Assembly (NCBI RefSeq): GCF_024611995.1
Contig: NZ_CP102509.1
Coordinates: 7,874,001 to 7,938,000, forward strand
Origin: Streptomyces sp. NBC_00162
GTDB lineage: Bacteria; Actinomycetota; Actinomycetes; Streptomycetales; Streptomycetaceae
Reading direction: 5' to 3'
Length of the DNA stretch: 64,000 bases
The position numbers were made by a program, and so were the translations under genes. The first letter of the stretch is position 1. The number at the start of each line of letters is the position of its first letter. Of this stretch, positions 1 through 64,000 are shown one piece after another. The notes under the pieces were generated by a model. That model saw only the letters and a program-made list of their open reading frames with translations. It was not told the origin of the DNA and made no database searches.

Positions 1-1
1 C

Positions 2-472
2 CTCAACGCGGGCGCCGACGACTACCTGGTCAAACCCTTCTCCGGGGGACAGCTCATCGCACGCCTCTCCGCCGTCCTGCGGCGCACCAGCCACCTTCCC
101 TCCGCCCATGGCGCCCATGGCACCCATGCCGCTCAGGGTTCGCGGCAGCCGCAGGCGGCCGAACCGCTGCGCGCCACCACCGTGGGCGAGCTGGCGGTGG
201 ACCCCGGCGCGCGCACCGCCTACCTGGCCGGCCAGGAGCTCCACCTCACCCGCCGGGAGTTCGACCTCCTGGCCTTCCTCGCCCACCACACCGGCCAGGT
301 CGTCTCCAAACGGCGGCTGCTGACCGAGGTCTGGCGCGAGCCGTACGTGGACGACCAGACCGTCGACGTGCACCTGTCGTCCCTGCGCCGCAAGCTCGGC
401 GAACGCGCGGCGGCCCCGCGCTACCTGCTGACCGTCCGCGGCGTCGGCATCAAACTGGTGGCGCCGCGTTGA
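2..472 (+). CDS. Response regulator, OmpR/PhoB family (5' end outside window)
   Basis: Only the last 156 residues are present; reading is open from base 2. The first visible residues are the end of a receiver domain, with GADDYLVKPF carrying the conserved Lys-Pro pair. A His/Gly/Ala-rich linker of about 35 residues follows, then a winged-helix effector domain (LTRREFDLLAFLAHH, then DDQTVDVHLSSLRRKLG and VRGVGIKL) typical of OmpR-type DNA binders. The phospho-acceptor Asp lies upstream of the window. The stop TGA overlaps the TTG start of the next gene (TTGA), so regulator and kinase are translationally coupled. The signal and the target genes are unknown. Confidence 0.95.
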   Translation, partial: LNAGADDYLVKPFSGGQLIARLSAVLRRTSHLPSAHGAHGTHAAQGSRQPQAAEPLRATTVGELAVDPGARTAYLAGQELHLTRREFDLLAFLAHHTGQVVSKRRLLTEVWREPYVDDQTVDVHLSSLRRKLGERAAAPRYLLTVRGVGIKLVAPR

Positions 473-1872
473 GACGCTCACTGGCCGGAGTGGCGCTCGC
501 CGTGACGTCGATGGTCGCCCTCTCCTTCCTCATACCGCTGGCCGCACTGGTGATGTCGCTGGTCAAGGAGCAGAGCGTCACCGCGGCCGAGCAGCGGGCC
601 GCCGCCCTGGCCCCCGTACTGACGCTGACCACGGATCCGTCCGCCCTGCGGGAATCCGCCGCCAGTCTGGACGCGACCGAGCACCTGGTCGTGCACCTGC
701 CGGACGCCCCTGCCCTCGGCAGCTCCCGAGCGCCCGCGGCACTGCTCGAACGGGCCCAGAAGGGGCGCGAGTCCATCTCCCAGCAGATTCCCAGCGGCTG
801 GATCTGTCTGCAGCCAGTGGTGCTGCCCGGCGACCGGGTCGCCGTCATCGAGAACTTCGTCCCCGAGGAGGAGCTGACCCGCGGGGTCAACACCTCCTGG
901 GCGGTCATGCTCCTCCTCGCCGTGGGCCTGATCGGCGGTTCCGTGCTGGTCGCCGACCGCCTCGGCGCGAAGGTCGTCAGGTCCTCCAAGAGACTCGCCC
1001 ACGCTTCCCAGGCGCTGGGCGAGGGCAACCTGGACGCCCGCGTGGACCCCATGGGCCCCAAGGAACTGCGCGACGCGGGCGTCGCCTTCAACGCCATGGC
1101 CCACCGGATGACCGAGCTGCTCGCCGTCGAACGCGAACTGGTCGCCGACCTGTCCCACCGGCTGCGCACCCCGCTGACCGCACTGCACCTGGCATCGGAG
1201 CGGATGGCGGGATCACCGGAGTCGGCCAGGGTCGAGGCGGCGGTGAGCGAGCTGGAGACGGAACTCCAAGCCATCATCACCGCGGCGCGCACCCCGCTCG
1301 CCGTGGGCCCCATGGGCCAGGGCATGCTCGGCACGGAAGCGGGCACGGGCCACCACGCCACCGGCGCGGGAGCCGCCGGCCCCCGCTGCGAGGCAGCCGA
1401 CGTCGTCCGCCGCCGGACCGCCTTCTGGGCGGTCCTGGCGGAGCAGCAGAGCCGGCCCTGCTCCCTCGAACTCACCCAGGAGCCCGCGGCCGTCAGCCTC
1501 TCCGACGACGACGTCGCCGCCGTGGTGGACGCGCTCATCGGCAACGTCTTCCGCCACACCCCGCCCGGCACCCCGTTCGGCGTGAGCGTCGTCCGCACCG
1601 CCCAGGCGGTGGAACTGGTCGTGGAGGACGCCGGACCGGGCATCCCGGAACCCGACCGGGCCCTGTCGCGCGGGAGCAGCACCGGCTCCTCGGGGCTCGG
1701 CCTCGACATCGCGCGCAGGGCCGCGGCCGTCACCGGGGGCTCGATGAACATCGCGCGCGGCCCCCGCGGAGGCGCGCACATCACCGTGGTCTTCGCCCTC
1801 GCCCCACCCCTGCTGTCCGGGCGCCGGACACGCATCTCCCGACGGCGTACGGGATGGCCGCGCGGCCGGTGA
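469..1872 (+). CDS. Sensor histidine kinase
   Basis: Membrane sensor kinase of 467 aa, cognate partner of the preceding regulator. Two membrane segments (about 7-32 and 143-162) enclose a short extracytoplasmic loop of about 110 residues. A HAMP-like linker (about 165-215) leads to the H-box SHRLRTPL with phospho-acceptor His230, an N-box around Asn359 (IGNVFRHT), and G-boxes DAGPGIP and GSSGLGLDIARR. The start is a TTG sharing bases with the upstream stop, which fits coupling. The linker between H- and N-boxes (about 275-310) is Gly/Ala-rich and low in complexity. The extracellular loop does not resemble a named sensor domain. Confidence 0.93.
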   Translation: MRRSLAGVALAVTSMVALSFLIPLAALVMSLVKEQSVTAAEQRAAALAPVLTLTTDPSALRESAASLDATEHLVVHLPDAPALGSSRAPAALLERAQKGRESISQQIPSGWICLQPVVLPGDRVAVIENFVPEEELTRGVNTSWAVMLLLAVGLIGGSVLVADRLGAKVVRSSKRLAHASQALGEGNLDARVDPMGPKELRDAGVAFNAMAHRMTELLAVERELVADLSHRLRTPLTALHLASERMAGSPESARVEAAVSELETELQAIITAARTPLAVGPMGQGMLGTEAGTGHHATGAGAAGPRCEAADVVRRRTAFWAVLAEQQSRPCSLELTQEPAAVSLSDDDVAAVVDALIGNVFRHTPPGTPFGVSVVRTAQAVELVVEDAGPGIPEPDRALSRGSSTGSSGLGLDIARRAAAVTGGSMNIARGPRGGAHITVVFALAPPLLSGRRTRISRRRTGWPRGR

Positions 1873-1912
1873 CGGCGTCCGCCTCCGCCCCCTCCGCCAC
1901 CGGACCGGGACG

Positions 1913-2305
1913 TCAGGCGGCCGTGAAGACGTCCTCGTGTGCCTCGTCCAGGATGAACCCGTTGTCGAAGCGGACCCGGACCGTCACGCGGAGCCGCTGC
2001 TCCTGGTAGGCGATCCACTCCGGTTCCAGGGAGTCGACCTTCTCCTCGAGCTGCTTCCTGCTCTCCGTGGGCATCCCGTCGCCGTAGGCGTCGAGGAGCG
2101 ACTTGAGCCGCTCGTACTCGCGGACCTCCTGGCTCTGATGCCGGTGCTCGACCACCCGCTCCACGGTGCCCTCGGTGCCCGCGGCCAGCAGCAGGAACCC
2201 GGCGACGGTCCCCGTCGGCGTCGAGGAGTCTTCCGTCATCGCCACCGAACCGGTCAGCCGGGTGTCCGCCGCCAGCTTCACCCGCTGGCCTTCTTTCAGC
2301 GTCAT
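1913..2305 (-). CDS. Hypothetical protein, 130 aa
   Basis: No family recognised. I choose the ATG at 2305 because GGGAGA lies about ten bases upstream; the frame could be extended by 13 residues but without a ribosome site. The product is acidic and soluble, with no signal peptide or membrane segment. The N-terminal half (EGQRVKLAADTRLTG, then GTEGTVERVVEHR) looks like beta strands of a small barrel. Residues about 65-95 (REYERLKSLLDAYGDG, then RKQLEEKVDSLEPEW) should form a charged helical hairpin, and the C-terminus (RVTVRVRFDNGFILDEAHEDVF) is beta-rich. It diverges from the SRAP gene, with only about 70 bases between the start codons. Confidence 0.7.
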   Translation of the reverse strand: MTLKEGQRVKLAADTRLTGSVAMTEDSSTPTGTVAGFLLLAAGTEGTVERVVEHRHQSQEVREYERLKSLLDAYGDGMPTESRKQLEEKVDSLEPEWIAYQEQRLRVTVRVRFDNGFILDEAHEDVFTAA

Positions 2306-2376
2306 TGGTTCTTCGTCTCCCGGATCGGTGCGTGGAGGTGCCATTATCCGTGCCGGTGGAGTGGGAGAGTGGGGGC

Positions 2377-3111
2377 ATGTGCGGTCGTTACGCTTCTTCC
2401 CGGGCTCCCGAGGACCTCGCGGGCCTCTTCGACGCCGAGCGGGATCCCGGCGCCGAGGCGCTGGGACCGTCGTGGAACGTGGCCCCGACCGATGACGTGT
2501 GGGCGGTCCTGGAGCGCGCCGACCGCGACACCGGGGAGGCGCTGCGCCGGCTGCGGCCGGTGCGGTGGGGTCTGGTCCCGTCGTGGGCGAAGGACCCGGC
2601 GGTGGGTTCGCGCATGATCAACGCCCGGGTGGAGACCGTGCACGAGAAGCCGGCCTACCGGCGTGCGTTCACCCGCCGGCGGTGCCTGCTGCCCGCCGAC
2701 GGCTTCTACGAATGGGTCGCCGTGCCCGCCACCGGCTCGGCGAAGGCGTACAAGCAGCCGTACTTCATCCGCCCCGAGGACGCGGGGGTGATGGCGATGG
2801 CCGGGCTGTACGAGTTCTGGCGCGACCCGGCCGTCAAGGACGACGACGACCCGTCGGCGTGGCTGACCACGGCCACGATCATCACCACCGAAGCCACCGA
2901 TCAGGCCGGCCGTGTCCACCCCCGCATGCCGCTGGGCCTCGACCCCGGTGACTACGACACCTGGCTCGACCCCGCCCACCAGGACACCGCCGACCTCCGT
3001 GCCCTCCTGCACACCCCGGCCGACGGCCGCCTCGCGGTGACAGCGGTCTCGACGGCGGTCAACAGCGTCCGCAACAACGGCCCCCACCTCCTCGACCCCG
3101 CCGCCCCGTAG
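2377..3111 (+). CDS. SRAP-family abasic-site / DNA-protein crosslink protein
   Basis: Relative of E. coli YedK and human HMCES, which form a covalent thiazolidine bond between Cys2 and an abasic site in single-stranded DNA. The start at 2377 is fixed by family biology: it gives MCGRYAS, placing the catalytic Cys at position 2 after Met removal, and a purine-rich GGGAGAGTGGGGG site lies just upstream. Other family marks are the WNVAPT segment, RPVRWGLVPSWAKD, MINARVETVHEKPAYRRAF and RCLLPADGFYEW, and the His in HPRMPL. Length is 244 aa, normal for the family. It stands alone here, with no recognisable SOS or repair partner. Confidence 0.95.
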   Translation: MCGRYASSRAPEDLAGLFDAERDPGAEALGPSWNVAPTDDVWAVLERADRDTGEALRRLRPVRWGLVPSWAKDPAVGSRMINARVETVHEKPAYRRAFTRRRCLLPADGFYEWVAVPATGSAKAYKQPYFIRPEDAGVMAMAGLYEFWRDPAVKDDDDPSAWLTTATIITTEATDQAGRVHPRMPLGLDPGDYDTWLDPAHQDTADLRALLHTPADGRLAVTAVSTAVNSVRNNGPHLLDPAAP

Positions 3112-3146
3112 CCACAGGCCGCGCGGAGCATCCGGGCCGCTCGACG

Positions 3147-4685
3147 CTACCGGCCGAGCAGCGGCGCCACGGGAAAGGCGTGGTCCTGCCAGATCAGGCG
3201 GGAGGTCTCCTCCGGGTAGGCCGTGACCGCAGACCGCGTGCCGAAGAGCCGCACGAGGCGCCGCTCGGTGTCGTACGCGGTCCAGCCGGGGTCGCCGTGG
3301 GCGGCGAACGCCGTCCATGCGGCGCGCATGCGGGCGGACAGCGCCTCGGCCTCGGGGGACGGGCTCTCGCCGATCAGCACGGCGGGCTGGCCCCGGTCCA
3401 GGTTGCTGAAGACGAGCGGTACGTCGAGGCCGTGGCAGGCGCCGAGCGCACCGCCCATGCCGGGGGCGGGCCAGGTCAGCTCGTAGACGTGGGCACGGCC
3501 GCCGGCGCCGGTCTGGGCCTCGGCGAGGTGGAGGGTCGGCATGCGGAACAGCCAGTCGGAGTTGACCAGTTCGTACAGCTCGTCCGGGCCCGCGGCCGGA
3601 AAGCCGTCGCGGTACCGGCGTGCGCCGTCCCGGCCGGGACCGAAGACGTGCAGGGCGGACTCCGCCTGCTCCTGCGTCACCTGGCCGAGCAGGCCGTCGA
3701 GCGCGGTGAGCAGCCGCTGTTCGTCGCGGGTGTGACCGACGAGGAGTTCGATGCCACGGCCGGCGCCGTCGGCCAGGGCCTGCCACGGAGTGACCGGCAG
3801 GGAGTCACCCTCGACGACCGGAGAGAAGGGGATGGACCGGTGCGCGACCTGACCCCAGCGTTCCGCCCACTGGGCCATCTTGGCGCCGACCGCGTCACCG
3901 GCGGCGGACAGCCGGGCCGGGGGCACCGCGGACAGGTCGGCCACCGTGGGCCGCAGCCCCAGCTCGGCGGCGCAGGAGGCGGCGATGTCGGCGGCGAGCT
4001 CCGGCGAGAAGAACGTGCCCTGCACGCTCTGCGCGACGGCCCGGCCGAAGAGACCGGCCGCACGCGGCATCGCCAGCAGCGCGGCGACAGATCCGCCGCC
4101 TGCCGACTGGCCGAACACCGTGACGCGGTCAGGGTCGCCACCGAAGGCCCGGATGTTGTCACGCACCCACTCCAGCGCGGTGACCTGGTCCAGCAGGCCC
4201 CGGTTGGCGGGGGCCCCGTCGATCTGCCCGAAACCCTCAAGGCCCACACGGTAGTTGAACGTCACGACGACGACCCCGCCGTCACGTGCCAGGCGGCCGC
4301 CGTCGTACTCGGGAAGACCGGACATGCCGATCGTGTAGGCGCCGCCCTGGATCCACACCATCACCGGCAGCCCTGCGCCAGGGCCCGGCTCGGGCGACCA
4401 GACATTGACCGTCAGCCAGTCGTCGCCCACCGCGTCCTTCGCCAGCGCGTCCATGCCGAAATGGCCGCCCTGAGGGGGAGGCGGCCCGTAGGACACCGCC
4501 GGACGCACCCCGTCCCATCCCCGTACCGGCCGCGGCGCGGCGAATCGCAGCGAGCCGACCGGCGGCTCGGCGAAGGGGATGCCACGGAAGACCGCCACAC
4601 CCGCCTCCCGGCTGCCGCGCACGGCTCCGGCGGCCGTGCGGACTTCGGGCTGGGACCCGGGCGGTCCGGACGCGACAACGGACAT
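3147..4685 (-). CDS. Type-B carboxylesterase (alpha/beta hydrolase)
   Basis: Serine hydrolase of 512 aa in the carboxylesterase/para-nitrobenzyl esterase family. It has the N-terminal FRGIPFAEPPVGSLRF signature, oxyanion segment WIQGGAYTIG, the nucleophile elbow FGQSAGGGS (Ser194), a Glu in GHTRDEQ (about 322) and His418 in GACHGLDVPLVF, so the triad is complete. No signal peptide is seen, which suggests a cytoplasmic enzyme. Two adjacent ATGs precede SVVASG; I take the inner one, seven bases after GAGGG. It converges on the SRAP gene and diverges from the S41 peptidase. The ester substrate cannot be told from the sequence. Confidence 0.95.
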   Translation of the reverse strand: MSVVASGPPGSQPEVRTAAGAVRGSREAGVAVFRGIPFAEPPVGSLRFAAPRPVRGWDGVRPAVSYGPPPPQGGHFGMDALAKDAVGDDWLTVNVWSPEPGPGAGLPVMVWIQGGAYTIGMSGLPEYDGGRLARDGGVVVVTFNYRVGLEGFGQIDGAPANRGLLDQVTALEWVRDNIRAFGGDPDRVTVFGQSAGGGSVAALLAMPRAAGLFGRAVAQSVQGTFFSPELAADIAASCAAELGLRPTVADLSAVPPARLSAAGDAVGAKMAQWAERWGQVAHRSIPFSPVVEGDSLPVTPWQALADGAGRGIELLVGHTRDEQRLLTALDGLLGQVTQEQAESALHVFGPGRDGARRYRDGFPAAGPDELYELVNSDWLFRMPTLHLAEAQTGAGGRAHVYELTWPAPGMGGALGACHGLDVPLVFSNLDRGQPAVLIGESPSPEAEALSARMRAAWTAFAAHGDPGWTAYDTERRLVRLFGTRSAVTAYPEETSRLIWQDHAFPVAPLLGR

Positions 4686-4892
4686 CATCAATCCCTCGCT
4701 GGGCAGTTGGACCGCGATCGCAGTAGTGCGCGCCGGCCCGGACATGCCGGATCATCCCGCTGCGCCATGACGCGCGCCAGCCAATTACTCCGCCGACCGG
4801 ACAGCCCGACGACACGGGAGCGTTTGGCCCTCCATGCCGGCCTGGAGAAAATCCCTGGTCATCGGAGTGCCGGCCAACTAGCGTGATCCGTC

Positions 4893-5777
4893 ATGCTTAC
4901 CAACGAACAAATAGTCGAACATGCCCTGGAGCGGATCACCGCCGGCTACGTCTTCCCCGAGAAGGCCGCTGTCGTCGACGCCGCGATTCGGGGCCGTCTC
5001 GCGGCGGGTGCGTACGAAGGCCTGGACGGACCGGCGCTCTGCGAGACGGTGACGGCACACCTCCAGGAGGCGTGCCCGGACAAGCACCTGCGGCTGCTCT
5101 GGACGGACGAGCCGCAGTCCCTGGAGCCGGTGGACGACGACGGCGGGGAGGCCGCGTTCCTCGCGCTGCTCAGGGCGGAGAACCAGGGGATCCGCCGTGT
5201 CGAGCACCTGGAGGGGAACGTCGGGCTCATCGACGTCCGGCGCATCGCGACCGCCGCCGGGGGCGCGAGCGCGATCGGCGCGGCCATGCAGCTCGTCGCG
5301 CACAGCTCCGCGCTCGTCCTGGACCTGCGAGCGTGCCTCGGCGGGTCACCGGAGGGGGCGGCGATGTGGTGCAGCTACTTCTTCCGCGACGACCAGGTGC
5401 ACCTGAACGACATCTACGACCGGTCCACCGACACGACCCGCCAGTTCTGGACGGTCGCGCACCTCCCCGCGCCGCGCTACGCGGACCGCCCGGTCTACGT
5501 GCTGACGAGCGAGGCCACGTTCTCCGGGGGCGAGGACGTGGCGTACACCTTGCAGGCGCACGGCCGGGCCGTCGTCGTCGGCGGTACCACGCGGGGCGGC
5601 GCCCATCCGACGGCCCGCCACCCGGTCGCCGAGCACGTCCTCGTGACGGTTCCGACAGCGCGGGCCGTCAACACCGTCACCGGTACCAACTGGGAGGGTG
5701 TGGGCGTCGTTCCCGACGTCCGGGTCCCGGCGGAGCGGGCACTCGAGGAGGCGCTCAAGGCCCTGCTGTCCGACTGA
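4893..5777 (+). CDS. S41-family (IRBP/tricorn-like) peptidase
   Basis: Protein of 294 aa with an N-terminal helical domain (about 1-60) like the IRBP-type S41 N-domain and a C-terminal protease fold (about 105-280). YVLTSEATFSGGEDVAY carries the presumed nucleophile Ser211, followed by GRAVVVGGTTRGGAHPT and TGTNWEGVGVVPDV, all typical of the family. No PDZ domain and no signal peptide are present, so it probably acts inside the cell. The ATG at 4893 has only a weak purine site. The family includes C-terminal processing peptidases; the substrate here is unknown. The next gene converges after four bases. Confidence 0.88.
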   Translation: MLTNEQIVEHALERITAGYVFPEKAAVVDAAIRGRLAAGAYEGLDGPALCETVTAHLQEACPDKHLRLLWTDEPQSLEPVDDDGGEAAFLALLRAENQGIRRVEHLEGNVGLIDVRRIATAAGGASAIGAAMQLVAHSSALVLDLRACLGGSPEGAAMWCSYFFRDDQVHLNDIYDRSTDTTRQFWTVAHLPAPRYADRPVYVLTSEATFSGGEDVAYTLQAHGRAVVVGGTTRGGAHPTARHPVAEHVLVTVPTARAVNTVTGTNWEGVGVVPDVRVPAERALEEALKALLSD

Positions 5778-5781
5778 GGCC

Positions 5782-6918
5782 TCACTTGCCCCAGATCTTG
5801 CGGTACGCCTCGCGGTAGCCGGACGGATCCCAGGACGTGGCGCCGTGGCTGTTCTCGGCCGTGGCGATGTGGACGGGAGCGACGTAGCCGCTGGCGGGCC
5901 GGCCGGCGAAGGCGCGGTTGAACTCGTCGATGATCTGCCAGCCCTGCTGGGACAGCGGTTCGGGGACGGTGGCGGCCTGGAACTGCTTGCTGTTGATGCG
6001 CTGGAAGGCGGAGGGGTCGCCGTCGCCCGCGCCGATGTTGAAGGGCGGTCCGGAGCCCGGTTTGCCGGCTGCGCGGAGGGCCGGGGCGGCGTCGGCGAAG
6101 TAGAGGTCGTTGATGGCGACGGAGTAGGTCCACTTGTCCTGGAAGCGGGACAGGAGGGAGGAGACCGCCTGGGGGGTGCGGCTGCTCGCGTCCGGGATGG
6201 GGATGTTCTCGTACGACAGCAGCCGCACGCCGGAACAGGCGGCGAGTTCCCGCTGGATCAGGTCGGCCTTGTTCTTGGCGAACGGGATCGAGTCGTCGGT
6301 GAAGAGGACGACTCCGGCGTCGCCGTCGGACCGGGCGATGATCCAGTCCGCGCTGATCCTCGCCACGTCCTCCACCTTCGTGGTGATGTTGGTGAACAGC
6401 CTGGGGTTCTCGCTCGGGCCGGGGGAACCCACCGCGTGCCAGCCGATGACCGGGATGTGCGCCGCTTCGGCCCGCGCCATCTGCTGCGCGGTCAGCTGGG
6501 GATCGAAGCCGCCGATGACGATGCCGGCGGGCTTGAGGGTGATGGCCTGGCTGAGCGCCGCCTGGATGCCGGCCGGGGTGCCCTCCCCGTCGATCACCCG
6601 GACCTGCCAGCCGATGGCCTTCGCGGCCTCCTCGACGCCCTTCGCGACGCCTGCGACGCCGGGGTTGGTCATGGTCTGCGCGACGTAGACGATGGTTTTG
6701 CCGGACACCGCCGCAGGGCCGCTGGTGGGGCCGTGCCAGGCGGTGTCGGTGTTCTCGGCCTGCTGAACGGCCGCCTTGGCCTTCGCGAGGGTCGCGGGGC
6801 AACCGGCCTGCGAGGGACCGCTGCCGGTCGACGGGCCGCGCGCGCAGCCGGAGACGAGGGCGGCGGCCGCCGTCAGCAGGGCTGCGGCCGTGAGGGTGGT
6901 CTTGCGGTTCTGGTACAC
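5782..6918 (-). CDS. Sugar ABC transporter substrate-binding lipoprotein (RbsB-like)
   Basis: Lipoprotein of 378 aa: basic N-terminus, hydrophobic stretch and lipobox LVSGC with Cys25. The mature part is a periplasmic-binding-protein type 1 fold (IVYVAQTMTNPGVAGVAKGVEEAAKAI, GIVIGGFDPQLTAQQM, VIGWHAVGSPGP, GAGDGDPSAFQRI). It should deliver a sugar or sugar-like ligand to the permease and ATPase encoded just upstream. It is the last gene of a three-gene operon on the minus strand, 54 bases after the permease. The binding site shows no diagnostic pattern for ribose, xylose or AI-2, so the ligand is left open. Confidence 0.93.
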   Translation of the reverse strand: MYQNRKTTLTAAALLTAAAALVSGCARGPSTGSGPSQAGCPATLAKAKAAVQQAENTDTAWHGPTSGPAAVSGKTIVYVAQTMTNPGVAGVAKGVEEAAKAIGWQVRVIDGEGTPAGIQAALSQAITLKPAGIVIGGFDPQLTAQQMARAEAAHIPVIGWHAVGSPGPSENPRLFTNITTKVEDVARISADWIIARSDGDAGVVLFTDDSIPFAKNKADLIQRELAACSGVRLLSYENIPIPDASSRTPQAVSSLLSRFQDKWTYSVAINDLYFADAAPALRAAGKPGSGPPFNIGAGDGDPSAFQRINSKQFQAATVPEPLSQQGWQIIDEFNRAFAGRPASGYVAPVHIATAENSHGATSWDPSGYREAYRKIWGK

Positions 6919-6972
6919 GGTGCTCCTGACGCGGGTGCGCGTACGACGTGCTCTGGCGTGTTCTGACGTGTT

Positions 6973-8034
6973 CTAGGGGTGGCTGTCCTTCGCCGGTACG
7001 GCCGACGGCTCGTCGGGGGAGCGGCGGGTCGCGGTGGCGCCGGTACGCAGCCGGCGGCGCGCGGAGTAGCCGGCCAGACCGACGGCGATGAGCAGGGTGG
7101 CGCCGTTGAACAGCGGCGTGGCCCAGAACTGCGCGCCGAGTTGCCCGATGCCGGCGAGGCCGACGGCGAGGACGGCGACGGCCACGAGGGTGCCGAGGGC
7201 GTTGGCGCGCCCGGGCCTGATCGTGGTGGACCCGAGCAGGGCGCCGACGAAGGCGGGCAGCAGGTAGTCCAGCCCGACGCTGGGGTTGCCGGTCTGCTGC
7301 TGGGCCGCGAGGAGGACACCGGCGAAGCCGACGACCAGGCCCGAACCGGCGAAGGCGTAGACGGAGTATCTGTGGGTGGGGATGCCGAGAATGCCGGCGG
7401 CGCGCGGGTTGGAGCCGATGACGTACAGGTACCGGCCGAGCGGCAGCCGCTCCAGGACCAGCCAGAGGACGGCCGTGACGGCGAGGACGTAGAAGGCGGG
7501 TACCGGCAGGCCCAGGAACCGGGAGTCGTAGAGGCCGGTGAAGGCGGCGGGCAGGCCGTTCGGGCCCGGGACGATCCGGCCGCCGTCGGTGATCCAGCCG
7601 GTGACGGCGTACATCATGCTGCCGGTGCCGAGCGTGGCGATGAAGGAATCGATCTGCCCGAACTCGACGATGACGCCGTTGAGGGCGCCGGCCACCGCCC
7701 CTCCGCACACCACCACGAGGCACGCGAGGGGCCAGGGCCAGCCCACGTTGACGATGAGCTGCATCACCATGACGTGCGCCAGGCCGAGCCCGTAGCCGAT
7801 GGACAGGTCGAACCGGCCGGTGGCGATGGGGATCGTCGCGCCGAGCGCCAGGAGGGCGGGGATCGACTGGTTGGAGAGGATCGAGGAGATGTTGTCCCGT
7901 GTGGGAAAGGTCTCCGGCAGGGCGAGGGAGAAGACCAGGAAGAGCAGGGCGGCGAGGACCAGGAGGCCGTAGGCGCCGATGTGGTGCCCGCGGAGGCGGT
8001 CCAGTACGGATCGGGGCGAGGGGGAGAGGGTCAT
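6973..8034 (-). CDS. Sugar ABC transporter permease (RbsC-like)
   Basis: Membrane permease of 353 aa in the BPD_transp_2 family, with eight or more hydrophobic segments from residue about 22 to 330. The family marks ATGRFDLSIGYGLGLAH, LNGVIVEFGQIDSFIATLGTGSM and GSNPRAAGILGIP are present. The ATG at 8034 overlaps the stop of the ATPase gene as ATGA, so the two should be translationally coupled. The cytoplasmic C-tail (about 320-353) is basic and disordered. Together with genes on either side it forms one importer. Confidence 0.94.
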   Translation of the reverse strand: MTLSPSPRSVLDRLRGHHIGAYGLLVLAALLFLVFSLALPETFPTRDNISSILSNQSIPALLALGATIPIATGRFDLSIGYGLGLAHVMVMQLIVNVGWPWPLACLVVVCGGAVAGALNGVIVEFGQIDSFIATLGTGSMMYAVTGWITDGGRIVPGPNGLPAAFTGLYDSRFLGLPVPAFYVLAVTAVLWLVLERLPLGRYLYVIGSNPRAAGILGIPTHRYSVYAFAGSGLVVGFAGVLLAAQQQTGNPSVGLDYLLPAFVGALLGSTTIRPGRANALGTLVAVAVLAVGLAGIGQLGAQFWATPLFNGATLLIAVGLAGYSARRRLRTGATATRRSPDEPSAVPAKDSHP

Positions 8035-9581
8035 CGGCTCGTCGCAGCTCCGGTGATGGGGGGCATGGCCGAGGCGGTCCGGGTGAGTTCGGCGACGGTG
8101 AGGGCCGTGCCGGTCAGCTCGGCGGCCACGCTCCCGCGGACGAACACCAGAGCGCGGTGGCACAGGCCCGCGACCTCTTCGAAATCGGTGGAGAGGAGCA
8201 GGACCGCCAGGCCGGAGGCCAGCGCGTCGTCGAGCAGCCGGTGGATCGTGGCCTTGGCGCCGACGTCCACGCTGGCGGTCGGCTCTTCGAGGACGAGCAG
8301 GCGCAGGTTCCCCCGGAGCCACCGGCCGACCATGACCTTCTGCTGGTTGCCGCCGGACAGGGTGGCGATCGGCACCTCGCTGTCGCGGGGGTGCACCGAG
8401 AACCGGTCGATCAGGGCGGTGGCCTCGGCCCGCTCGCGCCGGGGGCCGATCCAGTGCAAGGCCCGCACGCCGGCTGCCCGGGGGTTCGCCAGGAAGTTCT
8501 CCCGTACCGTCAGTTCGCCGGCGCAGCCTTCCTCCTGACGGTTGGCCGCCACGAAGCCGACGCCGGAGCCGAGGGCGGCGGAGACCGTGCGCGGGTGGTA
8601 CGGGCGCCCGTCCAGCAGCGCCCGCCCGTCGAGGATCGGCCGGGCGCCGGCGATGGCGCGGCCCAGGTCCATGTGGCCGGCGCCGGTCAGCCCCACCATG
8701 CCGAGGATCTCGCCCCTGCGCAGGTCCAGGCTGACCGGTCCGGCGGATGCGGTCCGTACCGCCTCGAGGCTCAGGAGGGGCGGGCCGGCGGCGGGGGCCG
8801 TGGCGGGCGCGGGGCCGGCCGGGTCGCCGCCCACGATGGCGCGCACCAGACGGGCAGGGCTGTGGCCGGCGAGCGGACCTCGGTCGACCAGGCGGCCGTC
8901 GCGCAGGACGGCGAACGTGTCGGCGACCTTGTACACCTCGTCGAGCCGGTGGCTGACGTAGAGGATGCCGTGCCCTCGGTCGCGCAGGGCGTGCAGGACG
9001 TCGAACAGCCGGGCGCAGTCCGCGGCCGGGAGGGTGGCGGTCGGCTCGTCGAGGACCAGGAGTTCGGCCCGTGTCGCCAGGGCGCGGGCGATGGCGACCA
9101 GAGAGCGCTCGGCGGGGGCGAGGTCGGCGATCCGGGTACGGGCGTCCAGGTGCCCGGCGACGATCCGCAGGGCCTCGTCGCAGCGTTCGCGGGTCCGCCG
9201 CCAGGAGACCAGCCCGCAGCGGCGCGGGTAGCCGGTGCCCAGGGCGATGTTCTCGGCGACCGTCATCCACTCGACGAGACCGAGGTCCTGGTGGATGAAG
9301 GACATGTTCCGGGCGGCGGCGTGGGAGCCGAGCGGGTGCCCGGCCACCGTCACCTCGCCCTCGTCGGCGTGGTGGACCCCGGCGAGCACCTTGATGAGCG
9401 TGGACTTCCCGGCACCGTTGGGACCGAGCAGGGCGAGGACGCTGCCCCGGTGGACGTCGAGGTCGACCGCGGTCAGCGCGAGCGTGCCGCCGAATCGCTT
9501 GCCGAGACCGCGCACGCGGACGAGCGGCTCTCCACCGAAGGGCGACGGCGTGCCGGTCGAGGTGTCGGGAGCGTCATGCAC
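8031..9581 (-). CDS. Sugar ABC transporter ATP-binding protein, two-domain (RbsA-like)
   Basis: Tandem ATPase of 516 aa energising the sugar importer. Domain 1: Walker A GPNGAGKST (53-61), a degenerate signature (LAPAERSLVAIARAL) and Walker B LLVLDEPTA (about 175-183). Domain 2: GLTGAGHMDLGR, a Walker-A variant lacking the Lys, then canonical TLSGGNQQKVMVGRW and LLVLEEPTASVDVGAK. One canonical and one degenerate site is usual for RbsA-type proteins. The GTG start has GGAGA seven to ten bases upstream. First gene of the operon; the 115 bases between it and the next gene show no obvious LacI-type operator and no adjacent sugar regulator exists. Confidence 0.95.
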   Translation of the reverse strand: MHDAPDTSTGTPSPFGGEPLVRVRGLGKRFGGTLALTAVDLDVHRGSVLALLGPNGAGKSTLIKVLAGVHHADEGEVTVAGHPLGSHAAARNMSFIHQDLGLVEWMTVAENIALGTGYPRRCGLVSWRRTRERCDEALRIVAGHLDARTRIADLAPAERSLVAIARALATRAELLVLDEPTATLPAADCARLFDVLHALRDRGHGILYVSHRLDEVYKVADTFAVLRDGRLVDRGPLAGHSPARLVRAIVGGDPAGPAPATAPAAGPPLLSLEAVRTASAGPVSLDLRRGEILGMVGLTGAGHMDLGRAIAGARPILDGRALLDGRPYHPRTVSAALGSGVGFVAANRQEEGCAGELTVRENFLANPRAAGVRALHWIGPRRERAEATALIDRFSVHPRDSEVPIATLSGGNQQKVMVGRWLRGNLRLLVLEEPTASVDVGAKATIHRLLDDALASGLAVLLLSTDFEEVAGLCHRALVFVRGSVAAELTGTALTVAELTRTASAMPPITGAATSR

Positions 9582-9696
9582 AGACTTCTCCGGGGGTCGG
9601 CCTCCGGGTTCTTCCCGACTGCATGCGGGATTCTACGGCGACTTACAGCGACTTATGGCGTATTTCCGGCATATCGCCCGCAGGTGCCGTGGCAGG

Positions 9697-12480
9697 TCAC
9701 GCCGCGGCCAGGGCGCACTCGGCCCAGATGACCTTGCCCTCGGTGGTGTAGCGGGTGCCCCAGGCCTGGGCGAGCTGTGCGACGAGGAACAGGCCCCGGC
9801 CACCCTCGTCGGTGGTGGCCGCGTGGCGCATGCGCGGCGCGGTGCTGCTGGTGTCGTACACCTCGCAGATCAGCGTGCGGTCGTGGATGAGGCGTACCCG
9901 GATGGGCCCGGCGCCGTAGCGGACGGCGTTCGTGACCAGCTCGCTGAGCAGCAGTTCCGTGGCGAAGGCCGACTCGTCCAGGCCCCACCGGCTGAGCTGG
10001 CCCACGGCGGCGGTGCGGACGTCGGAGACGCGGGCCGGGTCGGCGGGCAGGTCCCAGGTGGCGATCCGGTCGGGGGGTACGGCGTTGGTGCGGGCGACGA
10101 GGAGTGCGATGTCGTCGCCGGGGTGGTCGGGTGCCACGGCGTCGAGGACCGCCTGGCAGGTGTCCTCGGGGGCCCGGTCCGGGTGGGCCAGCGCGCGGCG
10201 CAGCTCGTCGAGCGCCACGTCGATGTCGCGATGGCGGTCTTCGATGAGCCCGTCGGTGAAGAGGACCAGCTGGCTGTGTTCGGGGAGATGGAACTCGACG
10301 GATTCGAAGGGCAGGCCGCCGAGGCCCAGAGGGGGTCCGGCGGGCAGGTCCAGGAACGTCACGGTGCCGTCGGACTGGACCAGCGCGGGCGGAGGGTGGC
10401 CGGCGCGGGCGATGGTGCACACCTGCGAGGTGGGGTCGTAGATGGCGTACAGGAAGGTGGCGCCGACGATGCCGGTGCTGCCGACGGCGGGATTGTCCCC
10501 GCCCTCCTCCCGGTCGAGGCGCACCATCAGGTTGTCCAGATGGGTGAGGAGCTCGTCGGGGGCGAGTTCCAGTTCGGCGAAGTTGCGGGCGGCGGTGCGC
10601 AGCCGGCCCATGGTGGCGGCGGCGTGCAGTCCGTGGCCGACGACATCGCCGACGAGGAGGGCGACGCGGGTGCCGGAGAGGGGGATGACGTCGAACCAGT
10701 CGCCGCCCACTCCGTGCTCCGCGGGCAGATAGCGGTGGGCGACCTCGACGGCGTCCTGCTCGGGGAGGCCGCGCGGGAGCAGGCTGCGCTGGAGGGACAG
10801 GGCCAGGGTGTGTTCGCGGGTGTAGCGGCGGGCGTTGTCGATGCAGAGGGAAGCGCGGGCGGCGAGTTCCTGGGCCAGCGAGCGGTCGTCGTCCCCGTAG
10901 GGGGCCGGGTCCTGCGAACGGTAGAAGCTGGCGATGCCCAGGAGGACGCCGCGGGCGAGCAGGGGGACGGTGATGAGGGAGTGGACGTTGTGGGCGAGGA
11001 GCAGCTCGGCGTGCTCGGGGTCTTGGGCGATCCAGCCGAAGGCGGCCTTCAGCTCGGGTTCCAGCACGGGCTGCCCCGTGGTCATACAACGCATGTGGGG
11101 CGTGGTCGGGCTCAGGGAGAGCTGCTCGCCCACCGGGTAGAAGGGGCAGTCCTCGCGGATGCCGTGGACCACCGTGCGGTGCATCTCGGTGGTGGGGTTG
11201 GGGGACTCCTCGCCGCGCAGCACCGCCTCGGGCAGGTCGATGGTGACGAAGTCGGCCAGGCGCGGAACCGCGATCTCGGCGAGTTCCCAGGCGGTGCGGC
11301 TCACGTCCAAGGTGGTGCCGATGCGGTTGCTGGCCTCGGCCAGCAGTTCCAGTCGGCGCCGTGCCGCGACGGCGTACTTTCCCACTTCCGGCTCGCCCAC
11401 CAGCACGAGCCCTCTGACCGTGCCCCCGGCGGAGTCGTCGGCGCCACGGGAGACGGGTGCGCCCGGTGCGCCGGGCACGACGGCCGCCACCGTGGCCGGA
11501 CCGGGTGCGGCGCGGGAAAGGGGCCCGGGCGGTGGGCCGGCGGGGGCGGGGGCGGGGGCGTGCCGCTCCGACTCCTCGGGGAGGAGCACCTCGATGACGA
11601 CGCCCTCCACCCCGGAGGGGCTCGTCACCGGACGACTCACGAGAGTCACCCACCGGCCGCGGGACAGGGACACCTCGGCTGCAGCCCGCCGGTCCGCTGA
11701 CATCAGCTCCGTGGCCTTCTGCTTGAGGGTCATCTGATCGCTCTGCTCCAGCTCGCTCTGGAGCAGCTCGTCCATTCCGATCGCGTGTCCGTTCCAGGCG
11801 TCCTCGCCGGTCCGGGCGCGGCTCGCGGCATCGAGATAGGCGTGCAGCAGGCCGCGCTCGCGCGCCGAACTCTGCTCCATCAGCCGCCTTTCGATGGCTT
11901 CGGCCGCCTTGCGCACGACGGGGATCAGCGCCGGGTCCGCATCGGTGTAGGGATAGCCGAGGCACAGAACACCCTCGATGTGCCCGCTGAGCTGGTCGCG
12001 AACGGGGATCGCGGTACAGGCACTTGACTGGGACCGCTCGGCGAAGTGCTCGGCGCCGTAGACCTGACAGAGTCGCCTTTCAGCGAGAGTGAGACCGATG
12101 CCGTTCGTCCCGGCGAACTGCTCGGCGAACACGAACCCGGGGACGCTCTGGATCGCGGAGAGATGCCTGAGCATGGACTTCTCTCCGAAGCGGCGTTCGA
12201 GCACCGTGCCATGTCCATCGGCGAGACAGATGTTCATCAGGCTGCCCGAGAAGATGGACTGGAGCCGGTCCAGCACCGGCCGGGCGGCGCGGACGAGGCG
12301 GCCTTCCGGGTCGAAGTCCTGCTTGAAGGGAAGCTCGGACTGGTCCGGCGACAGCCCCAGCAGCCTGCTGCGCTGCCACGAGCTCAGGATCGGACTCCTC
12401 ACGCTTCCCTCGACCGACTCGCCGTGCAGGAATCGGTCACGGGAACGCACGGGGCCGATGCGGTCGCCGACGACCCCCAT
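9697..12480 (-). CDS. Multidomain sensor: AcoR-like GAF, GAF, PP2C/SpoIIE phosphatase, HATPase
   Basis: Soluble protein of 927 aa. Residues about 25-205 resemble the N-terminal module of AcoR/DhaR-type activators (SSWQRSRLLGLSPDQ, then FAEQFAGTNGIGLTLAERR). A middle segment (about 230-305) is PAS-like, followed by a Pro/Ala linker. A second GAF domain spans about 375-555. A SpoIIE-type PP2C phosphatase follows at about 560-800 with metal-binding patterns GVGGDWFDVIPL, GDVVGHG, LFTDGLIE and DDIALLVAR. A RsbW-like HATPase module closes it (SELVTNAVRYG, DEGGRGLFLV). Such proteins switch anti-sigma-factor antagonists. I prefer the ATG at 12480, about ten bases after GAGGG, to a GTG at 12489 that sits against it. 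No sigma or anti-sigma gene is adjacent. Confidence 0.92.
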   Translation of the reverse strand: MGVVGDRIGPVRSRDRFLHGESVEGSVRSPILSSWQRSRLLGLSPDQSELPFKQDFDPEGRLVRAARPVLDRLQSIFSGSLMNICLADGHGTVLERRFGEKSMLRHLSAIQSVPGFVFAEQFAGTNGIGLTLAERRLCQVYGAEHFAERSQSSACTAIPVRDQLSGHIEGVLCLGYPYTDADPALIPVVRKAAEAIERRLMEQSSARERGLLHAYLDAASRARTGEDAWNGHAIGMDELLQSELEQSDQMTLKQKATELMSADRRAAAEVSLSRGRWVTLVSRPVTSPSGVEGVVIEVLLPEESERHAPAPAPAGPPPGPLSRAAPGPATVAAVVPGAPGAPVSRGADDSAGGTVRGLVLVGEPEVGKYAVAARRRLELLAEASNRIGTTLDVSRTAWELAEIAVPRLADFVTIDLPEAVLRGEESPNPTTEMHRTVVHGIREDCPFYPVGEQLSLSPTTPHMRCMTTGQPVLEPELKAAFGWIAQDPEHAELLLAHNVHSLITVPLLARGVLLGIASFYRSQDPAPYGDDDRSLAQELAARASLCIDNARRYTREHTLALSLQRSLLPRGLPEQDAVEVAHRYLPAEHGVGGDWFDVIPLSGTRVALLVGDVVGHGLHAAATMGRLRTAARNFAELELAPDELLTHLDNLMVRLDREEGGDNPAVGSTGIVGATFLYAIYDPTSQVCTIARAGHPPPALVQSDGTVTFLDLPAGPPLGLGGLPFESVEFHLPEHSQLVLFTDGLIEDRHRDIDVALDELRRALAHPDRAPEDTCQAVLDAVAPDHPGDDIALLVARTNAVPPDRIATWDLPADPARVSDVRTAAVGQLSRWGLDESAFATELLLSELVTNAVRYGAGPIRVRLIHDRTLICEVYDTSSTAPRMRHAATTDEGGRGLFLVAQLAQAWGTRYTTEGKVIWAECALAAA

Positions 12481-12582
12481 CTGTACCACTCCCTCACGGA
12501 ACGCTCTCGATCGCCCGGTTTGAGTATATTCCTCCGATTTTGCGGGCGGGTGGGGGAGCCGAATGGCCGGTGGGGCCGGCCC

Positions 12583-13551
12583 TCAAAGGATCGCGACCGG
12601 ATTGACGGGAGAACCCGTACCGCCGGGGACGTTCAGCGGCGCCACGACGAGCACGAACTCGTACCGGCCCGCCTCGGCGCAGGCGGCGGAAAGCGCCTCG
12701 AGGTCGAGGTTGTCCAGCAGCGGGACCCCCATCGCGGTGATCGCGAGCGTGTGGACGGGGGAGTGCACGCCCTCGACGGGCGACGGCCGTACGTCGCTGT
12801 CCCCGTCGCCGCCGAGCAGGGCGATCGCCCGATCGGCCAGCAGCGGCACGGCGTCCACGTGCCAGCCCGCGCTCGCCGCGCCGGGGTCCCAGGGGCCGGT
12901 CTCCCGGCGGCGGCGGAAGGCGCCCGAGCGCAGCAGCACCGCATCTCCGTCCCCGATCGTCACGCCGAGTGCCTTCTCCGCGGCGATGACGTCCCGCGCG
13001 TGCACCGCGTGCCCGGGTTCGAGCCACGTGACCCCGAGGGCGGCGGGCAGGTCGAGGAGTACGCCCCTGGTGACCAGGGGGCCGAGCGCCGGCACCGCGC
13101 CGAAGCGGGCACCCGCGGCATCGACGACCTCGCGCGCCGCGCGGCCGTCGTAGAGTCGCCCTCGGTAGGCGACGTGTGACAGCGCGTCGAGGTGGCTCAC
13201 GCCCTTGCCGTGGTAGTCGACGGCGAGGAAGTCCTTGTAGACGGAGGGTTCCGGGGCCTCCACGTCGCCGAGGTCGGACATGTAGTGCAACGCGGGCTTC
13301 GCGTTGTCCGGTCCGGGCCGGGTGTCCCAGGGCCTCCCCAGCGCGACGACCGTCCCGGACCTGATCAGGGCCGTGGCCCGCTGTACGTGGCCCGCCGTCA
13401 CCCTGTTCCAGGCGCCGCGGTCGGCCGCGGCCCACCGGCCCCAGGTGCGGACCGACTCGAAGAGCGCGTCGAACTCCTCGCGGGAGACGGTGGCCCCGTG
13501 TCCGGGACCGGCCGGCGGGGGAGTGGGGGCATCGGCGGGGTTGCTGCTCAT
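12583..13551 (-). CDS. Cyclase-family protein (kynurenine-formamidase-like hydrolase)
   Basis: Protein of 322 aa in the cyclase/KynB-like metal-dependent hydrolase family. The metal and active-site region is HGKGVSHLDALSH (His114, His120, Asp122, His126), a slight variant of the usual HxGTHxDxPxH. Family members hydrolyse cyclic or amide substrates; the substrate here is unknown. The ATG at 13551 (MSSNPAD) fits; a longer frame would add 36 low-complexity residues. The upstream GGAG is about 12 bases away, slightly long. It diverges from the phytase gene across about 300 bases. Confidence 0.88.
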   Translation of the reverse strand: MSSNPADAPTPPPAGPGHGATVSREEFDALFESVRTWGRWAAADRGAWNRVTAGHVQRATALIRSGTVVALGRPWDTRPGPDNAKPALHYMSDLGDVEAPEPSVYKDFLAVDYHGKGVSHLDALSHVAYRGRLYDGRAAREVVDAAGARFGAVPALGPLVTRGVLLDLPAALGVTWLEPGHAVHARDVIAAEKALGVTIGDGDAVLLRSGAFRRRRETGPWDPGAASAGWHVDAVPLLADRAIALLGGDGDSDVRPSPVEGVHSPVHTLAITAMGVPLLDNLDLEALSAACAEAGRYEFVLVVAPLNVPGGTGSPVNPVAIL

Positions 13552-13693
13552 GAGTACTCGGCGCTCCAAGGTTCGTGCGGCTGCTGCCCGGGGCACCGGG
13601 CGGCGCGAGGGCCTCCCGGGCGCAGCATCCTGCCGGGGTTCGGCCGCCCCGCCCGGCACGTCGGCGGTTCGGCGCGCCGGTCTTCCCTCCGGG

Positions 13694-13715
13694 GTTCATC
13701 GTGTGCTCATACGCC
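13694..13715 (+). promoter_or_regulatory. Candidate PHO box (PhoP direct repeats)
   Basis: Two 11-base units, GTTCATCGTGT and GCTCATACGCC, repeat the core G-TCAT exactly 11 bases apart, the spacing of Streptomyces PhoP direct-repeat units. The match to the consensus is partial and the site lies about 135 bases before the phytase start. The regulatory logic (phosphate-starvation control of a phytase) makes it plausible. Confidence 0.4.
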
Positions 13716-13849
13716 CGCCACATCGCCTCCATGTCGGCTACCCGCGAGTAGACCAGGGTGGCGGCGGCCCGCTGCGGGGCAGCCGGGCTCCCGCCCCGGC
13801 CCGGTCCGCCGCGCGCCGACCGCAACCGACTCCGTGACCAGGAGGCACC

Positions 13850-15190
13850 ATGAGCGTGACCGCAAGCAGGAGATCGCCGTTCATCGCCGCGGCGACGATC
13901 GCGGCCCTCGGACTGATCGCCGTACCGGCCCACGCCCACGCACACACGGACCGGGGCACGGCACCCTCGCTGCCCGAGGTGTCCGCCTCCGTCGAGACGC
14001 CGTCCCTGTTCGACGACGAGGCGGGTGGCAACGCGAACGCCGATGACCCGGCGATCTGGCGGAACGCCTCCGACCCCGACCGCAGCCTGGTGATCGCCAC
14101 CGCCAAGGAAGGCGGCCTGCGCGTGTACGACCTGGACGGCCGTCAGGTCCAGACCCTGCCGGCGCCGCCGCCCCCGCGGGACGGCGACAAGCCCGGGCGC
14201 TTCAACAACGTCGACCTGATCACCGGGCTGCGCTTTCCCGACGGCCGGCACGATGTGGCGGTCGTCTCCGACCGGGGCCGCGACCAGCTGCGCTTCTACC
14301 GGATCGACCCCGAGCGCCCTGGCGGGCCACTCGTCGACGTCACCGACGAGGCAGCGGCCCCGCTGGTCTTCTCGTCCGGCCAGGACGAGGTCGACGACCA
14401 GCACACCGCCTACGGCCTGGCCGCCTACACCGACCGCGGCCGCTCGTTCGCGGTGACCAGCCGGCGCCACGACACCAAGCTCGCGCTGGCCGAACTCACC
14501 CCGGATGCGCGGGGGAAGGTCGGATACCGCCTCGTCCGGACCCTCACGCTGCCTTCCTCCTTCACCCTGCCCGACGGGACCGGCTGGACACCGTGCGCCG
14601 AGCCCGGCGAGCTTCCCCAGGTGGAGGGCATGGTCATCGACCCTGACAGCGGCGACCTGTACGCGGGCCAGGAGGACGTCGGCATCTGGAAGCTCGACGC
14701 CGACCTGCGCTCCCCGGCCCGCCTGATCGAGAAGGTCCGCTCCTACGGGGTGCCGGGCACCTGGAACCCGCAGACCGAGGAGTGCGACGCGGGGGCCGAC
14801 CCGGGCTTCGGCGGCCGGCACATCAGCGCCGACGTGGAGGGCCTGACGATCTGGCGCGACCCCGAGGACCCCCGCGACGACGGCTACCTGATCGCCTCCA
14901 GCCAGGGCGACAACACCTTCGCCGTCTTCGACCGCGACCACCGCAACGCCTTCGTCCGCAACTTCCGGATCACCGCGGGCGGCAAGCCCGGCGCGCCCGA
15001 CGGCTCGGAGGTCTGCGACGGTGCCGCCGTCACCAGCGCCCCGCTCGGTACGAGGTTCCCGCACGGCCTGCTGGTCGTCCAGGACGGCTCGAACACCCCG
15101 GAGACCGCCGGACCCGACGGGCAGGCCCGTACCGACACCGACTTCAAGTTCGTCGACTGGGCCAAGGTCGAACGCGCCGCGCGCCTCTGA
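13850..15190 (+). CDS. Secreted beta-propeller phytase (3-phytase family)
   Basis: Exported phosphatase of 446 aa that should release phosphate from phytate in a calcium-dependent manner. A Sec signal peptide (hydrophobic 13-27, cleavage near AHAHAH) is followed by the propeller: GGNANADDPAIWRN, DRSLVIATAKEGGLRVYDL, FNNVDLITG, DVAVVSDRGRDQLRFYRID, GLAAYTDR and VEGMVIDPDSGDLYAGQEDVGIW. The repeated acidic residues are those that bind calcium in the family. AGGAGG sits seven bases before ATG. Phosphate control is suggested by the candidate PHO box upstream. It ends in a strong hairpin shared with the convergent MFS gene. Confidence 0.95.
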   Translation: MSVTASRRSPFIAAATIAALGLIAVPAHAHAHTDRGTAPSLPEVSASVETPSLFDDEAGGNANADDPAIWRNASDPDRSLVIATAKEGGLRVYDLDGRQVQTLPAPPPPRDGDKPGRFNNVDLITGLRFPDGRHDVAVVSDRGRDQLRFYRIDPERPGGPLVDVTDEAAAPLVFSSGQDEVDDQHTAYGLAAYTDRGRSFAVTSRRHDTKLALAELTPDARGKVGYRLVRTLTLPSSFTLPDGTGWTPCAEPGELPQVEGMVIDPDSGDLYAGQEDVGIWKLDADLRSPARLIEKVRSYGVPGTWNPQTEECDAGADPGFGGRHISADVEGLTIWRDPEDPRDDGYLIASSQGDNTFAVFDRDHRNAFVRNFRITAGGKPGAPDGSEVCDGAAVTSAPLGTRFPHGLLVVQDGSNTPETAGPDGQARTDTDFKFVDWAKVERAARL

Positions 15191-15210
15191 CCCGCTCGAC
15201 ACTGCCGAAG

Positions 15211-15246
15211 GCGTCCATGGCCTCGTCGTTCTGAGGTCATGGACGC
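15211..15246. terminator. Bidirectional intrinsic-type hairpin
   Basis: Arms 15211-15224 and 15233-15246 are 14 bases each, complementary apart from one G-T type pair, around an 8-base loop. The hairpin lies between the convergent phytase (ends 15190) and MFS (ends 15249) genes, so it can terminate both transcripts. No U-tract follows, as is usual in Streptomyces. Confidence 0.8.
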
Positions 15247-15248
15247 TG

Positions 15249-16712
15249 TCAGCAGCGACGGGTCTGGTACGGCACGGGGACCGGGTGCGGCTCCGGAGGC
15301 GTCGGGCACCGGCGCAGGGCGACGAGGAACGTCAGCACGATTCCGCCCGCCACGAAGAAGAGCGCGGTGCTGATCCCCTCGGCGGTGGCGACGCGGAGCC
15401 GTTCACCGGAGAGGCCGTCGAGGCCGGCGGTCGCCACCAGGACGAGGACGGCGAGGCCGACGGCTGCGCCCGCGCCCGACGCGGTGGAGGCAATGCCGGA
15501 GGCGATGCCTTGTTGCCGGTCGGGGATTCCGGTGGCGGCGGCGATGAACATGGCCGTGAAGACCACCCCGTCGCCGACGCTGAGCGCCACGAGGCCGGGG
15601 ACGAGTTCGGCGTAGGTGCCGTTGGGCGAGATCGTGAGGGCGAGTGCGAGCGCACCGAGCGCGCCGACGGCGAGGGCCGCGGCCAGCGTGCGCCTGAGAC
15701 CGAACCGCGTCACGAGCCGGCCCGCGGTTGTCGAACCGGCCACCACCACCGCCGTGGGGATGAGGAAGCCGGCGCCGGTCTCCAGGGCGTCGTAGCCCAG
15801 AACCTCCTGGAAGTAGACCGACAGGAAGTAGAGCACGGAGCCGAAGGTCGCCATGAACATGAAGGCGATGACGACGCCGGTGACCAGGCTGGAATGGGAG
15901 AGCAGCCCCGGTGGCATGAGCGGGTCTCTGCTGCGCCGCTCGATGACGACGAAGGCTCCGATCAGCAGGGGGCCCGCCGTCGCGCTCACCAGAACGGCCG
16001 GCGAGAGCCAGCCCAGTCCGGGGCCCTGCACGAGGGCGAACACGATGAGCGTGACGCCGAGAGTGACACTGAGGGCACCGGGCAGGTCGAACGTACGGCC
16101 CTTTTCGCGTGCGCCGTCCCGAGGGATCAGTACGAAGGCGAGCAGCAGTGCCGGGCCGGCCAGGGCGACGTTGACGAGGAAGACCGCTTGCCAGCCGAAG
16201 GCCTGCGTCAGAACACCGCCGAGCAGCACACCGATGACGAGCCCTGCCGCGCCTGCCCCTCCCCAGATTCCCAAGGCGCGGTTGCGGGCCGGGCCTTCGG
16301 CGAAGGTGGTGTTGATGAGTGCCAGGGTGGTGGGGAAGACGAGCGCTCCGCCGAGACCCTGGAACGCGCGGGCGGTGAGGAGCAGTCCGGGGCCGGTCGC
16401 GCATGCTCCCGCGAGCGATGCCCCGGCATAGAGTGCGAGGCCGGTGGCCAGGATGCGGCGCCGTCCGAGCAGGTCGGCGGCACGCCCGCCGAACAGCAGG
16501 AAGCCGGCCGAGGCCACTGCGTAGGCGCTGATGACCGACTGGAGTGTCCGCGCGGAATAGCCGAGGTCGCGTGCGATGTCGGGCAGCGCCACGACCACGA
16601 TGTACTGGTCGAGCGAAACGATCAGCATGGCGAAGGACAGGAGCGCGAGCATCGCCGTCTCCCGGTTCCAGCCGAGGCCGCCGGGCACAGACGATGGTTC
16701 TGTGGGTCGCAC
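15249..16712 (-). CDS. MFS transporter, DHA2-type (14 TM) drug exporter-like
   Basis: Integral membrane protein of 487 aa with about 14 hydrophobic helices. It shows DHA2-family marks: [18 protein letters not shown] in helix 1, motif [13 protein letters not shown], and motif C-like [16 protein letters not shown], the antiporter motif of proton-coupled drug exporters. The GTG start has AGGAG seven to eight bases upstream. It follows the DUF2993-like gene by 59 bases on the same strand and may be the distal part of that transcript, or have its own promoter. The exported substrate is unknown. Confidence 0.93.
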
Positions 16713-16771
16713 GGCAGCACTCCTGATGATCGCTCAAGTCTGCGCTCACGACCCTAGCCAGATCGCGCGCA

Positions 16772-17464
16772 TCATGTGCCGGTCAGGGGGCTGGGGCCGC
16801 CCGTCAGGGTGACGTGGAGGCCGTCCGGCTGAACCTCTGCGGACGTGGCCCTGAGCCCAAGCGGGTACTCCTTCGGCGCACCCGGCTCCGATCCCAGACC
16901 GCCGCTGCCCATCCCGAGCCGACTGGCGGGGACGGAGCGGCCGAACACGGTGAACCCGTCGACGGCGAGCGTGACCTTCCCGTCCGCGAGTACGGGACGC
17001 AGTGTCAGCTGCCCTGCGCCGCCCGGGCCGACGGCGGCGAGGACGGTCCCCTTCTCCGGGTCGGTGGTGACCGCGGTCACCGGGACGGACCCCGCGGCGG
17101 CCCGGATCGCGGCGCCGATGGACTGCGTGGGGACGGTCACCTCGGCGTGGGTGCTGCCGACGGTGGCCCTCCCGCCGAGACGGACGTCGTCGAGCCGCGC
17201 CCGGACGCGGACTTGGGCGAGGCGTCCGAGGCGGGCGTCGTCGCTGCTGATGTCCAGACGGGGGATGTTCTCGCGCGCCAGGTCCCACAGGGCCCAGTCG
17301 CCGGCCACGCCGACCGCCACGTCGTTGCCGAGGGCGGGTGCCGCCGCCGCGATGCGGTTCTCGATCACGTTGCGGGCCGTGAACTCGGCCGCGCCCGTGC
17401 CGAGGGCCGCTACCAGGGCCACGGCGGTCGTGACCGTGACGGTCTTCGTGAGGCGGCGCTTCAT
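16772..17464 (-). CDS. DUF2993-like exported/membrane-anchored protein
   Basis: Protein of 230 aa with one N-terminal membrane segment (about 9-27, after KRRLTK) and a beta-rich extracytoplasmic part: ENRIAAAAPALGNDVAVGVAG, GGRATVGSTHAEVTVPTQSIGAAI, GKVTLAVDGFTVFG and YPLGLRATSAEVQPDGLHVTLTG. This is the layout of the actinobacterial LmeA/DUF2993 family of lipid-binding envelope proteins. Its ATG overlaps the stop of the MMPL gene (ATGA), a pairing that makes sense for envelope lipid or drug traffic. The molecular function is inferred only from family resemblance. Confidence 0.8.
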   Translation of the reverse strand: MKRRLTKTVTVTTAVALVAALGTGAAEFTARNVIENRIAAAAPALGNDVAVGVAGDWALWDLARENIPRLDISSDDARLGRLAQVRVRARLDDVRLGGRATVGSTHAEVTVPTQSIGAAIRAAAGSVPVTAVTTDPEKGTVLAAVGPGGAGQLTLRPVLADGKVTLAVDGFTVFGRSVPASRLGMGSGGLGSEPGAPKEYPLGLRATSAEVQPDGLHVTLTGGPSPLTGT

Positions 17465-19704
17465 CGGCGCTCTCCCCGGGCGGGCGCAAGGGCGGGCGCA
17501 AGGGCGGGGGCGGGCAGGGAGGTGGGCGCGGCGGCGGGTCCTTCCGGGTCGAGATGCGGAAGGATCCGGTCCAGCCAGCCGGGGAGCCACCAGTTGGCGC
17601 GCCCGAAGAGGTACATGGACGCGGGCACCAGGAGCAGGCGGACCACGGTGGCGTCGATGATCACGCTCACGCCGAGGCCGAGGGCGAGCATCTTGACGGC
17701 GACGTTCGTGGAGAGCAGGAACGCCAGGAAGACGCTGGTCATGATCAGTGCCGCGCAGGTGATGACGCGGGCCGTGGCGGCGAGGCCGGTGGCGACGGCC
17801 AGGTGGTTGTCCCTTCGGTGCAGCCATGTCTCGCGGATCCTAGAGAGCAGGAAGACCTCGTAGTCCATGGATAGTCCGAAGACGATCGCGAACATCATCA
17901 TCGGTACGTAGGACTCGACGGGCACCTTCTCGGTGACGCCGAACAGCGCGCCGCCCCAGCCCCATTGGAAGACCGCGACGACCACGCCGTAGGCGGCGGC
18001 GATGGAGAACAGGTTGAGTACGGCGGCCTTGAGCGCGATCAGCGGGCTGCGGAAGACGGCGAGCAGCAGCAGGAACGCGGCCGTGACCACCACACCGATG
18101 ATCAGGGGCAGTTTGGCGGTGAGGGTGTCGGTGAAGGTCTGGGTGGCGGCGGCGGTACCGGTGACGTAGCCGGTGGCACCCGTTCCCGACAGTGCCTGCG
18201 GCACCGTTTCGTCCTGCAAGGTGTGGATCAGGTCGGCGGTGGCACTGTCCTGCGGGCCGGTGGCGGGGGTGACCGTGCTGATGAGCAGGACGTGGTCGGG
18301 GCTGGGCACCGGGGTGGTCACGGAGGCGACGCCCGGTACGGCGGCCAGTTCGCGCTGGAGCGAGGCGGCGAGGTCCCGGCGCTGCGTCTCGTCGGCCACC
18401 TGCCGGCTGTCGAGGTGGGCCACGACGGTGAGCGGGCCGTTGGCGCCGGGGCCGAAGCCCTCGGTGATCAGGTCGTAGGCCCGTCGGTCGGTCCTGCTGG
18501 TGGACTGTGCTCCGGCGTCGACGTGGCCGAGCTGCATGGACGCGACCGGTATCGAGAGGACGCCGAGCAGGAGCAGGCCGCTGACCAGGAAGAGCCAGGG
18601 GCGCCGGCTGACCTTGACGGCCCAGCGGTGCCAGACGTCCGACGCGCCGGTGGGTTCGGCGACCGGTGTGCGCACATGGAGGCGGTCGATGCGGCGGCCG
18701 AGCAGACCCAGCAGCGCGGGAGTCAGCGTGACGGACGCGGCGGCGGCCACGACGACGCTGAGCCCGGCGGCGACGCCGAGGGTGCCGATGAAGTCCACGC
18801 CGCAGACGCAGAGCCCGCCCAGGGCCATGGCGACCGTGGCGGCGGCGACCAGGACGGCACGGCCGCTGGTGGCGACCGTACGCCCGACCGCCTCGGCGGG
18901 CTCCGTTCCGGTGTGCAGCAGGGCCCGGAAGCGGGTGGCCAGGAAGAGCGCGTAGTCGATGCCGACGCCGAGGCCCATCATCGCGGCCAGGGTCGGGGCC
19001 GCCTGGGCGAAGCCGAACTGTCCGGCGAGCAGTCCGAGACCGGCCAGGCTGACGGCCAGGCCGATCACCGCCGTCAGCAGCGGGAGCCCGGTGGCGGCGA
19101 CGCTGCCGAAGCCGATCAGCAGGACGAGCACGGCGACGGCCAGACCGATGGCCTCCGAGGTGTGGTCGGCGGACTTGGGCGTGGCCAGCTGCCCGAGCGG
19201 GGCCCCGTACTCGACGGTGACGTGGTCGGAGCGCAGTGGCTGGACGGCGGTGTCGACCTCGGCGAGGTAGGAGGGGTCGAAGGTCGCCGGGTTGCCGTCG
19301 AAGCGGACGGTCACCTGGGCGATGTCGCCCTTCGCGGAGACCGCACCCGGCGTGGTGAGCGGGTCGGCCACCGACAGGACGTTCGGCAGGCGGCTCAGGT
19401 TGCCGACGGCCGCGTCGATCGCCGCCTGGTGACCGGCGAGCGAACCCTGACCGGACTGGAGCACGATGGGTGCGGCCGTGCCCCCGGAAGCGCTCGTGTG
19501 CGCCGTGAGCAGGTCGGCAGCGGTCTGGGTACGGGTACCGGGCAGGGAGAAGCTGTCCGCGAAGGTGCCGCCCCACGTGTGGTTGGCCAGCCCCAGGCCG
19601 ACGAGGAGCAGGACCCACGCGGCGACGACCCGCCAGGCGTGCCGGGCACACCAGCGCCCGCTGCGGTGGAGGAGACCCGGCCCGTCGGCCGATCGAATGT
19701 TCAT
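17461..19704 (-). CDS. MMPL/RND-family transporter
   Basis: Large membrane protein of 747 aa with two repeats of one helix, an extracytoplasmic domain and five helices. Diagnostic segments are AAPTLAAMMGLGVGIDYALFLATRFR and VPMMMFAIVFGLSMDYEVFLLSRIRE, each carrying the Gly-Asp-Tyr signature that relays protons in MmpL proteins. Such proteins export lipids or hydrophobic compounds. The start is taken at 19704 (MNIRSADG, GAGG close upstream); the frame extends further but into the inverted-repeat element at 19742-19778. Coupled to the DUF2993-like gene and preceded by a two-component system that may control it. Confidence 0.93.
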   Translation of the reverse strand: MNIRSADGPGLLHRSGRWCARHAWRVVAAWVLLLVGLGLANHTWGGTFADSFSLPGTRTQTAADLLTAHTSASGGTAAPIVLQSGQGSLAGHQAAIDAAVGNLSRLPNVLSVADPLTTPGAVSAKGDIAQVTVRFDGNPATFDPSYLAEVDTAVQPLRSDHVTVEYGAPLGQLATPKSADHTSEAIGLAVAVLVLLIGFGSVAATGLPLLTAVIGLAVSLAGLGLLAGQFGFAQAAPTLAAMMGLGVGIDYALFLATRFRALLHTGTEPAEAVGRTVATSGRAVLVAAATVAMALGGLCVCGVDFIGTLGVAAGLSVVVAAAASVTLTPALLGLLGRRIDRLHVRTPVAEPTGASDVWHRWAVKVSRRPWLFLVSGLLLLGVLSIPVASMQLGHVDAGAQSTSRTDRRAYDLITEGFGPGANGPLTVVAHLDSRQVADETQRRDLAASLQRELAAVPGVASVTTPVPSPDHVLLISTVTPATGPQDSATADLIHTLQDETVPQALSGTGATGYVTGTAAATQTFTDTLTAKLPLIIGVVVTAAFLLLLAVFRSPLIALKAAVLNLFSIAAAYGVVVAVFQWGWGGALFGVTEKVPVESYVPMMMFAIVFGLSMDYEVFLLSRIRETWLHRRDNHLAVATGLAATARVITCAALIMTSVFLAFLLSTNVAVKMLALGLGVSVIIDATVVRLLLVPASMYLFGRANWWLPGWLDRILPHLDPEGPAAAPTSLPAPALAPALAPARGERR

Positions 19705-19741
19705 GGGCCTCACTGTGCGCGGCGCGTGTAAGGGGGCCGTT

Positions 19742-19778
19742 GGCGCATTGTTCGGGGAATGTACGGGCGGCGGCGCGC
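19742..19778 (+). repeat. 37-bp inverted-repeat element, copy 1 (candidate operator)
   Basis: This 37-base sequence matches the reverse complement of 21934-21970 at 36 positions. Its core CATTGTTC/GGGGAATG is itself an imperfect palindrome. The copy lies about 38-74 bases before the MMPL start. Promoter position and palindromic core favour a shared regulator-binding site. Confidence 0.75.
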
Positions 19779-19784
19779 GCCCGT

Positions 19785-21175
19785 TCACGCGGCGTCGGGT
19801 GCCGGCGGGAGGGCGACGGTGAAGCAGGCTCCGCCTTCCGGGCCGTGTCCTTCGACGCGGATGGTGCCCCCGAGGCGGCCGGTCAGGCGGCGGGCGATGG
19901 CCAGCCCCAGGCCGCTGCCGACCGGGCGGGTGTCCCGGTAGCGCTCGTGGAGGGCGCCGTGGTCGAAGGCGATGCGCACGTCGTCGTCGGTGAGGCCGGG
20001 CCCGCCGTCTCGGACCTGCAGTTCGGCGCCGCGGCCGCGCGGACGGCGAGGACCAGGGGTCCGCCCTCGGGCGTGACCCGCAGGGCGTTCTGCACCAGGC
20101 CGTCGATCAGCTGCCGGACCCGGAAGGCGTCCGTGTCGACGATGACGGGCTGCGCGGGCGGCCCGGGCTGCTCGAGTCGCAGCTCGACGCCGTGCCGGGC
20201 GCAGGGGCCGGTCCAGAAGGCGGCGGCCTCGGCGACCACCGCGCAGAGGTCGGCCGGGGCCACATCGAGCCGGAAGTCGTCCGCCTCCAGCCGGGCCAGG
20301 TCCAGCAGGTCCCCCAGGAACCGGTCCAGGCGCCGGGTCTCGCCGGCCAGGATGCCGCCGACCTCGGGCAGCCGGTCCGGCTCGATCAGGCCGTCGGCGA
20401 GCGCCTCGGCGTATCCCTGCAGCGCGGTCAGCGGGGTGCGCAAGTCGTGGGAGACGGAGAGCAGGAACTCCCGCTGCCGGTTCTCGCTGCGCGCCAGCGC
20501 CTCGTCCAGGACGTTGAGGGCGCGCCCGATGTCCGCGGTCTCCCGGGGGCCGTCGACCGGGGCCGGTACGCCGCGTTCGCCGTCGGCGAGCCGGTGCGCG
20601 ATCTGCGCGGCCTTCACGAGCGGACGGGCGATGCGGCGGGCCAGGAGTGCTCCGGCCAGTGCCGCGCCGAGCATGCCGACGATCAGCGGCGCCACCACGT
20701 TGCGGCGGATCTGGTTCGTGTTCTCGGTGACGACCGCGTACGGCTCGGTCAGCACGACCGCTCCGCCGCGCACGCCGGGCTGCCCCACCAGCAGCACGTC
20801 CCGGCCGCCCAGGATGCCGGTGGTGGAGACCGGCTTCCCGGCCAGCAGAGCCGACTTCGACGCCCTGTCGACGGCCGGGGTGGCGGTTCCGCTCACCGTG
20901 CCGTCCGGGGCGATGACCGCGAGCTGCACGTTGTTCGGCCCGCCCAGTAGCTGGGCGCCGTGGAAAAGAGCCTCGGACAGGGCCGGCAGACGACTGAGCA
21001 CCGTTGCCTGACGCGTCAGTTGGTCACGTTCACGCTCCTCCGCACCGTGCGCGGCGGTCTGCCAGGCGACCAGCCCGGTCAGCGCCACCGCGAGCGCCGC
21101 CACCACGGTGGTCAGCACCACGATGTTGCGTGCGAGGGAGCCCCGGCGCGGACTGCCGGGCCGGGAGCGGCTCAC
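19785..21175 (-). pseudogene. Sensor histidine kinase, broken by a -1 frameshift
   Basis: The kinase starts at a GTG overlapping the response-regulator stop (GTGA). It has TM1 (about residues 15-35), an extracytoplasmic domain, TM2 followed by HAMP (VVAPLIVGMLGAALAGALLARR), and H-box FLLSVSHDLRTPL. Then the frame is lost: between 20025 and 20041 one base appears missing in a G/C-rich run. The correct ATPase end (ELQVRDGGPGLTDDDV, GSGLGLAIARR) continues in another frame to the stop at 19785. If real, the G-boxes are lost and the kinase is dead; if an assembly error, the gene is intact at about 463 aa. Confidence 0.88.
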
Positions 21176-21870
21176 GTGCCGGGCGCCATCGCGCTGTACC
21201 CGACGCCGCGGACCGTACAGATCGGACTCGCGTCGCCGAGCTTGGCGCGCAGCTGCGAGACGAAGACGTCGACCATCCGGGTGTCGCGGTAGCCCGGGTA
21301 CCCCCACACCTGGGCGAGCAGCTGCTCACGGGTGAACACCTGCCCCACGTGCCGGAGCAGGTGCGCGAGGAGGTTGAACTCGGTGGCGGTGAGCTCGACC
21401 GGCTCTCCGTCGCGGCGCACGGTGCGGCTGACCGGGTCCAGGCTGAGCCGGCCGATGCTCTCGGGCGGGCGGCCGGGGAGTTGACCGGTCGGCCCCGCCG
21501 CCCTGCGCAGTACGGCCTTGACCCGGGCGACCAGCTCGCGCGGCGAGAACGGCTTGGTCAGATAGTCGTCCGCGCCCAGTTCGAGGCCGAGGATCCGGTC
21601 GGCCTCCTCGCCGCGCGCGGTGACCAGCAGCACCGGCGTCCAGTCGCCGGAGTCACGCAGGGCACGGCAGAAGGCGATGCCGTCCATGCCCGGCAGACCG
21701 ATGTCCAGCACGATCGCCACCGGGTGCATCCGCCTCGCGGCCGCGAGCCCGGCGGTCCCGTCGGCCTCGACGTGGACACCGAAGCCCTCGCGCGCCAAGT
21801 AGAGCCTTTGCACATCGGAGATGTGGCGCTCGTCCTCGACGATCAGCACGAGGCCCCTGGACTCCGTCAT
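21172..21870 (-). CDS. Response regulator, OmpR/PhoB family
   Basis: Regulator of 232 aa. Receiver domain residues 8-122 include the acidic pair in IVEDERH, phospho-acceptor Asp56 (VLDIGLPGMDG) and the Lys of DDYLTKPFSPREL. The C-terminal winged helix reads TATEFNLLAHLLRHVGQVFTREQLL, RMVDVFVSQLRAKLG and VRGVGYS. I take the ATG at 21870, five bases after AGAGG, rather than the GTG one codon upstream. It overlaps its kinase partner, whose frame is broken. The 37-bp element 64-100 bases upstream of this gene and again before the MMPL gene is a candidate binding site for it. Confidence 0.95.
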   Translation of the reverse strand: MTESRGLVLIVEDERHISDVQRLYLAREGFGVHVEADGTAGLAAARRMHPVAIVLDIGLPGMDGIAFCRALRDSGDWTPVLLVTARGEEADRILGLELGADDYLTKPFSPRELVARVKAVLRRAAGPTGQLPGRPPESIGRLSLDPVSRTVRRDGEPVELTATEFNLLAHLLRHVGQVFTREQLLAQVWGYPGYRDTRMVDVFVSQLRAKLGDASPICTVRGVGYSAMAPGT

Positions 21871-21933
21871 CACTGCCTCTCACGTGCGGCACTCCTCGCC
21901 GATGCTAACCGCATCGATCCGGCCTTCCTGTGG

Positions 21934-21970
21934 GCGCGCCGCCACCCGTACATTCCCCGAACAATGCGCC
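21934..21970 (-). repeat. 37-bp inverted-repeat element, copy 2 (candidate operator)
   Basis: Second copy, in inverted orientation, of the element at 19742-19778 with one mismatch. It lies 64-100 bases upstream of the response-regulator start. A short GCCGGA triplication follows at 21971-21990. The two copies flank the two-component gene pair precisely. Confidence 0.75.
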
Positions 21971-21999
21971 GGCCGGAGCCGGAGCCGGAGCCGTATCCG

Positions 22000-22611
22000 T
22001 CAGACCGCCGGGAAGACCGGGGCGATCCCCAGGGTGGGCGCGATCGCCTGCCAGATCGTCGACCGGGCCGTGGCCAGGTCGACCCGGGGGTCCTCCAGCA
22101 TCAGCCGGATGCCGAGGCCGTCGCACAGGGCCAGCACCAACGTGCTGACCGCGGCGACGTCGCAGTCGGTGAACTCGCCGGACCGGATGCCCCGTTCCAC
22201 GACTCCGCCGACCCACGCGTGCAGCTGGTCGTAGAGGTCGACGGCGAGGTGCCGGGCCGTACCGTCGCGCAGCGCGCGCACCCAGAGCTCCTGCCAGAGC
22301 TTCCAGTCCTGGTGGAGCTCCGCGTCCGTGGGCAGCATGCTGTGCACGATGCGGGCCAGGACGACCGCGGCCGGGTCCGTATCGGTGTCGCTGCCGGTGT
22401 CCGTACCGGTCTTGGCGAAGGAGTGCGTCATCGCCTCGGCGAAGAGCTTCTCGCGAGTGTCGAAGTGGTAGTGCAACAGGGCCTTCGAGACGCCCGCGTG
22501 CTCGGCGACCTTGCGCATGCTGACGTGCTCGAAACCGATGTCGGCGATCACTTCGCACGCTGCCGTGAGGATTCGCTCACGCGTTTCGAGTGCGCGCTCG
22601 GCCTTGGTCAC
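22000..22611 (-). CDS. TetR-family transcriptional regulator of the catabolic island
   Basis: Regulator of 203 aa. An N-terminal helix-turn-helix spans about 10-58 (ETRERILTAACEVIADIGFEHVSMRKVAEHAGVS with recognition-helix part KALLHYHFDTREKLF). The C-terminal ligand/dimer domain contains WQELWVRALRDG and LVLALCDGLGIRLMLEDP, resembling BetI/TetR_C_6-type domains. The GTG start at 22611 follows GGGAG by about nine bases. It is the distal gene of the leftward operon that begins at 30199, so it is the natural candidate to bind the operators at 30431-30503. An amine or acyl-CoA inducer is my inference. Confidence 0.92.
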   Translation of the reverse strand: MTKAERALETRERILTAACEVIADIGFEHVSMRKVAEHAGVSKALLHYHFDTREKLFAEAMTHSFAKTGTDTGSDTDTDPAAVVLARIVHSMLPTDAELHQDWKLWQELWVRALRDGTARHLAVDLYDQLHAWVGGVVERGIRSGEFTDCDVAAVSTLVLALCDGLGIRLMLEDPRVDLATARSTIWQAIAPTLGIAPVFPAV

Positions 22612-22743
22612 GTTGGCTGCTCCCCGTGTCGGCGCCCGTTGGGTCGGGTGAGTGGGTGATGGGAAAGGCCCCGGCGGCCCCGCCCGCCGGACCACCATCC
22701 TCGCGCATGGGGCTTCCGGGCTCCGGCCGTCGGGGGACCGCGG

Positions 22744-23604
22744 TCAGGGATAGGTGTGGAAACCCCGGCCGGTCTTGCGGCCGAGCAGGCCCGCGTCCAC
22801 CATCCGGGCCAGCAGCGGCGGCGGGGCGTACAGCGGCTCCCGGTACTCCGCGTACATCGACCGGGCGATGGCCTGGACGGTGTCCAGTCCGATGAGGTCG
22901 GCCAGGGCCAGCGGCCCGAGCGGGTGGGCGCAGCCCAGGGTCATGCCCCGGTCGATGTCCTCGGCCGACGCGGCCTGGGACTCGGCCATCCGCACCGCGG
23001 CCAGCAGGTACGGCACGAGGAGCGCGTTCACGACGAATCCCGCCCGGTCCCGGGCGCGGACGACCTGCTTGCCCAGGACGTCGGAGGCGAACTCCCGTGC
23101 CCGCCGGGCGGTCTCCTCGGCGGTGAGCAGGGACGGCACCAGCTCGACGAGGGCGAGCACGGGGACGGGGTTGAAGAAGTGCAGGCCGACCACGTGTTCC
23201 GGCCGTGAGGTGGCTGCCGCCAGCCGGATGACCGGGATGGAGGAGGTATTCGTCGCCAGCACGGCGTCCCTGCGTTGCACCGTCGCGTCGAGCCGGGCGA
23301 AGACCTCCAGCTTCGCCCGCTCGTCCTCGGCCACCGCTTCGACGACGAGGTCGCGGTCCGCCATCCGGGCCATGTCCGTGGTCACCACGATCCGCCCCAC
23401 TGCGGTGTCCCGTTCGGCGTCGGTCAGCTTTCCGGCGGCCGCGGCCCGTGCCAGGGAGCGGGTTATCCGCTCCAGGCCGGCGTCCGCGGCCGTCCGGCTG
23501 GTCTCCACCACCACGACGTCCCGCCCGGCGAGGGCGCAGACCTCGGCGATACCGGAGCCCATCAGACCGCATCCCACGACCCCGACCCGTTCGACATCGG
23601 ACAT
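22744..23604 (-). CDS. 3-hydroxyacyl-CoA (3-hydroxybutyryl-CoA) dehydrogenase
   Basis: NAD-dependent enzyme of 286 aa that oxidises 3-hydroxyacyl-CoA to 3-ketoacyl-CoA. The Rossmann motif is VGVVGCGLMGSGIAEV (7-22). The catalytic region has ATNTSSIPV and GLHFFNPVPVLALVE with the active-site His, and the C-terminal domain carries RDRAGFVVNALLVPYLLAAVRM and MTLGCAHPLGPLALADLIGLD. GAAGGGA lies eight bases upstream of the ATG. It sits downstream of two acyl-CoA dehydrogenases. No enoyl-CoA hydratase or thiolase is in the same operon, so either these are supplied elsewhere or the pathway is not ordinary beta-oxidation. Confidence 0.94.
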   Translation of the reverse strand: MSDVERVGVVGCGLMGSGIAEVCALAGRDVVVVETSRTAADAGLERITRSLARAAAAGKLTDAERDTAVGRIVVTTDMARMADRDLVVEAVAEDERAKLEVFARLDATVQRRDAVLATNTSSIPVIRLAAATSRPEHVVGLHFFNPVPVLALVELVPSLLTAEETARRAREFASDVLGKQVVRARDRAGFVVNALLVPYLLAAVRMAESQAASAEDIDRGMTLGCAHPLGPLALADLIGLDTVQAIARSMYAEYREPLYAPPPLLARMVDAGLLGRKTGRGFHTYP

Positions 23605-23687
23605 CGGCTTTCCCTTCAGATGGTTCTCATAAGGACGCACGGCGGCGGTCCGGGCCGCGGGCGGGGGCCGGATCGCCGCCGGGACGG

Positions 23688-24860
23688 TCACACGGACGAC
23701 GGCATCTGCAGCACGCCCGTGCCGCGCTTGACGAGTTCGCCCGCGACGATCAGGCGCTGGATCTCGGAGGTGCCCTCCCAGATGCGGTCGACGCGCAGTT
23801 CGCGGTAGAGACGCTCGACGGGGTACGAGCGGTCGTAGCCGCGGCCACCGAAGATCTGCAGGCACCGGTCGATGACCCGGCCGGACGCCTCGCTCGCCGA
23901 CAGCTTGGCGATGGCCGCCTTGGCATGCAGCGTCTTGCGGTCGACCCGGCCCTCGTCGACCTCCCAGGCGACCTGGTGGGTGTAGGCGCGGTTGACGGCG
24001 ATGTCGACGGCGCAGTCGGCGAGCATGCCCTGGATCAGCTGGAAGTCGGCGATGGAGGAGCCGAACTGGCGGCGCTCCACCGCCCAGTCGCGGGCCAGCT
24101 CCAGGGCCCGCTCGGCGGCGCCGATCGTCCGCGCGGCGATCATCAGCCGTTCCTCGGTGAACCAGGAGCGGGTGATGTCGTAACCGTTGCCCACCTCCCC
24201 GAGCACGGCATCCGCGGGGACGTGCACCTCGGTGAAGGTGAACTCGGGGTGCTCGTAGACGAACGTGTGCATCCAGCGGGGCACCCGGGTCATCTCGATG
24301 CCCGGCGTGTCCTTGTCGACGAGGAACAGCGTCGGGGCCCCCTCCTCCCCGGCGGCGGCGAGCACGATCATGAAGTCGGCGTGGTCGCCGACGGTGACGA
24401 ACCACTTCTCGCCGTTCAGCACCCAGCCGTCGGCGGTCCGGGTCGCCGTGGTCCGCAGGCTCTGCGGGTCGGAGCCGGCCTCCGGCTCGCTCACCGCGTA
24501 GCAGTCGCGGCGCCGCCCCCGGATCACCGGGACGAGGTACCGCTCGCGCTGCTCCGGCGTGCAGAAGGACAACGCGTTGGCCGGACGCCACACCATGTCC
24601 CACAGGGCGCCGGTGAGCCGTCCGAGCTCCGCCTGGACCGTGACCTGCTCCAGGATGGTGAGGCCGGCGCCGCCCCACTCCGCCGGCATGTTGACCGCCT
24701 GAAGGCCGCTGTCGAGGACGGCGTCGCGGATCTCGGTGTGGGCCTGCGGGGGCAGGCCGTTGTTCTCCTCGCAGTCGAGCTCGTACTTCATGATGAACTC
24801 GGTGAGCGCGCGCGCCGAGTCCCTGAGCTCTTCCTGACGGGCGGTGAGACGGAAGTCCAT
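23688..24860 (-). CDS. Acyl-CoA dehydrogenase (paralogue 1)
   Basis: FAD enzyme of 390 aa removing two hydrogens from an acyl-CoA. Family segments: NMPAEWGGAGLTILEQ, YAVSEPEAGSDPQSLRTTATR, GWVLNGEKWFVTVGDHADF, RQFGSSIADFQLIQGML, LQIFGGRGYDRSYPVER and RIWEGTSEIQRL, the last holding the presumed catalytic Glu. It is followed by the hydroxyacyl-CoA dehydrogenase and preceded, 50 bases upstream, by a same-length paralogue. Parts of the two genes are near-identical at DNA level while other parts diverge. The N-terminal motif DFRLTARQEELRDSA is conserved between the pair. Confidence 0.95.
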   Translation of the reverse strand: MDFRLTARQEELRDSARALTEFIMKYELDCEENNGLPPQAHTEIRDAVLDSGLQAVNMPAEWGGAGLTILEQVTVQAELGRLTGALWDMVWRPANALSFCTPEQRERYLVPVIRGRRRDCYAVSEPEAGSDPQSLRTTATRTADGWVLNGEKWFVTVGDHADFMIVLAAAGEEGAPTLFLVDKDTPGIEMTRVPRWMHTFVYEHPEFTFTEVHVPADAVLGEVGNGYDITRSWFTEERLMIAARTIGAAERALELARDWAVERRQFGSSIADFQLIQGMLADCAVDIAVNRAYTHQVAWEVDEGRVDRKTLHAKAAIAKLSASEASGRVIDRCLQIFGGRGYDRSYPVERLYRELRVDRIWEGTSEIQRLIVAGELVKRGTGVLQMPSSV

Positions 24861-24910
24861 GTCTGTCCTTGGAATCGTGATGGAAGGGGCAGGGGGAGCG
24901 GAAGGGATGG

Positions 24911-26083
24911 TCAGGAGCCGGGGAGCGCGAGGGCCCGGGTGCCGCGCTTGATCAGCTCGTTGGCGATGATCAGGCGCTGGATCTCGGAGGTGCCCTCCCA
25001 GATGCGGTCGACGCGCAGTTCGCGGTACATGCGCTCGACGGGGTACGAGCGGTCGTAGCCCCGGCCGCCGAAGATCTGTACGCACCGGTCGATGACCCGT
25101 CCGGCGGCCTCGCTCGCCGCGAGCTTCGCCGTCGACGCCTTGGCGTGCAGGGTCTTGGGGTCGGTGTGCGGCTGGTCGGCTTCCCAGGCGACCTGGTGGG
25201 TGTAGGCGCGGTTGACGGCGATGTCGACGGCGCAGTCGGCGAGCATGCCCTGGATCAGCTGGAAGTCGGCGATGGGGGAGCCGAACTGGCGGCGCTCCAC
25301 CGCCCAGTCGCGGGCGAGTTCCAGGGCCCGTTCGGCGGCGCCGACGGTCCGGGCGGCGATCATCAGCCGCTCGTCGGTGAACCACTCCTTGGTCAGCTCG
25401 TAGCCGTTGCCGACGCCGCCGAGCACGTCCTCGTCGGCGACGAAGACGTCGGCGAAGGTGAATTCGGGGTGCCCGTTCACCGCGGAGTGCATGAACCGGG
25501 GGACGCGCGTCATCTCGACACCCGGTGCCTGCTTGTCCACGAAGAACAGCGTCGCGGCCCGCTCGGGGCCCGCATCGGCCTGCACCAGCAGGAAGTCGGC
25601 GATGTCCCCGCAGGTCACGAACCACTTCTCGCCACTCAGGAGCCAGCCGCCCTCGGTGCGGGTCGCGGTACTCGTGCACGAGCCGGGGTCGGAGCCCGCA
25701 CCGGGTTCGGTGACCGCGAACGCGTCGAACCGCTCGCCCCGGATGACGGGCAGGAGGTACTTCTCCCGCTGTGCCGCGGTGCCGTGGGCCAGGACGTTCG
25801 CGGGCCGCCAGGGGATGTCCCAGAGGCAGTTGGTGACCTTGCCGAACTCCTCCTCGACGATGACCTGGTCCAGCAGGGACAGGCCGGCTCCGCCCCACTC
25901 GGCGGGCATGTTGATCGCGTAGACGCCCGCGTCGATGGCGGCGCGGGTCAGTTCGCGGACCGTCTCGGCGGGCAGCGGGCCGCCCGCCTCCTCGGACTGG
26001 TCCTCGTACCTCATCAGCAGCCGCGTGTAGGCGGCGGCGCGGGCCTTGAGGTCGGCCTGCTCGGGTGTGTAGCGGAAGTCCAT
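24911..26083 (-). CDS. Acyl-CoA dehydrogenase (paralogue 2)
   Basis: Tandem paralogue of the neighbouring gene, also 390 aa. It has NMPAEWGGAGLSLLDQ, FAVTEPGAGSDPGSCTSTATR, GWLLSGEKWFVTCGDIADF, VQIFGGRGYDRSYPVER and RIWEGTSEIQRLI. Substrate-side segments differ (LVQADAGPERAATLFFVDK; HSAVNGHPEFTFADVF), so the pair may act on two chain lengths or form a heteromer. GGAGA lies about eight bases before the ATG. It follows the acyl-CoA synthetase by about 100 bases. Confidence 0.95.
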   Translation of the reverse strand: MDFRYTPEQADLKARAAAYTRLLMRYEDQSEEAGGPLPAETVRELTRAAIDAGVYAINMPAEWGGAGLSLLDQVIVEEEFGKVTNCLWDIPWRPANVLAHGTAAQREKYLLPVIRGERFDAFAVTEPGAGSDPGSCTSTATRTEGGWLLSGEKWFVTCGDIADFLLVQADAGPERAATLFFVDKQAPGVEMTRVPRFMHSAVNGHPEFTFADVFVADEDVLGGVGNGYELTKEWFTDERLMIAARTVGAAERALELARDWAVERRQFGSPIADFQLIQGMLADCAVDIAVNRAYTHQVAWEADQPHTDPKTLHAKASTAKLAASEAAGRVIDRCVQIFGGRGYDRSYPVERMYRELRVDRIWEGTSEIQRLIIANELIKRGTRALALPGS

Positions 26084-26186
26084 GGTGTGTCTCCGGGACG
26101 CGAGGGGTGCGGACGGAAGGGCGTACGGACAGCAGGGGGAAAGGGCAGGGGGGTAAGGGCGGGTGGTACGGGCGGGTGGTTCGGGG

Positions 26187-28262
26187 TCAGCCCAGGACGG
26201 CCCGTGCGTCCAGGGCCAGGGCGCCGTCCGGACGCACCAGCAGGGGATTGACCTCCAGCTCGGCGATCTCCGGATGTGCGGCGGCCACCGCGGTGATGCG
26301 TTCGATGACGGCGGCGGCGGCGGCCACGTCGACGGCCGGCCGCCCGCGGACGCCCGCCAGAAGCGCGGCGGTCCGCAGCCCGCGCAGCAACTCCTCGGCC
26401 CGCCGGGCCGGTACGGGCGCCAGCGCGAAGGCGACGTCGCGCAGGGTCTCGGTGAGGACGCCGCCGAGCCCGACCATCGCCACCGGTCCGAACCGGGGGT
26501 CTCGGTTCACGCCCACGATCAGCTCGATGCCGTCCGAGAGGTCGGCCATCGCCTCGACCGAGTAGGCGGGGGCGCCGAGCCGGGCGTGCATGTCCCGGTA
26601 CGCGGCGAGGAGCGCGTCCCGGCCGGCCAGCCGCAGCGCTACGCCGCCCGCGTCGGACTTGTGCAGGAGGTGCAGGGCCTTGAGCACGTACGGGCCGTCG
26701 AACTCCCCTGCCGCGGCCAGCAGTCCGGCCTCGTCGGTGATCTCGCGCGCCGGCGGGAACGGCACCCCGGCGGCGCCGAGCAGCGCTCGCACCCCGTGGT
26801 ACCCGGCGTCCCGCAGCGGCGCGGCCGGAGCGGGCAGCGCGGGGAGCTGCGGTGTGCCGCCCGCCGCCCGGACGGTCATCGCCGACAGGGCGCGGGCGGC
26901 GTCCTCGGTGGCGGCGAAGACCGGTATCCCGGCTTCGGCCAGCACCCGGCAGCTCGGCGACTGCGGATACATGGACTGCACGACCATCGGCTTCGGCGCG
27001 ACCGCGAGGTGCGTGACGATCTTCTCGGCGGCCCGCGTCTCGCCCTCGGCGAGCACGGAGCCGCCGGCCGGGCTGCCGCCCAGGCCGCCCTCGGAAGCGG
27101 CGTACCCGCCGAAGTAGCCCGTCATCAGGACGGCGTCGACCTCGTCGGCGGCGAGGAGTTCCGCGACCGTGTCGGCGTACGAGAGGGGCTGCTGCTCGCC
27201 CATCCCCGCCAGGTCGACCGGATTGCCGACCGCGGACTGCTGCCACAGTACGGTCCGCAGCCGCTCCTGCGTGGCCGCGGCGAGTTCCGGTACGTCGAGC
27301 CCGGCGTCCTCGGCGGCGTCGGCCGCGATCGCACCGTGGCCGCCGCCGTCGGTGAAGACCGCGGTCCGGCTTCCTTTCGTACGCGGTCCCGGCCGGGCGC
27401 TCACGGCCGCCAGTACCACCGTCATCTCCCGTGGCGTACGGACGAGTTCCACGCCCGCGTCGCGGCAGGCGGCGGCCACCACGTCGGCCGAGGTGGTGAG
27501 CGCCCCGGTGTGCGACTGGGCGCTGCGGGCGGACGCGGAGCCCCGCCCGGCGGTGAGCAGGACCACGGGCTTGCCCGCCGCGGCGGCGGCCCGGGCGAAG
27601 GCCCTGCCGTCGCCGAAGTCCTCGGCGTACACGGCGATCGCCGTGGTGGCCTCGTGGCGGGCGCAGTCCTCGACGAGGTCGACGAGGGTGACGTCGGCCT
27701 GGTTGCCGAGGGAGACGAACCGGGAGAAGCCCAGGCCGTGCGGAGCGCCGCGGAGCTGGAGTTCGAGGGCGAGGTTGCCGCTCTGGCTCAGCAGGGCGAC
27801 GCCGCCGGGAGCGAAGCGGTCCGAGGCGAGGTAGAGCTCGGTCGTGTTGTCGGCGATGCCCAGGCAGTTGGGTCCGACGAGGACGGCTCCGGCTTCCCGG
27901 ACGCGTGCGACGACCGCGCGTTGCCGGGCCAGTCCCGCCGGGCCGGCCTCGGCGAAACCCGCGGTGATGCCGACGATCGCCTTCGCCCCGCAGGCCAGGG
28001 CGTCCTCGACGGCGGCCTCGAAACCGTCGCCCGGGACGGAGATCACCACCAGTTCGACGGGTTCGCCGATCGCGGCGAGGGACGGGGCGGCCGGTCTGCC
28101 GAGGACGGTGCCGCCGCGCCGGTTGACCAGGTGCACCGGCCGCCGCCCGTCGGCGCGCAACGCCTGGGAGGCCACCGCGTGGCCGTACTTCGCCGGGTCG
28201 TCGCTGGCTCCGACCACGGCGACGGAGCGGGGGTCGAAGAGAGCGGTCAGATCGCGTGCCAT
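26187..28262 (-). CDS. ADP-forming acyl-CoA synthetase (acetate--CoA ligase family)
   Basis: Fused alpha-beta enzyme of 691 aa that activates a carboxylic acid with ATP and CoA through a phospho-enzyme. The CoA-binding domain starts LFDPRSVAVVGASDDPAKYGH; a succinyl-CoA-ligase-like domain includes GPNCLGI and LLSQSGNLALEL, and SAQSHTGAL (about 253-261) holds the presumed phospho-His. The C-terminal ATP-grasp part has YVLKALHLLHKSDAGGV and FGPVAMVGLGG, LEVNPLLVRPDG. It starts one base after the ferredoxin stop, so both are in one transcript. It probably feeds the acid produced by the aldehyde dehydrogenase into CoA-dependent steps; the acid is unknown. Confidence 0.93.
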   Translation of the reverse strand: MARDLTALFDPRSVAVVGASDDPAKYGHAVASQALRADGRRPVHLVNRRGGTVLGRPAAPSLAAIGEPVELVVISVPGDGFEAAVEDALACGAKAIVGITAGFAEAGPAGLARQRAVVARVREAGAVLVGPNCLGIADNTTELYLASDRFAPGGVALLSQSGNLALELQLRGAPHGLGFSRFVSLGNQADVTLVDLVEDCARHEATTAIAVYAEDFGDGRAFARAAAAAGKPVVLLTAGRGSASARSAQSHTGALTTSADVVAAACRDAGVELVRTPREMTVVLAAVSARPGPRTKGSRTAVFTDGGGHGAIAADAAEDAGLDVPELAAATQERLRTVLWQQSAVGNPVDLAGMGEQQPLSYADTVAELLAADEVDAVLMTGYFGGYAASEGGLGGSPAGGSVLAEGETRAAEKIVTHLAVAPKPMVVQSMYPQSPSCRVLAEAGIPVFAATEDAARALSAMTVRAAGGTPQLPALPAPAAPLRDAGYHGVRALLGAAGVPFPPAREITDEAGLLAAAGEFDGPYVLKALHLLHKSDAGGVALRLAGRDALLAAYRDMHARLGAPAYSVEAMADLSDGIELIVGVNRDPRFGPVAMVGLGGVLTETLRDVAFALAPVPARRAEELLRGLRTAALLAGVRGRPAVDVAAAAAVIERITAVAAAHPEIAELEVNPLLVRPDGALALDARAVLG

Positions 28263-28263
28263 G

Positions 28264-28455
28264 TCACTTCTCCACTCGGAGGGCGGAGTTGGGGCAGCTC
28301 TCGGCGCAGGCGCGCGCCGCTTCCTCGGTGCCGGACGGGACGGTGAGGGCGATGACCCTCGCGAAGCCCCATTCGTCGAGTTCGACCAGGTCGGGTGCGT
28401 GTTCCTGACACAGCCCGTAGCCCTGGCAGCGGGTGGAGTCCAGCAGGAGTTTCAC
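28264..28455 (-). CDS. Small ferredoxin, 3Fe-4S type
   Basis: Ferredoxin of 63 aa. Cysteines are spaced C-x5-C in RCQGYGLCQEHAPD and C-x3-C-P in ACAESCPNSAL, the layout of actinobacterial single-cluster 3Fe-4S ferredoxins that serve oxygenases. The GTG start overlaps the stop of the NuoF-like gene (GTGA), and the acyl-CoA synthetase starts right after it. It is placed to carry electrons from the NuoF-like flavoprotein, plausibly to the Rieske oxygenase encoded divergently. Transfer to or from the acyl-CoA dehydrogenases is an alternative. Confidence 0.9.
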   Translation of the reverse strand: MKLLLDSTRCQGYGLCQEHAPDLVELDEWGFARVIALTVPSGTEEAARACAESCPNSALRVEK

Positions 28456-29762
28456 GGTGTTCCTTTCAGGGCGGGCAACGGGGTGCGGGACGAGGCCGCG
28501 TCGGCGACCTCCGGTACGGCCACGGCGAGGCGGCGCCCGTGGACGCCCGCGGGCGGGGCGGTGGCGAAGGCAGCGATGCAGCCGGGGCACGGCCCGCCGA
28601 GGTGCGACCGGACGAGATCGGGGAAGGCGAGCAGGAGGCTGCCCGCGGTGCCCGCGGCGGCGTCGAGCAGGCCGCAGGCCCCGCGCCCGGGCAGGCCTCG
28701 GGACCACCGGTCCAGGTGGGCAAGGGTGTCGGGGGCGGCCGTGCCCGCGCAGAGCGCGTGCACGGCGTCGCGGATCGCCGCCGTGCCCGACACACAGACG
28801 CCGCACTGCCGTGCGCTCTCGGCCGCGAGGTGGCCGATGGCGTCCGCGGCGGTGCTCACCGGGCAGGCGCCGACGGCGAGGAAGCGGATCGCTCCGCAGC
28901 CCAGCGCGGTGCCCGCCGCGGCGAGTGCGTCGGGGTCGAGGGGGAGGTCCAGGGCCCGGGCGTCGACGAGTCCGCCGAACAGCCCGCCCATCAGGGCCCC
29001 GGCCGCGTCCGGGGTGCCGTGAGCCGCCGCCAGGGTGCGCAGGGGGACGCCGTACGGGACTTCGGTGAGCACGGGCGCCCCCCTCCCGCCGGACAGCGTC
29101 ACCAGGGTGGCGCGGGCGATCCGGTCGCGCAGGTCGGGGCGTGTCGCGGTGAGGGCGATCCGGGCAAGGGTCTCGACGTTGGAGACCAGGGTCGGCGCGC
29201 CGCCGACCCCCTGCTCGAAGGGGCGGGGCGGCTTGGCGGTGGGCAGCGCCGGTCCGCCGTCGATCCGGCGGACGACCGCGCTCTCCTCACCGGCGACGTA
29301 GGTGTGGGCGGTCTCCACGACCTCGATGGGCAGGTGCGGCTCCCGTTCGGCGAGGGCCCGGCGGACGCGTGCACCCGCTTCCGGGTCCGAGAGGTAGACG
29401 TAGCCGCGGACGGCGCCGGTCACCGAGGCGGCCCGGACGAGGCCGTCGAGGACCAGATGGGGCCGGGCCTGCAGCAGCCAGCGGTCCTTGACCGAGCCCG
29501 GCTCGCCCTCCTCGCCGTTCGCCACCACCACCGGGACGCCGCCGCGCTCGCGGACGGCGCGCAGCTTGACGGCGGCCGGGAAGCCGGCCCCGCCGCGACC
29601 GCGCAGACCGGATGCGGCGAGGTGGTGCAGGAGCTCGTCCGGGCCGGTGGCGTCGGCGTAGCCGCCGGTGGCGCGGTAGGCATCGGCACTCTCCGTCACG
29701 TGGGGTGCCGCTCCGAGTACGGAGCCCGGCGACGGTGCCGTGGGGAATCGGATGGTGGTCAT
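28452..29762 (-). CDS. NuoF-like NAD(P)H/FMN flavoprotein with altered Fe-S motif
   Basis: Protein of 436 aa resembling the NADH-binding subunit NuoF of complex I but standing without NuoE or NuoG. GLRGRGGAGFPAAVKL and ANGEEGEPGSVKDRWLL form the FMN/NADH site, and EVPYGVPLRTL is the SLBB region. In the Fe-S region the usual C-x2-C-x2-C becomes QCGVCVSG, so the third Cys is Gly; another Cys follows in GRGACGLLDA, and an extra CPGC pair sits near the C-terminus. Coupled to the ferredoxin downstream (GTGA) and the 146-aa gene upstream (ATGA). Likely an NADH:ferredoxin reductase for the island. Confidence 0.85.
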   Translation of the reverse strand: MTTIRFPTAPSPGSVLGAAPHVTESADAYRATGGYADATGPDELLHHLAASGLRGRGGAGFPAAVKLRAVRERGGVPVVVANGEEGEPGSVKDRWLLQARPHLVLDGLVRAASVTGAVRGYVYLSDPEAGARVRRALAEREPHLPIEVVETAHTYVAGEESAVVRRIDGGPALPTAKPPRPFEQGVGGAPTLVSNVETLARIALTATRPDLRDRIARATLVTLSGGRGAPVLTEVPYGVPLRTLAAAHGTPDAAGALMGGLFGGLVDARALDLPLDPDALAAAGTALGCGAIRFLAVGACPVSTAADAIGHLAAESARQCGVCVSGTAAIRDAVHALCAGTAAPDTLAHLDRWSRGLPGRGACGLLDAAAGTAGSLLLAFPDLVRSHLGGPCPGCIAAFATAPPAGVHGRRLAVAVPEVADAASSRTPLPALKGTP

Positions 29763-30199
29763 CGGCTGCTCCCTGTCCGGGGGTCGGTGCGCAGGATCCG
29801 TACGGCGCCTTCGAGTGCGCTGCGGTCCCTGGCGGTGCGGCCGTATCCCGTTCCCGGGAGGCCGATGAGCATGCGGTGGTGGTCGAGGACCACCTCTCCG
29901 GCGAGGAGGGCGGCCGCGCGGATGCCCGGCTCAGGGCGGGCGGCCACGGCGGTCACCAGCTCGGTGACCTCGGCCAGGTAGCGGAGCCAGCTGTGGCGGC
30001 TGCCCCGCAGGATCAGGCGCTCCACGCGGCGCCGCTCGGCGGCCGCCAGCTCGGCCGTCAGCTCTGCCGTCCGTGCTGCCTGTGCGGACTCCGAGCGGGG
30101 ACGGTGCGAGGAGGCGCGCAGGGCGGCGACCGCTGCGGGCAGTTCCCGCTCGGGTTCGGGAGTGAGCCCGAGCCAGTCCAGACGCCGACGACCGCTCAT
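29759..30199 (-). CDS. Hypothetical protein, 146 aa, first gene of the leftward operon
   Basis: No family recognised. The ATG at 30199 has GGAGG seven bases upstream; a longer frame adds 40 Pro/Arg-rich residues and is unlikely. The product is basic, Ala/Arg/Glu-rich and predicted helical (about 20-75: ELPAAVAALRASSH, then TAELTAELAAAERRRVERLIL). A conserved-looking centre reads SRHSWLRYLAEVTELV. There are no cysteines or membrane segments. Its stop overlaps the start of the NuoF-like gene (ATGA), so it may be an assembly or partner subunit of that flavoprotein. The function remains open. Confidence 0.75.
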   Translation of the reverse strand: MSGRRRLDWLGLTPEPERELPAAVAALRASSHRPRSESAQAARTAELTAELAAAERRRVERLILRGSRHSWLRYLAEVTELVTAVAARPEPGIRAAALLAGEVVLDHHRMLIGLPGTGYGRTARDRSALEGAVRILRTDPRTGSSR

Positions 30200-30430
30200 G
30201 CGTGCCTCCGGGAGGGATGGGGTGCCGTGACCGACCGGGTCGGGTGACGGGAGCCGAGGGCGGGGGAGACGGGGATGCCCAGGGGCTCGCCGCAGGGGGA
30301 CGCCGGGGGCGTGCGGCAAGGGATGGAGGGGGTGCGGGCCCGGGCGGGTGCCAGGGGGGCGGGCTGCGTCCGGCCAGACAAAAGGCCCAGAAGTGGAGAT
30401 ACGCCGGTGCAGCGACGAGAATTACGCTAG

Positions 30431-30446
30431 CTGACCGATCGGTCAG
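30431..30446. promoter_or_regulatory. TetR-type operator 1
   Basis: CTGACCGATCGGTCAG is a perfect 16-base palindrome of the classical TetR-family type. It sits just upstream of the -35-like TTGACC of the Rieske operon and, on the other strand, close to where the leftward promoter must lie. Confidence 0.85.
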
Positions 30447-30483
30447 CGTACAAGTCTTGACCCGGCGGAAATCAGCCAGCAAT

Positions 30484-30503
30484 CTGACTGTCCAATCGGT
30501 CAG
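30484..30503. promoter_or_regulatory. TetR-type operator 2 (imperfect)
   Basis: An imperfect dyad CTGACTGTCC/AATCGGTCAG keeps the right half-site of operator 1 (ATCGGTCAG) exactly, while the left half differs at several positions. It overlaps the putative -10 of the rightward promoter. With operator 1 it brackets the promoter, as expected for tight repression. Confidence 0.7.
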
Positions 30504-30605
30504 CAAGGTCTCGGCGTCCGCCCCGGCCTGCTGCCCGCTGCTGGGTCGTCTCGACATCGATCGCCGAAACCGATCGCCGCACCGCCGGCACGGAGGAGTC
30601 ACCCG

Positions 30606-31793
30606 ATGCACTCCAGAGCCCCTGAAAAGCCCCCTATCGAGCAGCCGGTCCAGGACGCCCCCGGGCCCGCCCTGTCAGCCCGCTACTACACCGATCCCGA
30701 CACGGCCGCCGCCGAGACGAAGCACGTCTTCGCCAAGTCCTGGCAGGTCGTCTGTCACGAGTCCGACCTGCCGAACCCGGGAGCCCGGCTCGCCGCGGCG
30801 GTCGCGGACCGCGAGGTACTGGTCGTCCGTACCGAGGACGGTGGCCTGGCCGCCCACCTCAACGTGTGCCGCCACCGCGGAACGCGCCTGGTCACCGCCC
30901 CCGAAGCGGCCGGCAAGGCGATCCGCTGCCCGTACCACGGCTGGACGTACCGCCTCGACGGAAGCCTGGTCGGCGCCCCGGAGGCACGGCAGATCCCCTG
31001 CCTCGACAAGCCCGGGCTCGGTCTGTTCCCGGCCCGCGTCGAATCCTTCCTCGGCTTCGTCTTCGTCAACCTCGACCCCGACGCCGTACCGCTGGCGCAG
31101 CAGTGCGCCGGGCTCGCCGAGGCGGTCGGCCACTACGCCGGTGCCGACCTGGTACCGGTCGGCCGCAGCCGGATCCACGACCTGGCCGGGGCCGAAGTGC
31201 AGGAGGCCAACTGGAAGGTGGCCGTCGACAACTACCTGGAGGGCTACCACGTCCCGGTGGCGCATCCCGGGCTGATGCGGCTGCTCGACTACCAGGGCTA
31301 CACCTGCGAGATCGAGGAGTCATACGCCCTGTTCGCCTCGCCCCTGCGGGACAAACCGTCCTCGAACTGGGCGGAACGCCTCTACCAGCGCATCGCCGCC
31401 CCCATGCCCGGCCTCAACGAGGCCGACCGGCGGGTCTGGCGGTACGCGGTGATCTACCCGAACACCCTGATCGACTTCTACCCCGACCACGTGCTGGCCT
31501 GGACCGCGATCCCCACGGCGGTGGACCGGGTGGCCGTACCCGGCGCGTTCTACACCCGGCGCGGTACGGGCCTGCGCACCCGGCTCGCCCGCCGCCTGAA
31601 CATCCACATCGGCTGGATCACCAACGACGAGGACGCCGAACTCGTCGCCCGGGTGCAGAAGGGGCTCTCCACCCCCGGCTTCGAACCCGGGCCCCTGTCC
31701 CGCCGCGAGTCGGCGGTCGGCTGGTTCGCCGGCCGCATCCGGGCCGACCTCGACGCCGGCTCCGACACCGGCTCCGACACCGCCCAGCACTGA
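30606..31793 (+). CDS. Rieske non-heme iron oxygenase, alpha subunit
   Basis: Oxygenase of 395 aa. The Rieske 2Fe-2S domain has CRHRG (Cys88, His90) and CPYHGW (Cys108, His111). The catalytic domain has NWKVAVDNYLEGYHVPVAH with iron ligands His215 and His220, and an Asp near 343 in NDEDAELVARVQKG. The NYLEGYH motif and single-subunit layout resemble choline/carnitine monooxygenases and betaine demethylases (GbcA, CntA, stachydrine demethylase), so N-demethylation or C-N cleavage of a quaternary amine is a reasonable guess. No dedicated reductase follows it; the NuoF-like/ferredoxin pair across the promoter may supply electrons. Confidence 0.94.
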   Translation: MHSRAPEKPPIEQPVQDAPGPALSARYYTDPDTAAAETKHVFAKSWQVVCHESDLPNPGARLAAAVADREVLVVRTEDGGLAAHLNVCRHRGTRLVTAPEAAGKAIRCPYHGWTYRLDGSLVGAPEARQIPCLDKPGLGLFPARVESFLGFVFVNLDPDAVPLAQQCAGLAEAVGHYAGADLVPVGRSRIHDLAGAEVQEANWKVAVDNYLEGYHVPVAHPGLMRLLDYQGYTCEIEESYALFASPLRDKPSSNWAERLYQRIAAPMPGLNEADRRVWRYAVIYPNTLIDFYPDHVLAWTAIPTAVDRVAVPGAFYTRRGTGLRTRLARRLNIHIGWITNDEDAELVARVQKGLSTPGFEPGPLSRRESAVGWFAGRIRADLDAGSDTGSDTAQH

Positions 31794-31860
31794 ACCCGCG
31801 CCCTGACGCACCGTTCGTTCCCCGCCGTCCCCCCACGGCCCCCTACGGAGAGGACCCCCG

Positions 31861-32991
31861 ATGTCCCCCGAGGCACACTCCCTGTCCAGACGCTCCTTCC
31901 TCCGCGCCGGCACCGCCGCGGCCCTCGGCCTCTCGGTGGCCGGCTGCGGATTCGCATCCGAAGACGACCCGGCCGGCAAGGCCGCCGAGGAGACGCCGAT
32001 CGACGTCAAGGTCGACGGAGACCTGGTCTATTTCAACTGGGCCGACTTCGTCGATCCGGCCGTCTTCGAAGGCTTCGAGAAGGAGTACGGCGTCAAGGTC
32101 GTCCAGTCCAACTTCGACTCCATGGAAGGCATGGCCGCCAAGCTCAACGCCGGAAACCGCTACGACATCATCTTCCCCACGGCGAAGTGGTCGGAGCGGC
32201 TCGCCGCCGGAGGCAAGCTGCGCACGATCGACCACGCCCGGCTGAAGAACGCCGAAGCCGTGTTCGGCGGTTACGACTACTTCGCCGACCCCTGGTACGA
32301 CCCCGGCTCCCGGCACACCGTCCCCTTCACCATGTACAAGACCGGCATCGGCTGGCGCAGGGACCGGCTCGGCGACCTGACCGGATCCTGGGACGACCTG
32401 TGGAACGACAAGGCCAAGGGCAAGGTCTTCGTCCTCGACGACCGCGACGAGGTGCTCGGCATGGGCGCGCTCAAGCTCGGCCTCGACGTCACCACCGGCG
32501 ACCCGAACGACCTCGCACGGATCACCGACACCCTGCGCTCGCTCCGCCCCCGCCTGCGCGGCTTCTCGAGCGACAGCTACAACAACCTGCTCAACGGCAA
32601 CGCCGACATGACCCAGGCATGGAGCGGGGACATGGCCGCCATGCTCGCCCAGGCCGAGGACCCCTCCGTCTTCGGCTTCGAGGTCGCCCGGGAGGGCGCC
32701 CCCGTCAACTCCGACTGCTACGCCATCCCCGCCGACGCGCAACACCCCGGCACCGCGATGCTCTTCATCGACTACATGCTCCGCCCGGAGAACGTGAAGA
32801 AGAACATCGAGTACATCGGCTACCCGATGCCGGTCCGCGGCAGCGAGGACACCTACAGCGCGCTCGTGGAGCCGTTCCCCCAGTGCCTGGTGACCACGGA
32901 CGACCTCAAGGACGACCGCTACTTCCGCAACGGCACCGCGAAGGGCGAACAGCACCGCGACGCCGCCTGGACCGATGTGAAGGCCGGCTGA
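31861..32991 (+). CDS. Polyamine-type ABC transporter substrate-binding protein (PotD/F-like)
   Basis: Exported lipoprotein of 376 aa: twin-arginine motif SRRSFLRA (9-16) and lipobox SVAGC with Cys29, a Tat-type lipoprotein. The mature domain begins with VYFNWADFVDPAVFEGFEKEYGVKVV, as in PotD/PotF, and has YDIIFPTAKWSERLAAGGKL, TVPFTMYKTGIGWRRDRLGD and AWSGDMAAMLAQAED. It should capture a small cationic amine. GAGAGGA precedes the ATG by about seven bases. First of four transporter genes; the next starts two bases after its stop. Confidence 0.94.
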   Translation: MSPEAHSLSRRSFLRAGTAAALGLSVAGCGFASEDDPAGKAAEETPIDVKVDGDLVYFNWADFVDPAVFEGFEKEYGVKVVQSNFDSMEGMAAKLNAGNRYDIIFPTAKWSERLAAGGKLRTIDHARLKNAEAVFGGYDYFADPWYDPGSRHTVPFTMYKTGIGWRRDRLGDLTGSWDDLWNDKAKGKVFVLDDRDEVLGMGALKLGLDVTTGDPNDLARITDTLRSLRPRLRGFSSDSYNNLLNGNADMTQAWSGDMAAMLAQAEDPSVFGFEVAREGAPVNSDCYAIPADAQHPGTAMLFIDYMLRPENVKKNIEYIGYPMPVRGSEDTYSALVEPFPQCLVTTDDLKDDRYFRNGTAKGEQHRDAAWTDVKAG

Positions 32992-32992
32992 C

Positions 32993-33898
32993 ATGGCACG
33001 ACGCAACCGATCCGGCACGGCCCGTCCGCCGGGCGCGGGACCGGCCGTCTCGGGGGCGAGGCTGTGGACCTGGCTCATGCTCCCCGGCACCCTCTGGATG
33101 ACCGGGTTCCTCCTCGCCTCCCTCCTCCTGGTGGCCACCCTCGCGTTCGGCACCACCGACCCGCTCGGAAACCCGCGCTTCGGGCTCAACACCGACAACT
33201 TCGCCGCACTGGCGGACCCGGCCTACCGCACCGTCCTGCTGCGCTCCCTCGGCTACGCGCTGATCACCTGCCTCATCTGCCTGGCCGTGGCCTACCCGGT
33301 CGCCTACGCCATCGCGCTGCACGGCGGACGCTTCAAGAACCTGCTGATCGCCGCGATCGTCGTGCCGTTCTTCGCCAACTACCTGGTGCGCATGTACGGC
33401 TGGTCCGTCGTCCTCTCCGACGACGGGCCGCTGCTGAAGGCCCTGCGCGCCATCGGCATCGCCGACGACGGCACCAAGATCCTCCAGACCGGGCCGGGCG
33501 TCATCGCGGGACTCGTCTACGGCTTCGTCGTCTTCATGATCATCCCGCTGTACGCGGCCATGGAACGCATGGACACCTCGCTCATCGAGGCCGGACGCGA
33601 CCTCTACGGCGGCCCCTTGCGGACCTTCCTCTTCGTCACCGTCCCCGCCACCCGGCAGGGCGCGGCCGCCGGCTGCGTCCTCGTATTCCTGCCCGCCATG
33701 GGCGACTTCGTCAGCGCCCAGCTCATGGGAGGCCCCGACCAGATCATGATCGGCAACCTGATCCAGGACAAGTTCTTCCAGGGCCAGAACTGGCCGCTCG
33801 GCTCGGCCCTGACCATGCTGCTGATGGCGGTCCTGCTGTTCGGGATGCTGGGCTATCTGCGGCGCACCCGCAAGGACGAGGCGGAGGCGGTCCGATGA
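32993..33898 (+). CDS. Polyamine-type ABC permease (PotB-like)
   Basis: Membrane permease of 301 aa with six hydrophobic helices between about 24 and 290. The ABC coupling loop is MDTSLIEAGRDLYGGPLRTFLFVTVPAT, and PFFANYLVRMYGWSVVLSDDGP and LPAMGDFVSAQLMGGPDQIMIGN are typical of PotB/PotH. Its stop overlaps the start of the second permease (ATGA). It pairs with that permease to form the membrane pore of the importer. Confidence 0.95.
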   Translation: MARRNRSGTARPPGAGPAVSGARLWTWLMLPGTLWMTGFLLASLLLVATLAFGTTDPLGNPRFGLNTDNFAALADPAYRTVLLRSLGYALITCLICLAVAYPVAYAIALHGGRFKNLLIAAIVVPFFANYLVRMYGWSVVLSDDGPLLKALRAIGIADDGTKILQTGPGVIAGLVYGFVVFMIIPLYAAMERMDTSLIEAGRDLYGGPLRTFLFVTVPATRQGAAAGCVLVFLPAMGDFVSAQLMGGPDQIMIGNLIQDKFFQGQNWPLGSALTMLLMAVLLFGMLGYLRRTRKDEAEAVR

Positions 33899-34830
33899 CC
33901 CTGCGCCCCGCCGCCCAGGCCGACCTCCGGCCGCCGGCCGACCCGGCCGAACACCGCGGGCTCCCGGCCGCCGACGGGACACGGGCGAGGCCCGCCCGCC
34001 GGCCGCGCCGCCGCCGACGCGGGGCCGACCGCCGGCCCCGTTTCGCCATCGCCGTCACCGCCGCCTTCTTCGCGCTGCTCTACCTCCCCGTCGTCGTCGT
34101 CGTCCTGTTCTCCTTCAACTCGCAGAAGTCCCTCACCGTCTTCGAGGACGTCAGCCTCCGCTGGTACAGCGCGTTCCTCCGCGACGACGTACTCATCGAC
34201 TCGCTCGGGATGAGCCTGCGGGTGTCCCTGGTCGCCATGGCCGGCTCGCTCGTCCTCGGCGTGGCCCTGGCCCTTGGCCTCGTACGCAACCGGAGCCGCC
34301 TCGGCTCCTTCGCCGGCCTGGTCATGCTCGTCCCGCTGATCACCCCGGAGATCGTCACCGGCGTCGCGGCGATGATGCTCTTCAAGGGCCTCGGCATCAC
34401 CCTGTCCACCACCACCGTGATGCTCGCCGAGATCACCTTCTCCATCTCCTACGTGACGGTCATCCTGCGCTCCCGCATCGCCGCCCTCAACCCGGAGGTC
34501 GAGGAGGCCGCGATGGACCTCGGCGCCACCCGCCGGCAGGCCCTGTTCCTGGTCACACTGCCCGCGCTGCTCCCCAGCATCCTCGCGTCCGGGGTGCTGA
34601 TCTTCGCCCTGGTCTTCGACGACTTCGTCCTCGCCTACTTCACCACCGGCGTCGACCCGCAGCCGCTGTCCGTCCGCATCTACTCGGCGATCAGGTTCGG
34701 CGTCCAGCCCACCATCAACGCCGTCGGCACCCTGATGCTCGTCGGATCCATCGGCCTCATCGTGCTCGCGCTCGCCATCCCGCGCCTGTTCGGCCGCCGC
34801 GGCGGCCTCGATCTTCTCTCAGGGAAGTGA
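33895..34830 (+). CDS. Polyamine-type ABC permease (PotC-like)
   Basis: Second permease of 311 aa. A long Arg/Pro/Ala-rich cytoplasmic leader (about 1-45) precedes six helices. The coupling loop is ALNPEVEEAAMDLGATRRQALFLVTLPALLPSI, and FALVFDDFVLAYFTTGVDPQPLSVRIYS is characteristic of PotC/PotI. The ATG overlaps the upstream stop. Next comes the ATPase gene with its ATG five bases after this stop. Confidence 0.95.
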   Translation: MTLRPAAQADLRPPADPAEHRGLPAADGTRARPARRPRRRRRGADRRPRFAIAVTAAFFALLYLPVVVVVLFSFNSQKSLTVFEDVSLRWYSAFLRDDVLIDSLGMSLRVSLVAMAGSLVLGVALALGLVRNRSRLGSFAGLVMLVPLITPEIVTGVAAMMLFKGLGITLSTTTVMLAEITFSISYVTVILRSRIAALNPEVEEAAMDLGATRRQALFLVTLPALLPSILASGVLIFALVFDDFVLAYFTTGVDPQPLSVRIYSAIRFGVQPTINAVGTLMLVGSIGLIVLALAIPRLFGRRGGLDLLSGK

Positions 34831-34835
34831 CCCCC

Positions 34836-35981
34836 ATGCAGGACCCGCACCCGCACCCGCAGCCGCAGCCGCAGCCGCAGCCTCACGCTCACCCCGACCC
34901 TCAGCCGCACCCGAATCCCGCCGTCCGGCTCGACCGGGTCAGCAAGCAGTACCCCAACTCCGACGCCTACGCCGTCCACGACGTCACCCTCGACGTCGCC
35001 CCGGGCGAGTTCTTCTCCCTCCTCGGCCCGTCCGGCTGCGGCAAGACCACCCTGCTGCGGATGACCGGCGGCTTCGCCGACCCCACGGAAGGCAGCGTCC
35101 TGCTCGACGGCCAGGACGTCACCGGCCTCCCGCCCAACAAGCGCAACGTCAACACCGTCTTCCAGAGCTACGCCCTCTTCGACCACCTCTCACTGGCCGA
35201 CAACGTGGCCTTCGGCCTCAAGCGCAAGGGCGTGGCCCGCCCCGAGATCCGCGAACGGGTCGCCGACATGCTCGACCTCGTCCAGCTCGGGGGACTGGCC
35301 GGCCGCAAGCCGCCCACGCTCTCCGGCGGCCAGCGACAGCGCGTCGCCCTCGCCCGCGCCCTGGTCAACCGGCCGCAAGTCCTGCTGCTGGACGAGCCGC
35401 TGGCCGCGCTCGACCTCAAACTCCGCCGCCGGATGCAGGTCGAGCTCAAGCAGATCCAGCGCGAGGTCGGCATCACCTTCGTCTTCGTCACCCACGACCA
35501 GGACGAAGCCCTGACCATGTCCGACCGCCTCGCGGTCATGAACGAGGGACGCATCGAGCAGTGCGGCACGCCCGAGGACGTCTACGAGCGCCCGACGAGC
35601 AGCTTCGTGGCCTCCTTCATGGGCACCTCCAACCTCGTCCCCGGCACCTACCGCTCGGGCCGGGTCGTCCTCGACCAGGGCCCCGCCCTGCCCGTCGGCC
35701 CCCGGTCCGGCGTCCCCGACGGCAGCCGGGTCAGCCTCTCCATCCGCCCCGAGAAGATCTGGCTCTCCGACTTCGAACCGGGCATGGCCCAGGTGAGCGG
35801 AGTCGTCCGGGAGACCGTCTACTGCGGCCCGACCACCACCTACCTCATCGAACTGGCCCCCGGAGTCACGGTGTCCGTGCTGGAGCAGAACACCGTCCGC
35901 TCCCGCATGGAGGACCGCTGGAGCGGCGGCGAGCAGGTCGAGATCGGCTGGAAGCCCGAGCACTGCCTGGTCCTCGACTGA
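34836..35981 (+). CDS. Polyamine-type ABC ATPase (PotA-like) with His/Pro/Gln-rich N-terminus
   Basis: ATPase of 381 aa. Walker A GPSGCGKTT, Q-loop FQSYALFDHL, signature LSGGQRQRVALARAL, Walker B LLLDEPLAALD and the H-loop in FVTHDQDEALTM are all present; a C-terminal TOBE domain follows (SLSIRPEKIWL, VVRETVYCGPTTTY). The first about 25 residues are a repeat of Pro, Gln and His (alternating PHPQ/PQPQ units) encoded by a CAGCCG run, absent from ordinary PotA. I choose the ATG at 34836, nine bases after AGGGAAG; a GTG at 34827 lies against that site. Confidence 0.94.
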   Translation: MQDPHPHPQPQPQPQPHAHPDPQPHPNPAVRLDRVSKQYPNSDAYAVHDVTLDVAPGEFFSLLGPSGCGKTTLLRMTGGFADPTEGSVLLDGQDVTGLPPNKRNVNTVFQSYALFDHLSLADNVAFGLKRKGVARPEIRERVADMLDLVQLGGLAGRKPPTLSGGQRQRVALARALVNRPQVLLLDEPLAALDLKLRRRMQVELKQIQREVGITFVFVTHDQDEALTMSDRLAVMNEGRIEQCGTPEDVYERPTSSFVASFMGTSNLVPGTYRSGRVVLDQGPALPVGPRSGVPDGSRVSLSIRPEKIWLSDFEPGMAQVSGVVRETVYCGPTTTYLIELAPGVTVSVLEQNTVRSRMEDRWSGGEQVEIGWKPEHCLVLD

Positions 35982-36055
35982 CACCCCGCCCCCACGCCAC
36001 GCCCCCACGCCCCGCCTCCTGCCCCCGCCCCGCACCGACCGAAGGAAGCACCCCC

Positions 36056-37372
36056 ATGAACCACGACGTCATCGTGCTCGGCGCCGGACTGGCCGGTCTC
36101 GCCGCCGCGCGCGACCTGGCCGCAGGCGGGGCCGACGTCCTCGTCGTCGAGGCCCGCGACCGGGTCGGCGGACGTGTCGAACAGACCGCCCTCCCCGACG
36201 GCCGGCTGGTCCAGCTCGGCGGGGAGGTGGTGGGCCGGGCCCACACCGCCTACACCGCCCTCGCCGCGGAACTGGGCCTCACCCTGGTCCCCAGCTACGT
36301 CGCCGAGCCCGGCGCCCTCGTCCGCGCCACCCCCGAAGGAGTCGGTGCCGGAGACCCGCCCCACTGGTTCGGGGGTGGCGACGAAGCCTGCCACGCCAAG
36401 GTCACCGCCGCCTTCACCGCGCTCGCCGCCACCGTCGATGCGGCCGACCCCTGGTCCCACCCCGAGGCCACGCCCCTCGACCGGCTCTCCGTCGGCGACT
36501 GGCTGCGCTCGCAGGGAGCCACCCAGGCCGTCGTACGTCTCTGGGAGATCGGCCAACTGGCCCTCGCCGACGGCGCTTGCGAACGGACCTCGCTGCTCGC
36601 CGCCCTCCGCAAGCACGCCGCCGTACCCGGCACGGGCCACTACGAGTACGAGGCCTGGGAAGGCCTGCGATGCGCCGAGGGATCGGCGACCGTGGCCCTG
36701 CGCATGGCCGAGGCCCTCGGCGGGCGGATACGTACGGGCTCACCCGTCGAGGCGGTCACGGTACGGCGACCAGGCCGCTGCTCCGTACGCCTGGCGGGCG
36801 GCGAGACCCTGACCGCCGACGCCGTGGTCAGCGCGCTCCCGGTCGGCCCGCTCCGCTCGGTCGCCGTCACCGGAGTCTCCGACGAACGCCTCGCCGCACT
36901 GCATCGCCAACGCCACGCCCTCGCGGCCAAGTTCACCGCCGCGTACGACAGACCCTTCTGGCGCGACCGCGGCCTCAGCGGCCTCTCCGAATGCGAAGGT
37001 GTCCTCGGCAGCACCTGGCCGCAGAGCGAAGGCATCCTCTCCGCCCTGGTCCCGCCCGAGCGCTACGGCGTCCTGCTCGGCATGCCCGCTCCCCTGCGCA
37101 CCGCCGAACTGCTGGCCGACATCGCGCGCCTCTACGGCGACGAGGCGCACCATCCGCTCGCCACGTACGTACGCCTGTGGGGCACCGACCCGTGGACCCA
37201 GGGGTACGTCACCCAGTGGACCCCCGGTGACGTCATGGCCGTCGGCCCCCGGCACGGCACCCACGAACCCCCCTTCTACGTCTGCGGATCCGACCAGTGG
37301 GTGGCCGGCTACATGGAAGGCGCCGTACGCACCGGACGCGAGGCCGCCAAGGAGGCGCTGAGCCGTGGCTGA
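36056..37372 (+). CDS. Flavin-dependent monoamine/polyamine oxidase
   Basis: FAD enzyme of 438 aa oxidising an amine to an imine/aldehyde. The N-terminal dinucleotide motif is VIVLGAGLAGLAAARDLA, followed by VVEARDRVGGRVEQT and LGGEVVGRAHTAY. The C-terminal FAD segment is PFYVCGSDQWVAGYMEGAVRTGREAA, standard for the MAO family. It lies directly after the amine importer and its stop overlaps the start of the aldehyde dehydrogenase, so the aldehyde product is probably handed to that enzyme. GAAGGAA precedes the ATG. The exact amine is not deducible. Confidence 0.93.
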   Translation: MNHDVIVLGAGLAGLAAARDLAAGGADVLVVEARDRVGGRVEQTALPDGRLVQLGGEVVGRAHTAYTALAAELGLTLVPSYVAEPGALVRATPEGVGAGDPPHWFGGGDEACHAKVTAAFTALAATVDAADPWSHPEATPLDRLSVGDWLRSQGATQAVVRLWEIGQLALADGACERTSLLAALRKHAAVPGTGHYEYEAWEGLRCAEGSATVALRMAEALGGRIRTGSPVEAVTVRRPGRCSVRLAGGETLTADAVVSALPVGPLRSVAVTGVSDERLAALHRQRHALAAKFTAAYDRPFWRDRGLSGLSECEGVLGSTWPQSEGILSALVPPERYGVLLGMPAPLRTAELLADIARLYGDEAHHPLATYVRLWGTDPWTQGYVTQWTPGDVMAVGPRHGTHEPPFYVCGSDQWVAGYMEGAVRTGREAAKEALSRG

Positions 37373-38765
37373 CACCCTGTACAACCACATCGGGGGAGTG
37401 GACCGCCCCGCCGCCTCGGGCGCGACGATGGCCCTGACCGACCCCGCCACCGGCCGGGTGCACCGCCACGCACCGCGCTCCGGCCCGGCCGACACGGACG
37501 AGGCCTGCGCCGCGGCGGCAGCGGCGTACGCGCACTGGTCCACGACCACCCCGGCCGCCCGGCAGCGCGCCCTGCTCGGCATCGCCGACGCCATCGAGGC
37601 GCACACGGACGCCTTCGTGGCCGCCGAAACCGGGGACACCGGCAAGCCTGCCGACCAGTTCAGGAACGAGGAACTGCCCGCGATCGTCGACACCGTCCGC
37701 TACTTCGCCGGAGCCGCGCGGAACCTCCCGGGCGCCGCCGCGGCCGAGTACACCGAGGGCCGCACCTCCCTGCTGCGCCGCGAACCGGTGGGCGTCTGCG
37801 CCCAGATCACCCCTTGGAACTACCCGCTGATGATGGCCGCATGGAAGATCGCCCCGGCGATCGCCGCCGGAAACACCACCGTGCTCAAGCCCGCGGACAC
37901 CACCCCCTCCTCGTCCGCGCTGCTGGCCCAGATCGCCGCGGGACACCTGCCGCCGGGCGTGCTGAACCTCGTCTGCGGCGACCGAGACACGGGCCGGGCC
38001 CTCACCGCCCACCCGGCGGTCGCCCTGATCGCCGTCACCGGCAGCGTCCGCGCCGGCCGGGAGATCGCGGCGGCCGCCGCGGCCGGCCTCAAGCGGGTCC
38101 ACCTGGAACTCGGCGGCAACGCCCCCGTCCTGGTCCACGAGGACGTGGACGTGGAGGCCACCGCCGCAGCCCTCGCCGCCGTCGCCTACTACAACGCCGG
38201 CCAGGACTGCACCGCGCCCACCCGGCTCCTGGTCCACCGCCGGATCCACGACGTCTTCCTCGCGGCCTTCGCCGCCGAAGCGGCACGGCTCCGTACCGGC
38301 GTCGACTTCGGGCCCCTCAACAACGCGGCCCAACTCGCCTCGGTGCAGGCCCTGCTGGACCGCCTGCCGGCCCACGCCGAGATCGTCACCGGCGGCAGCC
38401 GACTCCCGCGCCCCGGCTTCTTCCACGAGCCCACGGTGGTCGCGGGTGTCCGCCAGGACGACGAGATCGTGCAGGAGGAGATCTTCGGCCCGGTGGTGAC
38501 CGTCCAGCCCTTCGCCGACGAGGCCGAGGCTCTGTGCCTCGCCAACGGCGTGCGCTTCGGCCTGGCCGCGAGCGTGTGGACCACCGACCACGACCGCGCG
38601 ATGCGTGCCACCCGCGCCCTCCACACCGGCATCGTCTGGGTGAACACCCACGGCACCACCGTCTCCGAGATGCCGCATGGCGGAGTCAAGCACTCCGGCT
38701 ACGGCAGTGACCTCTCCCTGTCCGGCCTCCTGGACTACACCCAGGCCAAACACGTCATGCTGTGA
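37365..38765 (+). CDS. NAD(P)-dependent aldehyde dehydrogenase (aminobutyraldehyde/betaine-aldehyde type)
   Basis: Enzyme of 466 aa oxidising an aldehyde to the acid. Catalytic residues: Asn152 in ITPWNYPL, Glu248 in HLELGGNAP and Cys282 in NAGQDCTAPTRLLV; the GQDCTA form is seen in aminoaldehyde dehydrogenases. AGGAGG lies nine bases before the GTG start, inside the end of the oxidase gene. It completes the amine-to-acid module of the island. The acid could be activated by the ADP-forming acyl-CoA synthetase of the divergent operon. Confidence 0.95.
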   Translation: MADTLYNHIGGVDRPAASGATMALTDPATGRVHRHAPRSGPADTDEACAAAAAAYAHWSTTTPAARQRALLGIADAIEAHTDAFVAAETGDTGKPADQFRNEELPAIVDTVRYFAGAARNLPGAAAAEYTEGRTSLLRREPVGVCAQITPWNYPLMMAAWKIAPAIAAGNTTVLKPADTTPSSSALLAQIAAGHLPPGVLNLVCGDRDTGRALTAHPAVALIAVTGSVRAGREIAAAAAAGLKRVHLELGGNAPVLVHEDVDVEATAAALAAVAYYNAGQDCTAPTRLLVHRRIHDVFLAAFAAEAARLRTGVDFGPLNNAAQLASVQALLDRLPAHAEIVTGGSRLPRPGFFHEPTVVAGVRQDDEIVQEEIFGPVVTVQPFADEAEALCLANGVRFGLAASVWTTDHDRAMRATRALHTGIVWVNTHGTTVSEMPHGGVKHSGYGSDLSLSGLLDYTQAKHVML

Positions 38766-38868
38766 GCCCAGGCCGGAATGCCGATGGGTGATCGCCGTGA
38801 CACGCTGAGACGGGGGACCCCGCCGGTCCCGGCATGTCAGGCCGGCTCTGCAACCCATGGAGATCGAC

Positions 38869-39318
38869 ATGGCCAGTGACGCCAGCAGCCCCCGCGCAAG
38901 CACCGCACCCCCGAACCCCTGGCATGCGCCCACATCCGGCACCACCGTCCTGGCAGGTTCCCTGATGATCTTCGGCGGAGCGATGGCGCTCTTCGAAGGG
39001 ATCGCGGCCCTCGCGAAGGACGACTTGTTCGTCACGACGCGCCACTACGTGTTCGAGTTCAGCCTGACCGGCTGGGGCTGGGTACACCTGATCCTGGGCA
39101 TCGTCCTCATCCTCGCCGGCTGCGCCGTCCTCGGCAGCGGAGCCCTGTGGGCGCGCTTCTTCGGTGTCGCCGTTGCCGGGCTGGGCGCGATCGCCAACTT
39201 CCTGTGGATTCCGTACTACCCCTGGTGGGCCCTGGTGCTGGTCGCCGTCAACCTCTTCGTCGTCTGGGCACTGTGCAAGGGCATGCACCGAGAAGCGGAC
39301 ACGAGCCCGACTGCCTGA
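38869..39318 (+). CDS. Small four-helix membrane protein (DUF7144-like)
   Basis: Integral membrane protein of 149 aa with four predicted helices (TVLAGSLMIFGGAMALFEGIAAL, then WGWVHLILGIVLILAGCAVL, WARFFGVAVAGLGAIANFL and WWALVLVAVNLFVVWAL). This matches a small actinobacterial membrane family often annotated as DUF7144; the name is from memory. I place the start at the second ATG (38869), six bases after GGAG; the first at 38857 has no ribosome site. Function unknown. Confidence 0.82.
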   Translation: MASDASSPRASTAPPNPWHAPTSGTTVLAGSLMIFGGAMALFEGIAALAKDDLFVTTRHYVFEFSLTGWGWVHLILGIVLILAGCAVLGSGALWARFFGVAVAGLGAIANFLWIPYYPWWALVLVAVNLFVVWALCKGMHREADTSPTA

Positions 39319-39422
39319 CCCGGCCGTGGCAGGGGCCGTCCCTCTGGCGACGACCCGAAGTTACCGGGAGGTAGCCACGGGGGCGCCGGGACGGTAGCGT
39401 CGGACGACGAGAGGGGAGAGCC

Positions 39423-39938
39423 ATGCCTCGTACGTTCACGGTGTCCGACAGCATCGTCGTCCATGTCCGTCCCGCCGACGTCTACCGGCACGTTTCCGAT
39501 CCCGCGCGGATGGGTGACTGGAGCCCGGAGAACCTCGGCGCCACCGTCCACGGCGGCGCCGCCGGAGAGACCCGCGTCGGGACGGTCTTCGACGGGCGGA
39601 ACAAGCGCGGGGCCTTCCGATGGACCACTCGGTGCACGGTGACGGCGGTCGAGAAGGACCGGCTGTTCAGGTTCCGGGTGCACGCCATCGGGATCCGGCG
39701 TCCGCGGATACCCGGCCCGATCGCCACGTGGGAGTACCGGTTCGAGTCCGTTCCGGAGGGCACCCGGGTGACCGAGACGTGGACCGACGACCGCCGCTCG
39801 TGGCCGGACTTCGCGGCCCACGCCTTCGACCGGGTCGCGACGCGGGGACACACCTTCGCCGATTTCCAGCGCAGGAACATCAGCACCACGCTGCGCAACC
39901 TCAAGAAGGCCCTGGAGCCGGCGTCCGACAGCGCATGA
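39423..39938 (+). CDS. SRPBCC/START-like (polyketide cyclase-type) protein
   Basis: Soluble protein of 171 aa with a helix-grip fold: the start IVVHVRPADVYRHVSDPARMGDWSPEN is the typical opening strand and two short helices, followed by beta strands (TTRCTVTAVEKDRLFRFRVHA, WEYRFESVPEGTRVTETWTD) and a long C-terminal helix ending NISTTLRNLKKALE. Such proteins bind hydrophobic ligands; this subtype is common and of unknown role. A strong GAGAGGGGAGAG site precedes the ATG. It converges with the MerR gene. Confidence 0.88.
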   Translation: MPRTFTVSDSIVVHVRPADVYRHVSDPARMGDWSPENLGATVHGGAAGETRVGTVFDGRNKRGAFRWTTRCTVTAVEKDRLFRFRVHAIGIRRPRIPGPIATWEYRFESVPEGTRVTETWTDDRRSWPDFAAHAFDRVATRGHTFADFQRRNISTTLRNLKKALEPASDSA

Positions 39939-39957
39939 TTCCCTTCCGGCGTGCTCA

Positions 39958-40323
39958 TCAGGGGCAGGGGCGGCCGGTCTGCAGGGTGGTGGCAGTCGCG
40001 GTGATGATGCTGTCGAGCTTGTCCCGGGTGCTGGCCAGATTGCCGATCCGGGTGTCGATGCGGTCCCGCTCGGCCGTCAGCCGGTCGAGCAGCTCGGGCG
40101 TCACCTCACCGGTCACGACGCACGGCAGCAGTTCCACGATCGACCTGCTCGCCAGCCCTGCCGCGTACAGCTGCTGGATCAGCAGGACGCGGTCGACCGC
40201 GCTGTCCGGATAGCGCCGCTGACCGCTGGGGCTGCGTTCGGAGGCCAGCAGGTTCTGCTCTTCGTAGTACCGCAGTGCCCGCACGCTCACGCCTGTCCTG
40301 GTGGCGAGTTCCCCGATGCGCAT
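39958..40323 (-). CDS. MerR-family transcriptional regulator
   Basis: Regulator of 121 aa: winged helix-turn-helix at 1-70 (MRIGELATRTGVSVRALRYYEEQNLL, then SPSGQRRYPDSAVDRVLLIQQL) and a coiled-coil dimer helix (TPELLDRLTAERDRIDTRIGNLASTRDKLDSIIT). A single Cys in LLPCVV and one near the C-terminus do not match a metal site; an organic or stress signal is more likely. The ATG at 40323 follows AAGGGAGG. It diverges from a (frameshifted) enoyl-CoA hydratase; near-identical dyads stand before both genes. Confidence 0.93.
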   Translation of the reverse strand: MRIGELATRTGVSVRALRYYEEQNLLASERSPSGQRRYPDSAVDRVLLIQQLYAAGLASRSIVELLPCVVTGEVTPELLDRLTAERDRIDTRIGNLASTRDKLDSIITATATTLQTGRPCP

Positions 40324-40363
40324 CGCGCCTCCCTTGCCTTGCAGGGTCCGGCAGTTCCTGCCC

Positions 40364-40379
40364 CTGACGTCAGCGTAAG
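40364..40379. promoter_or_regulatory. MerR-type operator at the merR promoter
   Basis: CTGACGTCAGCGTAAG repeats, with one changed base, the dyad at 40443-40458. It lies about 40 bases before the MerR start codon and is a candidate autoregulatory site. Confidence 0.65.
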
Positions 40380-40436
40380 GGGCGGCCTCCATGGCTGAGA
40401 CGGTGCCGTGGCCGGCGTGGCGTGCGTCACACCTTC

Positions 40437-40468
40437 TTGCCTCTGACGTCAGCGTCAGCTTTTAGCGT
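40437..40468 (+). promoter_or_regulatory. MerR-type promoter with dyad between -35 and -10
   Basis: TTGCCT (40437-40442) and TAGCGT (40463-40468) are separated by 20 bases, the overlong spacing of MerR-activated promoters. The spacer holds the perfect dyad CTGACG-TCAG-CGTCAG (40443-40458). This should drive the enoyl-CoA hydratase gene. Confidence 0.8.
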
Positions 40469-40517
40469 GATCGGTGGAGGGCCTGCGGGCCGGAGTATCC
40501 ACCGAGAGAAGGACGAG

Positions 40518-41389
40518 ATGCCGTCGTACGACGAATACACCAGTCTGCGCGTGGCGATCGACTCGGGCGTGGCTCGTGTCACGCTCGACAACCCGCCGGT
40601 CAACATGCTCGACACGGCACTCATCAACGAACTGCACGACTTCGCCGGGGCGGTCCGCGGGGACGATCGGGTGCGCGTGATCGTTGTACAGAGCGCCGAC
40701 CCGGACTTCTTCGCCGCCCACGTCGACTTGAGCTTCATGCTCAAGCCGGAGACCTTCGCGGAGCTGGCCAACCCGAACGCCGGCACCGGCGGCGACGAGT
40801 CGCTCCTCAACCCCATGCAGAAGCTGATGCTGCGCTTCCGCACGCTGCCGCAGGTGACGATCGCCAAGCTCGCCGGGCGCCTTCGGGGCGGCGGTAACGA
40901 GCTGGCGATGGCACTCGACATGCGCTTCGCCGCCACGGGGCGGACATGGCTCGCCCAGCCCGAGACCCGGATGGGCATCATCCCCGGTGGCGGCGGGACC
41001 CAGCTGCTGACCCCGCTGGTGGGGCGCGCCAGGGCTCTGGAAGTGATCCTCGCGGGAACCTGCTCGACGCGGAGCTGGCCGAGCGCTACGGCTGGATCAA
41101 CCGCACCCTCCCGGCCGAGGAACTCGACGGCTTCGTCGACGCACTCGCCGGGCGCATCGCGGCGCTGCGCCCGGAACAGATCGCCGCGGCCAAGGCGGCG
41201 GTCGGGGCCGCATCGACCGGCGGCGGTCAGCTGCTGGAGGGGCTCGCCGAGGAGAGCAAGGCGCTGGCCGGGGTGTACCCGGCTCCGGACGCGGTGGTCG
41301 AGCGCATGCGCGCCGCCGTGGAGGCCGGCGCGCAGACCCGCGAAGGCGAACTCGACCTGGAGGCTTCGCTGGACCGCGTTCCCTGGTAG
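40518..41389 (+). pseudogene. Enoyl-CoA hydratase/isomerase, broken by a -1 frameshift
   Basis: Crotonase-fold protein: VARVTLDNPPVNMLDTALINEL, VIVVQSADPDFFAAHVDLSFM, then GRLRGGGNELAMALDMRFA and PETRMGIIPGGGGTQLLTPLVGR. After EVILAG the frame is lost: one base appears missing between 41052 and 41057 (GCGGGAAC). The remaining NLLDAELAERYGWINRTLP to SLDRVPW continues in another frame to TAG at 41389. Repaired, it would be 290 aa. The ATG at 40518 follows GAAGGACGAG. Either a recent loss or a sequencing error; the divergent MerR regulator and promoter look intact. Confidence 0.88.
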
Positions 41390-41417
41390 GGCTTCGGCAG
41401 CTGCGCGGTGTGCGCGG

Positions 41418-42578
41418 TCAGGCGGCGGGCTTGCCGGGCTGGTCGTGGGTCGAGCAGTGGATGCCGCCGCCACCCGAGGCGATCGTGTCGATCGCGACCG
41501 GCACGATGTCCCGCTTGGGGAAGTGTTCCTGCAGGAGGCCGCGGGCCCGGTCGTCGGCCTTGCGGTCCCCGAACGCGGGCATGAAGACGGCGTCGTTGGC
41601 GATGTAGAAGTTGGCGTAGGTCGACACGAAGTCGTCGCCCTGGCCCGTGATCCTGTTCAGGTCGGGCTGCGGCAGGTCGATGACCTCGAAGTGCCGGCCG
41701 CGGGCGTCCGTCGCCTTCGACAGGACGGACTTGGCCTGGTCGGCGGAGCGCGACCAGGAGTCCGGCGGGGTGCTGGGGTGCGCGCGGTCCAGCAGGACCA
41801 CACCGGGCGCGGTGAAGCGCACCAGGCTGTCCACGTGGGCATCCGTGATGTCCTCGCCGCGTACCCCGGCCAGCCACACCACCTTCTCGACCCCCAGGGT
41901 CTGTTTGAGTTCGCCCTCGATGGTGTCCCGGCTCTTGCCCCGGTTGCGGTTGTCGTTGACGATCGAGCTCTCGGTGATCAGCAGGGTGCCCTCACCGTCG
42001 GGCTCGAAGGATCCGCCCTCCGCGACCAGCGGGGCCTGGACCCGGGGGATCCCGTACTTCTGGAGCAGGTCGCGGCCCACGACCCCGTCGTTCTTGTGCT
42101 CCTGCTTGTTGCCCCAGCCGTTGAAGTTGAAGTCGACCCCGACGACCTTGCCGTCCTGCTCGGCGAAGACGGGGACGGTGTCGCGCGCCCAGAGGTCGTC
42201 GACGGCCAGCGGGATCACCTCGACCTGCGAGCCGCACGCCCGCTGTGCCGCGTCCGCCTGATCGGGCCGGGCCATCATGACGACCGCCTCGTACTCCCCG
42301 ACGGCCCGCGCGATCCGCGCGATGTCCTCGCGCACGTAGGGCAGGTCTCCCTCCCAGACCGAGGACAGCGCCGGCCAGGACATGAACGTACGGGCGTGGC
42401 TCTCCCACTCGGCGCCCAGCCGGCGCTTGCCGGCAGCGGCGGGCTGGGAGGGCCCGCCGGTGGCGCCGGCCTTCGCTCCGCCTCCGGAGGGGCCGCAGGC
42501 CGAGGAGCCCGCGACGAGGGCGCCGATTCCGGCGAGGGTGCGAAGCGCGGTCCGACGGGTGGGGTCGAGGAAGGACAC
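41418..42578 (-). CDS. Agmatine/peptidylarginine deiminase-family Tat lipoprotein
   Basis: Protein of 386 aa related to agmatine deiminase (PF04371): SHARTFMSWPALSSVWEG, IPLAVDDLWARDTVPVF, VDFNFNGWGNK, LVAEGGSFEPDGEGTLLITESSIVNDNRNR, ITDAHVDSLVRF, and GGIHCSTHDQP with catalytic Cys375. The N-terminus DPTRRTALRTLAGIGALVAGSSAC is a twin-arginine signal plus lipobox (Cys28), so the enzyme should be anchored outside the membrane, unlike classical cytoplasmic AguA. I choose the GTG at 42578, after CGGAG, because it gives a compact signal peptide. It would hydrolyse an extracellular guanidino compound. Confidence 0.9.
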   Translation of the reverse strand: MSFLDPTRRTALRTLAGIGALVAGSSACGPSGGGAKAGATGGPSQPAAAGKRRLGAEWESHARTFMSWPALSSVWEGDLPYVREDIARIARAVGEYEAVVMMARPDQADAAQRACGSQVEVIPLAVDDLWARDTVPVFAEQDGKVVGVDFNFNGWGNKQEHKNDGVVGRDLLQKYGIPRVQAPLVAEGGSFEPDGEGTLLITESSIVNDNRNRGKSRDTIEGELKQTLGVEKVVWLAGVRGEDITDAHVDSLVRFTAPGVVLLDRAHPSTPPDSWSRSADQAKSVLSKATDARGRHFEVIDLPQPDLNRITGQGDDFVSTYANFYIANDAVFMPAFGDRKADDRARGLLQEHFPKRDIVPVAIDTIASGGGGIHCSTHDQPGKPAA

Positions 42579-42749
42579 GGGAACTCCGATCGTGGGCTGG
42601 CGGAAGGGGTGCATCCGGCCAGGGCGGGCGCGGTGTGTGGCGAAGGCCGACAAGACCGGGCCGAGCTCTACGGACAACAGCGCGCGCTCGTACCGCGAAC
42701 GGCCGCCATGCACGGAGAGTGATGCGGCCGCGTGTCGCCACTCTCCCAC

Positions 42750-42767
42750 TGACTGAAAATTCAGTCA
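42750..42767. promoter_or_regulatory. Orphan TetR-type dyad
   Basis: TGACTGAA-AA-TTCAGTCA: two perfect 8-base arms around two bases, in an AT-rich patch. It resembles operators found before TetR-family genes, but no TetR gene or intact target is adjacent. Confidence 0.55.
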
Positions 42768-42788
42768 AATTCGGAGCCGAGGAGGGGC

Positions 42789-42881
42789 GTCGCCGAGCTG
42801 TACCGGCAGACCGGCCGGCCCGCCGATGGCCTCGCCTGGCTCGACCGTGCCCTCGTCGTCGAACCGGACCACCCCAAGGCC
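42789..42881 (+). pseudogene. Remnant of a TPR-containing protein
   Basis: The frame reads VAELYRQTGRPADGLAWLD followed by RALVVEPDHPKA, which fits one tetratricopeptide repeat (helix A, Gly-x-x-x-x-Ala turn, helix B ending Ala-Leu-x-x-x-Pro). No start codon, ribosome site or further repeats are present, so it is probably the relic of a truncated gene. Confidence 0.35.
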
Positions 42882-43032
42882 GGCCCGGCCCGCCGTTGCC
42901 CGCTGTCGCCCGAGGCCGCCGAACGGGCCCCACGGCCACGGCCGCGGCACCCGCACCGCAGGGCGTCGGGGGGAGCCGGAAGTCCCGGTCCCTCCTCACC
43001 CGTCTCCTGGGCCGTGGCTGCTGAGCGGGTCC

Positions 43033-43299
43033 TCAGGCCATCTCGTCACGGATCAGGTTGCGGTGCTCCTCGTAGACGAGCCGCGCGTCGTCGTTCGGCA
43101 GCGCCGGGGTCGTGAGGCCACAGGCGCAGGTCACCACCGTGAGATCGGACAGAGCGCGCAGGGTGTGCCCCTCGGGGCTGGTCCGGGCCGCCCCCGTCGG
43201 CTTCTCGTATCGGAGGTTGTGCGGGTAGTGGGCTGTGCGGACGGCGGCCGGGGAGATGCCGGCGCTGGTGTGGTCGAAGGTGAAGCGGTGCTCGCTCAT
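43033..43299 (-). CDS. Small hypothetical protein, 88 aa
   Basis: No family recognised. Starts MSEHRFTFDHTSAGISP at the ATG of 43299. The C-terminal half contains VTCACGLTTPALPNDDARLVYEEH, with a Cys-x-Cys pair like that in small actinobacterial proteins described only as hypothetical. There is no signal peptide or membrane segment. Codon use is like that of neighbouring genes. It diverges from the dioxygenase-like lipoprotein gene by about 200 bases. Confidence 0.65.
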   Translation of the reverse strand: MSEHRFTFDHTSAGISPAAVRTAHYPHNLRYEKPTGAARTSPEGHTLRALSDLTVVTCACGLTTPALPNDDARLVYEEHRNLIRDEMA

Positions 43300-43495
43300 G
43301 GGTCCAGTGTCGTCTGCCGGACGCCGGTAACCTGCGTCCGCGCGGCAGAACGCGAGGCGAGCATCACCGGGCCGGACGCGGAGCGGGAGTGAAGCCGGGC
43401 GTGTCGGTGCTGGTCGCAGCCCCCGCGGTCCGGCACGGTGGGCGCGGTCGGTGGCCGTCCGGCGCGACGGCCCCAGGAGCGCGCGAGGGGTTCGC

Positions 43496-44236
43496 ATGAC
43501 CGAGAACGGCATTTCCCGGACCAGCCGACGCGCGGTACTGCTGGCCGCCGGATCGGCCGGGGTCGCCGCGCTGACGGCGGCCTGTTCGGGCCCGGCGGGC
43601 CCCCGGGGGGCAGCCGGACAGGCCTCGGCGCCCGCGCCCCAGGCCGCCACGCAGCCGCCGCCCAAGGCGCAGTCACCTTCGCCGTCGGGCAGGAGCACCC
43701 CGGGCTGCGTGCTCTCGGTGGAGTCGGGCGCGGGCCCGTACTACCTCGACCTGGACCGGGTCCGGTCGGACGTCACGGAGGGCCGGGACGGTGTGCCGTT
43801 CCGGCTGGACCTGACCGTGGTGCGGGTGTCGGACGGCTGCCGCCCGGTCGAGGGCGCCGCCGTCGACGTGTGGCACGCCGACGTCTCGGGCGTCTACTCC
43901 ACCGGCGGGGACACCTTCCTGCGCGGCACGCAGGTCACGGACGCGGCCGGGCGGTGCGCGTTTCGCACGATCGTGCCCGGCTGGTACGCGGGGCTCGCGC
44001 CGCACATCCACTTCAAGGTGCGCCCCGACCGCCGCACCGAGACGACCTCGCAGTTCTTCTTCCCCGAGGAACTCCTGCTGAGGGTGTACGCGCTCCAGCC
44101 CTACGCCCGCCGCTCCGTGCCGGAGCACCCCAACACCCGCGACAGCCGCTACCGGGAATCCGGCGCCGCGATGACCCTGGCTCCCGCACCCGACGGCGAC
44201 GGTTACCGGGCCGCGTACACCGTGGGCATCGCCTGA
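43496..44236 (+). CDS. Intradiol ring-cleavage dioxygenase-like Tat lipoprotein
   Basis: Protein of 246 aa. The leader SRTSRRAVLLAAGSAGVAALTAAC has a twin-arginine-like motif and lipobox with Cys30, followed by a Pro/Ala/Gln linker. The domain (about 70-240) has the protocatechuate/catechol dioxygenase fold with all four iron ligands in place: Tyr134 (GVYS), Tyr164 (PGWYAGLAPHIHF), His170 and His172, plus VDVWHADVSG. A surface-anchored aromatic-ring dioxygenase is known in actinobacteria but its substrate is unclear. The ATG at 43496 follows GAGGGG. Confidence 0.9.
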   Translation: MTENGISRTSRRAVLLAAGSAGVAALTAACSGPAGPRGAAGQASAPAPQAATQPPPKAQSPSPSGRSTPGCVLSVESGAGPYYLDLDRVRSDVTEGRDGVPFRLDLTVVRVSDGCRPVEGAAVDVWHADVSGVYSTGGDTFLRGTQVTDAAGRCAFRTIVPGWYAGLAPHIHFKVRPDRRTETTSQFFFPEELLLRVYALQPYARRSVPEHPNTRDSRYRESGAAMTLAPAPDGDGYRAAYTVGIA

Positions 44237-44251
44237 GCCCCGCCCCGCACG

Positions 44252-44806
44252 TCAGACGGCAAGACCTTCGATCAGTTCGGCGCCGGGGAGCTCCGAGAGC
44301 AGCTTGCCGGGCGCGATGAGCTTCCCGCGGCGGCGCCCGCTGCCGATCAGGACGTACGGCATGTCGCGGACGGCCGCGTCCACCAGCAGCGGCCAGTCGT
44401 CCGGCAGCCCCAGCGGCGTGAGGCCGCCGTACTCCATGCCCGTCAGCTCCACGGCCGTCTCCATCGGGGCGAAGGACACCTTGCGCGCCCCCAGGTGACG
44501 CCGGACGGCCCCGTTGACGTCGACCCGGCCGGCGGAGGGCACCAAGCAGGCCGCGAGGGTGGTCTGGCCACCGCGCTTGGCGGCCACCACCACGCAGTTC
44601 GCCGACTGGTCCAGCAGCTCCTGCCCGTAGTGCGCGACGAACGCGGCGGTGTCGGCGATGGCCGGGTCGGTGTCCACGTAGAGGATCTGCCCGGCGGGTA
44701 CGTCTCCCCGCCAGGCGCCGACCGCTCGCGCCACGGGCGCGGTGAGCTCGGCGAGACAGTCGGGGGCGGGGACGGCGTTGTCGAACGGGCCGATGGGAGC
44801 ACGCAT
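44252..44806 (-). CDS. YbaK/ProX-type aminoacyl-tRNA deacylase-like protein
   Basis: Protein of 184 aa with the YbaK domain (about 40-165): DQSANCVVVAAKRGGQTTLAACLVPSAGRVDVNGAVRRHLGARKVSFA, then METAVELTGMEYGGLTPLGLP and LIGSGRRRGKLIAPGKLL. Members hydrolyse mischarged tRNA or free it from editing errors in trans. The GG-x-TPxGLP loop is a family hallmark. It follows the small monooxygenase gene by about 40 bases on the same strand and converges on the dioxygenase gene. Confidence 0.9.
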   Translation of the reverse strand: MRAPIGPFDNAVPAPDCLAELTAPVARAVGAWRGDVPAGQILYVDTDPAIADTAAFVAHYGQELLDQSANCVVVAAKRGGQTTLAACLVPSAGRVDVNGAVRRHLGARKVSFAPMETAVELTGMEYGGLTPLGLPDDWPLLVDAAVRDMPYVLIGSGRRRGKLIAPGKLLSELPGAELIEGLAV

Positions 44807-44848
44807 GCCCGCACGCTAACACCGCCCCCAAGGGAGGGGCAGCGGTCG

Positions 44849-45172
44849 TCAGTCGACCTGCAGCTCGCCCATCCGGCTCCAGCCGGTCGCACCCGCGATG
44901 GTGGTGCTGACGATGTCGGGCGTCCGGGTGATCAGGGGGCGCATGGTCTCCAGGGCGGTGCGGAAGTGATCGGAGGTCACGTGTGCCTCCGCCGCGTCGT
45001 CCTGGAACGCCTCGGTCAGGACGTAGGTGTCCGGCTCCTCCAGGCTGCGGGACCACTCGAACCACAGGTTGCCGGGCTCGGCACGGGTGGCGCGGGTGAA
45101 CTCCGCGACCTTCTCGGGCCACTGGTCGACGTATTCGGGCTTGACGGGGAATTTCACCACAATGAAGATCAT
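44849..45172 (-). CDS. ABM-domain (antibiotic biosynthesis monooxygenase/quinol monooxygenase-like) protein
   Basis: Protein of 107 aa with a dimeric ferredoxin-like fold: MIFIVVKFPVKPEYVDQWPE, NLWFEWSRSLEEPDTYVLTEAFQD, then AAEAHVTSDHFRTALETM, the usual ABM/YgiN pattern. These cofactor-free enzymes oxidise quinols or act as detoxifying monooxygenases. The ATG at 45172 has no clear ribosome site. No polyketide or quinol gene is adjacent. Confidence 0.85.
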   Translation of the reverse strand: MIFIVVKFPVKPEYVDQWPEKVAEFTRATRAEPGNLWFEWSRSLEEPDTYVLTEAFQDDAAEAHVTSDHFRTALETMRPLITRTPDIVSTTIAGATGWSRMGELQVD

Positions 45173-45546
45173 TCGACCATTGTAGGCATGGGTGGGCATG
45201 GGGGGTCTGCCGGCATGTCCGTGGCTGGTCGTCAGGTCGGCGGCTCGACCTTGCCGACCGGGGCACTGGTACGGCGGACGCGTTTTGTTACAGGCGTGTG
45301 TTCGCGAATGCATCGGCAAGTGACGCGAATGTGTGGGTGGTTCGAAGAGTGTGGTCATTCCGAGGTGCTGGCGAGGAGGTCTCTTTAAGAAAGCTTGTTG
45401 GATAACGCTGACGGGCGGGGCGGCCTTGAATCAACTCCGTTAATCGGTCAGGGTTTCGAGCTGTACCCCCGGAGATTTTCCGGCTCCGGCGGGCTCACGC
45501 AACACGCCTTGACGCCCCACACGTCAACACGAGGAGCACTCTCTCC
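45173..45546. other. 374-bp AT-richer intergenic region before the subtilase gene
   Basis: No gene seen. The stretch 45280-45480 is unusually AT-rich for this window and should carry the promoters of the ABM-domain gene (minus) and the subtilase gene (plus). I cannot assign -35/-10 boxes with confidence. GAGGAG at 45531 is the subtilase ribosome site. Confidence 0.5.
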
Positions 45547-46761
45547 ATGTCAACTCACAAGCACGCACGCACCCGTTCACGCGGCTTCCGGGTCCTTGCA
45601 GTGGCCACGGGAGTCGCCACTGCAACCGGTGTCTGCATGCTGCTGTCCCCCCTCGCCGGCGCGAACACCCCGGCAGAGGGAACGGTCTACGGGCTCGGCG
45701 CACCCGGTGCGCTCAGCGGCAGCTACATCGTCATACTCGACAAGAACGCGGACCAGCAGGCACTCGTCAAGAAGTACGGCGGCGAGCTGAAGCGCACCTA
45801 CACGTCCGCGGTCAACGGCTTCTCCGCATCCGGGCTTTCGGAGACCGGAGCCAAGCGCCTCGCCGCCGACCCGGCCGTGGGCAAGGTCGTCCAGAACAAG
45901 AAGTTCTCCATCAGCAGCACCCAGGACAACCCCCCGTCCTGGGGCCTCGACCGCATCGACCAGACGGCGACCGCCGGGGACAAGAAGTACACGTACCCCG
46001 ACGCGGGCGGCGAGGGCGTCACGGCGTACGTCATCGACACCGGCGTACGCATCAGCCACAAGGACTTCGGCGGCCGGGCCACGCACGGCTTCGACGCCGT
46101 GGACAACGACCAGACCGCCGACGACGGCAACGGACACGGCACGCACGTCGCCGGGACCATCGCGGGCACCTCCCACGGGGTGGCCAAGAAGGCCAAGGTC
46201 GTCGCGGTCCGGGTGCTCGACGACAACGGGTCGGGCACCACCGAGCAGGTCGTGGCGGGCATCGACTGGGTGACGAAGAATCACAGCGGGCCCTCGGTGG
46301 CCAACATGAGCCTCGGCGGCGGCGCCGACGAGGCGCTGGACGAGGCCGTGCGCCGGTCGATAGCCGCCGGTGTCACCTTCGGCGTCGCGGCGGGCAACGA
46401 GTCCTCCGACGCCGGGCAGGGCTCTCCCTCGCGGGTCCCGGAGGCCATCACGGTGGCCTCCAGCACGGCCGACGACTCCCAGTCGTCGTTCTCCAACTTC
46501 GGTTCGGTCGTGGACCTCTACGCACCGGGCTCGGACATCACCTCCGCCTGGAACGACAGCGACAGCGGTACGAAGACCATCTCCGGCACCTCGATGGCCA
46601 CCCCGCACGTGGTCGGTGCCGCGGCCCTCTACCTGGCCGGGCACAAGGACGCCTCGCCCTCGCAGGTCGCTCAGGCCCTGACCACGGGGGCGACCCCGGG
46701 GAAGATCAGCAACCCGAGCAGCGGAACCCCGAACAAGCTGCTGAAGGTCTCCGAGAAGTAG
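45547..46761 (+). CDS. Secreted S8-family subtilisin-like serine protease
   Basis: Extracellular protease of 404 aa. Signal peptide about 1-39 (RGFRVLAVATGVATATGVCML, cleavage near LAGAN), inhibitor I9 propeptide about 55-125 (GSYIVILDKNADQQ, YTSAVNGFSASGLSE), then the catalytic domain. Triad: Asp164 (VIDTGV), His197 (GHGTHVAG) and Ser349 (SGTSMATPH); Asn284 (AAGNESS) completes the oxyanion hole. The layout matches proteinase-K-like Streptomyces proteases. It ends at residue 404 with no C-terminal add-on domain. A strong hairpin follows the stop. Confidence 0.96.
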   Translation: MSTHKHARTRSRGFRVLAVATGVATATGVCMLLSPLAGANTPAEGTVYGLGAPGALSGSYIVILDKNADQQALVKKYGGELKRTYTSAVNGFSASGLSETGAKRLAADPAVGKVVQNKKFSISSTQDNPPSWGLDRIDQTATAGDKKYTYPDAGGEGVTAYVIDTGVRISHKDFGGRATHGFDAVDNDQTADDGNGHGTHVAGTIAGTSHGVAKKAKVVAVRVLDDNGSGTTEQVVAGIDWVTKNHSGPSVANMSLGGGADEALDEAVRRSIAAGVTFGVAAGNESSDAGQGSPSRVPEAITVASSTADDSQSSFSNFGSVVDLYAPGSDITSAWNDSDSGTKTISGTSMATPHVVGAAALYLAGHKDASPSQVAQALTTGATPGKISNPSSGTPNKLLKVSEK

Positions 46762-46781
46762 CCGCAATCCGCGCGTGAACG

Positions 46782-46828
46782 CGCCGAGGCCGTCGCACCT
46801 TGGGGGAGTGCGGCGGCCTCGGCGTTTC
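46782..46828. terminator. Bidirectional intrinsic-type terminator
   Basis: Perfect 11-base arms CGCCGAGGCCG (46782-46792) and CGGCCTCGGCG (46814-46824) around a 21-base loop, followed by TTTCTC on the plus strand. It separates the subtilase gene from the convergent quaternary-amine operon. Confidence 0.85.
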
Positions 46829-46893
46829 TCAACTCGCGGGCGGCGACGAGCGGTACGTGCCGGCCCGGGGGAGGCGGCGGGGGAGCGGGTGGA

Positions 46894-47898
46894 TCAGCGC
46901 ACCCACGGCTTCCACACCTGCTCGTTGCGCTCCACCCACTTCTTCGCCGCCTGCTCGGGCGGCAGCTTTTCCTCGGCGATCATCAGAGCCACCTCGTTCT
47001 GCTCCTCGACGTTCCAGCGGAACTTCTTCAGGAACTCGGCGGCCTTCCCGCCCGCGTCCGCGAACCGCGTGTTCAGGTACTTCTGCAGCGGCGTGTGGGG
47101 ATAGGCGCAGGCCACCTTCTCCGGATCGGCGTCGCAGCCCTCCTGGTACTCGGGCAGCTTCACCTCCGTCATCGGGACCCGCTCGAACAGCCACTGCGGC
47201 TTGTACCAGTACGTGAGGAACGGCTTGCGCTCCTTCGCGAACTGCCTGATCTGCGTGATCTGCGCGGCCTCGGAACCGGCGAAGACGACCTCGAAGTCCA
47301 GGCCCAGGTTCTTCACCAGCGCCTTGTCGTTCGTGACGTACGACGGGGAGCCGTCCATCAGCTGGCCCTTGCCGCGGCTCTCGGCGGTGCCCAGCTGGTC
47401 GGCGTACTTGTCGAGGTTCTTCCAGTCGGTGACGTCCGGATGGGCCTCGGCGAAGTACGTCGGGACGAACCAGCCGATGTGGCCGGTCACGCCCAGGTCG
47501 CCGCCCGCGGTGATGGTCTTCTTGTCCTGGACGTACCGCTTCTCCTGCTCCGGGTGGCCCCAGTCCTCCAGGATCGCGTCGACCCGGCCCTGGCTGAGCG
47601 CGTCCCACGCGGGGACCTCGTCCACCTGGACGGTGTCGACCCGGTAGCCCAGCTCGTGTTCGAGCAGGTAGGCGGCGACGGCGGTGTTCGCCTGGGCGCC
47701 GACCCAGGACTGCACGGAGAGGGTGACGGTCTTCGCGCCCTGCGCGGCGGCGTACGGGGAGGCCTGGCGGGTCATGTCGGCCGCGCCGCAGCCGGTGAGC
47801 ACGGCGAGAGCGGTCACGGCGGCGAACGCGCCGAGGCGGCGACGGCCGCGCCGCGGACGGTGCCCGTTCATGTCGGTGATCTCGGTGATGTCAGGCAT
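46894..47898 (-). CDS. Quaternary-amine (glycine betaine/choline) ABC substrate-binding lipoprotein
   Basis: Lipoprotein of 334 aa: basic leader, hydrophobic segment and lipobox VLTGC with Cys37. The mature part is of the OpuAC/ProX type (VTLSVQSWVGAQANTAVAAYLLEHELGY, VDEVPAWDALSQGRVDAILEDWGHPE, GHIGWFVPTYFAEAHPDV, FLTYWYKPQWLFE). The aromatic residues Trp, Tyr and Phe of these segments are where such proteins cage trimethylammonium groups. AGGAGG lies six bases before the ATG. Distal gene of the operon, starting one base past the permease stop. Confidence 0.93.
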   Translation of the reverse strand: MPDITEITDMNGHRPRRGRRRLGAFAAVTALAVLTGCGAADMTRQASPYAAAQGAKTVTLSVQSWVGAQANTAVAAYLLEHELGYRVDTVQVDEVPAWDALSQGRVDAILEDWGHPEQEKRYVQDKKTITAGGDLGVTGHIGWFVPTYFAEAHPDVTDWKNLDKYADQLGTAESRGKGQLMDGSPSYVTNDKALVKNLGLDFEVVFAGSEAAQITQIRQFAKERKPFLTYWYKPQWLFERVPMTEVKLPEYQEGCDADPEKVACAYPHTPLQKYLNTRFADAGGKAAEFLKKFRWNVEEQNEVALMIAEEKLPPEQAAKKWVERNEQVWKPWVR

Positions 47899-47899
47899 G

Positions 47900-49963
47900 T
47901 CAGGCCTCCTTCGCGGGCTGGGTGACCCGGTCGAGCATCAGACCGAGGCAGACGATCGCGGCGCCGGCCACCAAACCGGTGGCCAGGTCGCCCTGGGCGA
48001 GGCCGAGCACGACGTCGTAACCGAGCGCGCCACCTCCGACCAGGCCGCCGATGATGACGACGGCGAGCACCAGCACCACTGCCTGGTTCAGGGCCAGAAG
48101 CAACGCGGGGCGGGCCAGCGGGAGCTGGACCTGGCGCAGCTGCTGCGACCCGGTGGCGCCGAGGGAACGGGCCGACTCCAGGGCCGCCGGGTTCACCTCG
48201 CGCAGCCCCTCGGCGGTGATGCGTACGACGGCGGGCAGCGCGTACACGACGGCGGCGGCCGCGGCCGGCGCACGGCCGACGCCGAACAGCGCGACCACCG
48301 GGATGAGGTAGACGAACTGCGGCATCGTCTGGCACACGTCGAGCACCGGACGCAGCAGACGCTGGGCTCGGGCGCTGCGGGCGGCTCCCACGCCGATCGC
48401 GAAGCCGAGGACGAGGGTGACGGCGACGGCGGCCAGCACCTGCGAGAGCGTGTCGAGGGAGGGTTCCCACACGCCGAGCACACCGATGGCGGCCAGGGCG
48501 AGGACGGCGGTCATCGCGGTGCGCCAGGTACCGGCGAGGAGGCCGAGCGCGCCGACCACCAGCAGGAGCAGCCACCAGGGGGTGGCCTGCAGCCCGGAGC
48601 GCAGGGGGTCGAGGATCCAGCCGGTGAAGCGGGCCGCCCAGTCGGCGGTGCCGCCGACCACGGGCACTCCGGAGTACAGGTGATCGGTCATCCAGCCGAC
48701 CGCCCGGTTGACCGGCTCGGCGATCGGCACGGTCCAGGACTCGGGCCACAGGGACGTGCCCGCCATACGGCCCGCGACGGCGGCGGCGACGGCCGTGAGG
48801 ACGGTGAGCAGCCGCCCGTACCAGCCCGCGAACACCCGCCGCAGCAGATGCTGCCGGGACGAGTGCGGCGGGCCGATGCCCAGCCGGCTGCCCGCCGCGT
48901 CGGCGGTGCGGTCCAGGACCACCGCGAGCAGCACGATGGGGATGCCGGCGGCGAGCGCCGCACCGACGTCAACCGAGGCGAGGGCCTGGTAGACCCGGTC
49001 GCCGAGGCCGCCCGCACCGATCACGGAGGCGATGACGGCCATCGACAGCGCCATCATGATGGCCTGGTTGACGCCGAGCAGGATCTGCCGGCGGGCCAGC
49101 GGGAGCCGCGCGGTCAGCAGGCGCTGCCGCCCGGTCGCGCCGAGCGAGGCCGCGGCTTCCAGCACCCCGGCGTCGGCCTCGCGCAGGCCCAGTGCCGTGA
49201 GCCGGGCCATCGGCGGCGCCGCGTACACCACGGTGGCCAGGACGGCGGCGGGTACGCCGATCCCGAAGACCAGCACCATCGGCAGCAGATACGCGAAGGC
49301 GGGCAGCACCTGCATGGTGTCGAGCACCGGGCGCAGCGCCCGGCCGGCCCGCGGCGACAGCCCGGCGGCGAGGCCGAGAAGGGCGCCGACCACGACGGAA
49401 GCGGCGACGGCCACGACCATCAGGGCGAGGGTCTGCATCGTCGGCACCCACATGCCGAGCAGCCCGCACGCGGCGAAGGCGGCCACGCACGTGACGGCGA
49501 GCCGCAGGCCCGCCAGGCGCAGGGCGATGAGGCCGGCCAGGGCGGTGACGCCGGTCCAGCCCGCGGCGAGCAGGACGACGTACACCGCGCGGACGGACAC
49601 CACCACGGCGTTGCTGACGTGCCCGAAGAAGTAGAGGAACAGCGGGTGGCCGTCCCGGTTGTCGATGATCCAGTCACCGGCCCGGCCGAGTGGCCCGGAG
49701 AGGTCGACGGTCAGCGCTGCGGGCCAGCTCCCGGCACCGGGGAAGGCCATCGCGAGCGGGAGCAGCACCACCGCGGCGACGGCGAGGGGCAGGACCCTGC
49801 GGCCGGCGCGGTGGTCGAGGAGCAGGGCCTTCAGGCGTCGGACCGGAGTCCTGACGGCGGCGGATCGCGGGCGATCGGGCCGCCCGCCCGAGGGCGACCG
49901 CTCCGGCTGTTCGGACCGGCCCCGCTGTCCGGGGTCCCGTACGGGTGTGGTGGTCGTGGTCAC
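47900..49963 (-). CDS. Fused double permease of the quaternary-amine ABC transporter
   Basis: Membrane protein of 687 aa with two tandem ProW/OpuAB-type permease domains (about 95-325 and 420-675) joined by a linker with extra helices. Each has its own coupling-loop segment: GVLEAAASLGATGRQRLLTARLPLARRQI and PAALESARSLGATGSQQLRQVQLPLARPA, and a repeated pattern RALRPVLDTMQVLPAFAYLLP / RLLRPVLDVCQTMPQFVYLIP. This is an internal duplication: classical systems use one such domain as a homodimer. The GTG at 49963 follows GGAGG. It works with the ATPase 52 bases upstream and the lipoprotein downstream. Confidence 0.92.
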   Translation of the reverse strand: MTTTTTPVRDPGQRGRSEQPERSPSGGRPDRPRSAAVRTPVRRLKALLLDHRAGRRVLPLAVAAVVLLPLAMAFPGAGSWPAALTVDLSGPLGRAGDWIIDNRDGHPLFLYFFGHVSNAVVVSVRAVYVVLLAAGWTGVTALAGLIALRLAGLRLAVTCVAAFAACGLLGMWVPTMQTLALMVVAVAASVVVGALLGLAAGLSPRAGRALRPVLDTMQVLPAFAYLLPMVLVFGIGVPAAVLATVVYAAPPMARLTALGLREADAGVLEAAASLGATGRQRLLTARLPLARRQILLGVNQAIMMALSMAVIASVIGAGGLGDRVYQALASVDVGAALAAGIPIVLLAVVLDRTADAAGSRLGIGPPHSSRQHLLRRVFAGWYGRLLTVLTAVAAAVAGRMAGTSLWPESWTVPIAEPVNRAVGWMTDHLYSGVPVVGGTADWAARFTGWILDPLRSGLQATPWWLLLLVVGALGLLAGTWRTAMTAVLALAAIGVLGVWEPSLDTLSQVLAAVAVTLVLGFAIGVGAARSARAQRLLRPVLDVCQTMPQFVYLIPVVALFGVGRAPAAAAAVVYALPAVVRITAEGLREVNPAALESARSLGATGSQQLRQVQLPLARPALLLALNQAVVLVLAVVIIGGLVGGGALGYDVVLGLAQGDLATGLVAGAAIVCLGLMLDRVTQPAKEA

Positions 49964-50015
49964 CCGCGCCACCTCCAAGTGCCGGAGACGGGGGCAGCGC
50001 AGCGGATTCGGCGCG

Positions 50016-51110
50016 TCATGCCGCCACCCCCCGCCCCGCCGCGGCCGGCAGACCGGCCACCACCGCGAGCAGTCCCGCGTCGTCGACGACGCCCAGGCAC
50101 CGGCCCTCGTCGACGACCCGCGCCGGGCCACCGCTGCGGGCGACGGCCTCGATGGCTTCCACCACCGTGGTCGCGGGGGTCAGCGCAGGGCCCTGACCGG
50201 CCTCGCCGTCCGTGGCGGGGCGCATCGCGCTGCGCACGGTGAGCACCTGCTCGCGCGGCACGTCGCGGACGAAGTCCCGTACGTAGTCGTCGGCGGGCGA
50301 GCCCACGATCTCCTCCGGGGTGCCGAGCTGCACGATCCGGCCGTCGCGCATCAGCGCGATCCGGTCGCCCAGGCGCAGCGCCTCGGACAGGTCGTGGGTG
50401 ATGAAGACCATCGTGCGGCCCTCCTCGTGGTGGAGCCGGGCCACCTCGCCCTGCATCTCCCGGCGGATCAGCGGGTCGAGCGCGCTGAACGGCTCGTCGA
50501 ACAACAGCACTTCCGGGTCGGCGGCAAGGGCGCGCGCGAGGCCGACCCGCTGCTGCTGGCCGCCGGACAGCTGACCGGGCCGGCGGTCCTCAAGGCCTTC
50601 GAGGCCGACCTTGCCGACCATCTCGGCAGCCTTGGCACGCCGGTCGGTACGGCCCATGCCCTGGATCTCCAGGCCGTAGGCAACGTTGTCCAGGACGCTA
50701 CGGTGCGGCAGCAGGCCGAAATGCTGGAAGACCATGGAGGCGCGGTGGCGGCGCAGTTCGCGCAGCCGGGCCGGGTCCATGGCGAGGACGTCCTCGCCGT
50801 CGATGGCGAGGGATCCGGCCGTGGGCTCGATCAGCCGGGTCAGGCAGCGCACCAGGGTGGACTTGCCCGAACCGGACAGGCCCATGACGACGAAGACCTC
50901 GCCCTTGCGGACGTCGAAGGTGACGTCGCGGACGGCGGCGGTGCAGCCGGTGCGCTCGCGCAGTTCGGCGGCGGGCAGCGCGGCCTGCTCGGAGCCCGGC
51001 ACCAGGGCGGCCTTGCGCCGGGGGCCGAAGACCTTCCACAGGCCCTGTACGGAGAACACGGGCGCGGCGCCGGCCTCGGGCACGGCGGACCCGGTATGGG
51101 CCGCGGTCAC
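50016..51110 (-). CDS. Quaternary-amine ABC transporter ATPase (ProV/OpuAA-like, CBS tail)
   Basis: ATPase of 364 aa with Walker [11 protein letters not shown]-loop [12 protein letters not shown], signature [15 protein letters not shown], Walker [14 protein letters not shown], and H-loop [11 protein letters not shown]. The spacer [20 protein letters not shown] between the first strands is the ProV/OpuAA-type insertion. The C-terminus (about 290-360) keeps a CBS-like segment ([40 protein letters not shown]), the osmosensing module of OpuA. The GTG start overlaps the stop of the GMC gene (GTGA), tying transport to choline oxidation. Confidence 0.94.
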
Positions 51111-52657
51111 CGGACCTCACCGCCCAGCAGCTCGGCGGCCTTCTCGCCGACCATGAGTACTCCGATCATCGGGTTGACCGCGGGCATCGTCGGGAAGACA
51201 GAGGCGTCCGCGATGCGAATGCCGTCGAGGCCACGCACCTTCAAGTCCGGTCCCACAACAGCTCCTTCGTCATCGACGGCGCCCATCTTGCAGGTGCCGG
51301 CCGGGTGGTAGACGGTGTGCGCCACCGAGCGGGCGTACGCGCTCAGCGCCTCGTCGCCGGTGACCTCCGGGCCGGGGCACACCTCGCGCTTGAGCCATCC
51401 GGCCAGCGGCTCGGTCGCGGCGATCTCGCGGGCCAGCTTGATGCCGTCCACCAGCGTCCGGCCGTCGTAGTCGTCCTCGTCCGTGAAGTAGCGGAAGTCG
51501 AGGGCGGGTTTGACCTCGGGGTCCGCGCTCGTGAGGTAGAGGCGGCCGCGGCTGCGCGGCTTGGGGATGTTGGGGGTCAACGAGACGCCGTGCGCGGGTC
51601 GTTCGTACCCCAGCCGCTCCGGGTTGTCGGTGAACGGGATCTGGTAGAAGTGGAACATCAGGTCGGGCCCCGGGGAGTCCGGGTCTCGCCGGACGAACAG
51701 TCCCGCGTCGCTGTCCATCGCCGAGTTCTCGGGGATCGGGCCGTTCGTCTCCCAGACGATCACGGACTCCGGATGGTCGAGGAGGTTCTCCCCGACGCCG
51801 GGCAGATCGTGGACCGGGGGTATGCCCAGGGCCGCCAGGTCCTCGCGGGGGCCTATGCCGGAGTGCAGCAGCAGGCGCGGGGTGTCCACGGCGCCCGCGC
51901 ACACCACCACTTCGCGGCGGGCGGTGATCAGCGACTTCGTGCCGTCCGCGGCGCGGACGTGGACGCCGCGCGCCCGGGTGCCGTCCATCTCGAGGCGGTA
52001 CGCCCAGGTCTCCAGCAGGATCCGCAGGTTGGGCCGGTCGTCCATCACCGGGTGGAGGTACGCCACCGAGGCCGACGAGCGCTTGTTGGTCTCCGGGTGA
52101 TAGGCGAGGTCGAAGAATCCGGCGCCCTCGTGGAACGGCTTCTGGTTGAAGCCCTCGACACGCGGCACTCCCAGCGCGGTCTGGGCCGCGTCCACGAAGT
52201 CACGGGCGATGGCGTTACGGTCCGCCTCGCCGACCGGGACGATGTTGTTGAGGAGCCGGTCGAAGTACGGGTCCATGGCGGCCGCGTGCCACCCCTCGGC
52301 GCCCGCGTCCGCCCACTCGTCCCAGTCGGACGGGAGCGGCTTGAAGGCGATGAGGGTGTTGTGCGAGGAGCAGCCGCCCAGGACGCGGGCCCGGCTGTGC
52401 CGGATGTGCGAGTTGCCGCGCGGCTGCTCGGTGGTGGGGTAGTCGTAGTCGAGGTCGCCGCCGAGCAGGCCCATCCAGCGGCGCAGCGTGAGCACGTCGG
52501 GCCGGTCGACGTCGCTCGGTCCGCCCTCGATGACCGCGACGGTGACGTCCGGGTCCTCGGTCAGGCGGGCAGCGATCACCGAGCCGGCGGTGCCGCCGCC
52601 GACGACGACGTAGTCGTACTCGTACTCGGACGCGTTCTGGTTCGTGTCGTTGGTCAC
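51107..52657 (-). CDS. GMC oxidoreductase, choline dehydrogenase/oxidase-like
   Basis: FAD enzyme of 516 aa. N-terminal ADP-binding [16 protein letters not shown] (about 17-32), GMC signature [26 protein letters not shown], second signature [17 protein letters not shown], and the catalytic His in [15 protein letters not shown] with downstream [18 protein letters not shown]. Between betaine-aldehyde dehydrogenase and a quaternary-amine importer, the obvious role is choline to betaine aldehyde. The GTG start is preceded by GGAGAGAC. The ligand specificity is inferred from context. Confidence 0.92.
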
Positions 52658-52672
52658 GTCTCTCCTACCTCC

Positions 52673-54157
52673 TCAACCCGCGAACCAGCGCACGGGGCGC
52701 GGGGCGAGGTTCTGGTACACGTGCTTGGTCTCGCGGTACTCGGCCAGGCCGGACGGGCCGAGCTCGCGTCCGATGCCGGACTTCCCGAAGCCGCCCCATT
52801 CGGCCTGCGGCAGGTACGGGTGGAAGTCGTTGATCCAGACGGTGCCGTGGCGCAGCCGGCCCGCCACCCGGCGCGCGCGGCCCTGGTCCGCGGTCCAGAC
52901 GCCGCCGGCGAGCCCGTACTCCGTGTCGTTGGCCAGCGCCACGGCCTCGTCCTCGGTGCGGAAGGTCTCGACCGTCAGGACCGGTCCGAAGACTTCCTCG
53001 CGCACGACGCGCATGCCGCGGTGGCAGCGGTCGAGGACGGTGGGGCGGTAGAAGAAGCCCGGGCCTTCGGGCCGTTCGCCGCCGGCGCGCAGTACGGCTC
53101 CCTCGGCGAGTGCGGAGGCGACGTACGACTCGGTGCGCTCCCGCTGGGCGGCGGAGACCAGCGGGCCGCATTCGACACCCGCGTCGGTGCCGCGGCCGAT
53201 GCGGATCTTCTCGGCGCGGCGGGCGAGTTCGGCGACGAAGCGCTCGCGCAGCGACTCCTCGATGATCAGGCGCGAGCCGGCCGAGCACACCTGGCCGCTG
53301 TGGATGAACGCGGCGTTGAGGGCCTGGTCGACGGCGGTGTCGAAGCCGTCCTCGGTGGCGCAGGCGTCGGCGAAGACGACGTTGGGGTTCTTGCCGCCGA
53401 GTTCGAGGGCGACCTTCTTGACCGTGTCGGCGGCCGCGCGCATGACCTTCGTACCGCTGGTGAGTCCGCCGGTGAACGACACCAGGTCGACATCGGGATG
53501 GGCGGCGAGGCGGGCGCCGACCGGATCACCGGCTCCGGTGACCAGGTTGGCGACTCCGGCGGGCAGACCCGCCTCCGCCAGCAGCTCGATCAGGGCGACG
53601 GTGGTCAGCGGGGTGATCTCGCTGGGCTTGATCACGAAGGTGTTGCCCGCGGCCAGCGCCGGGGCGATCTTCCAGCTGGCCTGGAGCAACGGGTAGTTCC
53701 ACGGGGTGATCAGGGCGCACACGCCTACCGGCTCGTGGACGACGACGCTGTGGATGTCGGGGGATCCGGCGTCCACGACCCGGCCCGCGCCCTCACCGAT
53801 GACGAGGTCGGCGAAGTAGCGGAAGGCGTCGACGACGCAGTCCACGTCCACGCGGCCCTCTTCGAGTGTCTTGCCCGCGTCCAGGCTCTCCAGGAGGCCG
53901 ATGCGCTCGCGGTCACGGTGGAGCAGGTCGGCCGTGCGGCGCAGCAGCGCCGCACGTTCGGCTACCGGGGTGCCCGGCCACGGTCCGCCGTCGAAAGCGG
54001 CCCGTGCGGCGCTCACGGCCGCGTCGGTGTCGGCGGTGCCGCCCTCGGCGACCACGGCGAGGACGGAGGCGTCCGCCGGGTCCAGGATCTCCCTGGAAGC
54101 TCCCGATGCCGCGGACCGCCATGCTCCGGCTGTGTAGATGGTCTTCTGCTCCGACAC
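52673..54157 (-). CDS. betB: Betaine-aldehyde dehydrogenase
   Basis: NAD(P)-dependent aldehyde dehydrogenase of 494 aa. Catalytic Asn154 in ITPWNYPLLQASWK, Glu252 in LELGGKNPN and Cys291 in HSGQVCSAGSRL; EEVFGPVLTVETF and WGGFGKSGIGRELG are also standard. It converts betaine aldehyde to glycine betaine, the second step of choline oxidation, followed after 15 bases by the GMC gene. The GTG start (54157) has GGAGG about 11 bases upstream. First gene of the operon; a perfect 14-base palindrome lies about 106 bases before it. Confidence 0.92.
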   Translation of the reverse strand: MSEQKTIYTAGAWRSAASGASREILDPADASVLAVVAEGGTADTDAAVSAARAAFDGGPWPGTPVAERAALLRRTADLLHRDRERIGLLESLDAGKTLEEGRVDVDCVVDAFRYFADLVIGEGAGRVVDAGSPDIHSVVVHEPVGVCALITPWNYPLLQASWKIAPALAAGNTFVIKPSEITPLTTVALIELLAEAGLPAGVANLVTGAGDPVGARLAAHPDVDLVSFTGGLTSGTKVMRAAADTVKKVALELGGKNPNVVFADACATEDGFDTAVDQALNAAFIHSGQVCSAGSRLIIEESLRERFVAELARRAEKIRIGRGTDAGVECGPLVSAAQRERTESYVASALAEGAVLRAGGERPEGPGFFYRPTVLDRCHRGMRVVREEVFGPVLTVETFRTEDEAVALANDTEYGLAGGVWTADQGRARRVAGRLRHGTVWINDFHPYLPQAEWGGFGKSGIGRELGPSGLAEYRETKHVYQNLAPRPVRWFAG

Positions 54158-54262
54158 GACGCTCTGTACCTCCGGTTCCGTCAGCGCGGCGGACCCGCGG
54201 TGACCTGGCAATCTCCGCGCATGCCCCCTGCCCCGGAACTCATGTCCCATCCGGCACTCGAA

Positions 54263-54276
54263 GTGACTGGAGTCAC
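54263..54276. promoter_or_regulatory. Palindrome upstream of the choline/betaine operon
   Basis: GTGACT-GG-AGTCAC is a perfect 14-base dyad, read as GTGACTCCAGTCAC on the operon strand. It lies 106-119 bases upstream of the betaine-aldehyde dehydrogenase start, between that gene and the ClC gene end. It could be an operator; no adjacent regulator gene exists. Confidence 0.45.
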
Positions 54277-54319
54277 GCGGGGCCCATGGGCGTCGCGGGC
54301 GTGGGCCGGGGCATGGGCC

Positions 54320-55603
54320 TCAGGAGGATCCCGTCATCCGCAGGCGCAGGCTGTCGTAGATCGGCGGCGTACTCCCCATCCGGTCGGCGGTCAGCGTCGC
54401 GGCGAAGCAGACGGTGAGCAGCGGAACGATCAGCGAGGTGGAACCCGTCATCTCGACGGTGAGCACGATGCCGGTGACGGGCGCGCGGACGACCGCGGAG
54501 AACAGCGCGGCCATGCCCGTGACCGCGAAGGGCACGGCGGCGGAGCCCGCGTCCGGCAGGAGGGGCAGCGCAAGGCCGTGCACGAGAGCCCCCCACACGG
54601 CTCCCAGGGCCAGCAGGGGAGCGAAGAGCCCGCCCGGCGTACCGGCCGCGTAGCTGAGCGGACCCGCCAGGAACCGCACCACGAGATACCCCGCGAGCAC
54701 GGTGACCACGGGCATGTCGCCGCCCAGCAGGCGCCCGCTCAGCTGGTCCCCGTCGCCGCCCAGCAGCGGATCGATGGCGAGCAGCAGGCCCACGACGGCA
54801 CCGATCACGGCCGCCCGAGCGACCGGTCCGACCCGTCTCACGTGATCGCAGAAGGCCAGCATCCCTACGACGAGACGGCTGTAGCCCACCCCCAGGGCGC
54901 CCGTGGCCGCGCCGAACAGGAGGAAGACGGGCAGGAGCGCGATCGACGGGGCGGCCATGTCCGGGACCGGGAAGACGGGCCGGCCGCCGAGCATGAGCTG
55001 GGAGCAGCCGACGGCCGTCGCGGTGCCGACCAGGGTGAGGAGTACCAGGCGCGGCCTGAACACCTTGGTCACTTCCTCGCAGACGAACACCACTCCCCCG
55101 AGGGGCGCGGTGAAGGCCACCGCGAGGCCGGCCCCGGCGAGCGAGGTGTGCAGCAGCCTGATGTCCTGTGCGGTCATCCGCGTACGGCGCCCTGCCTCCG
55201 CCCCGATCACCGCACCCATGTGCACCGTCGGACCCTCCCGCCCGAGCAGCAGGCCCGAGCCCAGGGCGATCACACCGCCCACGAACTTGGCCGGCACGAG
55301 CCACAGCGCCCGCGGCGTCGCTTCGGTGCGCCACACGGCCTCGACGTCCTGGATGCCGCTCCCGGCGGCCAAGGGGACCCGCCGGGCGATCGCGCACGCG
55401 ACAGCGGCACCCGCCGCCGTGACACCCACCGGAAGCAGCCAGGCGAGGCCGCCCAGCCGCTCCGATGCGCTCAGCAGCGAGCCGTACAGCTCCACAGCCC
55501 GCACGAGGCACCAGCGGAAGCTCCCCCCGACCAGCCCGACGAGGCAGCCCGCGACCGCCGCGACGAGGTACACGGCCGGCCGGTCACGGGAAGCACCGGG
55601 CAT
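54320..55603 (-). CDS. ClC-family chloride channel/antiporter
   Basis: Membrane protein of 427 aa with the three ClC selectivity motifs: GSGIQDVE (variant of GSGIP), GREGPTVHMGA with the gating Glu, and GTPGGLFAPLLALG. LGGVVFVCEEV is also conserved. The absence of CBS domains is usual for bacterial members. The ATG at 55603 follows GGAGG; a longer frame lacks a ribosome site. The conserved gating Glu favours proton-chloride antiport. Neighbouring osmoprotection genes suggest a role in ion balance. Confidence 0.94.
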   Translation of the reverse strand: MPGASRDRPAVYLVAAVAGCLVGLVGGSFRWCLVRAVELYGSLLSASERLGGLAWLLPVGVTAAGAAVACAIARRVPLAAGSGIQDVEAVWRTEATPRALWLVPAKFVGGVIALGSGLLLGREGPTVHMGAVIGAEAGRRTRMTAQDIRLLHTSLAGAGLAVAFTAPLGGVVFVCEEVTKVFRPRLVLLTLVGTATAVGCSQLMLGGRPVFPVPDMAAPSIALLPVFLLFGAATGALGVGYSRLVVGMLAFCDHVRRVGPVARAAVIGAVVGLLLAIDPLLGGDGDQLSGRLLGGDMPVVTVLAGYLVVRFLAGPLSYAAGTPGGLFAPLLALGAVWGALVHGLALPLLPDAGSAAVPFAVTGMAALFSAVVRAPVTGIVLTVEMTGSTSLIVPLLTVCFAATLTADRMGSTPPIYDSLRLRMTGSS

Positions 55604-55637
55604 GCACAGACCTCCGCCGAGCCGTGGATTGCGTCCG

Positions 55638-56864
55638 TCAGAGACTGGCCCGCCGCCGACTCGCCGTTTCGGACATCGCGGCGGCCGCGCCGAAACCGTC
55701 CCCGACTGGGCCAACCGCGATGCGCTCCGTATCGGGAGCACCGGGTTGGGCGGGGATCTGGCTGAGGGCCGCCGGCCGGCGGGGCGTACCCGCCCGGATG
55801 TCCTGTACGCCGCGGCGCAGTTGGTCGCGCAGTACGCGGCCCAGCGGGCGCTCGACGAGTCGGTGGATGCCCCAGGCGAGTACCAGCATGAGCGAGGTGA
55901 CGCCGAGGACGAGCGGGACGGGCCTCACGTCGTTCCGGAAATGATGGATGACGGTCAGCCCGGCCATCATGTGGATCAGATAGAAGGGATAGGTGAGCGC
56001 GCCCGCGTGCGGGAGCCAGCGCCACTGGATCCGGTCGAAAGCGCCCAGGGCGATGGCTGCCATGACGAGGAAGCCGATCGTGATGATCACGTGGGCGGGC
56101 CAGGCGGGCGTCCGCTCGGTGACGGCACGGCCCAGGCTGGAGACCATCCGGTTGTGCACGTAGTGCTGTGCGAGGAGGAACTGGAGGCCGACGACGGCCC
56201 ACAGAACGGCATTCGGGCGGAAACGCCGCATGAGATAGAAGGCGATGCCGGCAATGAAGTACGGGGAGTAGGGCGGGACCGCGAAGAAGGACAGCGCGAG
56301 GTTGTCCACCGCGGGGGCCACCACCCCGGCCAGAGTCCAGAGTCCGCAGAAGAGCACGCAATTGCGGTAGGTCACGCCGCGTATGACGACGACTGCGAAG
56401 AGGACGTAGAACTTGAGCTCGACGAACAGGGTCCAGTACGCGTCGTCGACGTGCGGGACGCCGACGCCGCCCTGGAGCATCGAGAGATTCACCACGACAT
56501 CTCTGAGTGCCTCCACCGGTCTCACCTCAGGCCACGCGAAAAGCACGAGAGTGGTGAAGGCGATGCCCGCCCAGTAGGCGGGGAAGAGCCGGGATATCCG
56601 CGAGACCGCGAAATCCCCCACGGTCCGGCCCCAGCCGCTCATGCAGATGACGAACCCGCTGACCAGGAAGAAGACCTCGACACCCAGCCAGCCGTAGACG
56701 GCGAACGGGCGGGCGCCCGGGAAGACCGTCTCGGTGGGCTCACCCCACCCGCTCTCGAGGACGACGTAGTGGTAGAAGACCACGGAGAGAGCGGCCAGGA
56801 TCCGTACACCGTCGAGCGCTGCCAAACGCGGGTGCGGCCCGCTCACGGAACTGCCTGCACTCAT
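55638..56864 (-). CDS. Acyltransferase-3 family membrane protein (OafA/YrhL-like)
   Basis: Integral membrane protein of 408 aa with about ten hydrophobic helices. The N-terminal LAALDGVRILAALSVVFYHY is the family signature with the catalytic-type His, followed by YGWLGVEVFFLVSGFVICMSGWGR and FAVSRISRLFPAYWAGI. Members transfer acyl groups to surface sugars or peptidoglycan. The C-terminal about 60 residues are a disordered Pro/Arg/Ala tail. Start taken at the ATG 56864 (MSAGSS); GGAGGGG is about 12 bases away, rather long. It precedes the ClC gene by 34 bases and may be cotranscribed. Confidence 0.92.
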   Translation of the reverse strand: MSAGSSVSGPHPRLAALDGVRILAALSVVFYHYVVLESGWGEPTETVFPGARPFAVYGWLGVEVFFLVSGFVICMSGWGRTVGDFAVSRISRLFPAYWAGIAFTTLVLFAWPEVRPVEALRDVVVNLSMLQGGVGVPHVDDAYWTLFVELKFYVLFAVVVIRGVTYRNCVLFCGLWTLAGVVAPAVDNLALSFFAVPPYSPYFIAGIAFYLMRRFRPNAVLWAVVGLQFLLAQHYVHNRMVSSLGRAVTERTPAWPAHVIITIGFLVMAAIALGAFDRIQWRWLPHAGALTYPFYLIHMMAGLTVIHHFRNDVRPVPLVLGVTSLMLVLAWGIHRLVERPLGRVLRDQLRRGVQDIRAGTPRRPAALSQIPAQPGAPDTERIAVGPVGDGFGAAAAMSETASRRRASL

Positions 56865-57203
56865 CGTTCGATACCGCCCCTCCAGCACTCGGCGGTCCGG
56901 TGACCGCTGTCAGATCTGGGGAACTGTACAGGTGACGCACAGTGAATCCATGGGGAGCGTTGTTGTGCTTTCCGCCCCTTCCAGGCCGAGGGCGCCGGCC
57001 CCTTTTCGCTTCATAAGTTGAAGTGTTGCCGCAGAGTGAATAATGCGGAAAAGGCCCACAAACCACCGGATTGCCTGGATGCGGAGGGTGATGGCAACGT
57101 TGCCATCTCGTTAATAGTTCACTTCTTGACGATGGTGCCGGTGCCGAGTTGACTGCCCCTACCTCGGCCGCAACGACACGGCCTCGTCAGGGAGGTTTAC
57201 ATC
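56865..57203. other. 339-bp intergenic region with LacI-type operator
   Basis: No gene seen. The region 56930-57130 is AT-rich for this window and separates divergent genes (acyltransferase minus, sugar-binding lipoprotein plus). It contains a perfect 16-base palindrome (57091-57106) and, just downstream, TTGACG (57126-57131) as a possible -35 without a convincing -10. GGGAGG at 57190 is the ribosome site of the next gene. Confidence 0.6.
57091..57106. promoter_or_regulatory. LacI/GalR-type operator
   Basis: ATGGCAACGTTGCCAT is a perfect 16-base palindrome with the central CG of LacI/GalR-family sites. It lies about 100 bases before the sugar-binding lipoprotein start, a usual place for carbon-source control. 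No LacI gene is nearby, so the repressor is encoded elsewhere. Confidence 0.8.
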
Positions 57204-58301
57204 GTGAACACACATCTGGGTCGCGCCGCCGTTGCCGTTGCTGCTTCCGCGATCGCCGTCTCGCTCACCGCCTGCGGCGCGGAGGAAGCCGACGGGAGAC
57301 CGGGGGCCAACAGTGACGCGGTCACGGTCGGTCTCCTGCTCCCGGAGAACCAGACCGCGCGCTACGAGAAGTTCGACAAGCCGCTCATCGAGAAGGAAGT
57401 CGCCAAACTCACGCGCGGCAAGGGCAAGGTCGTCTACGCCAACGCCAAGCAGGACGCGGCCACCCAGAGCTCCCAGGTCGACATGATGATCACCAACAAG
57501 GTGCACGTCCTCATCATCGACGCGGTGGACTCCAAGGCCATCGCCGGATCGGTGCAGAAGGCCAAGGACGCCGGGATCCCGGTCGTCGCCTACGACCGCC
57601 TTGCCGAAGGCCCGGTCGACGCCTACACCTCCTTCGACAACGAGGACGTCGGCAAGGTGCAGGGCAAGGCGCTGCTCGAGGCGCTGGGCGACAAGGCCAA
57701 GGACGGCCAGATCGTCATGATGAACGGCTCGGTCACCGACCCGAACGCCAAGCTCTTCAAGTCCGGCGCGCACGCCGAGCTCGACGGTAAGGTGAACGTC
57801 GGCAAGGAGTACGACACCGTCGACTGGAAGCCGGAGAACGCCAACACCAACATGGCGGCCGCGCTCTCGGCCCTCGGCAAGGGCAAGATCGTCGGCGTCT
57901 ACTCCGCCAACGACGGCATGGCGGGCGGCATCATCACCGCCCTCAAGGCGGCCGGATTGTCCACCCTGCCCCCGGTCACCGGCCAGGACGCCGAACTCGC
58001 CGGCGTGCAGCGCATCGTCGCGGGCGACCAGTTCATGACCGTCTACAAGCGGTACGCCCCCGAGGCCGCGGCCGCCGCCGAGATGGCCGTCGCCCTCGCC
58101 AAGGGCGAGAAGATCGACGGAATCATCAACCAGCTCGTCGACAGCCCGACCACCAAGCGCGTGCCATCGGTGCTCGTGCCGGGCATCTCGCTGACCAAGG
58201 CCAACGTCAAGGCCACGGTGGTCGATGACGGCGTCTACACGGTCGCCGAAATCTGCACCGACAAGCTCAAGGCCGCGTGCGAAGCGATCGGCCTGAACTA
58301 G
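57204..58301 (+). CDS. Orphan sugar-binding lipoprotein (XylF-like)
   Basis: Lipoprotein of 365 aa: lipobox SLTAC, Cys24. The mature domain is a type 1 periplasmic binding protein of the xylose/ribose group: TVGLLLPENQTARYEKFD, VVYANAKQDAATQSSQ, VDSKAIAGSVQKAKDAGIPVVAYDRL, GVYSANDGMAGGIITALKAAG, VTGQDAELAGVQRIVAGDQFMTVYK. These follow XylF closely. The GTG start has GGGAGG seven to eight bases before. No permease or ATPase gene follows; the partner must be elsewhere or the protein serves as a sensor. Confidence 0.93.
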   Translation: MNTHLGRAAVAVAASAIAVSLTACGAEEADGRPGANSDAVTVGLLLPENQTARYEKFDKPLIEKEVAKLTRGKGKVVYANAKQDAATQSSQVDMMITNKVHVLIIDAVDSKAIAGSVQKAKDAGIPVVAYDRLAEGPVDAYTSFDNEDVGKVQGKALLEALGDKAKDGQIVMMNGSVTDPNAKLFKSGAHAELDGKVNVGKEYDTVDWKPENANTNMAAALSALGKGKIVGVYSANDGMAGGIITALKAAGLSTLPPVTGQDAELAGVQRIVAGDQFMTVYKRYAPEAAAAAEMAVALAKGEKIDGIINQLVDSPTTKRVPSVLVPGISLTKANVKATVVDDGVYTVAEICTDKLKAACEAIGLN

Positions 58302-58317
58302 GTCCTGTCGGGCGGGC

Positions 58318-58584
58318 TCAGTCCATGTCGAGGTAGTACACGCCGGCCTTGGCGTCGGCGAAGAGGGTGAACTGAACCTGCGGCGTGGCGGGGCCGTCGT
58401 CGCCGTGGCTCTCCATCTCCACGGGCTCGGCGTCGACGAGTACGAACTCGCCGTACCCCTCGAAGTCCCCCGGCCCGTCGGCGACACCGACGTGGATCGG
58501 GGTGTCGTCCGGCAGGTCGGCCAGGACGGAGCGCAGGCGCCCCGCGGTCCAGACGTGGGGCGCGTGTTCGAACGTGTCTGCCAT
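58318..58584 (-). CDS. Small hypothetical protein, 88 aa (DUF6225-like)
   Basis: MADTFEHAPHVWTAGRLRSV is followed by LADLPDDTPIHVGVADGPGDF and by GEFVLVDAEPVEMESHGDD; the layout resembles a small Streptomyces family usually annotated as DUF6225 (name from memory). Acidic, soluble, no cysteine. The strand-loop PDDTPIHV pattern suggests a small alpha-beta fold. Ribosome site weak. It converges on the sugar-binding lipoprotein gene. Confidence 0.75.
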   Translation of the reverse strand: MADTFEHAPHVWTAGRLRSVLADLPDDTPIHVGVADGPGDFEGYGEFVLVDAEPVEMESHGDDGPATPQVQFTLFADAKAGVYYLDMD

Positions 58585-58646
58585 GCGCTGAGGGTAGGGC
58601 GGTGGACCGGCGGCCGGGGACGCGCCACGCCAGACAGGGCCCGGCC

Positions 58647-59096
58647 CTACGCCTTTCGCGCGTACCTGAGCATCACCTCGTACGCCGCGCGGTCCATGCC
58701 GTCCGCCTCCACGTCCTCGGGCACCCAGCTGTCGCCCTCCTCCCAGGAGCGGTACCAGTCGTCGCTCTCGCCGGCCCACATGGGCGGCCGTCCCTCACCA
58801 TCGAATTGGTCGGCGGTCAGGTCGATGACGACCTGACCCTGCCGTGCCCACCCATGGGTGCCTTGCCACTCCCCGGTGCTGGGGGAGTGGCGCTCGCCCG
58901 GGACGTACTCCCAGCTGCCCAGTCCACGATCGCGCAGGTACTGGCACACGAATTCCGAGATCAGCCCACACGTGCCTGACGGGAAACTCACCAGGACAGG
59001 GTGGTCGGCGAACTCGCCTGCGGCGAGTGCCTCGTCGAGAGCGCGTCGAAGCCGGTGGGCTTCTTCCCGCAGTTGGCCGGCCTCGTTCAGGGTCAC
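58647..59096 (-). CDS. Hypothetical protein with papain-like Cys/His/Asp pattern, 149 aa
   Basis: No named family recognised. Residues 1-25 are a charged helix (NEAGQLREEAHRLRRALDEAL). The core reads FPSGTCGLISEFVCQYLRDRG, then WQGTHGWARQGQVVIDLTADQF, which places Cys43 at the start of a helix, His81 on a strand and Asp92 after a further strand, the topology of transglutaminase/papain-like amidohydrolases. The C-terminus is acidic (SWEEGDSWVPEDVEADG). GTG start at 59096. Such proteins occur as toxin-like or deamidase domains, but a structural role is equally possible. Confidence 0.7.
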   Translation of the reverse strand: MTLNEAGQLREEAHRLRRALDEALAAGEFADHPVLVSFPSGTCGLISEFVCQYLRDRGLGSWEYVPGERHSPSTGEWQGTHGWARQGQVVIDLTADQFDGEGRPPMWAGESDDWYRSWEEGDSWVPEDVEADGMDRAAYEVMLRYARKA

Positions 59097-59239
59097 CCGG
59101 ATACACCCCTTTCAGAGATGAAGCAGAGATCAAGCCATACTGAAGGCCGGCGCCGAAGGGCCGTGGGCAACTCGCCGAGTGGCCGTCGAGGCTCCGACTC
59201 GTCCACCGCAGGCAGAATCCCCCTTGGCCGGCGCGCTCG

Positions 59240-59836
59240 TTACCGCTCCCAGAGGTGGGCGAGATGGGCGTGGAGGACATCCCGTGCCGCTCGCGGGGTG
59301 AGGTGGCCGATCAGGACGTGGGCCGTGAGTCCGTCGGCAAGCGCCAGCAGGGTACGGGCCTCCAAGCGCGGGTCGAGCGGCACGGCCCCGTCTGCGTCCG
59401 CTCCGGCTTCGGAGACGAGACGGGTGAACGCATCCTCCAGAGTCGCGTAGTTCTCCTTCAGGGTCTTGGCGAGCGCCTCGCTGACCGCGGCCTGCGCGAC
59501 GAACGCGAGCCAGACCCTGGCCTCGGCCCGGTGTTCCTCGCGCAGCAGTGAGATCTCGGTGGCCGCATGGCCCAGGGCCGTGGCGGCCGACTGCGCCGGG
59601 CTCCTGACGAGGCGCGCCCGCACGCGCTCGCCGATGCGCTCACCGATGTGTCCGACGGCGAACACGAGCATCTCTTCCTTGGTGCGGAAGCACCGCTGAA
59701 CGGCGCCCATGGACACATTCGCCCGGGCGGCGACATCACGAAGGGTCACGCCCTCCAGTCCGCGTTCGTCCGCGAGTCGGCAGACGGCCTCCGCGATGAG
59801 ACGGCGTCGGCCCTCGTGATCCACCTGCCTGGGCAT
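59240..59836 (-). CDS. TetR-family transcriptional regulator
   Basis: Regulator of 198 aa. The DNA-binding domain (about 8-55) reads GRRRLIAEAVCRLADERGLEGVTLRDVAARANVS with recognition-helix part GAVQRCFRTKEEML. The C-terminal ligand domain includes RVWLAFVAQAAVSEALAK and ARTLLALADGLTAHVLIG. The ATG at 59836 follows GGAGG closely. It is divergent from the amidase gene, and a perfect palindrome (59916-59939) lies between, so it very probably represses the amidase and itself. Confidence 0.94.
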   Translation of the reverse strand: MPRQVDHEGRRRLIAEAVCRLADERGLEGVTLRDVAARANVSMGAVQRCFRTKEEMLVFAVGHIGERIGERVRARLVRSPAQSAATALGHAATEISLLREEHRAEARVWLAFVAQAAVSEALAKTLKENYATLEDAFTRLVSEAGADADGAVPLDPRLEARTLLALADGLTAHVLIGHLTPRAARDVLHAHLAHLWER

Positions 59837-59915
59837 ACCCGGTGCCTCCCTGTCGCACGGTCCGCGCTCCCGCAGCGCCTTTATGCGATGCGCTCGTATC
59901 GATTCCCAGGTTACA

Positions 59916-59939
59916 GTTCCGATGCAACTGCATCGGAAC
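59916..59939. promoter_or_regulatory. Operator of the TetR/amidase divergent promoter
   Basis: GTTCCGATGCA-AC-TGCATCGGAAC: perfect 11-base arms around two bases. It lies 17 bases before the amidase start taken here (59956) and 80 bases before the regulator start (59836). It overlaps a -10-like TACAGT (59912-59917) for the amidase. Confidence 0.88.
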
Positions 59940-59955
59940 GGAGTGGGAACCGCAC

Positions 59956-61434
59956 ATGGCACAGCAGCAGGAACAGGAACGTGAAGGGGGCGAGGGCATG
60001 CAGGACGACCTCTGGAGGCTGTCGGCCGCCGCGCAGGCGCAGGCGGTACGAAGCGCGGAGATCTCGGCCGTCGAGCTGATCGACAGCCACCTGGAACGCA
60101 TCGCAGAGGTCAACCCGCAGGTGAACGCGGTCACGCAGCTGATGGCGGAGCGCGCACGGGAGGCCGCGGCACGGACCGACCGGCGGCGGACGGCCGGCGG
60201 AACCCTCGGGCCGCTCGCGGGCGTGCCGTTCACGGTGAAGGAGACCACCCCGGTCGAAGGCGCGGCGACCACGTTCGGCTCGGAACGCTTCCGCGCTCTG
60301 GTGGCGCCCGCCGACGCGCCGCCGGTGGCGCGCCTGCGGGCAGCGGGTGCCATCCCCATCGGGCACGCCAACATTCCCACCCTCGTGCTGGCGGGCATGC
60401 ACACGCGCAGCGAACTGTTCGGCGACACGGTCAACCCGTGGGACAGCGCGCGCACTCCGGGCGGCAGCAGCGGCGGCGACGCGGTGGCCGTCGCCACGGG
60501 TATGGCCGCGCTCGGACTCGGCAACGACTCCGGCGGCTCCATCCGGGTCCCGGCCCAGTTCTGCGGCGTGGCAGGGCTGAAACCGACCACCGGGCGCTTC
60601 CCGGCCGACCACCGCGTCCTCGGCCCGGACGACCCCGGCCCGGCATCCCAGATGCTGGTCACCGACGGCCCGCTGGCCCGGAGCGTGGGCGACCTGAGGC
60701 TGGCGTACGAGGTGCTGGCCGGCACCGATCCGCGCGACCCGAGGGCCGTCCCGGTACCCGCCTACGGCGAGCCGCTACCCGGACCCGTGAAGGTCGCGAT
60801 GGTGGCGGACCCCGGTGGGCACGGCGTCCACCCGACCGTCCGGCGCGCCGTCGAGGCCGCGGCCGACGCCCTGCGCGACGCCGGATACGAGGTGTGCGAG
60901 GTGCCGGACGTACCGAGGCTGGACGAGGCCCTCGAGGCGTACGGCCGCATCACCGTCACCGAGTTCGCCCCGAGCTGGCCGGTGGTGCGCACCCTGCTCG
61001 GCAAGGGCGGCGACCGCTACATCGCGATGGCCATGGAGCGGACCCCGCCGGCGAGCGCGGACGAGCTCGTGAAGCTGATGGGCACGTGGATGAACATCCG
61101 CCGCTCGTGGGCCGGATTCCTCGACGCGTACCCGCTGCTGCTCGGCCCGTCCTTCACCGAGCCGCCGGTGGAGCCGGGGCTGGAGTCGCGGGACAGGACG
61201 GGTCACGACCGGGTGGCCTCGGGAATGCGGCTGTGCACGGTGACCAGCTTCGTGGGCCTGCCGGCGGTGGCGGTACCGACGGGGCTGACCGACGGGCTCC
61301 CCTGCGGAGTGCAGATCGTCGGACGCGCTTTCCGCGAGGACCTGTGCCTGTACGCGGCCCAGGCGATCGAGGACCGACTCGGAGTCCTGACCCCGGTCAA
61401 CCCGGTACCAGGTGCTCTCCTCCGGGGCGCCTGA
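59956..61434 (+). CDS. Amidase-signature hydrolase
   Basis: Amidase of 492 aa. The Ser-Ser-Lys triad is complete: Lys95 in GVPFTVKET, cis-Ser171 in PGGSSGGDAVAVA, nucleophile Ser195 in NDSGGSIRVPAQFCGVAGLKPTTGR; the 171-195 spacing of 24 equals that of fatty-acid amide hydrolase. The start could be ATG 59956, or ATG 59998, which has a stronger ribosome site (GAAGGGGGCGAGG); the 14 extra residues are low-complexity and the second is quite possible. Divergent from its likely regulator. The amide substrate is unknown. Confidence 0.94.
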   Translation: MAQQQEQEREGGEGMQDDLWRLSAAAQAQAVRSAEISAVELIDSHLERIAEVNPQVNAVTQLMAERAREAAARTDRRRTAGGTLGPLAGVPFTVKETTPVEGAATTFGSERFRALVAPADAPPVARLRAAGAIPIGHANIPTLVLAGMHTRSELFGDTVNPWDSARTPGGSSGGDAVAVATGMAALGLGNDSGGSIRVPAQFCGVAGLKPTTGRFPADHRVLGPDDPGPASQMLVTDGPLARSVGDLRLAYEVLAGTDPRDPRAVPVPAYGEPLPGPVKVAMVADPGGHGVHPTVRRAVEAAADALRDAGYEVCEVPDVPRLDEALEAYGRITVTEFAPSWPVVRTLLGKGGDRYIAMAMERTPPASADELVKLMGTWMNIRRSWAGFLDAYPLLLGPSFTEPPVEPGLESRDRTGHDRVASGMRLCTVTSFVGLPAVAVPTGLTDGLPCGVQIVGRAFREDLCLYAAQAIEDRLGVLTPVNPVPGALLRGA

Positions 61435-61504
61435 GCGTCGATCGGCTCCCGTTGCGGAAAACTGCGTCGAGGGGGACCAGTCCCCGGACACACGGAGAGG
61501 GTCC

Positions 61505-62383
61505 ATGACCGTTACCGCCTCAGCCCGTGCCGCTTCACCCCTGCTCGACCTGGTCCGGCCGGCCCGGCCGACCCATGTCGTCGATGTCGGTGCGAACCCG
61601 ATCGACGGAGACCCGCCGTACCGCGACATGCTGGCGGCCGGCCTGTGCAGAGTGACGGGGTTCGAGCCCCAGCCCGATGCCCTGGACGAGCTGAAACGCC
61701 GCAAGGGCCCGCACGAGACCTACCTGCCCGACGCCCTCGGTGACGGCGGAACGCACACCCTCCACGTCGCCGCCACGTCAGGGATGACCAGCCTCTTCCG
61801 CCCGGACACGAACAGGCTCGGGCTGTTCAACGGCTTCAGCGAGTGGGGGCGTGTCCGCGAGGAGGTCCAGATCTCCACCCGGCGACTGGACGACGTCGAA
61901 GAGGTCGACGCCTTCGACCTGTTGAAGATCGACATCCAGGGGGCCGAGCTGATGGTCTTCGAGGGCGGCCGCCGGAAGCTGGCCGAGGCCGTGGCCGTGC
62001 ACACCGAGGTCTCCTTCGTCCCGCTGTACGAGAACCAGCCCGTGTTCGGCGATGTGGACCAGGAGCTGCGCGGTCAGGGCTTCATCCCGCACGCCTTCGC
62101 GGCGGTCAAGCGCTGGCCGATCGCCCCCGTGGTCTTCGGGGGCGACTTCCGGCAGGCCCGGCACCAGCTCCTGGAAGCCGACGTCGTGTACGTGCGCGAC
62201 TTCGGACACCCCGAGTCCATGACCGACGAGCAGCTCAAGCAGCTGGCCCTGGTCGCCCACCACGTCTACGACTCCACCGACCTGGCCTACCACTGCCTCA
62301 GCCAGCTGAGCGTGCGGGGCCTTGCCGTTCCCGACGCGCCGAACCGCTTCCTCGCCGCGCTGGGGTCCGCCAACCGAACGTAG
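61505..62383 (+). CDS. FkbM-family methyltransferase
   Basis: SAM-dependent methyltransferase of 292 aa. Motif I HVVDVGANPIDGDPPYRDML binds SAM, the next strand ends GFEPQPDALDEL, and KIDIQGAELMVFEGGR is the classic FkbM C-terminal motif (DxEGxE-like). Members O-methylate sugars and secondary metabolites. It stands alone, not in a biosynthetic cluster. GGAGAGGG lies close before the ATG at 61505. It converges with the WYL-domain gene, 18 bases apart. Confidence 0.88.
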   Translation: MTVTASARAASPLLDLVRPARPTHVVDVGANPIDGDPPYRDMLAAGLCRVTGFEPQPDALDELKRRKGPHETYLPDALGDGGTHTLHVAATSGMTSLFRPDTNRLGLFNGFSEWGRVREEVQISTRRLDDVEEVDAFDLLKIDIQGAELMVFEGGRRKLAEAVAVHTEVSFVPLYENQPVFGDVDQELRGQGFIPHAFAAVKRWPIAPVVFGGDFRQARHQLLEADVVYVRDFGHPESMTDEQLKQLALVAHHVYDSTDLAYHCLSQLSVRGLAVPDAPNRFLAALGSANRT

Positions 62384-62401
62384 CCAGAGGGCCTCTTCAC
62401 C

Positions 62402-63370
62402 TCAGGGGGCAGACGGTGTGGAGCGGGCGTAGCGGCCGGCGAGGCGACGGAGGTGAGTGACCAGTTCCGCGGGCTCGGTGACGTCGAAGTCGAAATCGAG
62501 CATGCCGAGGTGGACGGCGAGGGTCTGGACCGTGTCGGCGCCGGTGATCAGGACGCAGCTGTCGGCGTCGATGGCCTCGACGGTGCCGACCGCGGGGTTG
62601 ATCTGCTCGATCACCGCCGTCGCCGGGGCATGGACGGTCACCCGCGCGTGGTGGCGCCAGGCCGCGCCCGACACCCGTTGGGAGACGTACGCCGCGGCGT
62701 CGCCGCCGGGCAGTTCGCGCGGGGCGAAGCGCGGTCCGGTCGGGGTGCGGGGCTGGATCCGGTCGACCCTGAAGGTCCGCCAGTCCTCGCGCTCGACGTC
62801 CCACGCCACCAGGTACCAGCGGCGCCCCCAGTTCACCGCCCGATATGGCTCCACGATGCGGCGGGTGGGCGAGCCCGCGTGGTCCAGGTAGTCGAAGCGC
62901 AGCCGTTCCCGGTCGCGGCAGGCGGACACCAGGATCGTCAGCACGTCCGCGGACACGGTCGGGGCCGGACGGTCGGCCGGCACGGCCACGGTGTACGCCG
63001 TGAGGGTCCGTACCCGTCGGCGCAGCCGCGAGGGCAGTACCTGTTCCAGCTTGGCCAGCGCCCGCAGTGAGGTCTCCTCGGTGCCGGGGACGGCGCCCTG
63101 TGCGGCGGTACGCAGCGCGATCGTCACCGCGACGGCCTCCTCGTCGTCGAGCAGCAGCGGGGGCATCGCCGCCCCGGCGCCCAGCCGGTAGCCGCCGGTG
63201 GTTCCGCGCGTGGCGTCCACGGGATAGCCGAGCTCGCGCAGCCGTTCCATGTCGTTGCGGACGGTGCGGCCGCTCACCCCGAGGCGCTCGGCCAGTTCGG
63301 ATCCCGGCCAGGCCCGGGAGGTCTGCAGCAGGGAGAGCAGACGCAGCAAGCGTGCGGAGGTATCGAGCAT
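62402..63370 (-). CDS. HTH-WYL-domain transcriptional regulator
   Basis: Regulator of 322 aa: an N-terminal HTH_11/DeoR-like helix-turn-helix (about 5-60: RLLRLLSLLQTSRAWPGSELAERLGVS, VRNDMERLRELGYPVDA) and a WYL domain (about 150-230: RLRFDYLDHAG, RRIVEPYRAVNWGRRWYLVAWD, WRTFRVDRIQ) with the Trp-Tyr-Leu triad, plus a WCX C-terminus. WYL proteins act as ligand-sensing switches. Starts at the ATG 63370 and is divergent from the epoxide-hydrolase-like gene with only 63 bases between, so it should control it. Confidence 0.93.
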   Translation of the reverse strand: MLDTSARLLRLLSLLQTSRAWPGSELAERLGVSGRTVRNDMERLRELGYPVDATRGTTGGYRLGAGAAMPPLLLDDEEAVAVTIALRTAAQGAVPGTEETSLRALAKLEQVLPSRLRRRVRTLTAYTVAVPADRPAPTVSADVLTILVSACRDRERLRFDYLDHAGSPTRRIVEPYRAVNWGRRWYLVAWDVEREDWRTFRVDRIQPRTPTGPRFAPRELPGGDAAAYVSQRVSGAAWRHHARVTVHAPATAVIEQINPAVGTVEAIDADSCVLITGADTVQTLAVHLGMLDFDFDVTEPAELVTHLRRLAGRYARSTPSAP

Positions 63371-63433
63371 GAGGACCAGCCTGGTGTGTCATTAGGAACG
63401 TATCGTGCCTATATTGAGAATACTGTCTTACCC

Positions 63434-64000
63434 ATGGAGACCAGCAGCAACACAGACGCCCGGATCCACCCGTTCCGCATCGACGTCCCGCAGGACGAGC
63501 TCGACGACCTGCGCGACCGGCTGGCACGTACCCGCTGGGGCAGCGAGATCCCCGGATCCGGCTGGAGCCGGGGCGTGCCCACCGACTACCTCAAGGCCCT
63601 GGCCGCGTACTGGGCCGACGGTTTCGACTGGCGCAAGGCGGAGGCGGAACTCAACGAGTTCCCCCAGTTCACCACCGAGATCGACGGCCAGAACATCCAC
63701 TTCCTCCACGTCCGTTCGCAGAACCCGGCGGCGCTCCCGCTGCTTCTGCTGCATGACTGGCCCTGCTCGTTCGTGCAGTTCGTCGAGGTCATCCGGCCGC
63801 TGACGGAGGACTTCCACGTCATCGTGACCTCCACGCCCGGCACCGGATTCTCCGGTCCGCTCGGCGAGGCCGGCTGGAACACCCGCCGCATCGCGGGCGC
63901 GTTCGTCGAGCTGATGGATCGGCTCGGGTACACCTCCTACGGCGTCCAGGGAACGGGCGGCGGCGCCTGGATCGCCGCCGAGATGGGGCGTCAGGCACCC
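63434..64000 (+). CDS. Epoxide-hydrolase-like alpha/beta hydrolase (3' end outside window)
   Basis: Partial, 189 residues, open to the window end. It has an EHN-type N-terminal domain (about 12-115: IHPFRIDVPQDELDDLRDRLARTRW, AYWADGFDWRKAEAELNEFPQF, IDGQNIHFLHVRSQ). The oxyanion motif is HDWPCSF where HGWPGSF is usual, and the nucleophile elbow is YGVQGTGGGAW where family members read about YGAQGGDWGA, so the catalytic Asp is Gly here. The active site is therefore altered and epoxide hydrolysis is doubtful. The ATG at 63434 has no ribosome site; see the promoter finding. Confidence 0.88.
   Translation, partial: METSSNTDARIHPFRIDVPQDELDDLRDRLARTRWGSEIPGSGWSRGVPTDYLKALAAYWADGFDWRKAEAELNEFPQFTTEIDGQNIHFLHVRSQNPAALPLLLLHDWPCSFVQFVEVIRPLTEDFHVIVTSTPGTGFSGPLGEAGWNTRRIAGAFVELMDRLGYTSYGVQGTGGGAWIAAEMGRQAP

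Follow-up and report, generated by a model that had tools for sequence, protein, structure and literature searches.

Several described systems share parts with the locus analysed here, which lies in a 64,000-nucleotide stretch (the window) of the Streptomyces sp. NBC_00162 genome. The carnitine monooxygenase CntA/CntB (YeaW/YeaX) resembles it in the Rieske domains, the equivalents of Tyr203 and the bridging Glu205, and the 2-His motif, but our island has no CntB-type (FNR-type) reductase among its fifteen genes, its Rieske protein lacks the Cys206/Cys209 pair, and this protein is accompanied by a Pot importer and CoA enzymes. The putrescine oxidase and aminobutyraldehyde dehydrogenase route uses the same amine oxidase and aldehyde dehydrogenase families; the island differs in having no GABA transaminase among the fifteen genes and in carrying a CoA ligase, acyl-CoA dehydrogenases (ACADs), a Rieske enzyme and a NuoF/ferredoxin pair. 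The E. coli PotD-PotABC importer has the same four-subunit layout. According to the part of the report at hand (PMC8364193), the bbu gamma-butyrobetaine cluster of Emergencia timonensis is alike in the CoA activation of a gamma-amino acid and in an ACAD-family enzyme, and yields crotonyl-CoA, whereas it is oxygen-independent, employs a CoA transferase and has no Rieske enzyme reported there. The literature searched yielded no published account of such an amine-catabolic gene set, in line with the original prediction, which had not recognised it as a described pathway.

Positions 22000-38765 hold fifteen genes in two divergent arms, eight on the minus strand and seven on the plus strand; all fifteen of the predicted leftward and rightward genes were present. 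The features are:

22000-22611, minus strand: TetR-family regulator with a BetI-type C-terminal domain (PF13977 and PF00440 above cut-off)
22744-23604, minus strand: HADH of the 3-hydroxybutyryl-CoA dehydrogenase type (NF005875, 468.6 against a cut-off of 319)
23688-24860, minus strand: acyl-CoA dehydrogenase 2 (ACAD2; Pfam ACAD domains), 69% identical to ACAD1
24911-26083, minus strand: acyl-CoA dehydrogenase 1 (ACAD1; family match), marker of the wider module
26187-28262, minus strand: ADP-forming acyl-CoA synthetase, acetate--CoA ligase superfamily (CoA_binding_2, Succ_CoA_lig, ATP-grasp_5)
28264-28455, minus strand: 63-aa single-cluster ferredoxin with the motif CxxYxxC...CP (Fer4_15)
28452-29762, minus strand: NuoF-like flavoprotein, presumed NADH:ferredoxin reductase (Complex1_51K and NADH_4Fe-4S), overlapping the ferredoxin gene
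29759-30199, minus strand: o146, a 146-aa all-helical protein without Pfam or NCBIfam match, first gene of the left arm
30431-30446, strand-neutral: putative TetR-type operator 1, perfect palindrome CTGACCGATCGGTCAG
30457-30462, plus strand: -35-like TTGAC box, conserved, lying between operators 1 and 2 here and between the paired sites of every testable region listed
30488-30503, strand-neutral: putative TetR-type operator 2, CTGTCCAATCGGTCAG, 57 bp start-to-start from operator 1
30606-31793, plus strand: Rieske non-haem iron oxygenase, presumed N-dealkylating monooxygenase (Rieske and Ring_hydroxyl_A)
31861-32991, plus strand: PotD-type solute-binding protein (PotD/PotF among the best PDB matches)
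32993-33898, plus strand: PotB-type permease (BPD_transp_1; best NCBIfam match PotB, 214.9 bits, below the cut-off of 348)
33895-34830, plus strand: PotC-type permease (BPD_transp_1; assigned by position)
34827-35981, plus strand: PotA-type ATPase (TIGR01187, 373 against a cut-off of 355.6)
36056-37372, plus strand: putrescine-oxidase-like FAD amine oxidase (PF01593; best PDB matches putrescine oxidase 2yg3-2yg7 and 3rha)
37365-38765, plus strand: aldehyde dehydrogenase of the aminobutyraldehyde dehydrogenase type (NF010000, 615.2, barely above the cut-off of 615)

Judged by eye, a purine-rich stretch lies 5' of most of the fifteen starts. A GC-by-codon-position filter applied to the longest ORF was passed by 9/15 genes; for the other six, this ORF extends beyond the gene start. 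None of four flanking genes tested co-travels with the island, so its boundaries hold. As predicted, neither an enoyl-CoA hydratase nor a thiolase is among the fifteen genes; a hydratase lies close to the island's relatives at loci L209, L095 and L086.

Using tblastn (at least 35% identity over more than 40% of the query in one stretch), we found the set, both arms together, at no fewer than 24 other distinct loci of Streptomyces type, where the original prediction would have been contradicted by an absence of synteny. L022 and L039 are the same record and were counted once. All 15 genes are present at 15 of the 24 loci; five loci are cut by the sequence end, and four have no intact HADH gene (none was found in the stretch examined of L041, L044 and L045; in L042 the match spans just 51 residues), so that HADH is apparently a dispensable member. 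In a scan of named genomes, the best 80 loci listed fell into 18 at 76% or more and 62 at no more than 39%. Among 61 genomes, the same 8 carried the Rieske orthologue, o146 and a close NuoF, and o146 had one additional marginal match. The protein o146 is thus a signature of the island; its AlphaFold2 model (mean pLDDT 78.8) has five long helices. The observation is real and stronger than first claimed, and the fifteen genes form a single catabolic unit that is inherited together and probably regulated together.

The intergenic region had been predicted to hold one promoter region with two TetR-type operators, and the near-fixed spacing of these sites upheld this: every one of the 24 regions that could be scored, the window included, has the operator pair, with a spacing of 57 (or 53-54) bp. 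In the 9.02 Mb genome, operators 1 and 2 are the only zero-mismatch places for CTGWCCRATCGGTCAG; the observed number of matches at up to two mismatches was reached in none of 100 shuffles of the window, and pair scores ran from 24 to 31 in real regions, whereas none of 104 shuffled regions exceeded 22, the consensus having been picked after inspection of the sites and applied identically to the shuffles. A strict sigma-70 scan of 30150-30650 called no promoter, at the TTGAC box or elsewhere; the shared promoter is assigned because it is conserved between loci. The TetR protein is likely the repressor of both arms, and a relative of it sits between the Rieske and PotD genes in L024-L027, L041, L044 and L045. 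A one-mismatch site at 2931061, 3' of a GABA transaminase gene, was rejected as a regulon member; rough scaling from the window shuffles puts the chance expectation for the genome at around one site of this kind.

The polyamine type of the importer is supported by the PotA subfamily score and by four retained PotD carboxylates: D62, D194, E197 and D285, equivalent to PotD E36, D168, E171 and D257, were present in 26/26 rows (25 distinct). PMC11414716 describes the ammonium-binding roles of these carboxylates. Equivalents of W34, W229 and Y293 of E. coli PotD are also kept, whereas E36 is replaced by Asp, as in PotF, and W255 by N283 (Asn in 26/26 rows), so the aromatic box (W or F at 255) is incomplete. 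Loss of W255 was rejected as a diagnostic feature, since other Streptomyces PotD-like proteins have Ser there.

With this PotA-type importer, the putrescine-oxidase-like amine oxidase and the aminobutyraldehyde-type aldehyde dehydrogenase (best PDB matches 1wnb, 6c43 and 4dal), the island could be read as an ordinary putrescine/spermidine pathway with unrelated genes attached. We regard this as quite improbable: entire arms are kept together under common operators, and GABA, to our knowledge, requires no CoA ligase. Furthermore, a separate cluster elsewhere in the genome combines a GABA transaminase (TIGR00700, 578.3 against a cut-off of 506.65), an aminobutyraldehyde dehydrogenase scoring 740.1 bits, above the island's enzyme, and a PotA protein, all above their cut-offs, which makes plain putrescine an unlikely island substrate. 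At the position aligned with Glu324 of putrescine oxidase, which we take to be the diamine-binding residue, the island oxidase has Gly adjacent to a Glu, but alignment confidence is low over this stretch.

The Rieske protein has CntA as its best PDB match, and ring hydroxylases match at lower scores. Its 2Fe-2S ligands and 2-His site (C88, H90, C108, H111, H215, H220) were invariant in 8/8 sequences, Y210, equivalent to the clade Va aromatic residue CntA Y203, was found in the window and the 25 island loci L021-L045, and E212 retains the bridging Glu (CntA E205). CntA C206/C209, a pair that Stc2 also carries, are replaced by G213/V216; according to PMC10952381, the pair is unique to some group V members and so not strictly defining. 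In the tree, E. coli YeaW, on a long branch, is not part of the starred 18-row set to which the window protein belongs; both fall in the same 23-row half. A Klebsiella gene annotated YeaW (H23) is 28.7% identical to the window Rieske. In the original argument that the NYLEGYH motif denotes quaternary amines, the Tyr and bridging Glu fit group Va, but the Cys pair is missing and YeaW falls outside the starred set; overall, the co-inherited unit and polyamine-type importer stood, and the motif as a sign of a quaternary amine is weaker than first stated.

A dedicated route for gamma-butyrobetaine, carnitine or the like would have the aldehyde dehydrogenase make gamma-butyrobetaine from trimethylaminobutyraldehyde, the ligase and ACADs lead to crotonobetainyl-CoA, and the Rieske enzyme cleave or demethylate the trimethylammonium group. 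The group Va residues, the CntA match, the BetI-type regulator domain and a Comamonadaceae relative (L053), whose module has next to it a GcvT-like protein and a second Rieske that is GbcA-like (278 bits, below the cut-off of 670), speak for such a route. We nevertheless consider it unlikely, as the importer belongs to the Pot type and keeps the four carboxylates that bind ammonium groups, HADH is of the 3-hydroxybutyryl-CoA type and scores 70 against a cut-off of 592 as carnitine dehydrogenase, a primary-amine oxidase is superfluous for ready-made betaines, and the Rieske protein has no Cys pair. Aromatic amine degradation, in which the oxidase and aldehyde dehydrogenase would give an arylacetate and the Rieske enzyme hydroxylate the ring, can appeal to the ring hydroxylases in the same family; it is very improbable given the bridging Glu, the group Va Tyr and the importer's polyamine carboxylates, and in family profile searches none of the fifteen genes came up as a ring-cleavage enzyme or as a second oxygenase subunit.

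The only redox carriers among the fifteen genes are the NuoF-like flavoprotein and the single-cluster ferredoxin, and this pair is a candidate source of electrons for the Rieske enzyme, a point that the original prediction did not raise. Complex I NuoF identity was rejected for the flavoprotein (165.5 bits against a cut-off of 558.65). The ferredoxin's CxxYxxC was kept in 21/23 rows (one gapped, one with Ala), a motif class described in PMC6237146. A ferredoxin-like match adjoins or is fused to NuoF in 16/16 NuoF-relative loci examined, plus L252. The two closest pairs outside the island (G054 L147 and G418 L252, one genus) likewise consist of a NuoF-like gene overlapping a single-cluster ferredoxin gene, with CxxFxxC; they differ in standing in a same-strand run in which the likely partner of the pair is a P450, with a further ferredoxin and thiolase-like and reductase-like genes. 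In L252, a Rieske-like ORF lies about 14 kb from the pair. More distant NuoF relatives were examined at another 15 loci: a ferredoxin was present in 15/15, and a homology check, used instead of motif flags that had overlooked the real P450 of L147, found a match to that P450 or to the window Rieske in 0/15. The check went against a general link of such pairs with oxygenases; it slightly weakens our preferred explanation and its bolder version below and strengthens the alternative that the pair serves the ACADs or another acceptor, with a Rieske reductase from elsewhere. This alternative also agrees with the arrangement of NuoF, ferredoxin, ligase and ACADs on the left arm and Rieske on the right, and with the Rieske-bearing modules L209, L218 and L095, near which no NuoF-like match was found. 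We still think it somewhat unlikely, because ACADs normally hand electrons to ETF and the two closest outside pairs run with a P450, one also with the Rieske-like ORF. In the literature searched, no report of a NuoF-type flavoprotein with an atypical ferredoxin as a Rieske donor class was found.

The CoA enzymes belong to a wider module whose kin, unseen in the original prediction, extend far beyond Streptomyces. The ADP-forming synthetase scores 323 bits as acetate--CoA ligase alpha, below the cut-off of 567; WEGTSEIQ of ACAD2, presumably containing the catalytic Glu, was found in 21/22 rows (one gapped). In 16 genomes, 21 rows scored at least 294.9 bits against ACAD1 and all others at most 237.4. 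Choosing by this score among four candidates per genome gave 29 module-type loci from 29 of 30 non-island genomes (G257 left out), several cut by contig ends. Outside Streptomycetales, ACAD1 relatives adjoin an ADP-forming ligase, Pot importer, TetR, FAD oxidoreductase and, in many cases, a Rieske gene; the same neighbours almost never occurred at 20 control loci hand-picked from lower rows of the score list, one of which, L252, has a Rieske match and a close NuoF. A Rieske gene is present at only 9/29 module-type loci; a CoA branch can therefore occur where no such gene does. On the Rieske tree, the module label, which we assigned ourselves, changes 8 times against a shuffled mean of 15.4.

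Reading the gene content together, we lean, with slightly more than even confidence, towards the island being a substrate-inducible, repressor-controlled catabolic unit that acts on a modified amine of the polyamine type, N-alkylated. This substrate would be cationic, carrying a primary amine at one terminus and, at another position, a nitrogen that is secondary, tertiary or quaternary. The BetI-like repressor, bound to two operators bracketing the shared promoter, would be lifted by the imported amine or a product, and PotDBCA would bring the amine into the cell. The Rieske enzyme would break the C-N bond by hydroxylating the carbon that adjoins the substituted nitrogen; in the least secure step, its electrons would travel from NADH through the NuoF-like flavoprotein and atypical ferredoxin to the Rieske cluster. 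Amine oxidase and aldehyde dehydrogenase would convert the primary amine end to a carboxylate, the ADP-forming ligase would form the CoA thioester, and the two ACADs would either introduce a double bond into it or expel the amine that remains. The resulting enoyl-CoA, which is probably crotonyl-CoA, would be hydrated by an enzyme encoded elsewhere and then converted by HADH to acetoacetyl-CoA. We favour this route because both arms are co-kept with paired operators and a shared distribution over genomes; because the PotD carboxylates, Va Tyr and bridging Glu are retained and the aldehyde dehydrogenase stands at the aminobutyraldehyde cut-off; because in relatives elsewhere this type of ACAD is found alongside a ligase, an importer, TetR, an FAD oxidoreductase and a Rieske gene; and because a separate GABA cluster exists and the closest outside NuoF/ferredoxin pairs run with a P450. 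Gene content and order, conservation, operators, family identity and kept site residues are observed here; the substrate, each reaction and their order are inferred from them. A bolder version, in our view unlikely, would be a phylum-wide oxygen-dependent route for N-alkylated polyamines, in which a NuoF/ferredoxin-driven Rieske enzyme works with an ACAD pair that removes the amine from a gamma-aminoacyl-CoA, BbuA-like, to give crotonyl-CoA, and o146 is a dedicated accessory factor.

A conserved, all-or-none and probably inducible set offers a direct way to the compound through ligand screens of the repressor and of the solute-binding protein. Should the Rieske enzyme receive its electrons from the NuoF/ferredoxin pair, one more class would join the known electron donors of Rieske enzymes. 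That Rieske enzymes belonging to different clades recur together with a Pot importer and one and the same type of ACAD suggests a general, as yet unnamed amine-catabolic logic that reaches across Actinomycetota and into Comamonadaceae.

In the island (window positions 22000-38765), fifteen complete genes formed two divergent arms, with strands and ends matching those in the original prediction, which confirms that observation:

Left arm, from the promoter outward (coordinates given for the first three genes)
29759-30199, minus strand: 146-aa protein (o146)
28452-29762, minus strand: NuoF-like flavoprotein
28264-28455, minus strand: ferredoxin
then ADP-forming acyl-CoA synthetase, two acyl-CoA dehydrogenases (ACAD1, ACAD2), 3-hydroxybutyryl-CoA dehydrogenase-type protein (HADH), TetR
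Intergenic region
30431-30446 and 30488-30503: two palindromes
Right arm, from the promoter outward
Rieske oxygenase, PotD, PotB, PotC, PotA, FAD amine oxidase (AO), aldehyde dehydrogenase (ALDH)

Pfam, NCBIfam and PDB searches were concordant on the gene families. By curated cut-offs, PotA (373 versus 355.6) and HADH (468.6 versus 319) were clear subfamily members, ALDH barely reached the aminobutyraldehyde dehydrogenase cut-off (615.2 versus 615), and the NuoF-like protein fell well under the complex I model (165.5 versus 558.65). All enzyme families of the island are already known, except o146, a conserved, all-helical protein that belongs to no Pfam family (window 29759-30199 and L213:9356-9670, in a distant module) and gave no match in Pfam or NCBIfam searches. 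Some database entries (P0005, P0014, P0061) label o146 a TetR regulator, although the Pfam search with the window's copy gave no match.

The results showed that the island is conserved as one unit. Rieske orthologues of 75-80% identity were found in 7 of 60 other genomes; among 80 loci kept, at least 18 named loci carried orthologues of 76-93% and the remaining 62 reached at most 39%, leaving a wide gap between orthologues and the rest. All fifteen proteins were compared with 25 island loci, two of which (L022 and L039) share sequence as one record, giving 24 distinct loci. Cultured holders of the island include Streptomyces virginiae (L029) and Streptomyces qinglanensis (L030). The fifteen genes were present in the same arrangement in 15 of these; the one exception was the TetR gene, whose place was between the Rieske and PotD genes in some loci. 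A contig or stretch end cut five loci (L023, L026, L034, L035, L040), and an intact HADH was missing from the fetched stretch in four (L041, L042, L044, L045), with a 51-residue HADH match remaining in L042 and the synthetase represented by its later part alone in L044. Among 61 genomes, o146 and the Rieske orthologue shared one set of 8, with a marginal o146 match in one more (E 9.7e-4), and NuoF relatives of at least 58% identity, one of them partial-length, all came from those 8 genomes (next best, 49%). Four neighbours (response regulator, DUF7144, polyketide-cyclase-like and MerR genes) were also tested, and none travelled with the island across the 25 loci.

We surveyed the region between the arms in 26 sequences including the window, of which 24 were testable, one being a duplicate and L035 having too little upstream DNA. 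Paired palindromic sites were found in all 24, spaced 57 or 53-54 nucleotides start to start, with a TTGAC box between them in every case. The site pairs scored 24-31, compared to a maximum of 22 among 104 shuffled regions, the lowest scores (24) being those of Streptacidiphilus L041 and L044. The two operator consensus forms used had been picked after inspecting the sites. In the 9.02 Mb genome, zero-mismatch matches occurred just at the two island sites. A strict sigma-70 scan called no promoter, so the promoter assignment rests on conservation. The simple reading is that a repressor would be bound across -35 and -10, and from joint conservation we infer that this repressor is the island TetR protein. 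A one-mismatch operator copy, probably due to chance, was seen near a separate polyamine/GABA cluster of the same genome (L276, G000:C1:2924001-2944000).

No FNR-type reductase was found among the fifteen genes. The NuoF-like and ferredoxin genes overlap, and a ferredoxin-like match adjoined the NuoF gene, or shared its ORF (L159-L162), at all 16 NuoF-relative loci fetched and at L252, indicating that the two proteins work as a pair; the fused ORFs measured 529-537 aa in three of four and were longer in L161. In 23 NuoF-like rows, CxxCx[SAT]G was followed downstream by RGAC, so that one of the usual 4Fe-4S-site cysteines appears to be lost; an extra CxxC lay near the C-terminus of most orthologues. 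Since the Rieske enzyme is the sole oxygenase within the island, it is the preferred electron acceptor, and we propose with moderate confidence that the NuoF/ferredoxin pair feeds it. Beyond the island, the nearest NuoF relatives (49% and 51%) came from two genomes of one genus (L147 in G054, L252 in G418), where NuoF/ferredoxin genes stand in a same-strand run with P450, further ferredoxin, thiolase-like and reductase-like genes, and in L252 a Rieske-like ORF lies some 14 kb off; this run is possibly a further NuoF-driven oxygenase system. The other 15 NuoF loci gave no match to the L147 P450 or the window's Rieske, which counts against a general rule, and no NuoF match was found near the related Rieske-bearing modules. 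The island ferredoxin carries a CxxYxxC...CP motif, a class reported mostly alongside P450s in the extracts of one source (PMC6237146). Our literature search found no report connecting a NuoF-type protein with a Rieske oxygenase.

ACAD1 formed a separate clade, with 21 rows of at least 294.9 bits and every other row at most 237.4 (16 genomes). Relatives at E <= 1e-90 were present in 33 of 396 genomes of the phylum, three of which hold the island. Of the remaining 30, we set 29 against 20 control ACAD loci, picked by hand within the same genome set. Neighbours were scored with profiles trained on Streptomycete loci, except that a single L095 query each served for three additional families.

Genes near ACAD (module loci; control loci)
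ADP-forming ligase: 20/29; 0/20
Phytoene-desaturase-like FAD oxidoreductase: 16/29; 0/20
TetR: 15/29; 1/20
PotD: 10/29; 0/20
PotB, PotC, PotA: each 9/29; 0/20
Rieske: 9/29; 1/20
Aminotransferase, not enriched: 4/29; 1/20
ALDH, not enriched: 3/29; 0/20
AO, not enriched: 3/29; 0/20
Hydratase, not enriched: 4/29; 6/20
HADH, not enriched: 2/29; 2/20
NuoF, not enriched: 0/29; 1/20
o146, not enriched: 1/29; 0/20

L209, drawn from the Rieske search and outside the 29 ACAD loci, holds a one-strand run of PotD-B-C-A-TetR-Rieske-ligase-hydratase-ACAD-ligase. L213 has ACAD and ligase genes and, immediately before the ACAD gene, an o146-like gene scoring 74 bits with the Streptomycete profile; its Rieske gene is divergent from these. 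The range of o146 thus exceeds Streptomycetales. Comamonadaceae loci L052 and L053 combine ACAD and Pot genes with a pair of Rieske oxygenases and a pair of FAD oxidoreductases. In L053 a GcvT/TMAO-demethylase-like protein is encoded as well, and the locus runs on into agmatinase-family, glutamine-synthetase-like and class III aminotransferase genes; a methylated-polyamine pathway is possible there. The module label, which we assigned, needed 8 changes on a tree built from 45 Rieske proteins, compared to a shuffled mean of 15.4 (bootstrap, 7-8; starred branches force 6), indicating that Rieskes from several clades have met the ACAD1 module. A Sphingobium sp. TomTYG65 replicon of 1.28 Mb (AP027331.1 1269247-1270308) carries the Rieske relative that ranked first in a plasmid collection (37.7%).

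The interpretation of the island as an amine-catabolic unit was in part supported, and extended. Equivalents of E36 (as Asp), D168, E171 and D257 of E. coli PotD were present in all 26 rows of the binding protein (25 distinct), and extracts of two papers describe these carboxylates as holding the ammonium groups of spermidine (PMC11414716, PMC8666671), which makes a two-ended cation the probable ligand. The W255 equivalent was Asn in all rows; its loss was rejected as a diagnostic sign, since Ser occupies this position in other PotD-like proteins of Streptomyces. Compared to the carnitine monooxygenase CntA, the island Rieske shares the bridging glutamate and the tyrosine which, in extracts on CntA, makes a pi-cation contact to the quaternary group (PMC7948474, PMC10952381), whereas the Cys pair is absent. 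The separate L276 cluster encodes GABA transaminase (578.3 versus 506.65), aminobutyraldehyde dehydrogenase (740.1 versus 615) and PotA (368.6 versus 355.6). A CoA ligase is dispensable for GABA, and a non-transaminatable nitrogen in the substrate would account for the CoA route of the island. The 3-hydroxybutyryl type of HADH points to a C4 acyl chain, and BbuA, an ACAD-family enzyme of the Emergencia timonensis gamma-butyrobetaine cluster, is described in an extract as catalysing amine removal from a CoA ester of this kind (PMC8364193), which provides a precedent. We infer all of these substrate assignments. The gene combination, its phylum-wide kin and a possible unusual electron donor make the island worth experiment.
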